Source: Chytriomyces cf. hyalinus JEL632 (taxonomy: Eukaryota > Chytridiomycota > Chytridiomycetes > Chytridiales > Chytriomycetaceae). Taken from it: 64,000 nucleotides of DNA. A program made the position numbers and the translations under genes. Positions 1 through 64,000 of the stretch are shown here, one piece after another. The notes beneath the pieces were generated by a model. That model was not told where the DNA came from, ran no database searches, and saw only the letters and a list, made by a program, of their open reading frames with translations. Each line of letters begins with the position of its first letter. Position 1 is the stretch's first letter. The stretch lies in contig JAIWWG010000102.1 of assembly GCA_025435555.1 (NCBI GenBank), forward strand, positions 37,957-101,956. Reading direction: 5' to 3'.

Positions 1-138
1 GTGCACTGGAAGGCGGATCGAAACACTGGTCATAGAAGGCATGTCATTTTTGGTAACATTTTCCTCCTGCTTCATATTTATATTTCCATGCCACCATCTC
101 GACAAACCAAAACCACGTTTTGAAGATTTGAAACAATG

Positions 139-1441
139 CTAAAAATTCAAACGCTTGAAATTTTGATCGCCGACCATGCCAATGGGTCGCACGGCAACTT
201 GTTTGAGGAACGAAGCACGACCCAGAACAATAAAGTACACGTTTGGCATATAAAGCCAGTTTCCCACAATATCCTCGCAAAACAGTACGAATTGGTCACG
301 TTGTGAAAACGCTGTCCCCTTCGAAAGCGCTTTCGATTTCATCCAGCACAATGTAGACAGGGCCAGCAACTTCCGTGAAATCATTCAAGAAATGGGCAAC
401 ACGTTTTTAGTCTTTCGTAAGCATTGCAGGAGGAGTAATAAACATTGGCTCCAGCGCTTCTTTCAAATACGCCAAAAGTACAGAATTGAACGAATCTTGA
501 TTCAATGCCTCCCTTTCGAAACTTGATATGGACTGTGTGACAACTGCAAAGCTTTTGTTGGAATAGATTTCTTTTCGTCACATCAGGTCACGCCTGTCTT
601 GATATGTTGATGTAACGGCTGCTGATTTCTGATATGTCCTTGTGTGCTGTCAGCAATTGGAATCATCCATTCTTGCCTGCTTTTAGACACGGCTCGCTCA
701 AAGTTTGCACTTTGAGTTTTTTGAAGTTTCGCGACAGTGACACCTTCATTGACAGAAATAATTTGTGGTTGGATGAGAGCAGAGATTGTCAGCATTTCAT
801 CTTTCCACTTGAAAACATCTGCACACGTTATTGCGCACGATTTTAGTTCAACATCAACAACGCCATGTTTTGAAGGGGTGTTGGAGGTCCGAGATAATTT
901 TGTCTGTTTTGGGGCTAGGATAAGGACGTGGTACAGATCATCCGGAGCTGAATCCAAGAAGACAGATGCTGTTCATGACCTGCAAACACCATTAAACTAA
1001 TGAGTACGAAGTGACAAGGGGAAGACAAACAAACGTACCTTGAAAAATACACCCTCCTTTTGTATGCTGGCGCCTGGGATAGCGTGGAACATTGAAATTT
1101 CATCTTTAGTGTCCTTAGGATCTCTGCCGTACGTCGCTCGACTCTGAAGCTTCTTCCATTTGTCGATATATCACGTTTTGTGAATCCACCGACTCCCTCC
1201 TTAAAGACCCTGACGAGCGTGAGTCTCGTTAGGTCCACGTGAGCCAGAGCGCTAATGTTCTCTGCAAGAATAGCCTTTTTCAAATCAAAGAAAGTAGCTG
1301 TAGTTTTAATGTTGACTAGAAGCGCACTGTGATCAGACCTGTTTCCAAGCACGCAGAACACACCGAAAATATATCCCGATTTCTGGTGCTGGGATCCATC
1401 TCTGACCCCTGAAATAACTGAAAATATCCCTATAAAACCTG
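139..1441 (-). pseudogene. Crinkler (CRN)-like gene remnant
   Basis: The minus strand near 1170-1390 encodes a stretch that resembles the ubiquitin-like N-terminal (header) domain of Crinkler effectors. It has a valine-rich first strand, then a 'DLKKAI' helix, then 'LTRLTLVRV', which corresponds to the 'DLKxAI...LTLWRV' pattern of the family. A second piece near 900-957 ('DDLYHVLILAP') fits the end of the same domain. A third near 190-330 ('VYFIVLGRASFL') fits the region where CRN NTPase modules continue. The three pieces lie in different frames. A plausible donor at about 1035 and acceptors at about 970-985 do not restore a clean frame, so I read this as a decayed or mis-assembled gene. Family knowledge: CRN proteins are modular nuclear effectors in oomycetes and chytrids. 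The assignment rests on pattern recognition only; the C-terminal effector domain is not identifiable. Confidence 0.5.
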
Positions 1442-2603
1442 ATTGTGTAGTTACTGCTGATCTCTGACTTGACGCCGTACGCACTGTCAGCAATTGGAAT
1501 CATATACGTGGATCGGACAAGGCTTCTCGTATTTTTCCTTCAAATTTCTTATTTCTTGTACTTTAAAGCATAACAAGTTGGATTGTTCTGAAACCCAGTA
1601 AACGCGACGCTATCACTGCCGGCGGCTGAAACTGCGTAACTGTACAGCTTCCTTGGCACAGGACTCTGCGCAACTTGCGGCACTCTTGCACCACTCTTTC
1701 TGCATCGAACTCCTTGCGAAACCCCGATCGAAAAAATGCGTTTGCCCACTTTGCTTCCCCGTCCAATATGCAATTGCTAGCCATGTGTGTTGCCGTCGTT
1801 TTGGACGTATATCTGCGCAATCCTTCAACTAGCAACAACACAGGCGTACAACAATCCAACTGTTTCTGGATATCTGTGTGGCAACCCTTGAACTCAATTA
1901 CCTGCGATATTCATGCGGCACGTGCTGGATCCATCATGGAAATTGTATACCCGAAAACTGGCTCGCTCTTTTAAAACAACTCGTGTTTCTCGCGCCGTTG
2001 ATTTTTTTTTTTATGCGCAGACGGTACCCTGCAGCTCTGGATGCAATGCGTGCGATGCGGCTTGAATTGGCGTATATTGTGGAGACTGGGAGTGTGGTTA
2101 AGCAGGCATTTTTCGTGTGTTGCGGGGGATTACGTTGCTTGTGTTTGATGTTGTGCCTTTTGGCTGGATTCACGCGACATACACCGGAAATTGTATCAAT
2201 TTATTGGAAATGGGTGAAGCAGCGAGAACCGATCGATTCATGATTATGGCGCGGCATGGCCGTGTTTCGTGTTTGGTTTGGATTGTGAGCAATTTTCATG
2301 TACATTGGCAGTTTGATGTTGGAGCAAGGTACTTTTAGTTATTGGCTGTTAATGGTGGGGTTGTATGTGGGGACGACGTTGACAGTGTTGGTGTTATATG
2401 TTATGAAGTTGGCGTTGTATAAATGTGGGTGGGGTTGGGTCGAATGTGTTGAGTGCAAAGTCGTTGGAGGTTGTAGGTGGATCTACGATAACGACGCACA
2501 GGAAGGAGGAGGTTGTTTCTGTGAAGGAATTGGTGCATGTTGTGAGGGATTAAGTTTGTATATTCAAAAATAGACATAACAAAACGCTCATAATTAAAGA
2601 AAA
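1442..2603. other. stretch without a supportable gene
   Basis: A 98-codon minus-strand frame (1563-1859) is open but I do not recognise it and it has no convincing start. It could be another remnant next to the CRN fragment. From about 2000 to 2570 the plus strand is strongly G/T-rich, which gives long chance frames. I see no RNA gene. Confidence 0.4.
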
Positions 2604-3868
2604 TTAAGTGATATGTGGTGAAGAATAAATGCGGATGGGTTCAAGAATTGGAGTGGCGGACCAGTACGGATGATTCGAAAGGTATTCGAAACTTTTCCTG
2701 CGTAACAGCGTTCCACCGTATTTCTGGACTTGAGTTTGGAAACGCGTCGATAAATATTCTGACGGTGCTTCCAGCGGCTGGGGATGGTAATGTTGCGGGA
2801 ATGGAGGTGGGGGGTTGAAATTCGATGAGTTTTGAAGGATTGAAAGCCGCCGATTGTGCGTGTGCGTGTTTGATTGATTTGAAGGTATTCGAGGTTGAGA
2901 GAATGAAACAGGATGGTTCATGATTGAAGATCTTTTTTGTTGCAGTGAATGAAACACGGGTGAACTTGGAGACATGACTGCCAATGGCGGTGTCGCGCCT
3001 CTTGAACTTGCTGGCTCCAGTGGATGATTGTAGTACCGCCGTAGCAGAGCATCTTGCCTGGGAGTATGCAGCACTGCATGATCGATCGAGTTTATAGATG
3101 AAGTAGTATCGTAATGGTGTTGCACGTGGTTTGGGTAAAAGTAATTGATGAGCCTAAATTTTGTGCCGCAGCTTCCCTCGACAGTCATTGTTCGTTTTGC
3201 GAGTCCGCCTGGAATAAGTTGTGTGTTTGGACGTACGCTTCTGAGAATGAATTCGCTGTTTTCGAGGATTTGAGGGGGTGTGTTGTTGTAGGAGTGTTGT
3301 GGGATTGGTTCGACTTCCCTGACAAACGATTTTGGGATTTTTCAGTTTGATGATGTTGGAAGACGGACAGATAGGGGATTCCTTACCGGTAGAGTAGAAA
3401 TGATCCGGAGATGCGCGAATAAGACCAGTTGAGTCCATCTGGTTGAAAAAACGTCGTTTTTCATTATGAACAGCAAGCACACACACACCCACAACAACTG
3501 CACCACTCTAACAACGAGCGCGACTAACCTCTCCACCGCATTTTCTCCACTTTTGCAGTCTTTTCAGCAAACACGAGCACAGTCCCACTTCGAATCCTGA
3601 CACCGCTCATCATGACGGGGAAGTTGTTGACGGCGTGCAATTGTCCGGCGACGACTGCTTCTACGATACATTTTGCGTCTGCGTGGTCTTTTATGAAGCC
3701 GGTCCATGTTTCTGAGGATTGGAGGATGCGAGGGGTTGGTTGGCGAGTGTGGGTGTGGGTTAAGGGGGTTTGGAGGAGCGGTTGTTGGCGTGATAGGGGT
3801 GGATGGGGAAGTGGTTGATGGTGGTGTGTGTGAGAATGGCGGCGGTGTGGGTGGGCGTATGGATGCAT
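2604..3868 (-). CDS. WOPR-family transcription factor, copy 1
   Basis: Exons on the minus strand are 3868-3529, 3438-3387 and 3318-2604 (1107 nt, 368 aa), all with GT-AG borders. The N-terminal half of the WOPR (Gti1/Pac2) domain is in exon 1: 'TWTGFIKDHADA' and 'RIRSGTVLVFAE', ending at the RWR/D junction. Exon 2 is only 52 nt and encodes the 'W-S-x-S-R-I-S-G-S-F-L-L-Y-R' core. Exon 3 carries the second half ('NTQLIPGGLAKRT', 'FRLINYFYP'). After the domain come 'LHTPRQ' and a low-complexity Ser/Pro/His region. The protein ends in the tail motif shared by the cluster ('SNHPYWSATPILEPI'). WOPR proteins are fungal DNA-binding regulators of morphology and development (Wor1, Ryp1, Pac2); nuclear location and DNA binding are inferred from the family. 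The start at 3868 is the first ATG in frame and the N-terminus is His/Pro-rich. Confidence 0.88.
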
Positions 3869-5248
3869 TTTAGCTGCATGGATTTAAGGAGGGAAAGGGG
3901 GGGTAAGGATTTGCTTGACAGGCGGTCGGAATACAGGCATGAAATTTCCACGCGCTGGAGAGCTGGAAAGCTGGAAAGCTGGAACCTTGTTTTTTTCATG
4001 ATGAAATGACGCAAACAAAAGTGCTTTTTATTTTATTTTTAAAATGGAAATTGCTATATTGGAAATGTGGGGTGACCCCATTTTGCCAAGTCAGTGAGTG
4101 AGTGCCAAGTCAGATTTTTGATATTTAATAAATATATTTACAAATATATTTAAATACAATTGTGTATATTTATGGACATTGGTTGAGGATGGATAAACTG
4201 CAACGACTGCATCTTTCTTCTGATCTGATCTGATGGGATGCATGCATTCGTACTTGGGATGGATGTGTTGTGTTTGTGTACCCAACCCAGATTGGTGGTA
4301 CCTGTGCGTTTGTATTGGAACATGGTTTTGGTTGAGTAACAAGGTAAGAAGGTCCACGCAAATATTTAAATAAATGCGTTTTGTTTTGTTTTGTTGACAT
4401 GATTTTCCGCCTGCCTGCCTGCGGATAATTAACTGGTTGATGGAAATTCCGTTGCTTGATATTACAATAATAATTGGTTCATTTCCTCGGCGAGCTATTT
4501 CCGCAGTCTCCAAAGAAATGAAGCAATCATTAGCTGAATGAGTTGGTTGGTTGGTTGGTTGCTGCATGTGAAACTCCAATTGATATTCTAAAAATACATC
4601 CAACAACCAGGACACACGTGCTGTTGAGACCAGCGTCCCTTCTCTTGATTCAAGACGACTTTCGAAATCCGATTCATTACGCCGCTTTTTCGAAGAGGAT
4701 TTTAATGTGTGTCTGTCGAAACTGGAACTCTGGAAATGTCTCTTCAATCATTCGATTGATTCAGCCTTGGGTTAAGCCGAAATGGACTATTTGGGTTCTA
4801 CAGCTACAAGAGGCCCACCATATCTCTCGAATCAGCTTATAGCAGCCACCCCACTCTCAGAACCAACAATATGCAGTTGAAACGTCATTCTGGGGACCCT
4901 GTTTTTGCCATCGAATCACAGCACTGTCGCACGAGCTTTGTTTGAAATAAGAGTGACATTGTCAACCGCCCAGCCCTGCTTCTTGGAACCTTCGCAATTT
5001 TTGTGGGAACCATAAGGCACTTATCCGTCAGCATGCCGCACACGCGTCAACATTTCTCCATGTTTGTCTTGTTCTTTTCCGCGAAATATATGTGGATGTT
5101 CCTGACGACGCTGCAGATCCCACTTCAGTGGCCGACATCCAAGGAGCATGCCGGTCAGGAAGCCATGGGCGTTTTTGGATTCTTTTATTACGGGTAAACA
5201 CCACCTCCAATCAAGACAAAAAAGGGGGTATACAATTGCGAGCATTTT
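3869..5248. other. intergenic, no gene seen
   Basis: AT-rich stretches (about 4020-4150) and a short TTGG repeat near 4543-4562 are present. Open frames are short on both strands, lack family resemblance and have no splice-supported extension. The region separates WOPR copies 1 and 2. Confidence 0.5.
4543..4562. repeat. (TTGG)n microsatellite
   Basis: About five GGTT/TTGG units in tandem. Confidence 0.8.
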
Positions 5249-6058
5249 TCAAAACTTGTTTGCTTTGCCCAACGGCGCCAGTGTAACTGGAAAGTCCGTC
5301 CAGTTTGGGTATTTCCTGAAAAATAAAGACGCCGCGCGAACTCCCGTGCCTCCAAAACGCAGAGAGTCTGTTTCAAACTTGTGCAGCTGCATGGACCAAT
5401 CGGATCCCGATGGGGTGATGGGAGATACCAAAGATTCCGCGCCCCGCGTTTCGAGAGTCAAGCTCTTTGAAGTGACGACGGCTTGATGCATCAATTCTTG
5501 AAACTCTTGAGCCTGCGAGGGAGTTTGAAGGAACCCTTGGTGCTGCATTTTCCGACTATACAAGTGCTCCACATCGCTTGGATAAAAGTACGAAATCACG
5601 CGAAACTTTTCGCCCGTCTTCTGTGCCGTGAGCGTGATGGTTCTTTTTGCGAGGCCGTTTGGGACCAACCGTGTGTTTCCGCGTACACTTGTTGTGATGA
5701 ATAAGGATGATTTTTCGCGTTGTACGGTGTGGTTCTTTGCAGCGGTTGATACGGGTTCTACTTGTCGGTATAACAGGAATGCACCGCTGATTCTGCTGGA
5801 GGACCATGAGAAGGAGTCACGCCAGCGAGTCTTTTGTGCCGGCGTTGTGCTGGTTTCTTGGAGAATGATTACGCTGCCGCTGCGGATTTCCAGGGTGCTG
5901 GTGGATGAGGAGAGTTCTCGAATGGGTGTGAGGAGGTTTGCGGCGCATGCGTCGACGAGGATTTGAGCGTCCTTTTTTTCTTTGATGAAGCCGAACCAGA
6001 TTTCGTGGATGGACTTGCTGTGCTGTTGCTGTTGTTGTCGGGATATCATTGCTGGCAT
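5249..6058 (-). CDS. WOPR-family transcription factor, copy 2 (intronless)
   Basis: A single uninterrupted frame of 269 aa. The first WOPR half spans residues about 18-100 ('IWFGFIKEKKDA', 'LEIRSGSVIILQE', 'RWRDSFSWSSSRISGAFLLY'). The second half spans about 118-168 ('NTRLVPNGLAKRT', 'FRVISYFYPSDVEHLY'). It is followed by 'LQTPSQAQEF' and by the tail 'FFRKYPNWTDFPVTLAPL'. It lacks the introns that split copies 1, 4, 6, 7 and 8 at the RWR/D and YR/E positions, so it either lost them or arose from a spliced copy. A poly-Gln run lies just after the start. A DNA-binding regulator is inferred from family membership. The second ATG, four codons in, is an alternative start. Confidence 0.9.
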   Translation of the reverse strand: MPAMISRQQQQQHSKSIHEIWFGFIKEKKDAQILVDACAANLLTPIRELSSSTSTLEIRSGSVIILQETSTTPAQKTRWRDSFSWSSSRISGAFLLYRQVEPVSTAAKNHTVQREKSSLFITTSVRGNTRLVPNGLAKRTITLTAQKTGEKFRVISYFYPSDVEHLYSRKMQHQGFLQTPSQAQEFQELMHQAVVTSKSLTLETRGAESLVSPITPSGSDWSMQLHKFETDSLRFGGTGVRAASLFFRKYPNWTDFPVTLAPLGKANKF

Positions 6059-6292
6059 ATTTGGAGAAAGTGGGGGTTGGGGCCTCAGTGTGTTTTATAC
6101 TATGTGCATTGAATGTTTCGAAACTGTTTCAGAAGTTGGTGTTTCGAAATTTGACAAAGGTTTCAGAATGGTTTCAGAACGCGCATCATGAAAAGAAAGC
6201 TTGAGATTTCCAGATCATGCATGGCTCGTCAAGCTGTTTCGTTTAAAACGTGTCAACATATTTACAAATAAATAAATATTTAAATAAATAAA

Positions 6293-8925
6293 ATGGGGGC
6301 ATACGAATACGACGACAACGGGACAATCTTCAACTACTTTGTCATCTCATTCTTGTCGCTTGTGCTTGTCCCGGCCACCTACTCGGTACTCGCTGCAAAG
6401 AAGGGTCAGACGGCGGGTACGGAGGGTCATGTGCGAGGTAATCATTCAAAGTCACTCCTTTGCTTGGACCTCCCAATTTAACATCTATCAGGACTCCCCG
6501 AATGCCCGTGCGATGGATGCAAGTTGAAGCGGGACCGTGTCGCTAGACGAAAGGTTGCTGAGAAGGGATTCGTATCTGCAAAGTAATTACTCTTTGATCT
6601 TGATCCATCTTTGCGATGGTTGTTGTTTTTGCATGTCTGACTGACTGACTGAATGCATGCAACGTATTACTTCATGTTCATTGGGTTTTTTCTAGATCCC
6701 TTCTTCTCATTGTTGGATGGCTCGTTTTCGCTGCGGTTGCATACCAAACTGCGACAACAAAGATTGCAGACGCTGGGCTCTGGGATCCTTACGAAATCTT
6801 GGGTGTCTCGACGGTATAAAAAAAATTGGATTCCATCAAGTTGGGCCTCACATCTCATTCATTTTATTTTACCAGAGCGCCACAGCAAGCGAAGTCAAAA
6901 AAGCATTCAGAAAACTATCCCTCAAATACCACCCCGACAAGGTGACGGAAGAGTCTGAAAAGGAAGCGGCAGCCGTTGTGTACAATGATTTGGCGAAAGC
7001 TCAAAAAGTGTTGACGGACGATGAAGCGAGAAAGACGTGGGATGAGTTTGGACATCCGGATGGGCGGCAAGGTATTGTGTTTCTTGTAATTGTAGTGAAG
7101 AAGTTTTTTATATTGATTTTGTGAATTTTCGCGAAAACAGCACTTCAACTTGGAATTGCGTTACCAAAATATCTAGTTGAATCGAAAAACAACATGATTG
7201 TATTGTTTGTATACGGATCCGTGTTTGGAATCCTGATGCCACTTTTGGTTGCCAAATGGTGGTACACGTCCAAAAACATGAACAATGATAAAATTAGCCA
7301 TGAAACGATGGGAACGTTGTATAAAGAGGTGAAGGATCAGATGCGGATTAATAGTTGAGTGTTGCAGTGGTTGCTGATCTTTTTTGCTGATCTTTTTTCG
7401 AATAGCGCTTTTGGATGTTGTGTTTAAGGCGGATGATTTGTTGGATGCGGTTACGTATAGTAAATCGGAGAAGGTCATTTTGGAATCGCTTGGGGATCAA
7501 GTTTCTGCCGAAATTGGAAAATACGGAATCATTTTTGAATCGCGAAAGAAGGTGGTGTTTCCCTCCTACTTTTTTTCTTTTTCGGGTTGCTAAACTTGCC
7601 CGTCTGATCGCATGGCCGTCTTTTTTTGCAGTACATCAAAGTGGAAGACGCACTTCTGCACAAAGTCCAAATTCTTTTGTTTTCGCACTTTTGCCGGTTC
7701 CAACTGCCGGACCCCAAATTGGCTGCCGAACAAGCACTTGTTGCAGAACGCGCTGCGTTGGTTGTTGTTGGAATTTTGCAGATTTGCGCGGCGCGATTTT
7801 GGCTTGCTCCAGCGATTGCTGCGATTGAATTGAGACAGGTAAATTTTGTTTTCTTCGACTAAGAAAATGTTTTTTATCTTGCTCAAAGTTTCAAAAACTT
7901 TTTTTGGGCAGTCCATTGTTCAAGCCGTGATTCCAACCAAGGGACCTTTGGGCCAACTTCCGCATGTTACCCTGGAAACGTTGAAGCACTTTGTCACCTT
8001 GAAGGTTAGAAGCCGGGCTTTTCAAACCGCGCGGCGAATCCAGCGATACAGCGTCCTCATGCGCATTCTATACTTTGCAGAAACGAACAACGTGTCCTCG
8101 TGAAATTGTCGAATTGGACGATGAGGTCCGGAAAGAGGCGTTTAGTATCATGCCAAGTCAGCATGCGGATGAGATGAGTAAAGTTGCGGAGCAGTATCCC
8201 ATTGTGCGGATTAATAAGGCGAATTTTGCGGGTTTGTTTTTTTGTTTTTGTTCATACGCAATCGAAAGGAGTCTTTACTAAATTTGGTTTGTCGAAAAAT
8301 AGTTGCGGGTGAAGAATTCATTACCCCTGGCTCGATTGTGACACTGACGGTCCAATTGGAGCACATTACCCCATCCGAAGCCCGCCGCGAAAAGCGTGAG
8401 GGTGTCATCCCAGTAGACGTGACACCGCCTTCAGTCGCCGAATCCGAAGTCAAACCCCCAACCTGGTTCGACAAGCAAGGCCTCGAACCCTTCCCAACCC
8501 ATTGCCCCTATTTCCCAACAGAAAAAAGCAGTTCCTGGTGGGTTCTCATGGGCAACCTTGAAAACAACCGGTTGATTAGTCTTGGAAAAGTGAGCAACGC
8601 GGGTCCACCTGGTGCTCAACCGCAAACGTGTAAACTACAATTCCAAGCGCCGCCGAACGCGGGATCATGGAAGTTTTACGTGTTTGTCAAGAATGATTGT
8701 AACATGGGATGTGACTTGACGATTGAAATGACGTTGACGGTAATTGATGCGCCTGAACTGAGTGCTGAAATTATTGAGGATGATATTAGTGAGCCTGGGG
8801 AGGATACGATTGCGGGGCAGATGGCTGCGATCAAGAGTGGGAAGGTTCCTGGGGAGAGTTTGGGGAAGGGTGTGAGGGATGATGTGGATGATTCTTCGGA
8901 TAGTGATGACAGTGATAGTGATTAG
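6293..8925 (+). CDS. SEC63: Sec63, ER translocon J-protein
   Basis: Exons are 6293-6437, 6492-6582, 6696-6813, 6876-7071, 7141-7353, 7406-7551, 7632-7838, 7912-8004, 8081-8231 and 8303-8925, giving 660 aa. All borders are GT-AG and the frame is continuous. Order of parts: first membrane segment at about residues 12-35; second at about 80-95; J domain ('WDPYEILGVS', then 'LKYHPDK') at about 105-170 with the HPD tripeptide near 137-139; third membrane segment at about 202-224; the Sec63/Brl region; and a very acidic, Ser-rich end ('DDSSDSDDSDSD'). Sec63 recruits the ER Hsp70 (BiP/Kar2) to the Sec61 channel, and its acidic tail binds Sec62. Length and architecture match the fungal family (about 620-700 aa). 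The ATG is chosen because it directly precedes the first membrane segment. Confidence 0.96.
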
Positions 8926-9045
8926 GGGGATGGTTGTTGTTGGAGGGTGATGTTTTGATTCAAAATACAAGTGTTTGAAATGGTTGACGTTTAAATAAGT
9001 TTCTATTTCAGGGGGGATGCATCAACAACGAAAAAAAAAGGGGGT

Positions 9046-9954
9046 TCAATGAAAGTTTAAAGGGGGTAGATAGACGGAAGTGTATTGAGACGACTGGCTG
9101 AAGGAGCTCGTGGTTGCACGTAAAGGTGGGAGGTACACTGGCGATTCAGACCAGTGCGGGTTTTCTTTAAAGAATTTGAGATTGGATTGTAGCGCAGCAA
9201 GCGAGTCGCTGCAGTTTAGTTTTTGAAAGAGTGGGGTGTCGTCCATTTCGATGGATGCAATGAGTGGTGCGACAGTGGCAGGAGTTGAAAAGATGGGAGT
9301 AGTCAGGCTTGCTACTGAGAGGGGTGGGATGGGTGTGGCGACACTGCCGAGAGATTCTGCGCTTGGAGTGGAGTGTCTGAAGGGTGTGCGGATCATGGGC
9401 ATGAAGCGGTCAAATTCGGGGAGTTGGGATGGTGTTTGTAGGGGGCTTGAGTGGAAAGTGGATGGTTTTCGGTTGAAAAAGTGTTGGACGTCTTTGACTG
9501 TGAAATACGAAACGACTCTGTATTTGCGGTTGTTTGATCCGAGGATTGAGATTGTGCGTTTTGCGAACCCGTTTTGGACGAGTTGACTGTTTGCGCGGAC
9601 ACTTGTTACAGTAAAGAGGCCTGCTGGCTTGTCACGAGATGTTTGTTTGACAGGTGATGGGATGGAGTTGCTGGACGACTTGATCTCAGTCTCACGGTAA
9701 AGCAAGAAGGGGCCATTGACTTTACTAGAAGACCAGCTGCACCCGTCTCTCCAGCGCACACGTAAAGTTTCTTGGGAACCTTCAGGAAAGACAATGACTG
9801 TGCCGCTGCGGAGGGGGAAGGAGGTCATTCCGATGGGAAGGTCTAGAACTGGGTTGTGTAAGTGGGCGATACAGCTTTCGACGAGGAGTTGGGCGTCGAT
9901 GGAGTCTTTGATGAAACCGTGGAATGTTTCGAGGGGGGGCTTTTGGGAGTGCAT
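9046..9954 (-). CDS. WOPR-family transcription factor, copy 3 (intronless)
   Basis: A single 302-aa frame. WOPR first half: residues about 9-90 ('[16 protein letters not shown]', '[13 protein letters not shown]', '[20 protein letters not shown]'). Second half: about 110-160 ('[13 protein letters not shown]', '[16 protein letters not shown]'). It continues with '[14 protein letters not shown]', a Ser/Thr/Pro-rich linker and the tail '[18 protein letters not shown]', then about 20 more residues. It is intronless like copy 2. It ends about 120 nt from the convergently transcribed SEC63. The start at 9954 is the only ATG upstream of the domain and leaves a very short N-terminal extension. Confidence 0.92.
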
Positions 9955-11032
9955 TTGTTTTGGATAGATGGATGGATGGATGGATGGATGGATAGATGGA
10001 TGGATGGATGGATGGATGGATGGATGGATGGATGGGAATAAATATTGTAAGGTTTCCTTTTTATTTAGGGGGGAGGATGAGGCTATCGGGGGGCGAGTGT
10101 GTGCGCATGAAATTACCTCAAAGACAGACTGGGCATTGGAAATAATTTTCCAAATTTACGTAAATTGAATGCCCAGTCATTATGCCAATATGTCGTTTGG
10201 TTGGTTGGAGACTGTTACAAACGACGAACGACAATCGTATTTTGAATTGAGAGTTTATTTTGAAAATATTCTGAAACAGTCGATTTTTTGGTGCTTGAAA
10301 CTCAGCTGCTGATCTGATCACTCCCGGGCGGGGTCTGTCTCCTTGCTGGCCATGATTCCCAGACAAGACTCTGTTTAAAGAGTGTGTGCTATAAATTTCA
10401 TTCTGGTATTGTTGTTGGTGTTGTTAGTGTTTGTTGTTGGGTGGCTGCTGTCGCCGGCGACTCGATCCAACCTTGTGAAATTTGATTGATTTTAACGATA
10501 CTTTTGATGCCGTAATCGCTTTCATTATTCTTGTACAAAGAGGGATGAGAGTGAGAGTTCTTATTTGAAGCGAGCGTGTGGTGTGGATCAAGCTGAACGG
10601 ACGTGCGTTACATGCGAAAGATGATGGAAATGAATACAGCAATCCCAATGCCAGTTTTATTCAGTCATTGCAGTGTGACGACGAGGAGAATCTTGACTGC
10701 TTTTTCAGCAAGACGGCATCGCTTTTGATAACTGGGTGCTGTTAAAACGGCAACTTGAAGTTTATGACAAGTAAATGTTTTCAGGCCGCCGCACTTTCAA
10801 ATTCAAGAATCCCTGCAAACTCTTGGCAGTAACAGTACCAATAACTGCCAACAAAAGTCATCTTTTGCAACTGACTCTACTGCCTTTAATGACTTTGTTA
10901 TGAGATTTTGATAAACATTTTGTGTGTGTGTTGTATTTCTCATAATCACATAAAATGGAATTTTGTCCTCCCCTCTTTAAAACCGCGCGGATACTGCTAC
11001 CTCTCAACAACCCAATAACTAAACTTAGAAAA
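9955..11032. other. intergenic with a GGAT microsatellite
   Basis: Contains the tetranucleotide tract just upstream of WOPR copy 3, otherwise no supportable coding frame. This is the likely shared promoter region of the divergent WOPR copy 3 (minus) and Reeler-like (plus) genes. Confidence 0.5.
9964..10035. repeat. (GGAT)n microsatellite
   Basis: About 18 tandem TGGA/GGAT units with two TAGA interruptions, immediately 5' of the WOPR copy 3 start. The peptide it would encode (repeated MDGW) is a chance frame. Confidence 0.95.
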
Positions 11033-11677
11033 ATGCAATTCCTCCAATACTCCCTCCTCACCGCAACACTCCTCTCCCTCCTCTCCCTCACAGCCACATG
11101 TCTCCCCAACGGCGCGCCACGCTGCAAAATCACTGAATCCATTATCGCACAAGGCCATAAAATCCCGCAAGGCAGTTTAGGACTTGTCATGAAACTTCCT
11201 GCAAGTTATACACCGGGGGGTGCACCCATTCCTATCACAATCACGTCTGCTACCGGTGCTGCCGTCAAGTTTGCGGGCATTTTGGCGTATGTGACGATTG
11301 GGGGTGTGCAAGATTCTGTGTTGACTGCTTCGACAGTGGGTGGTGGTGGTGGAGGTGTTGCAGCGCATGTGGGACGGTTTCGGCATATCCATGCACAGCA
11401 GTTGCGTCCACAAACTGCCGCGTTGTGTACCGCTGTGAACGTCAAGAATTCGCATGCAAAGAGTACGGTTACGCATCGTGTTCCGTTGAATGCTACGACG
11501 CCGTTTACAATCTTGTGGAGTCCGCCGCGGAGGGATAAGGGTGTTGTTACGGTGAATGTTGTTGTGTCGTCGGGGAGTTCAAAGTCGCCTTGGCAGATTG
11601 TTCCGTCGGGGCAGATTTGGAGTCGTGTGAGGCATGCGAAGGGTGCCAAGAAGGCTACCGTTTCCAAGAAGGTGTAG
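11033..11677 (+). CDS. secreted Reeler-domain-like protein
   Basis: 214 aa, one exon. The first about 22 residues are a clear signal peptide (MQFLQ followed by a Leu/Thr/Ser-rich hydrophobic core, with cleavage likely after the TATC region). An in-frame ATG 26 codons upstream would bury the signal, so I choose 11033. The mature part begins 'LPNGAPRC' and later has 'YTPGGAPIPI', 'FAGILAYV', a central Cys ('AALCTAV'), 'VTHRVPL', 'FTILWSPP' and 'GVVTVNVVV'. This order (F/LPNGAP, Cys, YxPG, F-G-I/L, Cys, TH, W-x-P, V-x-V) is that of the Reeler domain found in reelin, ferric-chelate-reductase-like and secreted defence proteins. A basic tail (HAKGAKKATVSKK) follows. No membrane anchor is seen. The role is unknown; an extracellular adhesion or wall-surface function is a guess. 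Confidence 0.7.
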   Translation: MQFLQYSLLTATLLSLLSLTATCLPNGAPRCKITESIIAQGHKIPQGSLGLVMKLPASYTPGGAPIPITITSATGAAVKFAGILAYVTIGGVQDSVLTASTVGGGGGGVAAHVGRFRHIHAQQLRPQTAALCTAVNVKNSHAKSTVTHRVPLNATTPFTILWSPPRRDKGVVTVNVVVSSGSSKSPWQIVPSGQIWSRVRHAKGAKKATVSKKV

Positions 11678-11843
11678 ATGGCAGTACCGCACCCATCTTT
11701 TTTTATTTTTTTTTTTGATGCAACACATACATTCACATGAAAGGATACTTGTAACGCTGGCTGTTACACTTTTCCCTTCAAAGTGAAAAGAATTTCATGG
11801 TAGTATACAAGAGAAGTTTTCAAATAAATATTCGCAATTCCAT

Positions 11844-13151
11844 TCAACTCCAATAGTCTATTTTTGTTTGTAACGCGCGGTTCTTCTGAAGTGGCGGCAG
11901 GTACATTGGATGATTGTGCCAAGACGGGTTTGATTTGAAAAACGGGATATACTGTTGAAGCCCTGCACCACCGTGTTTCATTGCGTTTTTTTCAAACTGG
12001 TGGAGAAGGTTGTGGGATGTGGCTGAAGCATTGGTGCGAGATGTTTCGACGGGCGGTGGTGGTGGTGATTCGGAGTTGTTTGGAATTCGTGGATCGGTTG
12101 TTGTACCCCCGCGGAGTAAAGATTTTATTTGATGAAAGGCGGGGATCATGGATGGAGTTTTTAGGAGGTTTTGTTGTTGGTGTGGGTGAGTTGTTGTTGC
12201 AGTAGTAGGTGTTGAGGTAAAGTAGTGGTCCACTTCGGATGGGTAGAAATAATTGATGACGCGGTACCGTTGGCCTGTTGATGCTGCATTGTTTTTTTTT
12301 TAGATGTGTTTTGAGTGGAGCGGGGACGTTACCTGCGACGGAGATGGTTCGTTTCGCGAGTCCGTTGGGGAGGATTCGCGTATATGGACGTAAGGACGTT
12401 GTAATGAAGAGGGAGTTTTTTTCGAGTGTTGGCGGGGTTGCGGGAGTTTGAGTAGTTGTTGATTCGACTTCACTGTCGTTTGAATTGAGGGTGTGAGAGG
12501 GTAATTCGCGGATTGGGGTACGGTATACCGGTATAAAAGGAATGAGCCCGAGATTCGCGAGGATGACCATTGTCCGCCATCTTGAGAATTGGAATTGTCA
12601 GTTTTTTTGAAATTTGGAGAAATTGAACTAAATTTTACCGCGCCATCGCATGCGCAACACTTGAGCAGTGGATTCGGCAAAGACAATGACTGTGCCCTAT
12701 GTGTATGTGTGTCTGAATAAGCATACATACAGAGATGGGATAAAATAGATTTTATACACTGCGAATCGAAGTTAAACTCATGCCGATGGGGATTTCAGTC
12801 ATTGGAGTGAGGATCCCTTGTACGCATGCTTCGACGAGGATTAAAGCGTCGACTCTTTTTGTAGGAATTCAGCGCACTTGTTTATTGAGTTTGGGAAAAT
12901 TGGGGTTTTCACCTGTCATGGATGAAGCCATAGAATGTTTCGTGGTTTGTCTTTTCGAGAGTGGGATATGGACGGAGTGAGTGTCGCTGATGCTGCTGGT
13001 GTGAGTGTGATGGGTTCGGATGGGATCGAGATGGACCGGGGGTGGTTGTTGTAGGTTGGTTGTTGGTGTAGGTAATGGGTTGCGGGTGCCAGACAGTTGG
13101 TTGCTGCATTCTGGTGTTTGTGTTCCTCGAAGCCATTTGGGTCGGATGCAT
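11844..13151 (-). CDS. WOPR-family transcription factor, copy 4 (six exons)
   Basis: Minus-strand exons 13151-12913, 12854-12758, 12696-12639, 12580-12529, 12472-12333 and 12274-11844 total 1017 nt (338 aa) with GT-AG borders and correct phase. The WOPR domain is spread over exons 1-6: 'ETFYGFIHD', 'VDALILVEACVQG', 'SGTVIVFAE', 'WSSSRISGSFLLYR' (a 52-nt exon, same length as in copies 1 and 7), 'TRILPNGLAKRT' and 'YRVINYFYPSEV'. The N-terminus is Gln/Thr/Pro/His-rich. The tail 'FFKSNPSWHNHPMYLPPL' is present near the end. It has more introns than any other copy. Two ATGs lie in the first exon (13151 and five codons later), and which is used is unclear. Confidence 0.85.
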
Positions 13152-13195
13152 GGGATGGGATGGGATGGGATGTGGATGTGGATGGATGGGAATAG
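13140..13195. repeat. GGGAT/GGATGG-rich simple repeat
   Basis: Tandem GGGAT then GGATGT/GGATG units at the 5' end of WOPR copy 4, probably in its leader. Similar GGAT-rich tracts lie upstream of other copies in the cluster. Confidence 0.7.
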
Positions 13196-13709
13196 ACCCA
13201 ATTTCTTTCTTTTTTCTAAGCTATTTTGAATTCACTTTTTGTGCGACTTTGGAGCAAGCGGCGGCGATGCGGCTTTCTGTGACTGGTGGGTGCTTTTTTT
13301 AACCCTAAAAATTATTTATATTTATTTGAAATGGAGACGAGATGGAGATGGATTGATGGAGATTGGATGGGAAGATGCCGCTCTGTCTGGTCTCTTGTTG
13401 GTGCAATTGGATGGTTGCTTTACGGTTACCGAATGCGTGGGTAGTTGAGATCCGTACAATGCGAAAGAGTGGATGCTGACTTTTAATTGGTCGCCGTAAC
13501 ACATCCAATCACTCAACCAATAAAAATTTATTGAATAAAAATTTATTAATGTAAGCAATCAAAATTTTGATTTGTCAACAAACTCATTCACAATTTATTG
13601 ACTCTCCCTTGCTGAAACCAAAGAAGCCAGGATCACGCGTGTCCAATTGATTTTAAATATTGGTGGATGGTCGGTCCATGTGTCTCCATGTGAGTGTGAG
13701 TGAGTGTGA

Positions 13710-13751
<42 letters not shown>

Positions 13752-14064
13752 CTGCAGCCCATCCCATCGTGATTAAAAAAAGATTTTTATTTTGCCTGGG
13801 CATTCATCACATAAATTTGATGTAAGGGTTTTTCCTTTGCGCTCCCTTGCTCTTTATAATTTATGCGCCCGCCCCACTCTCGTTGATGTTCTGATTCAAA
13901 GCGATTCTAATGTATCTTCTGGATTATTTCACATTTTATATTTATTTTATTTATATTTTATATTTACTTTATTTATATTTTATATTTATTTTATTTATAT
14001 TTTATTTATTTTATATTTATTTTATATTTATTTTATATTTATATTATTTATATTTTATATTTAT
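13152..14064. other. low-complexity intergenic region
   Basis: Holds a (GT)n tract at about 13682-13750 and an AT-rich tract at about 13930-14066. No supportable gene. Confidence 0.6.
13682..13750. repeat. (GTGA)/(GT)n microsatellite
   Basis: GTGAGT units passing into about 20 uninterrupted GT dinucleotides. Confidence 0.95.
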
Positions 14065-14066
14065 TT
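13930..14066. repeat. TATTTTATATTT low-complexity tract
   Basis: About 135 nt built only of A and T in irregular TATTT/TATATTT units. The end abuts the stop region of the following minus-strand frame. Confidence 0.9.
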
Positions 14067-14631
14067 AAACTGATACAAATTTCAACGGCGCCAAATGCAC
14101 CGGCTGCATCAGCCAAGACTCGTCCATTCCAAAATACAGAAACGGAGATCCGAGTCGTCCAATTTCTGATGATCCCGATAATATCAACAACGACTCGGTG
14201 GTTTGTAGTGTATGGTAATTGTCCATGTTGCAGTCGTGTTTTGTGTCTAGTGGTGAGAGCGGTGGCGAGAAGTACCACTGCTCCTGCTCCTGGTACTGAT
14301 GGTGCTTGGCTATCCGCGGTTGATGCGATGAGATCAGAGTGACGGGGTATACTGCGTATGGTTGTTGTGGGCATTGCGGTGATGTTGTTGGTTTCGTTTG
14401 GATGCGTTGGAGATTGTTCTTGGTACTTTGGCCTAGATGGCTCTTTGTGCGCGCAGTTCGTTGCGGTTGAGTGCGGATTGGTGGCATGGTGTGTCGATGG
14501 ATTGGATATGTGTCGTCGATGTGGAATGGGTCGTTGCTGGATGCTTGGGTTTTTATTCGCTTTTTTTGTGGGGCTGAACATGGTTCGAATGCGGGGCTGG
14601 CGCAAATCTTTTGCCTGGGGAAAGGACGCAA
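14065..14631 (-). pseudogene. WOPR-cluster tail-only relative (no WOPR domain seen)
   Basis: An open frame of up to 188 codons on the minus strand. No WOPR domain is visible in it or upstream to 15000. Its last residues, 'YFGMDESWLMQPVHLAPL', match the C-terminal motif that ends every WOPR protein of this cluster (aromatic-F, x5-7, W, x3-4, P-V-x-L-x-P-L/I). The rest is Gln/Pro/Thr/His-rich, like the linkers of the neighbours. The frame has no upstream ATG near its 5' end; the first in-frame ATG lies about 48 codons in. It may be the last exon of a copy that lost its domain, or a real small protein that keeps only the tail. I cannot decide from sequence. Confidence 0.45.
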
Positions 14632-14970
14632 ATCCGAGCCTGCATTTTTCCGTTGTTTCCTTAGTTTGAGATTTATTTATGCGCGTTATAAATTCACGCA
14701 AATCCTTCGCGTAAATCCAGATTTGTTTGTTGTACTTTTGACAAACCTGCCTTTTGGTTACAACGCGTCTTCTGCGCGCGTCGTCGGCAAAGTCTGTTTG
14801 CTTATTCAGGAGTGAACACGATCATCGCTTTCAGTGCGAACTCCATTGGACAAGTACTGTTAAGTTTACGGAGACTGTTGATGGGGTTTCGAAATTGGTG
14901 TCGGTGGGTGCTTCAATGGGTGTTGGAGCGAGCAGTTTTTCGGCATGGTACAAATGGGCAACGCGCTTTT

Positions 14971-15433
14971 TTATTGAATGAGTCTTCGAATGGGCCGCAA
15001 ATACACTGGCTGCTCTAACCAACTCCGATCCCGTTTAAAATAGTCAAAGGCAGACAAGTTTTTGAGGCCACCGCATGGACAACATTTCTTTACTGGCGGT
15101 GCTGGATGGTAGATTGATAGTGGTTCAAAGTTGGGTGTTGGAAGACTGCCGTGTAAATGCCGTGGAGTTGATACCCTTGGTGAAGCTGCGATGGGGGAAG
15201 GTTGTGAAGGAGATTGGATTTGTTTTTGGGGTTGTAGGTCAAAATTGTTGCGAGTGTAAACGCTGTTCATTTCCTGGACGCGGGCTTCGAAGCGGGAAAA
15301 TTCGGGTAATTGGGAAGGAGTGGGGAGGTTGCATCTGGAGCGCTTTCCCTTTTTGTAGTGGTCTTGGACGTCTGTTGGGAAAAAGTAGCTGATGACGCGG
15401 TATCTGTGGAGTGTGTGGGTGTTTAGAATTTAA

Positions 15434-15465
<32 letters not shown>

Positions 15466-16079
15466 GAAGTAGTGCGCGTATATGCCGCTCTTGTGGGGCT
15501 GTGCACCTGTTGTTGTCGGATCCATCGACGCTGATGGTTCGCTTTGCGAGGCCATTTGGTACTAGATGTGTGCCTTGGCGCAGACTGAGGCCGGAGAAGA
15601 GGGACGTGTCTTCTTTTGCCTGTTCAACAAAGTGGTCGGATTTTGCGACTTCTCTTTTGGTATGACAAATATGTGAGACACCTTTCAAGTGCAAAATGGC
15701 TGCGATAGATACGTACCGGTACAGAAGGAACGAGCCGCATAGTTTTGAAGAGGACCTTGGGGAAGACAATTGAAAGTTGTTAGCCAGGTTCACTTTTTGG
15801 TGTGTTTTACAAATCAGTTTGTTTATACCATTGCCGACCGTCACGCCATCGCATACGCATGGACGCAGACCCCGTAACTCCCGGACAAGCGCTTTCCTGC
15901 AGAACCACAACCGACCCGGATCGAATGCGCAACGAGGACCCTGAGATGCTGATATCCCGCACGGGGTGGAGCATGCCTTGGACACAGCTTTCGACGAGGA
16001 GTTGGGCGTCGAGGCTGTCGCGGATGTAGCCGTGGAATGTTTCGATGGTTGTGTTGTTGTTGTGAGGGGGGTGTATCAT
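14971..16079 (-). CDS. WOPR-family transcription factor, copy 6
   Basis: Minus-strand exons 16079-15829, 15755-15717, 15653-15507 and 15403-14971 make 870 nt (289 aa). The WOPR first half is in exon 1 ('[19 protein letters not shown]', 'LRIRSGSVVVLQE', 'RMRWRDGRQW'). The intron here lies a few codons later than in copies 1, 4, 7 and 8. Exon 2 (39 nt) encodes 'SSSKLCGSFLLYR'. Exon 3 holds 'THLVPNGLAKRT'. Exon 4 starts 'YRVISYFFPTDVQDHY', then '[13 protein letters not shown]', a Pro/Ser-rich linker, a CCPCGG cysteine cluster, and the tail 'YFKRDRSWLEQPVYLRPI'. The third intron contains a (CA)n and poly-A rich stretch. All borders are GT-AG and the frame is continuous. A fungal DNA-binding regulator is inferred from the family. 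Confidence 0.87.
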
Positions 16080-16623
16080 GGTTTTGAAGAGGTGGTGGGA
16101 TGGGGGGGATCGGAGGGAAATTGGGATTTGTTGGTTACTTTTTAAAATTTGTTTTGCCGTCGGAGCGAGTGCGATTAAATTGAAAAATTTGATGAATTTT
16201 TATTGTTCGAGCGGCTGGTGTGCGCTGATTATGTGGTTGGGGTCCAGCCACGCAACACTGGCGCCGTTCTTTGCATGGATTGGTTGGTTGGTTGTATGGA
16301 TGGGTTGTTTGTTTGCATGGATGGGTTACCTGCTTGCAAGGAGTGGTTACTACTTGCACGCAGCGAGGGTTCAGCTGGCTGTCTGGTTGTTGCTGATTAA
16401 TTTCTAAGAAAGTGTGGCTGGTATCCATCCACTTTATGTGTTCAGAGTTTGGCGTCATCGACAGCGTATTTATTGCATCCCTTCATCTAATTGTCTTCTC
16501 TCCGTCTCCGTCTCTGTTTCCCTCTCCAAGAATCCTTCACTTCAGGTATTGCACATGATCGAACCAAAATTTCAACCCCCTCACCCACTCTTAACAAAAT
16601 AGCTTTTCAAAAAAAAAAGATGA
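16080..16623. other. intergenic, no gene seen
   Basis: The region upstream of WOPR copy 6 and downstream of copy 7. A GGTTGGTTGG/GGATGGGTT-rich stretch lies at about 16275-16330. Open frames are short and G/T biased. Confidence 0.5.
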
Positions 16624-17713
16624 TCAAAACAATTTGATGTCACTGCTTGGCCGCAACGGGGCCAGAAGAACCGATTCACCCTTCCATCCACTTAATCCAT
16701 TCAAATTTATGTATACGCTTTCCAGTGGAACTTTTTTTGTTTCCTTTACCGCCCGCTGCATCACTGGGGTGCTAGAGACTTGAGGCGGTGTTGCGAGGCC
16801 GAATGTCATTGTGCTCGTGGATGGAATCGCGCGTGGTTTATGGAGACTCATGAGGATCATTTCGGGTTCAACGATTTCATTCTGCTGCTGCTGCTGCTGT
16901 TGTTGGAGTTGTTGTTGTGCTGGCGGTGCTGGTGTTGTTGGGGTTGCTAGGTGTAGGCCCTTGAATTGGTGGAGTTCCGACAACTCTGAAGGTCTTTTGA
17001 GTGTGCCGCGGGCAGTTTGTTTGTAAATGTGGTCCACGTCGCGTGGGTGAAAGTACGAAATGATGCGGTATCTGAATCCATCTGCTCCACGGAGAGAAAT
17101 CGTTCGCTTTGCCAGGCCGTTTGGAATCAGTTTCGTGTTTGGTCGAACATTCTGGACGACAAAGTTGGAGTGGCGTTCGCGCTGCTGAGGAACTTCTGCG
17201 TTTGAATTTGCAACCTCTCTGTGGGGTGAGAGATGGGAGTATGAGGAAAAGAGTTGTTTGGATGTTGCATCGGGAACGTTGGGAAAATAAAAAGGGCTCA
17301 CCGGTACAACAAAAATTGTTGCGAGATTTTGGAGCATGACCACAAGATCCCGTCTATGTGCGCAAAAGTAAGGGGGATCGATCAGAGATGGGTGCACTTG
17401 GATGATCTGGGAGTAGTGGGCTTATACCTCGCCATCGAACTCGCATGGATTCAGAGTTTTCGCAAAACACAACGACGCTGCCACTGCGGATGGGTTCAGT
17501 GCGGCTTCCTGCGAGGGGCATGTCGCCAATGACTGGGAGTGCGCCTTGGACGCATGCGTTGACTAGGATTTGGGCGTCTTCGGGGTCCTGATGTGGATTG
17601 ATTTGGTTTGAGTGTGTGGGTTAAGGGGGTCCAATGTGTGTGTATGTGTATACCTTGACGAAGCCGTAGAAGGTCTCGATGGATTTGAGGGGTTCGTCTT
17701 CTTCTTGCTGCAT
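16624..17713 (-). CDS. WOPR-family transcription factor, copy 7
   Basis: Minus-strand exons 17713-17654, 17587-17428, 17353-17302 and 17218-16624 total 867 nt (288 aa). Exon 1 begins with an acidic MQQEEDEPLK segment and 'ETFYGFVK'. Exon 2 has 'DPEDAQILVNACVQG' and 'PIRSGSVVVFCE'. Exon 3 is the 52-nt core exon, here diverged to 'WSCSKISQQFLLYR'. Exon 4 has 'TKLIPNGLAKRT' and 'YRIISYFHPRDVDHIY', then 'LKRPSELSEL' and a poly-Gln stretch. The end, 'LNGLSGWKGESVLLAPL', is the most diverged form of the shared tail. An upstream GTG-initiated extension is open but I prefer the ATG at 17713. Confidence 0.85.
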
Positions 17714-18185
17714 GGGAAGGGGAGGGGGACGGGGGGGTGGATGCGGGCAGTGGGTAGTTGGTTGGGTTGGGAGTGTCGGACGGGGCAGAAGGAAGGGGAA
17801 AGAAGAAGAAAAAAGAAAAAGGAGGTGGAGATGGCATTGACGCACTTTAAGCAGAAAATTTTAGTGTTGCGTTGGTTGGGGATTAAACATGATTTATTGT
17901 AAATAATTATATATTGGATATATTTTGTTGCTGTTTCGGACATTCTATAACATTCCATCAGATTCCACAATGTTCTACGGCATTCTACAGATGTCCGATA
18001 CTCAGGAGGCATCTGCTCTTGCTCTTGCTGTTGTTGTTACTGTTGATGAGACTGTTTGTCACTCCCACGTGTGGCACACCCCCAATTTTATAATAATGCC
18101 CAGTCGAATTGTCTATTCAAATAACCCCATGTTTTTATTTATTACTGCAATATATACCACAAATTCAACAACACCTTAGGTATCC
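17714..18185. other. intergenic, no gene seen
   Basis: A G-rich/poly-purine leader of WOPR copy 7 (17714-17830) and an AT-rich stretch. No coding frame with family resemblance. Confidence 0.5.
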
Positions 18186-19398
18186 TCATTCACCCTTTTG
18201 TCGATTCGATATTGGCGCAAGCGTCACTGGAAACTCGGTCCAGAACGGATTCGTTTCAAAGTAGTTGAAATGCCGTTTTGATCCCAATCCACCGCATTCA
18301 CAGTCTGATCCAGATGCATCCTTTATTTCGACTGTGGATCCATGATTTGGAGAAGCGTGAAGATCTACAGATTGCGGTGTAATGACTTTTGGAGATGTGT
18401 TGGATGGCGGCGATGAATACATGGAATGCTTTTTCGAAATGGATGTTGTTGCATGAATAGATTGGATGGATTGGATGGATTGAATGGGTCGGTTGGATTG
18501 AATGGGCCGGTTGGATTGTCGATGCGTTGTTTCGACCAATTGTTTCTGTTGTTGCTGTTGTTGAAATTGCGCTGCTGCTGCTTGAGCGTTTGTTGAATTT
18601 CGTAAAAGCGCAGAATACGAAAGATCCGGCATCGAAAATGGATGCAATGCTCCCCTTTTCGAAAAGCGTGCATATTCAGGCATACTCGATGGCGTTGAAA
18701 GTCCCGATGAATTCGCAACAGGATCTCCATACAAATGCTGCACATGGCATGGATAAAAATACGAAATGACTCGGTATCGGTTTCCATCTGACCCAGATAA
18801 TGTCAATGTGCGTTTTGCGAGTCCGTTGGCAACGAAGCGAGTTTTCCCGCGAACCACCGTGTTGACGAAACGAATGTCTCGTTCGTTTTCGGTGTTTGTG
18901 CTTGGGGTTGTGGCGGATTCGACTTCGCGGTATAGGAGGAAGGGGCCTTGGAGACGGGAGGCGGACCAGCGGCATCCATCCCTTTTTTTTTTAAGTGCGA
19001 GTCAAAATGTCAGCAATGCGTCATATACAAATCAACGTGAAGAATGAATTTTACCTCCATCGAACCATTTGACCCAAGTTACTGTTTTCAGCAAACACAA
19101 GCACAGTCCCACTGCGGATCTGCAAATCAGACAGCGACATGGGCACCATATTCAGTGGCTGCAGGAGTCCCTCGATACAGGCCTCGATACACAGCTGTGC
19201 ATCCAGCGGATCTTTGATGAAGCCACGGAAAGTCTCTGTGAAGCGGCGGGACAGTGGGCGTGCGATGGATTGTTCAGAGTCTTGGTGCGCTCGATTCGGT
19301 GCTGGGGATGATGTGGAACCTCCGATGATGATGTGGTCGTCGAATCCCTGCCAGGGCACTGCTTGCTGCTGTTGGTGAGGATGGTGAGTGGATGCCAT
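18186..19398 (-). CDS. WOPR-family transcription factor, copy 8
   Basis: Two exons on the minus strand, 19398-19055 and 18981-18186, give 1140 nt (379 aa), the longest of the cluster. Exon 1: an N-terminal Gln/His stretch, 'ETFRGFIKDPLDAQL', 'LQIRSGTVLVFAE' and 'MVRWR'. Exon 2: '[22 protein letters not shown]', 'TRFVANGLAKRT', 'YRVISYFYPCHVQHLY', 'LSTPSSMPEYARF', a Gln-rich region, and repeated 'NRPIQS/IQS' units. A Cys pair (DCECGG) follows, then the tail 'YFETNPFWTEFPVTLAPI'. It keeps the intron at RWR/D but not the one at YR/E. The polypyrimidine acceptor tract is a long A/T run whose length affects the exact border. Confidence 0.87.
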
Positions 19399-20381
19399 AG
19401 TGTGTGGGTTCTGAGGCTGGTTGTTGGTTGTTTGAGTTTGAGATGTGCTCTTCGAGTCAATTGGAATTCCGAGTCTTTCCGAAACAGCAATTTTCCCTCT
19501 TTTTTTTTTTTTTTTTTTGAATTTTCATCGAGGTGACGTCGGAGAGGCAACGCGGGAGTGAAGCGCCAGAAGCCCTGTTTTTATTTATTTATTTTATTTA
19601 TTTCCTCATTATGCCCAATGGTGGTAGTCCTGATCAGTCCAATGCATGCATGCAGTCGACACTGTCCAGGATGAGGGTGCGGAGTAATCAGATGACGTTA
19701 TCTGCGATTGAAGCTGTCCAACCTAGCAACCTGCACGAACTTTATGCCATCCCCCAATTCAACAGCGCGTGCATTGAAACATTGCGAGAAGTGTGTAAAC
19801 TGTCGTGATGCTGAAGAATGTTTCGCTACTGCCAAAAGGTCTCATTTGAGCGTGGATCACTTGGAGCCAGCTGCCAGCGCCATTTTAAGGTGTATCGAAG
19901 GGACGGAGGGACATGTGCTTGAACACGCCATAAGAGAGGGAGCACGGTAGCTTGGACATGTAATCCATCTGGATGTATCACTTGAAGACCGACTCGACTC
20001 ATCGAAGCAGAGGCGCTTATGATGGATGTGATGAGGAGAGAGTTGCCATTGAGGACATGAGCACGGCACGAGAGAGGGAGCACGGTAGCTTAGACATGGC
20101 ATGCGAGAGTGTTGTGAGGCGTTGGGAGCATAAATCACCCTTCAATAAATACCAGCACCTTCCACCGATTTAAAAAACCTCAATTTAAATAAAGTGGTGT
20201 CAATCAACAAAAGTAAATTGACTCAATTTCTGAACGAAAAGCTTCTGGATCCCCAACCAACCAACCAACCAACCAAAAACAGCCAGCAGCAACCCAACCC
20301 AACCAACCACACCCGCACCCACACCCGTATCCACCAACACACCCACCAACACACCCACGCCCACCTACACACACAACAAAC
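19399..20381. other. intergenic with a short direct repeat
   Basis: Contains a 25-nt direct repeat (AGAGAGGGAGCACGGTAGCTT then RGACATG) near 19934 and 20078, and a CCAA/CACC-rich leader (20255-20375) just before the P450 start. No gene with family resemblance seen. Confidence 0.5.
20255..20378. repeat. C/A-rich simple-sequence leader (CCAA, CACC units)
   Basis: Tandem CCAA then ACACCCACCAAC-like units directly upstream of the P450 ATG. Probably the 5' untranslated leader. Confidence 0.6.
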
Positions 20382-22504
20382 ATGCTCTGGGACGCCCTCA
20401 AATTCGGTTACGAGTCCATCTCCTGGATCAGAAACAACTTTCTCACTTTTCTCATCATGGCCGTCATTGGAATCTCGCTGTGGTGGAAGATGCTCATTTC
20501 GCAGCAGGTACCTAGATCCAGCCCTCTTCTTTTATTGCATGTGCTGACTCTCTTCATTGAACAGGCCGACGGCATTCAAAAGTCTCTCCCCGTTGAACCC
20601 GAGGTCGAGGGCGAGAAGAAGGACGCCAAAAAGAAAGCGCCCGAGCCCGTGCCCGCACCGGCCCAGGAAGTCACGTTTGCCGCACTGACACGCAAAGCAC
20701 TCACATCGCCCGCTACACTGCTGAAGGAGGCTGCCGAACTCGGAGTGTACCACGTCAAATGGATCATGGCGGCCCCGCTTGTTGTCGCTGCCTCGCCCAA
20801 CATTGCGACTGTGGTTTTGTCTGAGAAGTTTAACTGTAACAGGTGCGTTTGATTTTGCGTGCATTGTTTTACTTGTCTCTGTTGACTCATTGCTGGTTGT
20901 TACAACAGACATGCTTACAACACCGACCCCAAGGGAACCCTCTCACAGCAAGGCGACGAGCACGCAAAATCGCACGCTCTTTTAGTCAAAATCTTTGCCG
21001 ACTCCACTCTTACCGACTCGCTTATTGCCCAACTCCAATCCCGCCTTGCCTCCGAAACCCTGCCCGAACTCACCGAAGCCGCTTCATCGAAAGAAAACTT
21101 GGATCTTTTGCCCGTTTTTGAAGAATTGTGGGTTGACGTTGTTGCGCTCTGGATCTTGGGTGTCCCGACTCCCGCCGAGTTGTCTGGAACGACTTCTGAC
21201 GTGCAGTTGCAGCAGACAAAGAGACGCGAACGTCTTGTTGAAGCTAGAAGGTGTCTTGCGAATTTGACGTTTGTTTTGCCAACTGGTGAGTTCGTGTTTG
21301 TTTTTTTGGTTGAGAAGACGGATGGGGGATTCTGACGCTTTATGTTTCGCAGGATACGCATGGTACTTTGACCGTCTGCGTGAAAATGTCCCATTCACAG
21401 AGTACTTCCCGCTTCCTGGATTCCGCGAATACTTGGCGCGCCGCAACGGTAAAACCAAGGCTCGCAAGATTGTGTTTGAAGAATACAAAGACATGGCCAC
21501 CGAGTACAAGGAAAACGGAACCATCCGTGGAGGTCTTGCCGGCGCGCTCTTGAGGGAAACTATTGCGGCTCTGCCTGAAGGAAAAGTGTTGGATGACGCT
21601 GCGTGGCAAAAGATTTATGTCGAGTTGGAAGGGTGAGTTGCTTCTTTTTATGTCGCGTCTGCTTGTTAGTGGGGATATTGATTTCAGTTTGTTTTTATGA
21701 AGGATTCAAACGACGGCGCAGATGCCGCTGTTTTCAATTGTCCCACACTTGCTCTTTTTGCTCGCACACTCGCCGACCAACCAAAAACTTGTCAGGGCCG
21801 AAATCAGCAAAGTCAATGCCAAAACGGCGCTCACCGTGAAACACGTTTCTGCAATGACCAATTTGAACGCGTGTCTCCTTGAAGCCCTCAGACTGTGTCC
21901 GCCACAAGCTGTTTCGTACAACCGTACAAGTAGCCAGAATACGTATAAATTGCCTGGACAGTGGTCTTTCCCAAAGAGTTGAGTTGACTGCTTATTTTTT
22001 TGCCGAGTTACGCAATGTTGTTAAACTTTATTTTCAACAGACGCGCACATTGCTGTCGACCTGTTGTCAACAATGAGAGACCAAGAAGCATTTGGAAAAG
22101 ATAGCAACGCCTTTTCTCCATCCCGATTCTCTTCATTCCAGTACACACCCACGGACCAAATCTCGAAAGTCGATGCCATCAAGTCGCTCAAATCCGCCAT
22201 TGAAAATCAACCACCCACGCAACAATCTGCCTTTCTTCCGTTTGGATCTGGAACTTTTGCATGTCCCGCGCAGAGACTTGCGCTGGATGTCTGTAAAATC
22301 GCGGTTGCCGAAGTGTTGCGCAAGTTTGAACTTGTTGCTGTAAAGGGACGTGAAAGTGTGGATGCGACTGAAATTGTGGAGGATATGGATGAATTTGTGT
22401 ATCAGCAGAGTGGGGTGTTGAGGCATGCGGATGGGGCGCCTGTTGCTGTCAAGAATTTTACCCGGCTGGAGAGGCAAAGTCGAGCGGCACCCCATGGTCA
22501 CTGA
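20382..22504 (+). CDS. cytochrome P450 with atypical heme and I-helix motifs
   Basis: Exons 20382-20507, 20565-20842, 20909-21285, 21353-21632, 21703-21977 and 22041-22504 give 1800 nt (599 aa), all GT-AG. An N-terminal membrane anchor lies at about residues 20-40, then a Lys/Pro/Glu-rich linker. The K-helix E-x-x-R is present ('LLEALRLCP'), as is the P-x-R-F motif ('FSPSRF'). The heme loop is 'FLPFGSGTFACPAQ', with the Cys ligand near residue 520. The usual F-x-x-G-x-R-x-C-x-G is altered: Phe replaces the Arg and Ala the last Gly. In the I-helix position ('QMPLFSIVPHLLFLLA') the oxygen-activating A/G-G-x-x-T is not seen. These traits occur in P450s that rearrange peroxides or are otherwise not ordinary monooxygenases (CYP8A-like prostacyclin synthase, CYP74). 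The substrate is unknown; ER membrane inferred. Confidence 0.88.
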
Positions 22505-22851
22505 ATAAACGCGTTCAAACGCACTTTCACAGCGACACATTTCGCAAATCACATGCTTCAAGTTCAAACCAGTGCGGTGACTGACTATGAGTCATCGCAG
22601 TGACTGACAACGAGGTTTACCCATCAGCGTACGTAGTCAGCTTTTTGCGATGGGTGTAACCCTTTTCATCCTTGGAATCGTATTCCAATTCTGTCGCGAT
22701 GTACTTCAAGTGTGCACCAAAGATGGTCTAAAAGAGCTGGATTTACCAGGGACCTTATGCGATCCAGTGAGGTTATCGTGTTTCTTGTGTCTGAGGTGGG
22801 AGGGGGTGGTGGAAAGATGGTTTTGAAATTACATGTTTTTTCCGTCGAAAT
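22505..22851. other. intergenic, no gene seen
   Basis: Downstream of the P450. No coding frame of note. Confidence 0.5.
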
Positions 22852-23415
22852 TTAAATTTGAATGTGACCATTGGACCAGGATACATTGATCCTGACTGTA
22901 CCAGCGTCTGTCAGTCTCAGAAAGATATTTGTGAGCATGGTTTGCAGGCATAGCGCATCAACGTGAATGGTCATTGGCACATTTGCGTCAACTTGCAAGT
23001 CAACACCACTACCAAAAATTCCAACAGTCTCCCACATCAGTGCCACGAAATCAGTGGGCGTGGCTTCATAATTCATAGTGCCATTCTGCACCTGGTGGTA
23101 ATCTGCCAAATCGTTGAAGAGGGTCATCATATCTGTGATGTTCACTGTTTGCTGGTCATGATATATTGTATCATCCAGTTGGTCATTTGTTAAAAGAATG
23201 CAGTGTAACACGATGCTCATTTCTTTGAGTAGCAGCATATTTATCTGATAGTCGGTGTGTTTTGCAGCTGCCATCAGTGTTCCCACACAGATACTATCAT
23301 GAAGGATTTGTCTGTCCAGGTCCAACATGTTTAAGTCCTTGTTTGCGACAAGGATTATAAGGGTTCCAATGGTTTGGGATTGATACTTGATTGGAAACTC
23401 TGTCCCATGTTTCAT
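22852..23415 (-). pseudogene. decayed sensor histidine kinase fragment
   Basis: A 187-codon minus-strand frame. The first part resembles the end of a GAF-like domain (a hydrophobic 'GTLIILVANKDLNML', then 'LDRQILHDSICVGTLMAAAKH'). The middle resembles the two-helix dimerisation domain but with no recognisable H-box His. The end ('VDALCLQTMLTNIFLRLTDAGTVRINVS') follows the start of a histidine-kinase ATPase domain ('D-x-x-R-L-x-Q-I-L-x-N-L-L-x-N-A'), with the N-box Asn pair largely lost. The frame stops there, so the rest of the ATPase and any receiver domain are absent. Non-functional as a kinase by inference. Confidence 0.45.
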
Positions 23416-23499
23416 TCATGTCTGCTGGCCAGGGGTCATGAAAAAAGCACATCTGGAGAGGGTAAAAGTACCAACTGTCTCCACCACGTACGCATAGTC

Positions 23500-23852
23500 A
23501 ATTTGACCACTTCAAAGCCACATGCACTCACTATTGCTGCACGCGCTGCATCCGCTGCATCTGCACCCTCGTGTCCCAGGATCGAACTCTCTTCCCTGCC
23601 AAATGCTGCAAACAAGAGTTCCCACAGGAAATCATTGCCCATGTACTGGACCCCATCGACTTGAATCGATACATTCTCTTTCAAAAGAACTTGACTTTTG
23701 AGAATATAGAAGGCCTTGACGCGTCGTATCGGCAGATGGTGGTGAGGAATGGGTGGGTGCTTTGTAGAGGGTGTGGGGTTGGTATTGAGAGGGTTGGTGG
23801 GTGTTTTACTGTGAAGTGTTTGTTTTGTGGGGCTTTTAATGATGCGCAGTAG
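23500..23852 (+). pseudogene. RING/IBR-like protein, broken upstream copy
   Basis: The frame through 23571-23852 plus its upstream codons encodes a Cys-rich RING-like stretch ('CTHYCCTRCIRCICTLV', 'FPAKCCKQEFPQE'), then 'LTFENIEGLDASYRQMV' and a C-terminal Cys cluster ('LCRGCGVGIERVGG'). It is clearly a paralogue of the next gene (same order: RING, 'FPxxCC', 'NIxGLD', 'CxxCGxGIERxGGC'). The N-terminus and first Cys pair are missing and no start codon is available, so it is a truncated copy. Confidence 0.6.
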
Positions 23853-23905
23853 TGAGTTTCTGTTGGTACTTTTTAAATGAATCTTGTTGGGGTATTGAGG
23901 GCAAT

Positions 23906-24469
23906 ATGTTTACTTGTAGTGCATCAGTGGCCAAGACCCGTTCGAGTGAAGAGTGGTTTGACGTTTGCTACTCGCACAACAAAAGTAAAACCACTTTTGA
24001 CCAAAAACAAATGCTGAAAATGATACGCAGCTACGTTTTAAGGTCATCGCGCGATACAAAACCTGAACCTGTTGATCCAAATGCTCTCGGCCCCTGTCTC
24101 GGCTGCTGCGAAACAGCTTCTCAACGCGTATCCTGTGGCCACGCCTTCTGCACTGCATGCATCAAAAGAGCTTGCGTACTGGCAGTGCGGGACAGAGCTC
24201 AGTTCCCAGCACACTGCTGCGGCAAAGAGTTCCCGCAAGAAGCTGTACAATTGGCGCTGGAAGCAAAGGACATGCAGACGTATGTTGCGTACCAGAAGGA
24301 TTTGACTATTGCGAATATTGCGGGACTTGATCCAGAGTTTCGGAGGATGGTACGGCAGAATGGATGGAGTCTTTGTGGTAAATGTGGGGCGGGGATTGAG
24401 CGGATTGGAGGGTGTAATTCTGTGCGGTGTGTTATCTGTGGGAATGTTGGGACCGTTGTTGGTGGGTAG
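23906..24469 (+). CDS. RING/IBR-like (possible RBR E3 ligase) protein
   Basis: 187 aa from the ATG at 23906. Residues about 70-110 form a RING-like set: 'CLGCCETASQRVSCGHAFCT' then 'CIKRACVLAVRDRAQFP' and 'HCCGKEFP'. The end has 'LCGKCGAGIERIGGCNSVRC' and 'CVICGN', resembling the second RING/IBR of RING-between-RING ubiquitin ligases (C-x2-C, GCN, C-x2-C). At under 200 residues it is shorter than full RBR ligases, but it contains both ends of the module. A ubiquitin-transfer role is inferred only. It lies just downstream of a broken paralogue in the same orientation. Confidence 0.65.
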   Translation: MFTCSASVAKTRSSEEWFDVCYSHNKSKTTFDQKQMLKMIRSYVLRSSRDTKPEPVDPNALGPCLGCCETASQRVSCGHAFCTACIKRACVLAVRDRAQFPAHCCGKEFPQEAVQLALEAKDMQTYVAYQKDLTIANIAGLDPEFRRMVRQNGWSLCGKCGAGIERIGGCNSVRCVICGNVGTVVGG

Positions 24470-24585
24470 CAGTAGTGGTAGTGGGGTAGCAGTGGCAGTA
24501 GATGTGGGTGGGTGTGGATGGCAGTGGAGAATAAACCCACGAGTGTTGCTAATCCGCTTAGTTATTTTTCCACCAAAAACAAAAC

Positions 24586-25955
24586 ATGAAAGGCGGCGAA
24601 ACCGTAGTCCCGCCCCTGGACACCAAGTTCGATCCCGAGTCACGGCTGCAAATTGTGCTGGTGACCTACTGGGTGCTCAATGCCCTGCTGTGGATAGTCC
24701 TGACCCCTATCGCAACCTGGATCGCCATGTTCATCTTCCCCAGCGTTGCTGTGCCCTTCGTTGTTCTGTACTGTGTATGGGCGTATGGTATTGAGGCGGA
24801 CATCCACAACAAGTAAGCGTCTCGGTTGCTCCGTTTCACAGCGGCGGCCAAGTTTGGTTTTTGAGTGTTGACCCCCTGATCATTTGTTCAAACTGTACAG
24901 AGGCGGATGGGGAAAAGCCAACAAACCCGCCAACGGGCCTGGCATGTGGTTCTCGAACCTGTCCATCTGGCACCACTTTCGCCACTACTTTAAAGCACAC
25001 CTCGTCAAAACGGCGGATCTTCCTAGTGATCGCAACTACATTCTCGGATGCCACCCACACGGCGTGTACTTGCTTGGTATCTTTGCGAATGTAACGGGGA
25101 ATAGATCCGTGTTTTATAAACATTACCCGGGTTTGCATTTGCGGTTGGCGACGTTGCCGATTAACTTTAGGTGAGGGATGAGTTCAGGATCTTTAGTTTT
25201 CAATTTGTGGCACGTGTGTTTATACATGTGGTGTTGAATTGTGCTTCGCGAAGCCCGTTACGAATTCATCCGTCGAAATTTCGAACAACCCTGATTCTCC
25301 GCCCCTTTTCAGACTTCCTGGCTGGCGCGAATTCTTTCTCAGTCTCGGCGGCATCGGAGTCGACCGCCGCAGTCTCGAACACGTCCTCAAACAAAAAAAC
25401 GCGCGCGACCCAACAAAGGGAGCCGGAAACATTGTCACCCTCGTCGTAGGCGGTGCCGAAGAATTCACCTACATGCAACCCAAAACCATGGACCTAGTCC
25501 TCCAAAAACGAAAAGGATTCGCCAAATTGGCCTTGACAACCGGCGCATCACTTGTCCCCCTCATTTCATTTAATGAGAATGATACGTGGAAACCGAGTGA
25601 TTCAGAGTTTTTGAGGAAAGTGAACAAGTTTGCGAAAAGCACGTTTCATTTTGTGTTGCCTGCGCTGGAAGGGTATGGGAATCCGTTTACGCCGTTTCCT
25701 GCTAGGCTGGTGACTGTCAGTGAGTATAATTTTTTTTGGGTTGTGCTTATTATCACGTGGATTCTGATTGCTTGAACGCCTTGCTTCTCTCCTTCAGTCG
25801 GTGCACCTATCCATGTCGAGCAGACCTCTCAACCAACCGACGAACAAATTGACGCGCTTCATAAAAGATACATCAAAGAGCTCACGGAATTGTATGAAAC
25901 CTACAAGGATGACTTTTTCCAAGACCGTGTCAGCGAAATGCGCCTCGTACAGTGA
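24586..25955 (+). CDS. DGAT2/MGAT-family diacylglycerol acyltransferase
   Basis: Exons 24586-24812, 24901-25170, 25313-25719 and 25798-25955 make 1062 nt (353 aa), with GT-AG borders and correct phase. One or two membrane segments lie at residues about 22-62. The signature HPHG block ('YILGCHPHGVYLLGIFANV') has HPHG at about 127-130. Next come 'LPGWREFFLSLGGIGVDRR', 'VTLVVGGAEEF' (the G-G-x-x-E motif of the family) and 'KRKGFAKLALTTGASLVPLISF'. Length and block order match the DGAT2 family (about 330-390 aa), which joins an acyl-CoA to diacylglycerol or monoacylglycerol at the ER and lipid droplets. DGAT2 cannot be told from MGAT or wax-synthase members by eye. Confidence 0.93.
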
Positions 25956-26072
25956 TTTAAAAACAATAAATTTATCTTTTGGGACACTATACCAACCATC
26001 AGATTTTGTTTTTATTTTACTTTCTAGTTTCTCTGTCTCGCTTTTCCGGTCTCGGCTGGCTTGCAAGAACCG

Positions 26073-26935
26073 TCAGAACCAGGCAACTGCCTCAGGAAGG
26101 ACTTTTTTAAGCGCCTCGACCAAAGTACTGACATCCTCCAAACCGAAACACAAAGGTGGAGAAATCTGCAAACCGTTTCCATCAGACATACCGACAAGAA
26201 CCCCCAAATCTTGAAGCCGTTTCACAACAAACGCGGCACAGTTTTCGAAACGCGCTTCAGATGAAAAGGTGACCGTCGCCGTGAGACCTTGACCAACAAT
26301 TTTGGTAATGAGTGACGGGAAATCTTGGTGTAATGTTTGAAGGCGGTGGATGAGGTGGATTCCAACGCGGTGAGCGTGTGTTGGAGGATTTCGTTGTGTA
26401 AAGTGGTGAATGTTGCGAGACTGGCTGCGCAGCTGATCTGAAGTATGTTTTGAAAAAACACATTATCTTGTCAACGTGCGACAATCGATCTTACCGGATT
26501 TCCACCGACTGCAAAGAGTTTTCCAATGTCCGAGTTGAATGCCGCGGCAATTTCCGGGGTTGTAATGACAGCGCCGATGGAGTGCCCGTTTCCTAACGCA
26601 TCACCGACAGTGACAATGTCTGTCTTGACTTTCAAACCGCCAAAAATGGGATCCGATACGTCCTAACCCTGTGAGGATTTCGTTTGCAATACAGACGCCG
26701 CCGGATGCGTGGACATTGTCGTATTGTGACTTCAGGGTGCCGGCGGGGAGGGTGGTGTATTCGTGGGATCCGATAAAAACGGTTCCGACCATTTCTCAGG
26801 CTTCGATTTTCGAGGCTTTCAGTGCGGTTGTGTTTGTGTATGCACGCACCAGGTGGAGCGCAAGTTGATTGGCTTCCTTCCCGCTGTTGACAAAGAAACA
26901 AACTGATTGGTATTTAGGAAGCGTGTAGCGTGATA
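26073..26935 (-). pseudogene. class-III aminotransferase (AGXT2-like) pseudogene
   Basis: Minus-strand pieces in family order: 'VCFFVNSGKEANQLALHL' (the FVNSGxEAN block), 'GSHEYTTLPAGTLKSQYD', 'VHASGGVCIANEILTGLGRIG', 'TDIVTVGDALGNGHSIGAV', 'FAVGGNP', 'SCAASLATF' and an end at 26073. The pieces are in different frames around 26620-26650 and at an intron (26495 to 26440). Two changes argue against function. The Glu/Asp block 'IADEVQTG' reads 'IANEILTG'. The pyridoxal-phosphate lysine block, normally 'GKPxGNG', reads 'GDALGNG', so the catalytic Lys is replaced by Asp. The N-terminal third of the enzyme is missing, cut at about 26935, where unrelated plus-strand coding sequence begins. Confidence 0.75.
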
Positions 26936-26949
26936 CCTTTGACACGTCA

Positions 26950-27442
26950 AGACCTGAGCAGGTCACGTCCCACGGTACAGGATACGGAGTTCGTGAATTG
27001 AGGGACTCAAAGGATGAGGAGTTGGCAAAGATTGAGGAATTTGAATTGAGCAATTACCAGCGCTTGAGTGCAACGCGGGATCGGAATAAGAGAGAAAAGG
27101 CCGCGATGCGAAAAGGCGGTGCAGCAGGAATTGTCGATTAATATTGTTTCTTGCCTTTAGAATCTGGAATCCGACTTCTTGCAAATGGATGCTTTGGATC
27201 GCGCAGTTTCTTTTGACAATCAGGAGCGGTATGGATCTTCTGGAAGTGTTCTGGCCAAGCGGAATATGCGGGCTGAGTCTTTCTTTACTGGAAATGATGA
27301 GCCGCGAAAGAAGGGCAAGTTTACCGATGCACCCGGGCTTGTCACCAAAGTTGCGTCAGGCGCTGCTGGAAAGAAGACTGCGTATGATAAAGCACTGCGG
27401 AAAGCATCAAAGCCAAGCCATCGGACGCTTGGGAAAAAATAA
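26950..27442 (+). pseudogene. neuroguidin/Lcp5-like 3' fragment
   Basis: The plus strand encodes 'YGVRELRDSKDEELAKIEEF', then 'ELSNYQRLSATRDRNKREKA' and a stop. After an apparent very short (28-nt) or mis-assembled intron ending at TTTAG (27162) comes 'LESDFLQMDALDRAV' and a Lys/Arg-rich end. This order (an acidic helix, 'Y/F-x-x-N-Y-x-R-L', a basic stretch, and a conserved 'F-x-x-x-x-x-L' helix) resembles the C-terminal region of neuroguidin/Lcp5, a nucleolar protein of small-subunit ribosome assembly. An in-frame TAG lies just upstream, and the sequence before it belongs to the inverted aminotransferase remnant, so the 5' part is missing. The family call is tentative. Confidence 0.4.
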
Positions 27443-27838
27443 ATCAGTATTGTCAGGCTTCGATGTCTTGAACACGGCAACTGGAATGCCTGTCGCCGAC
27501 TTGAAAGTGAGCTTCTCACAGCAAATGCAACCCGACCAGGTAAGAGTCTTTCTGCCTTATACCGTCACTCGCTGACACCGTTGCGTCTGCACTCCAAGTG
27601 GGTACCTGTCACTGAATGCGCCACGAACATGGACGGACGCGTGGCCTCTGCTTTCTTTGTGACTGTCGAGCGTGGTTCAAAGGCAACACTCCGGCTGCGC
27701 TTCGACACTGCAAAGCATTCCGTGTTTTACCCGCTTGTGGATGTGGTGTTTGTTGTTGATGGCGACAGCGACAAAACACATTACCACGTTCCGCTGCTGC
27801 TTGCTCCATATGGATACTCCACATACAGAGGCAGCTGA
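27384..27838 (+). CDS. 5-hydroxyisourate hydrolase (transthyretin-like)
   Basis: Exons 27384-27539 and 27599-27838 (396 nt, 131 aa). Conserved blocks: 'FDVLNTATGMPVADLKV' (the H/F-V-L-D/N-T-x-x-G-x-P-A block), 'TECATNMDGRV' (T-N-x-D-G-R), 'RLRFDTAKH' and 'HYHVPLLLAPYGYSTYRGS'. The last residues are the YRGS tetrapeptide that defines hydroxyisourate hydrolases as against vertebrate transthyretin. The enzyme converts 5-hydroxyisourate to OHCU in urate breakdown, often in the peroxisome. The His that usually starts the first block is Phe here, which may affect catalysis. The start is uncertain: the chosen ATG gives a longer N-terminus than usual and overlaps the end of the preceding fragment in another frame. 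Confidence 0.85.
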
Positions 27839-28406
27839 GTCCTTGCGACTGCAGTCAACTCCTTATTTGATTCTTTTGCCAATAAATCGTTTCGCACACC
27901 CTTTTCCGTTTCATATGTAACTGCTCGCACCAACGGTTGTAATCGCGGCGGAGAGAAGAAGGCCCCATCTGTCTGTTGTCTTCATTCTTGGGACTCTCAT
28001 TTTTTTGGGACGCGTTTTCGACAGCTTCTGATAACAAGCAAGGGTACTCGCAATGTGAGAATTGCGCAAACTCTGCATACATGGGCCGTGCGGTTTTTAC
28101 GACAGTTTTCGACTGGATGATAAGCAAGAAGCCCAGGTGGCCCGATCAACACATCTGCCTCGGCCTGCAGGCTGGATTCCGGGTGAGTCAAGTGGAACGT
28201 CTGTATGCAACGCGCGCATGACGCCTTTTTTATTTATTGAATGGATTCTGTTCATTGAGCGCTCATCCGAGTTAAAAAAAGTGAGGCTCCTTGGGGCTCC
28301 ACATGCATGCATGTATAAAATTGGGCTCAACCGTCATATGTTGAGGAGGCATGTTTAACAAAAAACAAACACCAAGGCTCATTGCAGCAACACCAGCTTT
28401 TCGCCT
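27839..28406. other. intergenic, no gene seen
   Basis: Short frames only. A plus-strand stretch at 28080-28180 is open on all frames but I recognise no family. Confidence 0.45.
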
Positions 28407-29265
28407 GTGAAAGTACCTTTGTTTTCTCCGAGCATTGCCGCACCGAGACGCATGACAATCCACGGTATCCCAGTCGTGAATGCCGCCGCCATCATTAGCG
28501 TAATCAGCATCCTTCTGACGGGGTTGTATGCCAGCGACATGACAAGCTTTGAGCGCGTGGGCATCCATATCAGTGCAGATATTGGCTCAAATGTCACGGC
28601 AATACTCAATTCGAATAATTCAAACGCTTCACTGCTGCCTCGTCTATCCAACACAATGGGAGCATGGTTCGACCTTGCGAATTACGCAGACGCGAAAGCG
28701 TTCCTCGAATGCAACATTTCCAAATCCGCCGAGCCTGAAAATTGCTGCCCCAAACATCACATTGAGCTGGCAACGCAGCAGCAGTTTCGAATCCGCACGG
28801 GTGATGGCAACGCTACAGTGAACCCCCGGAATAGTGTCGATCTATTGCGGCTTGCTGCGAACAAGAGGATCACTTTCCTTGGCGACAGTATGACCAACCA
28901 TGGACCATTTGGGGATTCATATTGTGGAGGATGATTTGCGGCACAGGTTTCCGGGTGATGACGGAGGCGAAGGGTTGGAAATCTGGTAGAGGCGCTTTCA
29001 CGTTCCCATGTTTAATTCAACTGTTCAGTGCACAATGACGTACAAATACCATTACCGGAAAGAGGAGTTTGGGCTGACGGCATCCACCGCCAACTACCCG
29101 TTGACAAGGGAAGATAAAGTCGCTGATCCGTTTCCCATGGATGATGGCATGGTCACACGTCGCGAACAAATGCAATGGATGCTGGATCAATCTGACATTG
29201 CTGTGTTTCAAATGGGATACCACTACCAGCCGGAATACTCGTTGGATGGGATTCGGCGCAAGTAG
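28407..29265 (+). pseudogene. PC-esterase/SGNH-like membrane protein fragment
   Basis: The first frame (28407-28934) has an N-terminal membrane segment ('VVNAAAIISVISILLTGLY'), as in type II Golgi proteins. It reaches 'ITFLGDSMTNH', the G-D-S block of the PC-esterase/TBL-like SGNH family. It then breaks: the next coding text continues in two other frames with an in-frame TAG between them. The third piece (29008-29265) ends at 'YSLDGIRRK', before the expected D-x-x-H block. So there are at least two frame changes, one stop and a missing C-terminus. Confidence 0.5.
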
Positions 29266-29274
29266 CCAAACTGT

Positions 29275-29890
29275 TTAAACCCACCATACACCTGCTGTTT
29301 GCTTGGTTCCATGATATTCGAAAGAATGGATCACCGGTTGGGCGGAGAAGGAACCATTCTGGTTCGGACACATGCCCCAGAACACAGATCCATGGATCTT
29401 GGAATTGCCTTCAACAATCTTGAAAAAAGGATCCGCCAAGTCTGGAGCATATTCACCAATGACATAAGGTCTGGCAACTCGAGCGGCCCCATCTGCTCCG
29501 GACAGAATTCTGTTTGTGTCGACAGAATAGAAATGTGCGCAACAGACATCCACTGTTGCGGAGGCTTCAAAGTCTCGCGAAGTGTCACTGCGAAGACATT
29601 CGTCACTTCCTCACTTCCTCACTTCCATTGAGCAGCAGATGGTTTCGATCAATGGTTCTGATATATGCAGACACATCCGTAATCCATTCTCGAGTGGGCA
29701 CGGCAACACTTCCTGCATCCGGTCTGTAATTTCCCAATTCATGGCCAAGCTCAATGCACATTAAGCTCGGATCCTTGATAGCAATGCCCGTGATGGAATT
29801 CGCATGTTCAGCCAACGAAGCCCCTTTTTGCAGCTGGCAATGAAATGCTCCTGTGAACTTCAAGAAGCGGACGCACGGGCCAAACTGACT
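29275..29890 (-). pseudogene. GH5-like glycoside hydrolase fragment
   Basis: On the minus strand one frame (to about 29640) reads 'SITGIAIKDPSLMCIELGHEL', then 'EWITDVSAYIRTIDRNHLLL'. Another frame (29275-29553) reads 'DVCCAHFYSVDTNRILS', 'YVIGEYAPDLADPFFKIV' and 'GSVFWGMCP'. This is the C-terminal half of a mannanase-type GH5 fold. The acid/base block 'W-E-x-x-N-E-L' survives as 'IELGHEL' with the Asn changed to His, and the nucleophile block as 'IGEYA'. A frameshift lies at about 29555-29640 and the N-terminal half is missing, so it is a pseudogene. Confidence 0.55.
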
Positions 29891-29911
29891 TCTCATTGTC
29901 TGAGTGACTGA

Positions 29912-31707
29912 AAAGGCGCGCAATTCTGGAATAAAAATGAATATGAACGAAGTCGCTACCAGCCCGTCAAGATAAAGACGCACTTCGATGCACAAGGAGT
30001 GAGTAGAGGAAACCCACTGTCTGATGTCGCTGATGTGATTGGGGCCGTGAAACAAGCGCTGCCTTCGAAACTGGGCACTATCGACCCTGATGAACTCACC
30101 CTCCACGCTGTCGTTGATGGTGTCGAATCTATCCTCCCGGGAAACAAGCTGCTCTCTCTGACCCCCACCGCTTCTTGCTCGTTCGACAATCCGCTCACCA
30201 TCAAGTCACACAAGGACTTGACTGCTCTTGTCATCAAATCAAAGCGTGACATGGATATCGACAGTTTGAGCCCTACGGCTGGATCGGGAAAGTCATCTCG
30301 CTTTTCTATTAACAAGGAGGTCATTCAGCTAGATAGCATTGATCTTAATACGGAGCATCTTGGACAGCGTGAATTACTCGCAAAACTATCTGGACTGGTC
30401 GCCGAGCACCGCTTTGTCAGGCTGACTTCACCTCAAGCCTCAGGAAAGAGTTCTCTACTGAAGCTGTATCAAAACAGCCTTAAAAGAAACAGAAAAACTG
30501 ACGTTGTGTGTATATCCTGTTTGGACGACCGGTCCTGCTCGGATCTACTGCTGGACAAAGCGGGGATTGATTTGTTGAAAGAGTCGATAACTGATGGGGT
30601 TGTTCAAAGCACTTGGTGGTATTCCTCGATGACGCTCAGGCAAAATATGGCGACCTTACATTCTGGAAACTCCTCATCAAAATGGGACCAAACTGGATAC
30701 CATCCAATATTCGCTTTGTGATCTCTTCAACTCACCTTCTGGCTGGTGGTATCGAAAGCCCGCTGGAGTTGCGATCTCTGCCCGTCCTCGAAAGAAACGA
30801 CTTTCTGCTCAGTTCTGACGAAGCCAATCAATTCTTGGATTTTACTGTTATTGGCCTGCCGCAATCGATGAGATTCCCAACGTTGAAGCAACTCGTAATT
30901 AATGAATGTGGTGGCCTCATTGGGGCACTGGGCCTGTCGGTGGATTCCTTGAAAGGAAGGTTTTCAAAGGATATGGAGCCGCCAGAACAGGCTCTTCTTC
31001 AATATTTTCTGTCCAAGGACTACGTCACCAATATGGACCGCTGCTTTGGGAGTGCTCACTCTCATCCCATCGGTGAGGATTTCAAAAAGTTTCTGAAACG
31101 GATCTTCGTCAAAGAGGAGGGTCAACCACAAAACTTGGCTGTTGTAGAAGATGAAGAGTCGTACGCGTCGCTAAAAAAATCGGGAATCTTAGTGGAACTG
31201 CCGGATGCTACTTTTACGTTTTCTTCCCCTCTGGCAAAGAGATATTACTTCAAATGGGTCTTCCTCAACCGCTCATTAACGATGCCCACGTCACTTCATG
31301 AACTTGTACATAACGTTGTCGAATCTATGTCGTCTAATCTGCTTAATCGCTCGACTGTTGCTGGGGATTTTCCGAAGGAAGCAGTTTTTCAGCATTTGTT
31401 TCTGGATGGATTGGCTCGTTTCACGAAGGCAGACTGTTCAATCTGCCCGGAGCTGTCGAAAATATTCCGTGATCCAAACTCTGGTGGATCTGATTCTGTT
31501 CGTGGCGAGATTGATTTTTACTTGAACGGGAACCTTCGCTGGGGTATTGAATTGCTGGTTAATGGTATCGGAATTGGAGAGCTTCTCTCCAGATTTTCAA
31601 CTGGCGGGAAGTACTTCCCACTTGGTGTGGCGGACTACGTGGTGGTTGATCTTCGTCGTAACAAGTCTGGAGGGCAGCCACCAAACATTGCAAGGCATCC
31701 CAAATGA
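29912..31707 (+). pseudogene. Crinkler-type NTPase/REase gene with one frameshift
   Basis: Order of parts: a ubiquitin-like CRN header at about 29955-30250 ('DVIGAVKQAL', 'DPDELTLHAV'); a P-loop NTPase with Walker A 'SPQASGKSSLL' (about 30430-30460) and Walker B 'VVFLDDAQ' (about 30616-30640); a helical region; and a C-terminal restriction-fold nuclease ('GEIDFYLNG', 'RWGIELLVNG', 'DYVVVDLR') ending at 31707. This is the classic CRN layout (header, NTPase, PD-(D/E)xK) known from chytrids and oomycetes. The frame shifts once between about 30595 and 30615, next to a GGGG run, and everything after is open for 364 codons. So either a single sequencing error or a recent mutation. No start ATG is evident; the frame is open from 29912, and a first exon may be missing. 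Proposed role: a nucleus-directed effector, by family only. Confidence 0.75.
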
Positions 31708-32562
31708 ATCACTGTATTTTTCAGAGACGACAAGTTCGAGAGCGTGCAATGCCTATTTGGGTCTGCTGAAACAAGTGTTCAAATAAATCTGGCAGCTTGA
31801 GCAATCAAACACCTCTTGCAAAATAAATTCAATTATTTGTCATCATCTGTTCCAATGCTTTGTTTTCTTTGATGTAACGTTCATTTGCATATTTCAGCTC
31901 AATGAGTGCGTGATTTTGTTGGAATAAAAACAGTGGATGGGTGTGTTGGAATAAAACAGTTTTATTTCCCATCAAGTCGGCAAAAACGCGCAATAACAAG
32001 TATATTTCTTGTGGTCGTCAGTTTCAATGATTGATGGAGTTGGCGCAAGACATTTGATGAGCACCTCTTCCGCGCAGAAATTACATCTTTTTATTGAATT
32101 CACCGACCGGGCCATTATCTGTTGTGAGGGTCCTTCGGGCACACGGCTGGGTGCTAGGACAGGAATGGGAGGTCAGGAGGAACCGAGGGTATTTGGAGGA
32201 TGGAAATTGTTGTTTATTAAGACGTTGTTCATTTGGAGTTCTCGTGGCTGGAATCGCCTCTCAACATTATCAATATCAGGACGAAAATTTTCAAAGAAAT
32301 GACGGCGTTCTGTCTAATGATCAATGTGCTTGCTTCATACCCGAATCAAGCGCCGCAATGAGATGTTGTCATGTCAAAAAAGATTTGTCACAAGTATGGG
32401 TAATTGTTACCAGTATTTGATAAAATAAACTGGAACCATAGTCGCGACTCAGACCCTGCATCGATGCTCATTACAGTTAAGTCCATGTGGGGTGGGAGAC
32501 GCTTGAGTCCCTGATCATAAAAAAAGGAAGATGTGTTTCACTTTGAGAATTTGAACAAGGCA
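31708..32562. other. intergenic, no gene seen
   Basis: Between the two CRN-type genes. Short frames at 32009-32420 show no family resemblance. Confidence 0.5.
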
Positions 32563-33660
32563 ATGGATTTTGTGTTCTGCAAGCCCCCTGCCTCCAGCGC
32601 CCGTGAGATCATCACCTACGATCGGGCGATTGAAAAGCTAGCAGCCTTCTACGGGATCAACGATGTTGATGGTGCACTGGATGAGGTCCTTTCTGTCAGC
32701 GAACCAGAGAGACCCACCTGGTCATACTTCAAGAACAAGAACAAGTTCGGGTTCCTCTACGGCATTCTGACCCATTCACAGGATCAAACTATGAGAAGTG
32801 ATTATGCGTCAAAGCTGTATTGGACTCTCGGGACAGCTAGTCTCCCAGCTCCTGATACACCAGAAGAATGGAGCTGCCTGGAACTCCTGTACAGCCGCTT
32901 CATCCATCCCTTCAGGCAAATCAGCGCGGAAAGCTCCAGTTCGACTCCTCTTGAATCACCCCCCTCAACGCCTGGCGGATCGTCGACTGCTTTTGAGTCA
33001 AATGCTTCGAATCCAGGACAGGGCAACTTTCGATCTGCGCTTCTCAAAAGAGACAAAGTTTGCCTTTTCTGTTGGGGACATCTGGAGCTTGACGCTGCTC
33101 ACCTCATTGCTCAAAAGGGAGGAGTTGCAGTTACGCTTGTTGTGCAAGATCTTCTTGATCGGGCTGGCCTGGACAATATCTACCGTGTCCAGAACGGTGT
33201 CTTACTGTGTAAGGTGTGCCATGGTCAATTTGACAAACTCAGACGCTACATTGATGTCGTGGATGGACGTTTGGTGGCCAAGGTTGTAAATCTGACGCAT
33301 CCAAATCCGGACGACGAGGATTATATTTATGCCACAAGAGCGATTCAATGGCAACGATTTGGGAAGACCCAATGGAATGCTGATTTTGTCAGTAGGACTG
33401 TAGTGATCAAAGAAAACGAACTGCCTGCCCACTTCGATATCTACTTCGCGGATGATGATGAAAGCAAACATCCCAATCGCACTGCGCTTTCTTTCCATAA
33501 AGCTGCGTGCTTGATTTGGAAGCTGGCTGGGGCGGGTGACGATGCCGAGGATGGGAGTGTTGATGGTGTTTTAGCGCGTGTGAGCGACAAATTGCGGAGT
33601 TTGGAAGCAGATAATGAAGGTTCATATGGAACGCTGCGCAGACTGGACGATGATGAATAA
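32563..33660 (+). CDS. HNH-nuclease protein, probably CRN-type
   Basis: 365 aa from the ATG at 32563; an upstream GTG extension is less likely. Residues about 1-140 are helical and unrecognised. A Ser/Thr/Pro-rich linker lies at about 135-165. Residues about 165-235 form an HNH-like module: 'DKVCLFCWGHLELDAAHLIA', then 'LDNIYRVQNGVLLCKVCHGQFD', giving C-x2-C, a catalytic-type His after Ala, Asn in 'DNI', and a second C-x2-C-H. This matches the 'HNH' C-terminal module in chytrid CRN-like proteins, where a central 'N-G-x-x-L-C-x-x-C-H' follows the His. An acidic tail follows. It lies just downstream of the CRN NTPase/REase gene in the same orientation. Nuclease activity is inferred. Confidence 0.68.
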   Translation: MDFVFCKPPASSAREIITYDRAIEKLAAFYGINDVDGALDEVLSVSEPERPTWSYFKNKNKFGFLYGILTHSQDQTMRSDYASKLYWTLGTASLPAPDTPEEWSCLELLYSRFIHPFRQISAESSSSTPLESPPSTPGGSSTAFESNASNPGQGNFRSALLKRDKVCLFCWGHLELDAAHLIAQKGGVAVTLVVQDLLDRAGLDNIYRVQNGVLLCKVCHGQFDKLRRYIDVVDGRLVAKVVNLTHPNPDDEDYIYATRAIQWQRFGKTQWNADFVSRTVVIKENELPAHFDIYFADDDESKHPNRTALSFHKAACLIWKLAGAGDDAEDGSVDGVLARVSDKLRSLEADNEGSYGTLRRLDDDE

Positions 33661-33719
33661 ATGGAATGTCCAGTTGGACATCATGCGTTTTATTCATGGG
33701 TGACCCGCCCTTCGAAGTG

Positions 33720-34786
33720 TCACGCATCGCAAAGTACCGGCAAGTCTGCCGCTCCTTCAGCAACGTATTGACCGCCCCTCGCTTCTTGGATCTCGTTGCC
33801 TTCGTTCACATCGCACGCTCCAATCGAGGAGCTGCAAGGACTCGCATGCAGATCATCTTCACATTCGAGAAGTTTCCCGTGAACACTCTTCGTGCTGTCC
33901 CAATCCACCCTCTCATGGCAACCAACGAAACATCTTTGTTCGATTCGTTCCCGTCGGAGGTCAATGACCCCGGCAAATCCTTCCATTTGGCAGGTCCATT
34001 GCCTTGCACAATCGGCACCCTCAAGCAAGTAACATTGCTGGAATTTGGGGGCCGGTTTCGCATCCTTCCGCGCAGTACGGGCAGTCTGGCTTCCAGGCTT
34101 GACATTGGCGGTTCAGGAACATCGTCTTCGTCGACAAAGAGGTACTCTTTCAACTCGTCTTCGTGGTCCAAGTTTTGCTGGGAAGAAGAAAATGGTCAGT
34201 GTTGCATCCATGAAATCGTTTGCAATGTCCGAATCGATTGAACTCGCAGAGTCCGAATCTTGCTCCGACTCATCCGAATCGCCAGAAGAGGAATCGGAAT
34301 CGGATGAATCTGAATCTGACGAATCAAAGTCACGATCCGTCAAACCAAGAAGTTTCGCAAGTTCGTCCTGGTCCATGTTCTCCACATCAATATTCTCCAG
34401 ATCCACACTGTCAGCGTCATCATCTTCTCGGTCAAGGTCCACACCCATAATCCGTGTCTTTGCCTGCCTGTAGTTGTCCAGAATGAACTTTAGCCTCGAA
34501 ACAGTGGCCTTATCCAGCACAAGTCTCGGCAAATCCTTTCGATACAGATTCTTTTTCTTTTCGAGTGCTTCGAACAGTTTGGCTTTGTAGTTTTCCTTGG
34601 TTTGTCGTCCATTTCCCTTTCCTTTCCTCTCGTTGTCCATTGCCTTGGCCTTTTGTCACGGTCGTCACGCTCTTTCCTGGTCCTGTCGCGCTTCTTCTTG
34701 TCGCGCTTGTCCACGGCGCCGCCTTTCCGAGGTTTCCGCCCTTGACGGTTTGGCCCCATTCTAGAGATAATTTTTGTTCCGTGCAC
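33720..34786 (-). other. uncharacterised minus-strand coding region, frame broken
   Basis: Three adjoining minus-strand frames look coding-like. One (34786 leftwards) is a Lys/Arg/Asp-rich start ('MGPNRQGRKPRKGG'). One (34640-34113, from an ATG with an upstream stop) has helices ('YKAKLFEALEKKKNL', 'LPRLVLDKATVSRLKFIL') and a long Asp/Ser/Glu run. One (34171-33806) has 'EYLFVDEDDVPEPPM'. A weak intron (GTTCAA to CCCAG, about 67 nt, near 34240-34174) could join the last two. I do not recognise the family. The charged composition suggests a nuclear or nucleolar protein, but that is a guess. A 191-codon plus-strand frame opposite is probably a shadow. Confidence 0.35.
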
Positions 34787-35411
34787 TTGAGTGAACTACT
34801 TCAACACAAGAATGCGTTCATTCAAATCTTTCGAATGCGTGCGACAAGCAGTCCACTTGTATTCGAAACGGCACGCGTTTCGAACAAACGGATCGGAAAA
34901 ATCCGGACCCGTCGCAGATACATTTCATCCCGACACAAACACACGCGACACATGGCTTTAATTTAACAGCATTTATTGGAAATGTTACTCAACCGCATGT
35001 TCATTGTTTATTGACCACAAAACTGTCATTCAAATTCATATCATCTGTGAGTCAAATTGGCCAAAGCGCGCGGAATGGGGCAAGAGTGGACATGGCCTTT
35101 CGCGAATTACCAGATTCATGTGCCTCCGTGTTTTCTTCGTTTCTGAAATTTAAAAAGTACGACTCTTTTTAACTCCAAATTGCACGATCAGATGTGCGAT
35201 GATTGCACAAAATGATTTCACAGAAGAGTAAACAAAGCCGGGATTCATGGCATCTCCGCGCGCGTGTCGAAACTGAGCGCCAGAGCTTCAGATATACCGG
35301 TAGTTTCTGAACGGCTGTGACTGCCATGCTAAAAGATGCAAGGAGGAAAGCTGACGCTCTCCATATGTACGCACAACATCAAATACTCTTTATTCAGACA
35401 ATTTAGACATC
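34787..35411. other. intergenic, no gene seen
   Basis: No coding frame of note before the LRR pseudogene's 3' end. Confidence 0.5.
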
Positions 35412-37088
35412 TCAGTGTGAATCACTGTCTGATGGTTGGGATTTCGTTTCAGTCTCCCAGCGCAATGGAATCACCGGCCTATCCGCCGACTGCTTTCGAA
35501 AACGCACAGGCAAATCCCCGTCAAAATGGTTGCCGCTCAGATCCAGCAGATCCAGCTTACTGCACGTATCCAGGATATCGTGAATAAACCCGCTGAATTG
35601 GTTGTTGCTCAAATCAAGCTTCTTGATTCGTTTCATGTTTTTCAGCAACTTGCAGGGAAGATTACCGCTGAAGCTGTTGTTGCTCAGATCCAAACCTTCG
35701 ATCGATTGATACCACAAAATGGACGCAGGGAGAGGGCCCGATAACTGATTGTGGCTCAAGTTCAAGCGTTTCAGATAATTTAGGTTTCTCATGTGTGATG
35801 GGATTTGACCAGAAAACTGATTGTGATCCAGGCGGAGGGTTTGAATGTACTCCCATTCATGAAATTTTGTTTAGCGAACCTGACAGTTGATTGTGATTCA
35901 ATTTTAGCGTCCAAACGCTGCGGCAATAAGCTTTCAGGCACGGTACCAGTCAACTGATTATGGCTGAGTTCCAAAGTGTTCAGCATGGTTAAGGCTCCAA
36001 TATCTCGATGAAATGAGCCGACAAAGCTGTTGTTGTTCAATTGAAGTGCTCTGAGGTATGAAAGCATGAAAATGCCGCGTGGAATCTCTCCAGTGAGTTG
36101 GTTATGACTGAGATTCAACACCTGCAAATGACGAAGGCTCCTCACAGAGTCTGGAATTTCACCACACAACTGGTTGTGACTCAGGTCGAGGATAATGAGA
36201 CAAGTCAAGCATCCAATTTCTGTCGGCAACGGACCACTCAGTTTGTTGTGTTGCAGCGACAGTTTAGTAAGATTTGCAAGCGCGGTGATTGAATCAGGTA
36301 TAACGCCACATAATTCGTTTCTGTCAAGATGCAGTTGCACCAAGTTCGATAACCGTCCAATTTCCGTTGGGAGCGGCCCTTGGAGGTTATTTCCTTGCAA
36401 GTCGAGGTAATAAAGGTTTGCAAGCGACGTGACAGAATTGGGAAGTCTCCCAGAGAGTTGATTTCCAGAAAGGTCCAGCGATATCAACAGTGAAGCTTCA
36501 TCTTGCACGCCGGCTCCTTCGAACTGATTCCGCTTCAGTGACTGCGAAACAACCGATACTGATGGAAGCGCAGAAGTGATTCCAGTGATGCCATCGGATT
36601 CGAGAGGAACAATTGGGGTGGCAGGTGAGCTTTCGGAGATGATCGATTTGCCGTCAAACTCTGCGGCATGAAGCAATGGGAGTCGGAATATCGATTCAGG
36701 GATAGCTCCAGAAAATCGATTCTGTTCGCAACGCAGCACTGTCAATTGCATGCATCGACCAAGGGATTCCGGAATCGGTCCTTCGAGATGGTTGCAGCCT
36801 AAAAACAGCTCTTGTAGCTTGGTCATCCCTCCAAACATATCTGGCAACTTTCCAGAAAGCTTATTACTGTCCAGATTCAACTCGACCAAGTTCTCCAAGT
36901 TCCTTAAACTTTCAGGAATGCAGCCAGTCAGGCTGGCAAACGACATGTTCAGCACCTCCAGGTTGACCAAGTTCCCAAAACTATTGGGTATCGTGCCTTC
37001 AAGGACAGTGTGACTCAGATTCAGTTTTTTTAAATTGACGAGACTGCCCAACTGCGGCGGGATTGGACCGGTCATGGTGGGGCCCAAC
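35412..37088 (-). pseudogene. plant-type LRR protein, 5' truncated and frameshifted
   Basis: About 17 leucine-rich repeats of the 24-residue plant-specific type ('LxxLxxLDLSxNxLSGxIPxx'), for example 'LLDLSGNHF' and 'LDLSHNQLCGEIP'. The repeats run from about 37070 to 35520 with a short non-repeat island at about 36540-36700. Two frame changes occur, at about 35925 and about 35865; reading across them in three frames keeps the repeat register, so they are lesions in one gene. No signal peptide or N-cap remains: the frame starts at the first repeat ('MTGPIPPQLG'). Upstream it runs straight into a TTAAGGTTAAGATTAGGG seam at 37089. No membrane segment or kinase is seen at the 3' end, which is acidic. 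It may have been a secreted or receptor-like protein. Confidence 0.8.
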
Positions 37089-37106
37089 TTAAGGTTAAGA
37101 TTAGGG
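37089..37106. repeat. degenerate telomere-like seam
   Basis: TTAAGGTTAAGATTAGGG, three TTAGGG-like units with changes, lying exactly between the LRR pseudogene's truncated 5' end and the poly-T (poly-A on the minus strand) of the minus-strand retroelement. Confidence 0.8.
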
Positions 37107-38663
37107 TTTTTTTTTTTTTTTTTTTTGGAGGTTTTATTCACCCGGTAACCCAGGGTGTTTGGTAATTTTGACCCAAAATAAGCTAAAGTACCAAATCTTT
37201 AACCTAAAAATGCTAAGTGGAAATCTGAAGAAGGTAGACTAAAAATTGACCCTGAAACGTGTCGGCAACTTGGTGGTTCACCTTGTGCGCCAAGTGGCTT
37301 GCAGGGTTGACCTTGTGTACTGGGGTGTGCTTGGTAAACCTTGTGTGTCAAGTGATTCAAGATGCGCAAGGGCGGCCAGGAGGTCTCCTTTGGCAATGAA
37401 CTTGGTCACGGTGGGGTCTTTGGGGCCGGTCGTGGGTGCAGTGTGGTACAAGACGAGACGTCGAGTCCCTTCTGCAGAAAGACCGGGGCTGTGCTTGAGG
37501 ACATTGGCAATGCTGGAAGCTGGATTAAAGATGATGACTGGGCAGGGCTTGACTTGGGCTTTCTGTTTTTGCAGAAATTGGTGGACAATGTGGCGGAGCT
37601 TGTGATTTTCACTGAGACGGAGGAATTCCTGTGAAACTGGCAAGGACGCTAAAGTTTGCATGAGGATGCATTGGTTGGCTGGAATGAGTCTTGGTGGTTT
37701 GATGGTCATCTTGGCGAGCAGGAAGTCGGCACGATCGAGGAAAGTTGGGATATTGAGAACGTGGCGTGCGAGGTCAGGTTCCAATGGTGGGTTGAACTGA
37801 AGTGGCTTGAGAATCCACTGGCAAACTTGATTTACAAAGGCAGCACCCATGCGGCCGAGGTCTTTGCGTTGTTGTGGACTGAGTGTGGCGGGCAAGAGAG
37901 GCAAAGCGTATTCATGAAGTGGGCGGACTAGTGAAAAGTAAATGTTGCGCCTGTGCTGGAGGGACCAACTGGGTGCATCTGGTGAACTTGTAATTCTGGT
38001 AAAAGTGGTCTTGGCAATGGCAATCTTGGAGGAGTAGTAGGCACTGAATTGTGGACCATCGGCAGAAATTCTGATACCCAGGTACTTGGCAGAAGGGAGC
38101 TCGGGAACTTGCTCACACTCAAACACAAGTGGGGGACCATGATAATTGACTGTCGCTGATTTCTTGGCTGAAAGTTGGATTCGGTTGGCTGTCTCCCAGT
38201 TGGCGATGAGTTGGAAAGCTTGGAAAATGTCGTCGTCAGAGGTGGATCTGATGGCAATGTCGTCGGCAAAGGCACTTGCTGGAGTAGTACCAAGCGAGTG
38301 TGGGAGCTGATGGCAAAGCTGGACAAGGAGGTCATTGACGTGGACGTTCCAAAGGTCACCTGAAAGGCAGGAACCTTGAGGAATTCCACGTTCACGCTTG
38401 ATGATTCTTGAGTGGACTTGGTTGATTCTGATCTTGGTAAATGTGGTGCAAAACAAGGCGTGCAAGGCACCGAGAGTTGCAAGTTGGACTGGTGCAATCG
38501 CTGAGGAATAGCGGAGCTGAATTCTGATTTTGGCAAGTACTGTTGGAATGTCGACGCTATCGAAAGCCTTAAAAAAGTCAATCAAGAGAGTTCTTGTCTG
38601 GGGCGAGCTGGTGTTGATGGCCCAAGCCAAATTTGCGATTGTTGAGTGATGCTTTCTGAAACC
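37107..38663 (-). mobile_element. 5'-truncated non-LTR retrotransposon, minus strand
   Basis: The element reads right to left. It starts inside the reverse transcriptase and ends with a 20-nt poly(A) (T run 37107-37126 on the plus strand), followed directly by CCCTAA-like sequence. Both sides are flanked by degenerate telomere-like tracts (37089-37106 and 38664-38700). This fits a target-primed insertion into telomeric repeats with 5' truncation. It is in the opposite orientation to all other elements of the array and has no sequence in common with them. Confidence 0.85.
37278..38645 (-). CDS. reverse transcriptase of the minus-strand LINE (partial)
   Basis: An open frame of about 455 codons with no stop. 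RT blocks: 'GFRKHHSTIANLAWAI', 'LLIDFFKAFDSVDIP' (first catalytic Asp), 'RGIPQGSCLSGDLW', 'SAFADDIAI' (catalytic Asp pair), 'KYLGIRI', 'PLHEYALPLLPATLSP' and a long connection domain. The endonuclease and the RT fingers are missing because of 5' truncation. The frame runs upstream through the telomere-like seam, which would encode an artificial N-terminus. The lack of stop codons suggests a young insertion. No C-terminal zinc knuckle is evident. Confidence 0.85.
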   Translation of the reverse strand, partial: STIANLAWAINTSSPQTRTLLIDFFKAFDSVDIPTVLAKIRIQLRYSSAIAPVQLATLGALHALFCTTFTKIRINQVHSRIIKRERGIPQGSCLSGDLWNVHVNDLLVQLCHQLPHSLGTTPASAFADDIAIRSTSDDDIFQAFQLIANWETANRIQLSAKKSATVNYHGPPLVFECEQVPELPSAKYLGIRISADGPQFSAYYSSKIAIAKTTFTRITSSPDAPSWSLQHRRNIYFSLVRPLHEYALPLLPATLSPQQRKDLGRMGAAFVNQVCQWILKPLQFNPPLEPDLARHVLNIPTFLDRADFLLAKMTIKPPRLIPANQCILMQTLASLPVSQEFLRLSENHKLRHIVHQFLQKQKAQVKPCPVIIFNPASSIANVLKHSPGLSAEGTRRLVLYHTAPTTGPKDPTVTKFIAKGDLLAALAHLESLDTQGLPSTPQYTRSTLQATWRTR

Positions 38664-38700
38664 TTTAGGATTAAACTTAAAGTTAAGGTTAGGATTAGGG
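38664..38700. repeat. degenerate telomere-like seam
   Basis: TTTAGGATTAAACTTAAAG then TTAAGGTTAGGATTAGGG: about six imperfect TTAGGG-like units between the 5' end of the minus-strand LINE and element A. It is the longest seam in the array. Confidence 0.8.
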
Positions 38701-38701
38701 C

Positions 38702-41525
38702 TGGTCCATCCCACTCCCATCCACGTTCTGTCGATGCTCCCAACCCATCTACGCAGCAGGACATGTGCTTATGCCTGGAATTGCTGCGAACGAGCTTTGA
38801 AAGCCCTGCTGTGGGGTACATCGCGGGTGCATCACAGTGCGATGCACACACCGCGGTACCTGCAGTAGGCGCTCCCCTCCCGGGAAGTACTTCTCGCTCC
38901 TCGCTCTTGAACAATACTCACACACCAAACCGTGCTAGAACTCAAGAGTTGATCAACGAGGCCTGGGAACACTTCCTGTCATGGGTCCGAAATGCTGCGT
39001 CAAAGTCAATTGGTGTCCTCCAAGTCTCTGACCATCTGCCATCGGAGTTTTGGACTGATGAGCTTGAACAAAGTCGGGACAACGTGCAGCAAGAACTTGC
39101 GAACGTGCAACAGGAAATCGAGCGTGGCCAGTTGTCTCGTCTCGAAATCAAACGCCTTGCTTCCGAACTGACCAACACTCAGCGTGCTTACCGGGCGGAT
39201 CTGACCACACGCAAGCGCGTGCTCTTCGAAGATGCTGTCGATAAGCTCACAGTCCCACAAAACATGTCCTCGTTCATGCGCATGGTAAAAGGAGCCAAGT
39301 CGCGAAAAGACCGCACTGTCTGCAAACTGGACCCGGCGAAAATCAATGAACACGCTGCCCATTTTCGAACTACCTTTGGAGCACCTCCGACTGGACATCC
39401 CCAACCTGGACCCCCTGCGCTTGAGGAAATCCAGTCGCGTCCAACTCAGGAAGTCTTCAACCCGGATGCGATCATGTCTGCGATTGCTGGACTCCCACTC
39501 GGAAAGGCTACTGGATCCGATGGAATTCCTGCTGAACTCATCAAAGCCGGTGGCGATCTCATGGCTGACGTTCTCAGTGTTTTCCTGCCCATGGTCCATG
39601 CTGCTGCAACTATTCCATCTGACTGGAGGAAGGCGCTCATTGTGCCAGTCTTCAAGAAGAAGGGATCTGATCAGGACATTGCAAACTACCGACCTATTGC
39701 ACTGACAAGTACGATACGACGACTCTACGAGCGGCTGCTTGTTCCTGAACTTGGACCCGTAATGCAACAACTCGATGACTTTCAAGGTGGCTTCAGACCC
39801 GGTCGGTCCTCGCTCGATCAAGCCATGGTTCTCCACGAAACCCTGAACACCAATGAACATGCTTCGACTATCCTGCTGGACATCAAAGCGGCATATGACG
39901 AAGTCGATCGAAGGGTTCTTTGGCAAATGCTCACACAAGTCTTCGGCCTGGACGAATTCATGCTTGCACGGCTCCAGGATCTTTTCGATCACAACTCGTG
40001 CTGTCTGGTGGTGGCTGGCGTGATTAGTGATCCGATTGACAACGAACGAGGTCTTTTGCAGGGTGCTACTCTGTCCCCGATTTTGTTCAACTGTCACATC
40101 CATGGTCTCTCAATTCGGCTACGTGCTCCTGGAATCCCGCGAATTCGAATCAACGGTATCCATCTCAATAACCTCCTGTTTGCAGACGATACGTCCTTGG
40201 TAGCTGCAAATCAACATGATCTCGCAGTCCTGCTCCGAACGTGTGAGGAATGGTCCAACACTGTCGGCATCCGGTTCTCGCCATCCAAGTGCATCTATCT
40301 CGGTCCTGTTCCAGCACTACGTGATGTACCTCTCAAGCTCTACAACGTGGACCTTCCATCCCAGCAATGTGCCCCGTATCTCGGCATCCCTTTTGGCCAA
40401 CACGGAATCAACTGGGCTCTGCTGGCAAAGGAACGAACTTCAAAAGCGCGTGGTGTCATTGTGGCGCTGGCATCGGTAGGTATGAATGCAATGGGCTGGG
40501 CTCCTGCAGCTTCTGTTACTATCTACAGGAGTTTCATTCGGCCGGTCCTTGAATATGGCATTGCTCTCAAGCTCCCATCCGCGTCCACGCTCAAGTTGTA
40601 CGAGTCGGTCCAACGTCTTGCACTACGGACTCTCACATCAACACCCCGCAACACGTCCACTGCCGCTCTCCACAAGCTGCTGCAAGTCGAACCATTCAAA
40701 CACCGTGCTACCGAGCTCAATCTCATGTGGTCCTCCCGATTGCATAACTCAACTGATCGTTCTATCCCGGCTGTTCGTTTCTGGCGCGGCGCTCTGCTTG
40801 GTGCTGACAAACCATTTCAGGAATGTCTTCCCCGCCTTGCTCGCTCCAACCCACTTGTGACTCATGTGGATGCTAAATGGATTGATTTTCGACAGCAACC
40901 ACTGGTTCCCCCACCTCCAGCTGAAGTTCCGTTCCGGTACCCTCCGAAGCCAAAACAAGCGCTGTCTGACAATGCTCGCAAGAAGCTGCGCAAGGAATCC
41001 ATCGTCAACCTGGACAACAACCTGGACACCATTGCTGGCGCAATCCAAGTCGAAACCAAAGACCCAGTCCGGCCGTATCTGACTGCCTGCAAGGGAATTG
41101 ACCGCAAGACACGCAACAACATCCTTCGCTGGACTCTTGGTGCCGTCACCCGACACGAACCGTGCCTCAAGTGCAACGACGTACTGACCCGATCCCATGC
41201 TGCTGACTGTTCTGGTGCCACTGCTCTCCTGCGCATCAACTGGGACACGCTTGCACCTCCTGCCGGCCGAATGACCTGGCTTGATACGATCCTGAATGAA
41301 GTCCGGAATACACCGCCCTCCGAAATCGACACGTACACCGAAGTCTCTTCTGCCGTAGCTCTCATCTACACCGAATGTCGCCACCTCCAACAGCAAGCCA
41401 ATGGCTACTGGGCCGAGCCAGATGCACCCGCACGACCACTGCCGCCTCGAAGACCGCGAAATCGCATACCTCAACCCGGGGGAGCCCCGCTTGGGCGACC
41501 ACGGCAAAACCCGGAGCCTGGATAA
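38702..41525 (+). CDS. family-1 ORF2 (partial), element A
   Basis: About 940 codons, open to the TAA at 41523-41525. Contains the linker with one copy of the 'LELLRTSFESPAVG' unit, the full RT ('GSDGIPAELIKAGG', 'ANYRPIALTS', 'FQGGFRPGRSSLDQA', 'ILLDIKAAYDEVDR', 'GLLQGATLSPILFN', 'NNLLFADDTSLVA', 'PYLGIPFG') and the C-terminal Cys-His knuckle ('CLKCNDVLTRSHAADC'). About the first 332 residues, carrying the endonuclease, are missing. The open frame continues upstream through the telomere seam, which is not original. Confidence 0.92.
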
Positions 41526-41708
41526 TCAACCGTCAAGCCCGAACTGACCATACATATCTTATTACCTTTACCGATCATCTGTTTTCTTAACATTTCCGCA
41601 CTTTACTTCTGATTCTTTGGAGTTCTTGAACTTTTTTTGAGTGATTTTTGCTATCTTTCAACCCCGCACTTGTGTTACTGTGTAACTTGATTAAAAGAAA
41701 CTGAAAAC

Positions 41709-41720
41709 GTTAGAGTTAGG
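41709..41720. repeat. telomere-like seam A/B
   Basis: GTTAGAGTTAGG, one variant and one canonical unit, shared by the 3' end of A and the 5' edge of B. Confidence 0.85.
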
Positions 41721-41721
41721 C

Positions 41722-42096
41722 ATTGACGGAAATCGCCTTGACTCCACCCAGACAGAAAAAGCTGCCAAGCGCCTCGCGTTTTTGTGCAAAGCCGCACGTA
41801 CTGTCAATCTCCGTGCTGCCATCCTTGCCGGTGCCTCTCAGCAACTCAAGGAAGCCACGCAGAAAGTGTTTGAAACCATCCGAGGCTCCCCATCCGACTC
41901 CCTTCTTGCACCCCCACGCCCCCACCGTAGCGCGTTTGCGAAATTTGCTGCCCCAGACACACTGTCGCTAACTGATTTTGTGACTCTCGACCCAGTTCCG
42001 GAATCTACTGAGTTTGTCGATAGTCAAGACGATGTTGCCATGTCTGTGTCCAATCTGGATCTTGGTCCCGCGGCTGACGCCGCCGACCAAGAATGA
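41722..42096 (+). CDS. family-1 ORF1 C-terminal part, element B
   Basis: The last about 125 codons of ORF1 ('LDSTQTEKAAKRLAFLCKAA' to 'ADAADQE'), ending in TGA that overlaps the ORF2 ATG (ATGA at 42093). The 5' two thirds are removed by truncation at the seam. Confidence 0.85.
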   Translation: MDGNRLDSTQTEKAAKRLAFLCKAARTVNLRAAILAGASQQLKEATQKVFETIRGSPSDSLLAPPRPHRSAFAKFAAPDTLSLTDFVTLDPVPESTEFVDSQDDVAMSVSNLDLGPAADAADQE

Positions 42097-45000
42097 TCAA
42101 AATCGCATTTTCGAATCTCAACGGGCTGTCTGGCAAAGCCGAAGAAGTCCTGAGATTCAAGTCTGCGCAATCTGTTGACCTTTCTTTAATGGTGGAAACG
42201 TGGCTCTCCCCAACATCCTCCATTCCTTTTCGACCACACCTATTTAATATCACAAGTACAAACACGGAGGCAATTGCGGGAGGTCGGCGCAATTTTGGCG
42301 GCATTTTGGCGTTCTCAACTGCAACTCTCTCCCCCCAATTCCGAGTTATCTATGAAGATCCCTTGGGGTTCTATTGCGCAATGCGCATCTCTGATCTTAT
42401 CCTCATCACTGCCTACATCCCCCCCTCTGCTGACAATCGGGTAATCGGGGACATGCTTCAAAAAGCGGAAACGTTATCTGAAGGCTTTACGTTGCGTTGT
42501 CTTTTGGTTGGCGATCTGAACGCACGGATGACGGATGCTGGTGATTCACTCACAAACACACGTGGAACGTATATGCAGCAGGAACTGTTCAACTCTGGAC
42601 TTGCGCTTCAAATCCCGGAGTCTGGGAAATGGACGTCGTGGGCTGGTGGTGGTCGAGGGATTCCGGATGTTGTACTCTCGAGCTTCCCAGTCTCTAACCT
42701 CACAGTTCATGAAGGCGAGTCACTTGGAGGTTCGGACCATCGGCCGCTGACATTTTCTGTGCCACTGGATGTCGAAACCAAGCCCAAGTCTTTTGCGCGC
42801 TGGAATGTTCGTCGCCTCACAACTGCCAAATACCATCAGCGTTTTGCTGAGGAGCTGGAGTCCACGCAGCAGGAGATCATGGATCAACTGGAATTGCTGC
42901 GAACACGCTTGGAAAGCCCTGCTGTGGGATACGTTGCGGGTGTATCACAGTGCGATGCACACACCGTGGCACCTGCAGTAGGCGCCAACCCTCCGGGAAG
43001 TACTTCCCATGCTTCTCTTGATCCTGTTACCCACACTGCAGATTGCCCCAGAGCCACCACTCACATGTCTGACAGTCCTTCTCAGTCCGCTGGTCCATCC
43101 CACTCCCATCCACGTTCTGTCGATGCTCCCAACCCATCTACGCAGCAGGACATGTGCTTATGCCTGGAATTGCTGCGAACGAGCTTTGAAAGCCCTGCTG
43201 TGGGGTACATCGCGGGTGCATCACAGTGCGATGCACACACCGCGGTACCTGCAGTAGGCGCTCCCCTCCCGGGAAGTACTTCTCGCTCCTCGCTCTTGAA
43301 CAATACTCACACACCAAACCGTGCTAGAACTCAAGAGTTGATCAACGAGGCCTGGGAACACTTCCTGTCATGGGTCCGAAATGCTGCGTCAAAGTCAATT
43401 GGTGTCCTCCAAGTCTCTGACCATCTGCCATCGGAGTTTTGGACTGATGAGCTTGAACAAAGTCGGGACAACGTGCAGCAAGAACTTGCGAACGTGCAAC
43501 AGGAAATCGAGCGTGGCCAGTTGTCTCGTCTCGAAATCAAACGCCTTGCTTCCGAACTGACCAACACTCAGCGTGCTTACCGGGCGGATCTGACCACACG
43601 CAAGCGCGTGCTCTTCGAAGATGCTGTCGATAAGCTCACAGTCCCACAAAACATGTCCTCGTTCATGCGCATGGTAAAAGGAGCCAAGTCGCGAAAAGAC
43701 CGCACTGTCTGCAAACTGGACCCGGCGAAAATCAATGAACACGCTGCCCATTTTCGAACTACCTTTGGAGCACCTCCGACTGGACATCCCCAACCTGGAC
43801 CCCCTGCGCTTGAGGAAATCCAGTCGCGTCCAACTCAGGAAGTCTTCAACCCGGATGCGATCATGTCTGCGATTGCTGGACTCCCACTCGGAAAGGCTAC
43901 TGGATCCGATGGAATTCCTGCTGAACTCATCAAAGCCGGTGGCGATCTCATGGCTGACGTTCTCAGTGTTTTCCTGCCCATGGTCCATGCTGCTGCAACT
44001 ATTCCATCTGACTGGAGGAAGGCGCTCATTGTGCCAGTCTTCAAGAAGAAGGGATCTGATCAGGACATTGCAAACTACCGACCTATTGCACTGACAAGTA
44101 CGATACGACGACTCTACGAGCGGCTGCTTGTTCCTGAACTTGGACCCGTAATGCAACAACTCGATGACTTTCAAGGTGGCTTCAGACCCGGTCGGTCCTC
44201 GCTCGATCAAGCCATGGTTCTCCACGAAACCCTGAACACCAATGAACATGCTTCGACTATCCTGCTGGACATCAAAGCGGCATATGACGAAGTCGATCGA
44301 AGGGTTCTTTGGCAAATGCTCACACAAGTCTTCGGCCTGGACGAATTCATGCTTGCACGGCTCCAGGATCTTTTCGATCACAACTCGTGCTGTCTGGTGG
44401 TGGCTGGCGTGATTAGTGATCCGATTGACAACGAACGAGGTCTTTTGCAGGGTGCTACTCTGTCCCCGATTTTGTTCAACTGTCACATCCATGGTCTCTC
44501 AATTCGGCTACGTGCTCCTGGAATCCCGCGAATTCGAATCAACGGTATCCATCTCAATAACCTCCTGTTTGCAGACGATACGTCCTTGGTAGCTGCAAAT
44601 CAACATGATCTCGCAGTCCTGCTCCGAACGTGTGAGGAATGGTCCAACACTGTCGGCATCCGGTTCTCGCCATCCAAGTGCATCTATCTCGGTCCTGTTC
44701 CAGCACTACGTGATGTACCTCTCAAGCTCTACAACGTGGACCTTCCATCCCAGCAATGTGCCCCGTATCTCGGCATCCCTTTTGGCCAACACGGAATCAA
44801 CTGGGCTCTGCTGGCAAAGGAACGAACTTCAAAAGCGCGTGGTGTCATTGTGGCGCTGGCATCGGTAGGTATGAATGCAATGGGCTGGGCTCCTGCAGCT
44901 TCTGTTACTATCTACAGGAGTTTCATTCGGCCGGTCCTTGAATATGGCATTGCTCTCAAGCTCCCATCCGCGTCCACGCTCAAGTTGTACGAGTCGGTCC

Positions 45001-45914
45001 AACGTCTTGCACTACGGACTCTCACATCAACACCCCGCAACACGTCCACTGCCGCTCTCCACAAGCTGCTGCAAGTCGAACCATTCAAACACCGTGCTAC
45101 CGAGCTCAATCTCATGTGGTCCTCCCGATTGCATAACTCAACTGATCGTTCTATCCCGGCTGTTCGTTTCTGGCGCGGCGCTCTGCTTGGTGCTGACAAA
45201 CCATTTCAGGAATGTCTTCCCCGCCTTGCTCGCTCCAACCCACTTGTGACTCATGTGGATGCTAAATGGATTGATTTTCGACAGCAACCACTGGTTCCCC
45301 CACCTCCAGCTGAAGTTCCGTTCCGGTACCCTCCGAAGCCAAAACAAGCGCTGTCTGACAATGCTCGCAAGAAGCTGCGCAAGGAATCCATCGTCAACCT
45401 GGACAACAACCTGGACACCATTGCTGGCGCAATCCAAGTCGAAACCAAAGACCCAGTCCGGCCGTATCTGACTGCCTGCAAGGGAATTGACCGCAAGACA
45501 CGCAACAACATCCTTCGCTGGACTCTTGGTGCCGTCACCCGACACGAACCGTGCCTCAAGTGCAACGACGTACTGACCCGATCCCATGCTGCTGACTGTT
45601 CTGGTGCCACTGCTCTCCTGCGCATCAACTGGGACACGCTTGCACCTCCTGCCGGCCGAATGACCTGGCTTGATACGATCCTGAATGAAGTCCGGAATAC
45701 ACCGCCCTCCGAAATCGACACGTACACCGAAGTCTCTTCTGCCGTAGCTCTCATCTACACCGAATGTCGCCACCTCCAACAGCAAGCCAATGGCTACTGG
45801 GCCGAGCCAGATGCACCCGCACGACCACTGCCGCCTCGAAGACCGCGAAATCGCATACCTCAACCCGGGGGAGCCCCGCTTGGGCGACCACGGCAAAACC
45901 CGGAGCCTGGATAA
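42093..45914 (+). CDS. family-1 ORF2: APE endonuclease-reverse transcriptase (intact)
   Basis: 1273 aa without a stop. Residues about 1-230 are an apurinic-endonuclease-like domain: 'FSNLNGLSGKAEE', 'MVETWLSPTSS', 'ITAYIPPSADN', 'LLVGDLNARM' (near residue 150) and 'GGSDHRPLTFS' (near 215). Residues about 265-405 are a linker with an internal duplication of 'LELLRT-x2-ESPAVG' at 92-residue spacing. The RT spans about 540-870, with the catalytic 'FADD' near 826-829. The end holds a C-x2-C-x-H-x-C knuckle ('CLKCNDVLTRSHAADC') and a Pro/Arg-rich tail. The protein would nick the target and reverse-transcribe the element RNA. The ATG overlaps the ORF1 stop, so re-initiation is likely. It is one of two intact family-1 ORF2 copies (B, D). 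Confidence 0.95.
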   Translation: MIKIAFSNLNGLSGKAEEVLRFKSAQSVDLSLMVETWLSPTSSIPFRPHLFNITSTNTEAIAGGRRNFGGILAFSTATLSPQFRVIYEDPLGFYCAMRISDLILITAYIPPSADNRVIGDMLQKAETLSEGFTLRCLLVGDLNARMTDAGDSLTNTRGTYMQQELFNSGLALQIPESGKWTSWAGGGRGIPDVVLSSFPVSNLTVHEGESLGGSDHRPLTFSVPLDVETKPKSFARWNVRRLTTAKYHQRFAEELESTQQEIMDQLELLRTRLESPAVGYVAGVSQCDAHTVAPAVGANPPGSTSHASLDPVTHTADCPRATTHMSDSPSQSAGPSHSHPRSVDAPNPSTQQDMCLCLELLRTSFESPAVGYIAGASQCDAHTAVPAVGAPLPGSTSRSSLLNNTHTPNRARTQELINEAWEHFLSWVRNAASKSIGVLQVSDHLPSEFWTDELEQSRDNVQQELANVQQEIERGQLSRLEIKRLASELTNTQRAYRADLTTRKRVLFEDAVDKLTVPQNMSSFMRMVKGAKSRKDRTVCKLDPAKINEHAAHFRTTFGAPPTGHPQPGPPALEEIQSRPTQEVFNPDAIMSAIAGLPLGKATGSDGIPAELIKAGGDLMADVLSVFLPMVHAAATIPSDWRKALIVPVFKKKGSDQDIANYRPIALTSTIRRLYERLLVPELGPVMQQLDDFQGGFRPGRSSLDQAMVLHETLNTNEHASTILLDIKAAYDEVDRRVLWQMLTQVFGLDEFMLARLQDLFDHNSCCLVVAGVISDPIDNERGLLQGATLSPILFNCHIHGLSIRLRAPGIPRIRINGIHLNNLLFADDTSLVAANQHDLAVLLRTCEEWSNTVGIRFSPSKCIYLGPVPALRDVPLKLYNVDLPSQQCAPYLGIPFGQHGINWALLAKERTSKARGVIVALASVGMNAMGWAPAASVTIYRSFIRPVLEYGIALKLPSASTLKLYESVQRLALRTLTSTPRNTSTAALHKLLQVEPFKHRATELNLMWSSRLHNSTDRSIPAVRFWRGALLGADKPFQECLPRLARSNPLVTHVDAKWIDFRQQPLVPPPPAEVPFRYPPKPKQALSDNARKKLRKESIVNLDNNLDTIAGAIQVETKDPVRPYLTACKGIDRKTRNNILRWTLGAVTRHEPCLKCNDVLTRSHAADCSGATALLRINWDTLAPPAGRMTWLDTILNEVRNTPPSEIDTYTEVSSAVALIYTECRHLQQQANGYWAEPDAPARPLPPRRPRNRIPQPGGAPLGRPRQNPEPG
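42888..43298 (+). repeat. internal duplication in the ORF2 linker
   Basis: Two copies (about 135 nt each) start at 42888 and 43164, 276 nt (92 codons) apart. They share the frame and read 'LELLRTRLESPAVGYVAG' and 'LELLRTSFESPAVGYIAG', then 'QCDAHT' and 'PAVGA'. The same duplication is present in D (55591 and 55867) and F, so it predates these insertions. Confidence 0.85.
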
Positions 45915-46097
45915 TCAACCGTCAAGCCCGAACTGACCATACATATCTTATTACCTTTACCGATCATCTGTTTTCTTAACATTTCCGCACTTTACTTCTG
46001 ATTCTTTGGAGTTCTTGAACTTTTTTTGAGTGATTTTTGCTATCTTTCAACCCCGCACTTGTGTTACTGTGTAACTTGATTAAAAGAAACTGAAAAC

Positions 46098-46110
46098 GTT
46101 AGAGTTAGGG
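46098..46110. repeat. telomere-like seam B/C
   Basis: GTTAGAGTTAGGG at the end of B; the first base of C follows at 46111. Confidence 0.85.
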
Positions 46111-46778
46111 GATTCTTTACAAAAAACGAGTGCGGTGCTGGAAATTAGTCCAACAGCCCACCATCAACAGCAACAGCTACAGCAACGTCAGACAGTGCTC
46201 TCAGTCCCGGCACTCTACTCAGGAACATCTAGGAAGCACATTGGTGTTCTTTCTGGAACAAAGCAACGGTAAGTGAGTGAGTTGTTGTTTACTAACTCCA
46301 CACTCTCTACACAGACTCTCTTAAATCGAGTCGGATCGATCTCAAACCACTCTGGTTGTGATCGCCGGCATCGAAAACCTTGTATCTGCGACAAAGGCGG
46401 CTGCCTATCGTCGCGCGTTCTCGTTTTACGTTGGTGTTGTTGTGTGCTGTCAAAGTACACAATCACCAACCAACTCCATCAAAAACCGTCGGACACGCTC
46501 CAAATCACAGGAGCACGGTCTCGCGGACCCATCAAAACAATCGACGGCGGTGATCACGGCGTTGTATCGAATTTGAGAGCGCCGGTGAGTGTTCTTTATT
46601 TCCTTACAACTCAACACCCCCTCTCTCCACAGGCGACAGTCCCCCAGACCTGGGATTTACTGTCTGACCCCTCTCGCGGTACCCGAATCCAACCGCGCTT
46701 TCGAAAACCGGCTGCCACGTTCGCTTCGCGCGCGGCTGGTTCTTCTTCTGTTTCTTTTTTGTCCGGACAGTCCGGACT

Positions 46779-48905
46779 TTGCAACAAAAAGTGTCCAGTG
46801 GCGAACAATACGCACAGGCTGAGAAAGACCTGTGGAAACTCGCTCAAGGCCGTTTATTCTGTTTCATCTGTGGCAAAGAGAAGCTCTCAGCCGGCGGAAC
46901 AGGAAATCCCAACGCGCTTGGAGTCAGAAGCACATCGCTTTGCTGTCGACACAACTCCACCTGTTCCAGACCACGTCTTCTCAGATTCTGCCTGAACCTG
47001 GGAAGTGATCCGAAACTCCAAGATATTGTGGAAAAAGCTAAAGAAGTTCACCAACTTTACTTAGATCTTCTTGCGGAGCGGAAAATGGCACCAAAAACTA
47101 CAACACTTCCAGCTAAGAATCAAAAAGCAATTACATCATGCTTTCCCTCGACACTCACCCAAAACACAGGTACTTCATCATCACAAGGAGTACCATGCAC
47201 ACAATCGCAATCTTCCGAGACTGGAGTCCCCGACTCCCTGGATCCAGACGCTGTGTTGGTCAATGCCACGCAGACGTCGAAACTTGATTCACAGGAGATT
47301 ATTCTCGCACCAGACTCTCAGATTTCGGACTTTGATGCAGCAATTGACTCAGCCATTGAATCACAAACTTCAACGATGGTGTCAAAAACACCATCACGTA
47401 AACGCGCACGACCTGTATCGACACCATCGCCTGCCCAGGTGCCACCATCGGCGGCAATGTCAGACATGGATTTTGACCTTGCTAACTGTCCAGCAAGTCC
47501 AACCCCAGCCACAGGCATGGAATCACTCATGGATGAACGTGATGGTGGTGACCACCAAGCCACCGAAATCGCGGCGCTGTCGGAGATCTTTGGGATTAAT
47601 GAAGCTAAGGCCAAAAATCTTAACGATTTTTTTAACTCGAAAAACTCGAAAGTTAAAAAAGACATTACAGCCTCCCTCAAAAGTGAACTTCGAAAAAAAG
47701 ACGCGATTATCAAACAGCAACAGCAACGAATCGCGGATCTGGAGGCACTGCTGGAGTCACGAATGGCTCCCAGTGACCACGAACTTGTATCGGGCCCGCC
47801 GCCGCCGCCAAAACCAACCACGCAACAGATGCAGCCACGGGGATTGAAGATGGGGAGAGGTGGGGGAGTGCAGCGTAGCTCACGATCGAAGAGTGCTGCT
47901 CGGAGATCGTATGCGGCTGCCGCAGCGAAGCCAGCTGCTGGGGATGTTGGAGCTGGGAAAGGGAAGGAACCAGAAAGTGCACGCGCAGTTTCGAAACCAC
48001 CCCACAAGCGTCAGCAGCAACCACAGCCGCAGCAACCCAAGCGCCTGAACTTCGAACAGAAGGTCAGAGTGCGAAAATTGAATCATATCGCCAATATCCA
48101 GACAGCATCAAATGCGGATTTTATCGCAAACTTGAAACTGATCCAGGAAAATCGCGCGAATGCACAAACGGCACCAGCTCCTCGGGCGAGTGTCGTTTAT
48201 CGAAATATTTTTATTGAAAACCCCCTCGGTAACAGCACAGATCTTGTCACAGATCCATTTGTCAAAATTCGATCCATCTTGTTTGATCTCTACAAAGTCC
48301 CCCGGTCTATTCGCGAGATCTCATTTGTTGGCGTCAAAAAGTCTGTGCTGGAGCTGTTCATCAGAGACTCGGATCTGGATGAAGCTGTCGCTAATCTGTC
48401 CAATCCGGGGAGTGATTTACCAGCAATTTTTATTACCACTAACATCCTCGACACACCCAAACACAGAATCTTCGAGAAGCTGAGTGCAAGTCGCATGGAG
48501 CGGGCAACCATCCTGCGTCGCGGAATCATGCTCGAGCGTGCGATGCGCCAGGGCGTGAGAGTGATGCAGGAGATTGCTCGTTCCAATGTCGACGAATTCA
48601 CAGCATATCAGATTGAGGCTTGTGCAAGTCATATTTATTTTGAAAATAATTTGAACTTCCAATTCCCAAATTCTGTCACCCGCACTAACTTTGAAGAGAA
48701 AAAATCCCAAGCACAGGAACGGCTGCCAGAAACTCCAGAACGGATCAAGTTTCCATTGTCGGTGCCATCTTCACGTGTTGGTTCGAGTACCTTGTCGCAG
48801 TCTGAGCTCATGGCACAGGCAAAGAATTTTGCTTATGCCAGTCTCAAAGCCCGGCTGCACAGGAAAATCTGGAATCTTAGCGCAGAATCCGGGGAGTCTC
48901 AATGA
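46779..48905 (+). CDS. family-2 ORF1 (nucleic-acid-binding protein)
   Basis: An open frame of up to 708 codons. The first ATG in frame is at 47085, but sequence upstream of it already encodes a Cys cluster ('FCFICGKEKLSAGG', 'GNPNALG', 'CCRHNSTC') with the same layout as the N-terminal zinc finger of family-1 ORF1 (C-x2-4-C, GNPN-x-x-G, C-x2-6-C). So translation may start at a non-ATG codon or after a splice in the 5' region. The middle part is Gln/Ser/Pro-rich with a coiled-coil-like Lys/Gln stretch, and the C-terminal part (about 450-640) is folded ('DPFVKIRSILFDLYKVP', 'VGVKKSVLELFIRDSD'). The stop overlaps the ORF2 start as ATGA at 48902. Confidence 0.8.
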   Translation: MQQKVSSGEQYAQAEKDLWKLAQGRLFCFICGKEKLSAGGTGNPNALGVRSTSLCCRHNSTCSRPRLLRFCLNLGSDPKLQDIVEKAKEVHQLYLDLLAERKMAPKTTTLPAKNQKAITSCFPSTLTQNTGTSSSQGVPCTQSQSSETGVPDSLDPDAVLVNATQTSKLDSQEIILAPDSQISDFDAAIDSAIESQTSTMVSKTPSRKRARPVSTPSPAQVPPSAAMSDMDFDLANCPASPTPATGMESLMDERDGGDHQATEIAALSEIFGINEAKAKNLNDFFNSKNSKVKKDITASLKSELRKKDAIIKQQQQRIADLEALLESRMAPSDHELVSGPPPPPKPTTQQMQPRGLKMGRGGGVQRSSRSKSAARRSYAAAAAKPAAGDVGAGKGKEPESARAVSKPPHKRQQQPQPQQPKRLNFEQKVRVRKLNHIANIQTASNADFIANLKLIQENRANAQTAPAPRASVVYRNIFIENPLGNSTDLVTDPFVKIRSILFDLYKVPRSIREISFVGVKKSVLELFIRDSDLDEAVANLSNPGSDLPAIFITTNILDTPKHRIFEKLSASRMERATILRRGIMLERAMRQGVRVMQEIARSNVDEFTAYQIEACASHIYFENNLNFQFPNSVTRTNFEEKKSQAQERLPETPERIKFPLSVPSSRVGSSTLSQSELMAQAKNFAYASLKARLHRKIWNLSAESGESQ

Positions 48906-51900
48906 TTGAGACAACGTTTGCTTTATTAAATATTAACAAAAACCTCATAGGCTCGAAAGCACTGCAAGTAGACCAGCTTATCACTAACTTTTCGATTACT
49001 TTTTTCGCACTAACTGAACACACCCTAGCTAGGAACGACACCTGTCCTCTCAAGGGCGTGATTTCTGAATCACGGGGTGAATCCCCACACATAGATCGGC
49101 TGGGGCGTGACGGGGTGCTCATCGCACGCACCGATGATCGCTTCACCACTAAATCCATCGCAGAACACAATGACGGTCGCTGGTGTGTCTCGCTCATTGG
49201 GGACATGGTGGTCATTGCTGTATATCTTGCGCCTCGCTTGGGGGCACAAGACCTTCTTGATTTCGATATTTTTATTACTTCCATTACACAGCTGTATCCC
49301 AATGCGCCAATGATCCTCATGGGGGACTTCAATGCTCGGGACCAGCAATTCGGAGACCACGCCAACTGTCAAGACCCTGTGCGGCGCGACTGGATTCGAA
49401 CCCTGGTCAATGACGGGTTTTGGAACTTTGTGGCGCCAACTCAGGGGAAATGGACATCTGTCACGGAAACAGGTCATGGAATCCCCGATCTCGTTTTTGT
49501 TAATGATGTTGGTAAAAACCGGGTCTCCAACCTCCAGGTGCTTGAACATGATTCAACTGTCTTGTCGGATCACCGCCCCATCATCTTCACGGTTTTGTAT
49601 CCAGACGGTCTCGAAAAACCACCATTCACGCGGACGAACATCAGAAACCTCCTCGCAAATTGCGAGGACTTTATTTCGAACTTGGTTCCCCGCTGCATCG
49701 CAATTTCGCAACTTATTGATGCGGAGTTGGTGAATGCAAACAATAAACGCGTCGAAAATTCCCCAATTCTTTGGGAAGATCGCCGTGTTATTGCAGGTAA
49801 AATCGCGACGGAGATTTCGACAGCTCTGGTGGAGTCAGCACGCGAAACAGCGGGAATTTTGCAGTTTCGAGGCGGTTGTATCCATGCGCCAATGCGCGAG
49901 TCTCACGTTGCGCAGATCAGATCCATTGTTGTTGAAGCCTGTCGAAACGCGTCGGAAAGTGCTGTGGGATCTGTTGGCCATGCGGTTCTTTGGGCGCGTG
50001 CTCGAAAATGGAAAGTCATTCTTCGTCGTGCTGAATTACGCTCACGAAAACGTTTATTCAACAAAACAGCGGACGAACGCTTGTACGATCCAGCCGGTGA
50101 AGCCAAGCGACTCGCGAACGCAAGACATAGACGGAACAGGTCCCACTGTGGGTTGGATCCCAACCACATGGACAACCACTGCGCGTATTTTTCCACAACT
50201 TTTGGTGCCCAACCAACGGGTACCGATCAGCCGGATGCTGGTTCCCTGGAGATGACTGACCCCACCCAGCCCATGGTTCCCCTCGAATACGCAAGCATTA
50301 CCCCCCTTTTTTCTGAAGAGGACATTGCAGAAGTCTTGAGATGCCAACCACGTGGGAAAGCAACAGGAGATGATGAGGTGTACGGGGAGATGCTGGCCTA
50401 TTCGGCTGAGGAGCTCAAGGAAGTCGTGTGCGAGTTTTTTCGACTGTTGGTGATACTGCGTGTAACGCCACCACAGTGAGGGAAGGCAAATGTGGCGCTT
50501 GTCTGGAAAAACAAAGGAGACAAGATGGACGTTGCAAACTACCGACCCATCTCCCTTATTTCGCGTCTGCGTATGGCTTTTGAAGGGTGTTTGCGACCCA
50601 AAGTCATGGTACTAACTCATAGGATGCTCGACGTGGCTCAAGGTGGTTTCAGGCCACAACGTTCAACGCTGGAGCAGGTTTTCAATCTTCATGAACTGAT
50701 GGTTGCTAATCCCGCCATGGTTACCATCTTGATGGACATCATGGCGGCTTATGATTGTACTAATCGCCAGTTGCTCTGGAGTGATCTGGCCACCAACCCA
50801 TTGGACCCACATCCGGAGTTGACAAGGGGAGTCTTGATCCCCATTCTTCGTTCTTTGTTTGATCATTGTGTTGCTCACCTTTTGGTCTTAGGACACAAAA
50901 GTCAAGGCATCCCAGTGCTTCGTGGCCTACTACAAGGAACGGTTCTGGCTCCTCCTTTGTTCAATGTCTCGATCAACACACTCCCCGGGGGTCTACGTGC
51001 CAATTTCCAAGCACGTTGCTTCAAAGTTGGCCCACTGGCTGGACCCAGATTTGATATCAACTCGCTTCTTTTTGCTGATGATACTGCTAACCTTGCTAGA
51101 ATAGATACCGCGCAAGCCCAAGTCGACTTCTGCGTGGCATGGGGCCGTCGTCGGGGTACCACATTTCGTGCTGACAAGACATTTGTGCTGGCAAGGGACC
51201 CAATCCGGCTCACATTGGATGGTGTAGCAGTCCAACAAGTTGATTCAGCTGAGTACCTCGGGGTTTCAATGTCGTACCAAGGTGTTGAAATGACTAAGCA
51301 ACTCGAAAAACGCTGCAGTGATGCCAAGAACACTGCCAACTGGCTCCGGTCCAAAGGCATGAATGCATACGGCTTCCGGTACCTTCAGTCCCTCCGTTTG
51401 TATCCAGTCTTCATTCGGTCTCAGTTGGAGTATGGCATGTGTCTCCGCCCCCTCTCGGACGAGGAAGCACACATGGCCCAACTCGTTCAAAACCAGGTGT
51501 TGCGTTTTATTTTTTCTGTTGCTCGAAACACTTCGATTTCAGCACTTCACCAGGTCTCCTCGGTGACACCCATCGCTGCAAGGGCCAAGATTCTCAATGC
51601 TGGGTTTCTTTGGCGGCTCCATCATTCCACTGACGAGTCCAACCTCACAGTCCACATGTATCGGATGCTACAAGCTCGGATGCTGCACCCACCGGACTCC
51701 AAGTCCCTGTACGTTGCATCCACGAGGCACAACGAGTTCTGGTCCAGCAACACTGACCTTATGGCCAAGCGCTGGCGGAATCTGTCTGTTGATCACCCAC
51801 TTGTATCCGTTGACCCACTGGTACCCTTTGGCAGGGCTGCGAAACGTGTAGTCTCACTCCCCGACAAGGCAATTGATGAGTACCACTTTCTCTCTTTAAC

Positions 51901-52573
51901 TTTAATGCTCCGTGCTTCAAAATCCCGTATCGCACAGATTCTACCCGTGCCCAAAACGCGTCATCAACGTCATCCATTGGTTCAATCTGGTGCTTATATC
52001 CCTCGTGTTGTCTCAAGACCCATCACACTGTGGCTCCTTGGCTGTGTGGCAACACACCAAGACTGCGTCAACTGCAATGGCTTCAAGAATCTCTCTCGTC
52101 AACATGCTGTCGAATGTGCTCAAGTGGATCCACAAGTCTTCCAACGGTTGGGGGTGACCAGGCCTATGACTGCAGCAGAAGTTGGTATGGGGATGACCCA
52201 GATCGACCTATGCCTCCGGATCCTCAACTACGAGGAACCGGCGCAGTTTGTGGTGCTGGCCACACTCATTGAACAAGTTCGGACTACTTGCACTGGATAC
52301 CACGCCATCTACGATGCCTCGGATGCTACCCCAGCTCAAGAAATCGAGTTTATCACACGCGATCTGGAACCCCTTGACGGCGAGGACTTGGATCACGAAA
52401 TTCTCGGGCAAGCTACCCAAATTATCGATCTGCATTTCGAACCTCTTGCAGCTGTTCTACCTCCTCGGACCCAAGCTCCAAGGCCAAGACGGCAAGCTCA
52501 AGTCAATGCTCCTCCTCGCGTTCCCCTTCCTGGTGGTTTGGGGATTGGCGGCCGTCCTCGCGGACCCCGCTAA
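48902..52573 (+). CDS. family-2 ORF2 with one in-frame stop
   Basis: Reads from ATG 48902 to TAA 52573 in one frame, except for a TGA at 50477-50479 (codon 526). The endonuclease part has 'LNINKNLIGSKA', 'ALTEHTLARND', 'VIAVYLAPRLGAQ', 'LMGDFNARDQQFG' and 'LSDHRPIIFTVL'. The RT part has 'ANYRPISLISRL', 'AQGGFRPQRSTLEQV', 'TILMDIMAAYDCTNR', 'RGLLQGTVLAPPLFN', 'NSLLFADDTANLA' and 'EYLGVSM'. The C-terminal Cys-His knuckle is 'CVNCNGFKNLSRQHAVEC'. The stop falls just before 'GKANVALVWKNKGD', where RT proteins normally have Trp, so a single TGG-to-TGA change would explain it. Element C is therefore a recently inactivated or recoded copy. Confidence 0.88.
50477..50479 (+). other. in-frame TGA inside family-2 ORF2
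   Basis: The only stop in a 1224-codon frame. It lies at the position that in family 1 reads Trp ('SDWRKALIV'). Confidence 0.85.
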
Positions 52574-52884
52574 TGTTGTTTCTCTTTATTCTATTGGTCC
52601 CATTGTGCGGCCAGGCTGTTGTATACCTGTCGCCAGCTCAAGCCTTTGAGTGTTCACTGTTTCGTGACTTTCGTTTCTACCTTTTATTTGCCAAAACATC
52701 CATCCTCTTTTCACTATACCTTCTTGATATTGACTATCTCTACCGGGTTTTTGTGTTGGGTGGGCTCCTGTTTATGGGTTTTTTCTTTGCCAAATCTTTT
52801 CCCATCTAGTCATGCGTTTTCTCCTTCTTTCGTGCTGCACGTCCTTTCCTTCTAAAGCGTATTGGAATAAAACCAACTGAAAAC

Positions 52885-52896
52885 GTTAGAGTTAGG
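52885..52896. repeat. telomere-like seam C/D
   Basis: GTTAGAGTTAGG, followed immediately by eight A and the 5' end of D. Confidence 0.85.
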
Positions 52897-52915
52897 AAAA
52901 AAAAGTCTGTTTGAA

Positions 52916-54799
52916 ATGTCCACGGTCATCAAAAGCAGCAGCACCAACACCAAGCACCCGTTCGTGATGCTGGAGCTCAACATCGCAAAGCGCCTCAAGG
53001 GGACGGCTCGCTGTCCCGTGGCGGGATGCGGGTCGGCCTCTCTGAAGAGCCTTGGGGTGGGAGGGAATCCGAACCAGTTTGGGTTCTCCACCATCCAGAT
53101 GCAGTGCACCACGTGCACCAAACGTTGCAGACTCAACGCAGCGCTGAAGGCAGGAGGGTCGGCCTCTGCGGACCTGTACGCAGAGTGGGAGAAGGCTTTC
53201 GGTAAGCTGGTCCCAGCCACTTCCACCACAGGCACAGCAGCAAAGCGCCGCTGCCAGAACTCCGAAGCAGACACTGCCACTGCAGTCTCTACTTCCACAC
53301 CCAGTGCTTCCCAGAGTCGTCTGATCCAACAGACCCTCTCATTTGCTGCAGCCACCGCTGGCCGCTCTGTGGATCAGCCACCAGCAGGCTCAGCAGGCTC
53401 AGCAAGCACAGCAACAACCTCAACAACCAATCTCACCACCCCAGCTGGTTCTGCAGGCCTTCCACAGAGCGAATTCAGCTTCATGGCACCCGCGCCAGCC
53501 ATGCAGACCACCGCTGCAGCCTCCGAAATGTCGCCATCAGTGATTTCGAATGCATTTCCACCCCCTGCTGTGCCTGCCACAGCTGTCAACTGGCAACAGC
53601 GTGCAGAGGCAGCAGAGGCCGCTACAGCTTCCCTTCAGACGCAGCTGCAGTCCCTGATTGCGCTGCTGGCCCAGCTGGTCACCCAGATGCAGCAGGGCTC
53701 AGTTGGTGTGGGTAAGTCATCAGGCACAGCAAATGAGTGTCAGCCAACTGTGGCGCAGCCATTGAGCACAGCAACAGCCCTCTTGGCTTCCATCAGTGCT
53801 TCAACTGCTCCCACGCTCGCAGCACCAACTCCCAATGGAGCCCAGTCCACCCACGTGCAGCCCCATGTGCGTACCTCTCGAAAAAGCGGTCGTGGAGGTC
53901 GCACTGGACCTGGAGGGCGTATTGTCCCAGGTGCTGCCCCTGCCTCAACAACAACTGTTTCTGTACCCGTTGCTGTTGAAAACACTTCCACACAGGTTGC
54001 TGAAGCCGCCTGGTCCACTGTTGCACGTAATGGAACGCGTCGTGCCCCTCCACCATCTTGCGAATCTCGTCAACGCGCGCCGCAAACTCAGCAGCAGTAT
54101 GATGAAAAAACACACCGCATGCGTCAAAAGAAGGCATTACAGATGGCGAAAGCTGTCCCTGAACCGAAAAAGTTTGCAGTGATCCGTGTTGAACTCCACA
54201 GCAGTCGTCAGTTGCGCGGATGTTCCTTCCGGGACCGGAAACATTTGATCGATGCGTTTGTGGGACAGATGGGGGTTCGCCACAATGTGGCTCTTACCTC
54301 ATCTATTGGTAACTCCATCATTGAGCTGTATTGTCCGACTGATGTTGTTCTGGAAGTGGTGCGAGTTCTTAGGGAGCGTGGCCAACAAGTCCTCCTTGCA
54401 GCCTTCAACCCACTCATATCCGACATTGACGGAAATCGCCTTGACTCCACCCAGACAGAAAAAGCTGCCAAGCGCCTCGCGTTTTTGTGCAAAGCCGCAC
54501 GTACTGTCAATCTCCGTGCTGCCATCCTTGCCGGTGCCTCTCAGCAACTCAAGGAAGCCACGCAGAAAGTGTTTGAAACCATCCGAGGCTCCCCATCCGA
54601 CTCCCTTCTTGCACCCCCACGCCCCCACCGTAGCGCGTTTGCGAAATTTGCTGCCCCAGACACACTGTCGCTAACTGATTTTGTGACTCTCGACCCAGTT
54701 CCGGAATCTACTGAGTTTGTCGATAGTCAAGACGATGTTGCCATGTCTGTGTCCAATCTGGATCTTGGTCCCGCGGCTGACGCCGCCGACCAAGAATGA
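52916..54799 (+). CDS. family-1 ORF1 (element D)
   Basis: 627 aa. The N-terminal zinc-finger-like cluster spans residues about 34-70 ('CPVAGCGSASLKSLG', 'GNPNQFG', 'QCTTCTKRC'). Then comes an Ala/Thr/Ser/Pro-rich region and an Ala/Gln/Leu coiled coil at about 220-260 ('AEAAEAATASLQTQLQSL'). A Gly/Arg patch ('KSGRGGRTGPGGR') and a folded C-terminal domain at about 420-580 ('FAVIRVELHSSRQLRG', 'NSIIELYCPTDVVLEV') follow. The layout suits an RNA-binding ORF1p that forms multimers through the coiled coil. No esterase or RRM motif is certain. The stop TGA overlaps the ORF2 ATG (ATGA, 54796-54799). Confidence 0.9.
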   Translation: MSTVIKSSSTNTKHPFVMLELNIAKRLKGTARCPVAGCGSASLKSLGVGGNPNQFGFSTIQMQCTTCTKRCRLNAALKAGGSASADLYAEWEKAFGKLVPATSTTGTAAKRRCQNSEADTATAVSTSTPSASQSRLIQQTLSFAAATAGRSVDQPPAGSAGSASTATTSTTNLTTPAGSAGLPQSEFSFMAPAPAMQTTAAASEMSPSVISNAFPPPAVPATAVNWQQRAEAAEAATASLQTQLQSLIALLAQLVTQMQQGSVGVGKSSGTANECQPTVAQPLSTATALLASISASTAPTLAAPTPNGAQSTHVQPHVRTSRKSGRGGRTGPGGRIVPGAAPASTTTVSVPVAVENTSTQVAEAAWSTVARNGTRRAPPPSCESRQRAPQTQQQYDEKTHRMRQKKALQMAKAVPEPKKFAVIRVELHSSRQLRGCSFRDRKHLIDAFVGQMGVRHNVALTSSIGNSIIELYCPTDVVLEVVRVLRERGQQVLLAAFNPLISDIDGNRLDSTQTEKAAKRLAFLCKAARTVNLRAAILAGASQQLKEATQKVFETIRGSPSDSLLAPPRPHRSAFAKFAAPDTLSLTDFVTLDPVPESTEFVDSQDDVAMSVSNLDLGPAADAADQE

Positions 54800-57700
54800 T
54801 CAAAATCGCATTTTCGAATCTCAACGGGCTGTCTGGCAAAGCCGAAGAAGTCCTGAGATTCAAGTCTGCGCAATCTGTTGACCTTTCTTTAATGGTGGAA
54901 ACGTGGCTCTCTCCAACATCCTCCATTCCTTTCCGACCACACCTATTTAATATCACAAGTACAAACACGGAGGCGATCGCGGGAGGTCGGCGCAATTTTG
55001 GCGGCATTTTGGCGTTCTCAACTGCAACCCTCTCCCCCCAATTCCGAGTTATCTATGAAGATCCCTTGGGGTTCTATTGCGCAATGCGCATCTCTGATCT
55101 TATCCTCATCACTGCCTACATCCCCCCCTCTGCTGACAATCGGGTAATCGGGGACATGCTCCAAAAAACGGAAACGTTATCTGAAGGCTTTACGTTGCGT
55201 TGTCTTTTGGTTGGTGATCTGAACGCACGGATGACGGATGCTGGTGATTCACTCACAAACACACGTGGAACGTATATGCAGCAGGAACTGCTCAACTCTG
55301 GACTTGCGCTTCAAATCCCGGAGTCTGGGAAATGGACGTCGTGGGCTGGTGGTGGTCGAGGGATTCCGGATGTTGTACTCTCGAGCTTCCCAGTCTCTAA
55401 CCTCACAGTTCATGAAGGCGAGTCACTTGGAGGTTCGGACCATCGGCCGCTGACATTTTCTGTGCCACTGGATGTCGAAACCAAGCCCAAGTCTTTTGCG
55501 CGCTGGAATGTTCGTCGCCTCACAACTGCCAAATACCATCAGCGTTTTGCTGAGGAGCTGGAGTCTACGCAGCAGGAGATCTTGGATCAACTGGAATTGC
55601 TGCGAACACGCTTGGAAAGCCCTGCTGTGGGATACGTTGCGGGTGTATCACAGTGCGATGCACACACCGTGGCACCTGCAGTAGGCGCCAACCCTCCGGG
55701 AAGTACTTCCCATGCTTCTCTTGATCCTGTTACTCACACTGCGGATTGCCCCAGAGCCACCACTCACATGTCTGACAGTCCTTCTCAGTCCGCTGGTCCA
55801 TCCCACTCCCATCCACGTTCTGTCGATGCTCCCAACCCATCTACGCAGCAGGACATGTGCTTATGCCTGGAATTGCTGCGAACGAGCTTTGAAAGCCCTG
55901 CTGTGGGGTACGTCGCGGGTGCATCACAGTGCGATGCACACACCGCGGTACCTGCAGTAGGCGCTCCCCTCCCGGGAAGTACTTCTCGCTCCTCGCTCCT
56001 GAACAATACTCACACACCAAACCGTGCTAGAACTCAAGAGTTGATCAACGAGGCCTGGGAACACTTCCTGTCATGGGTCCGAAATGCTGCGTCAAAGTCA
56101 ATTGGTGTCCTCCAAGTCTCTGACCATCTGCCATCAGAGTTTTGGACTGATGAGCTTGAACAAAGTCGGGACAACATGCAGCAAGAACTTGCGAACGTGC
56201 AACAGGAAATCGAGCGTGGCCAGTTGTCTCGTCTCGAAATCAAACGCCTTGCTTCCGAACTGACCAACACTCAGCGTGCTTACCGGGCGGATCTGACCAC
56301 ACGCAAGCGCGTGCTCTTCGAAGATGCTGTCGATAAGCTCACAGTCCCACAAAACATGTCCTCGTTCATGCGCATGGTAAAAGGAGCCAAGTCGCGAAAA
56401 GACCGCACTGTCTGCAAACTGGACCCGGCGAAAATCAATGAACACGCTGCCCATTTTCGAACTACCTTTGGAGCACCTCCGACTGGACATCCCCAACCTG
56501 GACCCCCTGCGCTTGAGGAAATCCAGTCGCGTCCAACTCAGGAAGTCTTCAACCCGGATGCGATCATGGCTGCGATTGCTGGACTCCCACTCGGAAAGGC
56601 TACTGGATCCGATGGAATTCCTGCTGAACTCATCAAAGCCGGTGGCGATCTCATGGCTGACGTTCTCAGTGTTTTTCTGCCCATGGTCCATGCTGCTGCA
56701 ACTATTCCATCTGACTGGAGGAAGGCGCTCATTGTGCCAGTCTTCAAGAAGAAGGGATCTGATCAGGACATTGCAAACTACCGACCCATTGCACTGACGT
56801 GTACGATACGACGACTCTACGAGCGGCTGCTTGTTCCTGAACTTGGACCCGTAATGCAACAACTCGATGACTTTCAAGGTGGCTTCAGACCCGGTCGGTC
56901 CTCGCTCGATCAAGCCATGGTTCTCCACGAAACCCTGAACACCAATGAACATGCTTCGACTATCCTGCTGGACATCAAAGCGGCATATGACGAAGTCGAT
57001 CGAAGGGTTCTTTGGCAAATGCTCACACAAGTCTTCGGCCTGGACGAATTCATGCTTGCACGGCTCCAGGATCTTTTCGATCACAACTCGTGCTGTCTGG
57101 TGGTGGCTGGCGTGATTAGTGATCCGATTGACAACGAACGAGGTCTTTTGCAGGGTGCTACTCTGTCCCCGATTTTGTTCAACTGTCACATCCATGGTCT
57201 CTCAATTCGGCTACGTGCTCCTGGAATCCCGCGAATTCGAATCAACGGTATCCATCTCAATAACCTCCTGTTTGCAGACGATACGTCCTTGGTAGCTGCA
57301 AATCAACATGATCTCGCAGTCCTGCTCCGAACGTGTGAGGAATGGTCCAACACTGTCGGCATCCGGTTCTCGCCATCCAAGTGCATCTATCTCGGTCCTG
57401 TTCCAGCACTACGTGATGTACCTCTCAAGCTCTACAACGTGGACCTTCCATCCCAGCAATGTGCCCCGTATCTCGGCATCCCTTTTGGCCAACACGGAAT
57501 CAACTGGGCTCTGCTGGCAAAGGAACGAACTTCAAAAGCGCGTGGTGTCATTGTGGCGCTGGCGTCGGTAGGTATGAATGCAATGGGCTGGGCTCCTGCA
57601 GCTTCTGTTACTATCTACAGGAGTTTCATTCGGCCGGTTCTTGAATATGGCATTGCTCTCAAGCTCCCATCCGCGTCCACGCTCAAGTTGTACGAGTCGG

Positions 57701-58617
57701 TCCAACGTCTTGCACTACGGACTCTCACATCAACACCCCGCAACACGTCCACTGCCGCTCTCCACAAGCTGCTGCAAGTCGAACCATTCAAACACCGTGC
57801 TACCGAGCTCAATCTCATGTGGTCCTCCCGATTGCATAACTCAACTGATCGTTCTATCCCGGCTGTTCGTTTCTGGCGCGGCGCTCTGCTTGGTGCTGAC
57901 AAACCATTTCAGGAATGTCTTCCCCGCCTTGCTCGCTCCAACCCACTTGTGACTCATGTGGATGCTAAATGGATTGATTTTCGACAGCAACCACTGGTTC
58001 CCCCACCTCCAGCTGAAGTTCCGTTCCGGTACCCTCCGAAGCCAAAACAAGCGCTGTCTGACAATGCTCGCAAGAAGCTGCGCAAGGAATCCATCGTCAA
58101 CCTGGACAACAACCTGGACACCATTGCTGGCGCAATCCAAGTCGAAACCAAAGACCCAGTCCGGCCGTATCTGACTGCCTGCAAGGGAATTGACCGCAAG
58201 ACACGCAACAACATCCTTCGCTGGACTCTTGGTGCCGTCACCCGACACGAACCGTGCCTCAAGTGCAACGACGTACTGACCCGATCCCATGCTGCTGACT
58301 GTTCTGGTGCCACTGCTCTCCTGCGCATCAACTGGGACACGCTTGCACCTCCTGCCGGCCGAATGACCTGGCTTGATACGATCCTGAATGAAGTCCGGAA
58401 TACACCGCCCTCCGAAATCGACACGTACACCGAAGTCTCTTCTGCCGTAGCTCTCATCTACACCGAATGTCGCCACCTCCAACAGCAAGCCAATGGCTAC
58501 TGGGCCGAGCCAGATGCACCCGCACGACCACTGCCGCCTCGAAGACCGCGAAATCGCATACCTCAACCCGGGGGAGCCCCGCTTGGGCGACCACGGCAAA
58601 ACCCGGAGCCTGGATAA
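54796..58617 (+). CDS. family-1 ORF2 (element D, intact)
   Basis: 1273 aa, the same architecture as in element B (endonuclease, duplicated linker, RT, C-terminal Cys-His knuckle). All endonuclease and RT catalytic blocks are retained ('LLVGDLNARM', 'SDHRPL', 'FADD'). Differences from B include Ala-to-Thr near residue 128, Phe-to-Leu near 168, Met-to-Leu near 263 and Ser-to-Cys in the RT 'ALTS/CTIRR' block; none hits a catalytic residue. This and ORF1 make D the best candidate for an autonomous source copy in the window. Confidence 0.95.
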   Translation: MIKIAFSNLNGLSGKAEEVLRFKSAQSVDLSLMVETWLSPTSSIPFRPHLFNITSTNTEAIAGGRRNFGGILAFSTATLSPQFRVIYEDPLGFYCAMRISDLILITAYIPPSADNRVIGDMLQKTETLSEGFTLRCLLVGDLNARMTDAGDSLTNTRGTYMQQELLNSGLALQIPESGKWTSWAGGGRGIPDVVLSSFPVSNLTVHEGESLGGSDHRPLTFSVPLDVETKPKSFARWNVRRLTTAKYHQRFAEELESTQQEILDQLELLRTRLESPAVGYVAGVSQCDAHTVAPAVGANPPGSTSHASLDPVTHTADCPRATTHMSDSPSQSAGPSHSHPRSVDAPNPSTQQDMCLCLELLRTSFESPAVGYVAGASQCDAHTAVPAVGAPLPGSTSRSSLLNNTHTPNRARTQELINEAWEHFLSWVRNAASKSIGVLQVSDHLPSEFWTDELEQSRDNMQQELANVQQEIERGQLSRLEIKRLASELTNTQRAYRADLTTRKRVLFEDAVDKLTVPQNMSSFMRMVKGAKSRKDRTVCKLDPAKINEHAAHFRTTFGAPPTGHPQPGPPALEEIQSRPTQEVFNPDAIMAAIAGLPLGKATGSDGIPAELIKAGGDLMADVLSVFLPMVHAAATIPSDWRKALIVPVFKKKGSDQDIANYRPIALTCTIRRLYERLLVPELGPVMQQLDDFQGGFRPGRSSLDQAMVLHETLNTNEHASTILLDIKAAYDEVDRRVLWQMLTQVFGLDEFMLARLQDLFDHNSCCLVVAGVISDPIDNERGLLQGATLSPILFNCHIHGLSIRLRAPGIPRIRINGIHLNNLLFADDTSLVAANQHDLAVLLRTCEEWSNTVGIRFSPSKCIYLGPVPALRDVPLKLYNVDLPSQQCAPYLGIPFGQHGINWALLAKERTSKARGVIVALASVGMNAMGWAPAASVTIYRSFIRPVLEYGIALKLPSASTLKLYESVQRLALRTLTSTPRNTSTAALHKLLQVEPFKHRATELNLMWSSRLHNSTDRSIPAVRFWRGALLGADKPFQECLPRLARSNPLVTHVDAKWIDFRQQPLVPPPPAEVPFRYPPKPKQALSDNARKKLRKESIVNLDNNLDTIAGAIQVETKDPVRPYLTACKGIDRKTRNNILRWTLGAVTRHEPCLKCNDVLTRSHAADCSGATALLRINWDTLAPPAGRMTWLDTILNEVRNTPPSEIDTYTEVSSAVALIYTECRHLQQQANGYWAEPDAPARPLPPRRPRNRIPQPGGAPLGRPRQNPEPG

Positions 58618-58800
58618 TCAACCGTCAAGCCGAACTGACCATACATATCTTATTACCTTTACCGATCATCTGTTTTCTTAACATTTCCGCACTTTACTTC
58701 TGATTCTTTGGAGTTCTTGAACTTTTTTGAGTGATTTTTGCTATCTTTCAACCCCGCCACTTGTGTTACTGTGTAACTTGATTAAAAGAAACTGAAAAAC

Positions 58801-58813
58801 GTTAGGGTTAGGG
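58801..58813. repeat. telomere-like seam D/E
   Basis: GTTAGGGTTAGGG, two canonical units. It differs from the proximal seams (GTTAGAG) by one base. Confidence 0.85.
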
Positions 58814-59285
58814 CTTGCAACCTCCTGCCGGCCGAATGACCTGGCTTGATACGATCCTGAATGAAGTCCGGAATACACCGCCCTCCGAAATCGACACGTA
58901 CACCGAAGTCTCTTCTGCCGTAGCTCTCATCTACACCGAATGTCGCCACCTCCAACAGCAAGCCAATGGCTACTGGGCCGAGCCAGATGCACCCGCACGA
59001 CCACTGCCGCCTCGAAGACCGCGAAATCGCATACCTCAACCCGGGGGAGCCCCGCTTGGGCGACCACGGCAAAACCCGGAGCCTGGATAATCAACCGTCA
59101 AGCCCGAACTGACCATACATATCTTATTACCTTTACCGATCATCTGTTTTCTTAACATTTCCGCACTTTACTTCTGATTCTTTGGAGTTCTTGAACTTTT
59201 TTTGAGTGATTTTTGCTATCTTTCAACCCCGCACTTGTGTTACTGTGTAACTTGATTAAAAGAAACTGAAAACGTTAGGGTTAGG
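58814..59285 (+). mobile_element. family-1 LINE, element E (severely 5' truncated)
   Basis: Only the last 472 nt: the end of ORF2 (from the 'PAGRMTWLDTILNEV' region) and the 3' UTR, closing with GTTAGGGTTAGG. One extra A lies at its left edge relative to the other copies (GCAACCTCC versus GCACCTCC). Confidence 0.93.
59274..59285. repeat. telomere-like seam E/F
   Basis: GTTAGGGTTAGG followed by six A and the 5' leader of F. Confidence 0.85.
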
Positions 59286-59302
59286 AAAAAAGTCTGTTTG
59301 AA

Positions 59303-61186
59303 ATGTCCACGGTCATCAAAAGCAGCAGCACCAACACCAAGCACCCGTTCGTGATGCTGGAGCTCAACATCGCAAAGCGCCTCAAGGGGACGGCTCGCTG
59401 TCCCGTGGCGGGATGCGGGTCGGCCTCTCTGAAGAGCCTTGGGGTGGGAGGGAATCCGAACCAGTTTGGGTTCTCCACCATCCAAATGCAGTGCACCACG
59501 TGCACCAAACGTTGCAGACTCAACGCAGCGCTGAAGGCAGGAGGGTCGGCCTCTGCGGACCTGTACGCAGAGTGGGAGAAGGCTTTCGGTAAGCTGGTCC
59601 CAGTCACTTCCACCACAGGCACAGCAGCAAAGCGCCGCCGCCAGAACTCCGAAGCAGACACTGCCACTGCAGTCTCTACTTCCACACCCAGTGCTTCCCA
59701 GAGTCGTCTGATCCAACAGACCCTCTCATTTGCTGCAGCCACCGCTGGCCGCTCTGTGGATCAGCCACCAGCAGGCTCAGCAGGCTCAGCAAGCACAGCA
59801 ACAACCTCAACAACCAATCTCACCACCCCAGCTGGTTCCGCAGGCCTTCCACAGAGCGAATTCAGCTTCATGGCACCCGCGCCAGCCATGCAGACCACCG
59901 CTGCAGCCTCCGAAATGTCGCCATCAGTGATTTCGAATGCATTTCCACCCCCTGCTGTGCCTGCCACAGCTGTCAACTGGCAGCAGCGTGCAGAGGCAGC
60001 AGAGGCCGCTACAGCTTCCCTTCAGACGCAGCTGCAGTCCCTGATTGCGCTGCTGGCCCAGCTGGTCACCCAGATGCAGCAGGGCTCAGTTGGTGTGGGT
60101 AAGTCATCAGGCACAGCAAATGAGTGTCAGCCAACTGTGGCGCAGCCATTGAGCACAGCAACAGCCCTCTTGGCTTCCATCAGTGCTTCAACTGCTCCCA
60201 CGCTCGCAGCACCAACTCCCAATGGAGCCCAGTCCACCCACGTGCAGCCCCATGTGCGTACCTCTCGAAAAAGCGGTCGTGGAGGTCGCACTGGACCTGG
60301 AGGGCGTATTGTCCCAGGTGCTGCCCCTGCCTCAACAACAACTGTTTCTGTACCCGTTGCTGTTGAAAACACTTCCACACAGGTTGTTGAAGCCGCCTGG
60401 TCCACTGTTGCACGTAATGGAACGCGTCGTGCCCCTCCACCATCTTGCGAATCTCGTCAACGCGCGCCGCAAACTCAGCAGCAGTATGATGAAAAAACAC
60501 ACCGCATGCGTCAAAAGAAGGCATTACAGATGGCGAAAGCTGTCCCTGAACCGAAAAAGTTTGCAGTGATCCGTGTTGAACTCCACAGCAGTCGTCAGTT
60601 GCGCGGATGTTCCTTCCGGGACCGGAAACATTTGATCGATGCGTTTGTGGGACAGATGGGGGTTCGCCACAATGTGGCTCTTACCTCATCTATTGGTAAC
60701 TCCATCATTGAGCTGTATTGTCCGACTGATGTTGTTCTGGAAGTGGTGCGAGTTCTTAGGGAGCGTGGCCAACAAGTCCTCCTTGCAGCCTTCAACCCAC
60801 TCATATCCGACATTGACGGAAATCGCCTTGACTCCACCCAGACAGAAAAAGCTGCCAAGCGCCTCGCGTTTTTGTGCAAAGCCGCACGTACTGTCAATCT
60901 CCGTGCTGCCATCCTTGCCGGTGCCTCTCAGCAACTCAAGGAAGCCACGCAGAAAGTGTTTGAAACCATCCGAGGCTCCCCATCCGACTCCCTTCTTGCA
61001 CCCCCACGCCCCCACCGTAGCGCGTTTGCGAAATTTGCTGCCCCAGACACACTGTCGCTAACTGATTTTGTGACTCTCGACCCAGTTCCGGAATCTACTG
61101 AGTTTGTCGATAGTCAAGACGATGTTGCCATGTCTGTGTCCAATCTGGATCTTGGTCCCGCGGCTGACGCCGCCGACCAAGAATGA
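59303..61186 (+). CDS. family-1 ORF1 (element F, intact)
   Basis: 627 aa, nearly identical to ORF1 of D (changes include Ala-to-Val near residue 100, Cys-to-Arg near 111 and Ala-to-Val near 361). Same zinc cluster, coiled coil and C-terminal domain. The ATG is 17 nt from the seam, and the stop overlaps the ORF2 start at 61183. Confidence 0.92.
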   Translation: MSTVIKSSSTNTKHPFVMLELNIAKRLKGTARCPVAGCGSASLKSLGVGGNPNQFGFSTIQMQCTTCTKRCRLNAALKAGGSASADLYAEWEKAFGKLVPVTSTTGTAAKRRRQNSEADTATAVSTSTPSASQSRLIQQTLSFAAATAGRSVDQPPAGSAGSASTATTSTTNLTTPAGSAGLPQSEFSFMAPAPAMQTTAAASEMSPSVISNAFPPPAVPATAVNWQQRAEAAEAATASLQTQLQSLIALLAQLVTQMQQGSVGVGKSSGTANECQPTVAQPLSTATALLASISASTAPTLAAPTPNGAQSTHVQPHVRTSRKSGRGGRTGPGGRIVPGAAPASTTTVSVPVAVENTSTQVVEAAWSTVARNGTRRAPPPSCESRQRAPQTQQQYDEKTHRMRQKKALQMAKAVPEPKKFAVIRVELHSSRQLRGCSFRDRKHLIDAFVGQMGVRHNVALTSSIGNSIIELYCPTDVVLEVVRVLRERGQQVLLAAFNPLISDIDGNRLDSTQTEKAAKRLAFLCKAARTVNLRAAILAGASQQLKEATQKVFETIRGSPSDSLLAPPRPHRSAFAKFAAPDTLSLTDFVTLDPVPESTEFVDSQDDVAMSVSNLDLGPAADAADQE

Positions 61187-64000
61187 TCAAAATCGCATTT
61201 TCGAATCTCAACGGGCTGTCTGGCAAAGCCGAAGAAGTCCTGAGATTCAAGTCTGCGCAATCTGTTGACCTTTCTTTAATGGTGGAAACGTGGCTCTCCC
61301 CAACATCCTCCATTCCTTTTCGACCACACCTATTTAATATCACAAGTACAAACACGGAGGCAATTGCGGGAGGTCGGCGCAATTTTGGCGGCATTTTGGC
61401 GTTCTCAACTGCAACTCTCTCCCCCCAATTCCGAGTTATCTATGAAGATCCCTTGGGGTTCTATTGCGCAATGCGCATCTCTGATCTTATCCTCATCACT
61501 GCCTACATCCCCCCCTCTGCTGACAATCGGGTAATCGGGGACATGCTTCAAAAAGCGGAAACGTTATCTGAAGGCTTTACGTTGCGTTGTCTTTTGGTTG
61601 GCGATCTGAACGCACGGATGACGGATGCTGGTGATTCACTCACAAACACACGTGGAACGTATATGCAGCAGGAACTGTTCAACTCTGGACTTGCGCTTCA
61701 AATCCCGGAGTCTGGGAAATGGACGTCGTGGGCTGGTGGTGGTCGAGGGATTCCGGATGTTGTACTCTCGAGCTTCCCAGTCTCTAACCTCACAGTTCAT
61801 GAAGGCGAGTCACTTGGAGGTTCGGACCATCGGCCGCTGACATTTTCTGTGCCACTGGATGTCGAAACCAAGCCCAAGTCTTTTGCGCGCTGGAATGTTC
61901 GTCGCCTCACAACTGCCAAATACCATCAGCGTTTTGCTGAGGAGCTGGAGTCCACGCAGCAGGAGATCATGGATCAACTGGAATTGCTGCGAACACGCTT
62001 GGAAAGCCCTGCTGTGGGATACGTTGCGGGTGTATCACAGTGCGATGCACACACCGTGGCACCTGCAGTAGGCGCCAACCCTCCGGGAAGTACTTCCCAT
62101 GCTTCTCTTGATCCTGTTACCCACACTGCAGATTGCCCCAGAGCCACCACTCACATGTCTGACAGTCCTTCTCAGTCCGCTGGTCCATCCCACTCCCATC
62201 CACGTTCTGTCGATGCTCCCAACCCATCTACGCAGCAGGACATGTGCTTATGCCTGGAATTGCTGCGAAACGAGCTTTGAAAGCCCTGCTGTGGGGTACA
62301 TCGCGGGTGCATCACAGTGCGATGCACACACCGCGGTACCTGCAGTAGGCGCTCCCCTCCCGGGAAGTACTTCTCGCTCCTCGCTCTTGAACAATACTCA
62401 CACACCAAACCGTGCTAGAACTCAAGAGTTGATCAACGAGGCCTGGGAACACTTCCTGTCATGGGTCCGAAATGCTGCGTCAAAGTCAATTGGTGTCCTC
62501 CAAGTCTCTGACCATCTGCCATCGGAGTTTTGGACTGATGAGCTTGAACAAAGTCGGGACAACGTGCAGCAAGAACTTGCGAACGTGCAACAGGAAATCG
62601 AGCGTGGCCAGTTGTCTCGTCTCGAAATCAAACGCCTTGCTTCCGAACTGACCAACACTCAGCGTGCTTACCGGGCGGATCTGACCACACGCAAGCGCGT
62701 GCTCTTCGAAGATGCTGTCGATAAGCTCACAGTCCCACAAAACATGTCCTCGTTCATGCGCATGGTAAAAAGGAGCCAAGTCGCGAAAAGACCGCACTGT
62801 CTGCAAACTGGACCCGGCGAAAATCAATGAACACGCTGCCCATTTTCGAACTACCTTTGGAGCACCTCCGACTGGACATCCCCAACCTGGACCCCCTGCG
62901 CTTGAGGAAATCCAGTCGCGTCCAACTCAGGAAGTCTTCAACCCGGATGCGATCATGTCTGCGATTGCTGGACTCCCACTCGGAAAGGCTACTGGAATCC
63001 GATGGAATTCCTGCTGAACTCATCAAAGCCGGTGGCGATCTCATGGCTGACGTTCTCAGTGTTTTCCTGCCCATGGTCCATGCTGCTGCAACTATTCCAT
63101 CTGACTGGAGGAAGGCGCTCATTGTGCCAGTCTTCAAGAAGAAGGGATCTGATCAGGACATTGCAAACTACCGACCTATTGCACTGACAAGTACGATACG
63201 ACGACTCTACGAGCGGCTGCTTGTTCCTGAACTTGGACCCGTAATGCAACAACTCGATGACTTTCAAGGTGGCTTCAGACCCGGTCGGTCCTCGCTCGAT
63301 CAAGCCATGGTTCTCCACGAAACCCTGAACACCAATGAACATGCTTCGACTATCCTGCTGGACATCAAAGCGGCATATGACGAAGTCGATCGAAGGGTTC
63401 TTTGGCAAATGCTCACACAAGTCTTCGGCCTGGACGAATTCATGCTTGCACGGCTCCAGGATCTTTTCGATCACAACTCGTGCTGTCTGGTGGTGGCTGG
63501 CGTGATTAGTGATCCGATTGACAACGAACGAGGGTCTTTTGCAGGGTGCTACTCTGTCCCCGATTTTGTTCAACTGTCACATCCATGGTCTCTCAATTCG
63601 GCTACGTGCTCCTGGAATCCCGCGAATTCGAATCAACGGTATCCATCTCAATAACCTCCTGTTTGCAGACGATACGTCCTTGGTAGCTGCAAATCAACAT
63701 GATCTCGCAGTCCTGCTCCGAACGTGTGAGGAATGGTCCAACACTGTCGGCATCCGGTTCTCGCCATCCAAGTGCATCTATCTCGGTCCTGTTCCAGCAC
63801 TACGTGATGTACCTCTCAAGCTCTACAACGTGGACCTTCCATCCCAGCATGTGCCCCGTATCTCGGCATCCCTTTTGGCCAACACGGAATCAACTGGGCT
63901 CTGCTGGCAAAGGAACGAACTTCAAAAGCGCGTGGTGTCATTGTGGCGCTGGCATCGGTAGGTGAATGCAAGGGGGGCTCTGCAGCTTCTGTTACTATCT
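61183..64000 (+). pseudogene. family-1 ORF2 (element F, partial, frame-broken)
   Basis: Reads as in B through the endonuclease and first linker repeat, then the frame breaks at about 62268 (extra A in GAAACGAG). It breaks again at about 62770 (extra A in a run of A), 62997 (extra A), 63533 (extra G) and 63848 (missing A), and is disordered at 63961-64000. In the ORF2 stretch that can be compared, substitutions relative to B are essentially absent, so these are more likely read or assembly errors at a contig end than real decay. The RT catalytic 'FADD' block is still readable at about 63665. Confidence 0.8.

Follow-up and report, generated by a model that had tools for sequence, protein, structure and literature searches.

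A head-to-tail LINE array at a chytrid contig end and a target that insertion probably renews

The stretch of DNA that we analysed (the window, 64,000 nt) comes from a chytrid, as an earlier note made from the letters alone had supposed. Its right-hand part, positions 38,700-64,000, holds six plus-strand LINEs arranged head to tail, five of one family (fam1) and one of another (fam2). We placed the boundaries of elements and seams from direct repeats, BLAST against element D and a reading of the seams themselves (Table 1). This work upheld the note's picture of two families lying end to end, and BLAST to D upheld its account of the 5' ends, truncated in A, B and E and complete in D and F. The span needed some correction: the left edge of the array lies near 38,700, preceded by telomere-like letters from 38,682, and not at 38,664. 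Contig C5 is 101,956 nt long and its end coincides with the right edge of the window, so the array continues off the contig.

The seams in the window all take the 12-nt form GTTAG(A/G)GTTAGG. Allowing at most one mismatch, GTTAGGGTTAG occurs seven times in the window, always on the plus strand, against 0.28 expected from shuffles; the seven are the five seams and two overlapping matches just left of A, in a degenerate stretch of telomere-like letters. The last 12 nt of that stretch form the 5' flank of A, and two letters differ between its two flanks. To the left lies T3, a LINE of a different reverse transcriptase lineage, which sits at contig ends with a polarity opposite to that of fam1, fam2 and a further family, X.

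Table 1. Features of the array and its left neighbour, in window positions
Feature	Position	Strand	Description	Basis
Telomere-like letters before T3 poly(T)	37089-37106		degenerate	
T3 poly(T)	37107-37126			
T3	37107-38665	-	poly(A)-tailed LINE, 5'-truncated, left of array	
T3 RT ORF	37278-38720	-		
Telomere-like stretch left of A	38682-38699	+	degenerate	
5' flank of A	38688-38699		GTTAGGATTAGG	
Element A	38700-41708	+	fam1, 5'-truncated	direct repeats, BLAST to D
Seam A/B	41709-41720	+	12 nt, GTTAGAGTTAGG	
Element B	41721-46097	+	fam1, 5'-truncated	direct repeats, BLAST to D
Seam B/C	46098-46109	+	12 nt, GTTAGAGTTAGG	
Element C	46110-52884	+	fam2	
ORF1 of C	46779-48905	+	start uncertain	
ATGA overlap in C	48902-48905		ORF1 and ORF2 frames	
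ORF2 of C	48902-52573	+	frame interrupted by in-frame TGA at 50477-50479	
Seam C/D	52885-52896	+	12 nt, GTTAGAGTTAGG	
Element D	52897-58800	+	fam1, complete copy	
ORF1 of D	52916-54799	+	627 aa	
ORF2 of D	54796-58617	+	1273 aa; APE endonuclease, reverse transcriptase, C-terminal Cys/His motif	
Seam D/E	58801-58812	+	12 nt, GTTAGGGTTAGG	
Element E	58813-59273	+	fam1, last 461 nt only	
Seam E/F	59274-59285	+	12 nt, GTTAGGGTTAGG	
Element F	59286-64000	+	fam1, 5' end complete, cut by end of contig C5	

The two ORFs of D are joined by an ATGA overlap. Searches of Pfam and NCBIfam returned no match for ORF1. Exo_endo_phos_2 and RVT_1 score above cut-off in the ORF2 of fam1 and X, and in fam2 they fall in separate halves of the interrupted frame. 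The endonuclease has an APE fold. Its best Foldseek match is TRAS1, structure comparison against LINE-1 and R1/TRAS1 references ends in a tie, and the profiles give LINE-1 197 bits over endonuclease and reverse transcriptase together, or 38-41 bits over the endonuclease alone, against 20 bits each for the R1 and TRAS1 endonucleases. Domain matches and fold thus confirm the two ORFs and APE-type endonuclease described earlier. With APE and reverse transcriptase in ORF2, 5' truncation and 12-bp target-site duplications, these are LINEs with an APE endonuclease.

Elsewhere in the genome, which also contains a telomerase gene fragment, there are additional plus-strand families, X, Y and Z, with the same 3' terminus. 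We read 90 element 3' ends across the whole genome; GTTAGGG follows directly in 65, and in 84 when one change is allowed. In fam1, fam2, X and Y the terminus ACTGAAAAC abuts the seam with no poly(A) tail, and the letters that follow give a target core of GTTAGGG(TTA). Z, a relative by its 3' end, is followed by a different 12-mer, mostly within a dispersed repeat.

Elements cluster at contig ends, adjoining telomere tracts. On contigs of at least 60 kb we counted 46 non-Z ends, 19 of them with telomeric seams; these lie on five contigs, all near the contig end they face, and in 19 of 19 the 3' end points outward. The other 27 ends have non-telomeric seam letters, a count that includes seven from one C10 array, those on C1 and C32, which are doubtful as elements, and C231, which repeats C202. 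For most of them (21 of 27) the distance to the contig end faced exceeds 31 kb, yet 22 still occupy GTTAGGG or a variant of it with a single change. Departures larger than that occur at one end on C78 and at five on the long contigs. The earlier note had proposed insertion specific to telomere repeats and had named copies in non-telomeric DNA as what would count against it. Telomere-register sites and clustering at contig ends speak for the proposal; copies in non-telomeric DNA were found for a minority of ends. Ends far from contig termini that still sit near GTTAGGG imply that these elements are specific to a short motif, of which telomeres are the richest source, and not to the telomere itself.

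What, then, is the seam? The reading that fits best is a target-site duplication of 12 bp, its letters being those of the locus. Exact 12-bp duplications flank three of the four single insertions tested (GTTAGGGAATAG, GTTAGGGAGTAA and GTAAGGGTTAAC); the fourth, on C150, has GTTAGGGTTCGT on its 3' side and no copy at its 5' junction, where 6 of 12 letters are wrong in the best match. Within an array the seams tend to share a 12-mer peculiar to that locus, in some cases one unlike the telomere repeat: GTTAGGGTTATG, one such, fills all seven seams read in C10, and 12-mers with non-telomeric letters likewise recur along C198 and C203. Among the 17 contigs with at least two ends, seams are uniform in eight (C10, C66, C94, C125, C137, C140, C198 and C203), the uniform seam of C66, C94 and C125 being the plain 12-mer. 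They are non-uniform in C4, C5, C48, C68, C78, C92, C96, C142 and C238, although the two ends of C4 are separate insertions. Inside telomere tracts a duplication looks the same as leftover repeats, and the reuse of the 12-nt seam, when long distal tracts offer varied places, counts against the duplication reading.

The note had described each seam as about two telomere repeats; the locus-specific letters and the exact duplications at single loci do not support a seam that is simply two such repeats left over. In its fuller form this alternative supposes SART- or MoTeR-type insertion into long telomere tracts, of which the seam is a remnant, held at two repeats as longer interstitial tracts break. 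Stable interstitial tracts of at most two repeats are reported for MoTeR, some of our elements directly follow telomere tracts, a C40 seam has three repeats, the tract before T3 on C94 has about five, and seam letters differ within nine of the 17 contigs. What it fails to predict are exact duplications outside telomere tracts and non-telomeric 12-mers repeated along C10, C198 and C203, and we consider it unlikely.

Could the arrays instead be mainly the work of recombination, with unequal exchange or break-induced copying of unit plus seam and few real insertions? C10 contains repeats of a 6128-bp unit, C66 and C78 have one truncation junction in common, and mismatches to D amount to 0.1-0.6% in the fam1 copies compared; recombination, having copied some units, could also spread a seam. 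Against this, the same seam borders different families and truncation points within one array (A, B and C in the window; C10; C203), so single-unit copying does not account for the arrays, and single copies have duplications of their own. We regard this explanation as very unlikely.

LINE reverse transcriptases are capable of template jumping. Were the RNA to end in GUUAGGGUUAGG, a jump from the 5' end of one RNA to the 3' end of the next would join elements head to tail in a single event and keep the seam constant. Seam letters vary between loci, tend to match within a locus and flank solitary copies on both sides, which leaves the idea highly improbable. Nor do we give more than negligible weight to an assembly artefact in which repeats at the ends of contigs were collapsed or chained. 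It is true that 11 of 13 contig termini compared fall inside an element and that C202 and C231 have an identical stretch. The same architecture nevertheless recurs in many contigs, C68 (508 kb) among them, and the arrays that lie in the interior of C10, C198 and C203 have locus-specific seams.

From the sequence, we think it probable that these are site-specific LINEs whose 12-bp duplication re-creates the target at each insertion, so stacking elements head to tail. The APE endonuclease of ORF2 would nick the C-rich strand exactly before GTTAGGG, and the freed 3' end would prime reverse transcription from the ACUGAAAAC end of the RNA. A cut in the other strand 12 nt further on would give the duplication. 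Since the recognition motif is among the duplicated letters, a target would remain at both ends of every inserted element, and later insertions of any family, complete or 5'-truncated, could stack with a 12-nt seam. Telomere repeats, as the richest source of the motif, would found most arrays, and its orientation would make the 3' ends face the chromosome end. Pieces of arrays may then be copied by ectopic recombination, and broken arrays may be healed by telomerase.

We lean, with some reserve, towards a more detailed version: chytrid APE LINEs with a self-renewing target, a telomere-register motif of 7-10 bp inside a duplication of exactly two telomere periods. A single non-telomeric GTTAGGG could then seed an array; two distantly related ORF2 lineages, fam1 on one side and X with fam2 on the other, would have target, seam length and 3' terminus in common; Z would represent natural retargeting of an endonuclease, and T3 would be the element of opposite polarity. 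This offers a rule, readable from the sequence, by which LINE arrays can grow head to tail at chromosome ends: duplication makes the target anew. Some insertions lie outside telomere tracts, so the target motif, the position of the nick and the stagger can each be resolved to the letter, as they cannot inside plain telomere repeats. The telomere-motif families and Z make natural pairs in which to study how the target of a LINE endonuclease shifts.

The analysis adds to the known telomeric LINEs an APE-type group in a chytrid, without poly(A) and with 3' ends outward; a literature search for chytrid telomeric LINEs of this kind found none among the matches listed. SART1 of Bombyx mori (R1 clade) is similar in having two ORFs, an APE endonuclease and insertion into telomere repeats, the last a habit of SART and TRAS alike. 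It is placed on the TTAGG strand, which suggests that its 3' end, too, faces the chromosome end. The insertion point of SART1 lies between the T and A of TTAGG, and the element has a poly(A) tail, the SART/TRAS feature that fam1, fam2, X and Y lack; the chytrid elements join directly before GTTAGGG, show a 12-bp duplication and also occupy GTTAGGG sites that are not part of a telomere tract. TRAS1, the sister of SART1 and also of B. mori, has an APE endonuclease acting on telomere repeats, with GTTAG reported essential for cleavage, and inserts in the direction opposite to SART1. T3 has TRAS1-like polarity. The same chromosome ends would thus carry two LINEs of opposite polarity, a parallel to TRAS and SART in silkworm.

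The fungal telomeric LINEs MoTeR1/2 (Magnaporthe) and FoTeR (Fusarium) resemble ours in their joints of telomere letters. MoTeR arrays run head to tail, and relics within chromosomes retain a telomere stub. MoTeR and FoTeR, however, have a REL endonuclease, in a clade with CRE, SLACS and CZAR, where the chytrid elements have APE. In MoTeR it is the 5' end that points to the chromosome end, and joints range from half a repeat to more than 20, whereas the chytrid 3' ends face outward (19 of 19 telomeric-seam ends, on five contigs of at least 60 kb). HeT-A and TART have their poly(A) side to the centromere, a polarity seen in T3 and opposite to that of fam1, fam2 and X, which are without poly(A). 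Zepp of Chlorella and Tx1-1_ACar of Anolis, likened here by description, are likewise telomere-associated LINEs outside insects.

The LINEs of the array on contig C5, whose end is also the right edge of the window (C5 bases 37,957-101,956), very probably insert at a specific site, the 12 letters of each seam being a target-site duplication of 12 bp and each insertion re-creating the target. The duplication can be read at copies standing singly outside telomere tracts: on C2, C221 and C202, identical 12 letters lie on both sides of a 5'-truncated copy, and comparison of the flanks at the single copy of C150 gave no 12-letter duplication. Since the duplicated letters carry the target motif, duplication restores it.

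The 3' terminus common to the families gives a handle on the rest of the genome. Its pattern has 101 genome matches, and its reversed control none genome-wide; by family, the 3' end of fam1 (the family of D, the complete copy) has at least 41 matches and that of fam2 (the family of C) at least 18. Flanking sequence was read at 101 ends, a set that coincides only in part with the 101 pattern matches, and 90 of them were analysed after one doubled end and 10 ends of Z, a 3'-end relative with another 12-mer seam, had been set aside. GTTAGGG follows 65 of these 90 ends (84 with at most one change), and GTTAGGGTTAGG lies directly behind 42. Genome-wide, GTTAGGGTTAGG occurs 87 times. In 44 cases it directly follows a known 3' end, and in two a 3' end carrying small variants; another 40 occurrences fall in telomere-like tracts or in the longer joints on C40 and C94, and the last, on C92, follows a piece of T3, the LINE to the left of the array.

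Several arrays have 12 seam letters typical of their own locus, with agreement ending at letter 13 (letter 14 in C198), as expected from repeated insertion into one duplicated site. Contigs with at least two ends carry a single 12-mer in eight of 17 cases and more than one in nine; C5 is among the nine, with GTTAGAG in three of its seams and GTTAGGG in two. A shuffle test of the seams, from which one copied unit seen inside C10 was left out, kept the pool of 12-mers and not their ancestry, and is therefore inflated by recombination copying. Several seam variants (on C5, C68, C78, C96, C137, C142 and C203) are G-to-A changes, namely GTTAGAG, GTTAAGG and GTTAGGA, looking as if the C-rich strand had decayed from C to T.

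Position was read on contigs of at least 60 kb, which hold 46 of the 90 ends; the other 44 are on contigs shorter than 49 kb, where position says little. All 19 ends with telomeric seams, on five contigs, are no more than 31 kb from the contig end they face. The 27 ends with other seams are spread over 17 contigs, and six of them are also within that distance. Toward its end, C94 runs from array through about five TTAGGG and a 5'-truncated T3 piece into telomere repeats, and at the end of C209 a fam1 copy broken at its position 5382 gives way to telomere-like repeats. On C111, 21 TTAGGG separate other DNA from a 5'-truncated fam1, and on C60 and C113 copies of family X start behind telomere tracts.

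D has ORFs of 627 and 1273 aa overlapping by ATGA; C shares this overlap, with ORF2 broken by an in-frame TGA, and X has two long ORFs with a four-base overlap. ORF2 encodes an APE endonuclease and a reverse transcriptase (RT). Foldseek matched the endonuclease model (pLDDT 66.8, pTM 0.72, built from three sequences only) best to the TRAS1 and R1 endonucleases, with ties in a repeat comparison. Six further copies or pieces of fam1, compared with D over 1.9-5.9 kb, show 6-30 mismatches, and so are young or homogenised. Copies of fam1 and X open at the 5' end with a run of A whose length varies: 5-10 letters in 39 of the 40 counted, a single letter in the remaining one and 9-13 in three more. 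Slippage as cDNA synthesis ends, or untemplated letters added at that point, may be the cause.

Beside what we observed (target motif, duplication at three of four single loci, 3' terminus, truncations and polarity), established LINE biology would supply a nick by the APE endonuclease at the target, target-primed reverse transcription and a second cut. A telomerase gene fragment is present (its RNA-binding domain in two adjacent pieces on C172), so no need for the arrays as chromosome-end protection is shown.

The ten Z ends (two on C2, the others on C9, C21, C25, C46, C132, C147, C181 and C212) have nearly the fam1 terminus, followed by GTAACTTTTAGG in nine and GCAACTTTTAGG in one. By eye, one dispersed repeat (40 scored matches among 115 candidates) continues behind the seam in seven of the ten; in the one match read, L063, the element is absent at the corresponding place. 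On C181, a fam1-like 5' start follows the Z seam.

T3 has the opposite polarity to the array: in 13 of 16 matches on contigs of at least 100 kb, the 5' side looks towards a contig end no more than 30 kb away (the exceptions are C182 and two on C165). By eye, telomere-like letters, often degenerate, precede 18 of 23 poly(T) junctions and not the other five. The Pfam search covered the RT ORF in the window; the longer copies L013, L104 and L105 have broken frames, and by eye their ORF1 and RT are only some 0.4 kb apart. A Gti1/Pac2 protein of the window, from a fungal family, has relatives in Chytriomyces and other chytrids among the matches listed, and the genes and ORFs of this kind may form a local cluster.

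Features to the left of the array, in window coordinates
Feature	Position	Strand	Remark
Gti1/Pac2 gene	5249-6058	-	
Gti1/Pac2 gene	9046-9954	-	
Further ORFs	11992-18857	-	resemble Gti1/Pac2 genes by eye
ORF with HNH_2 endonuclease domain	32533-33660	+	
Leucine-rich-repeat ORF	35789-37141	-	adjoins T3/array boundary
T3	37089-38665	-	poly(A)-tailed LINE, distant RT lineage; 24 genome matches

Among the literature matches listed, from a search outside which most subscription papers lay, none concerned telomeric LINEs in chytrids. Beyond insects, telomere-associated LINEs include Zepp of Chlorella and Tx1-1_ACar of Anolis, according to PMC10088271. MoTeR has a REL endonuclease, variable telomere tracts at its joints and a polarity opposite to that of the chytrid LINEs (PMC7367193); FoTeR, its joints tabulated, is placed in a CRE-type clade in PMC12857005. 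The SART/TRAS elements sit in telomere repeats and have an APE endonuclease and poly(A) tails (PMC7265360). The same paper suggests that they might also use short TTAGG sites in other places, with most copies being telomeric. The chytrid LINEs resemble SART in target and apparently in polarity, and fall outside SART/TRAS on the poly(A) tail; what that paper suggests for SART/TRAS, the use of short telomere-motif sites outside tracts, is seen here with duplications.
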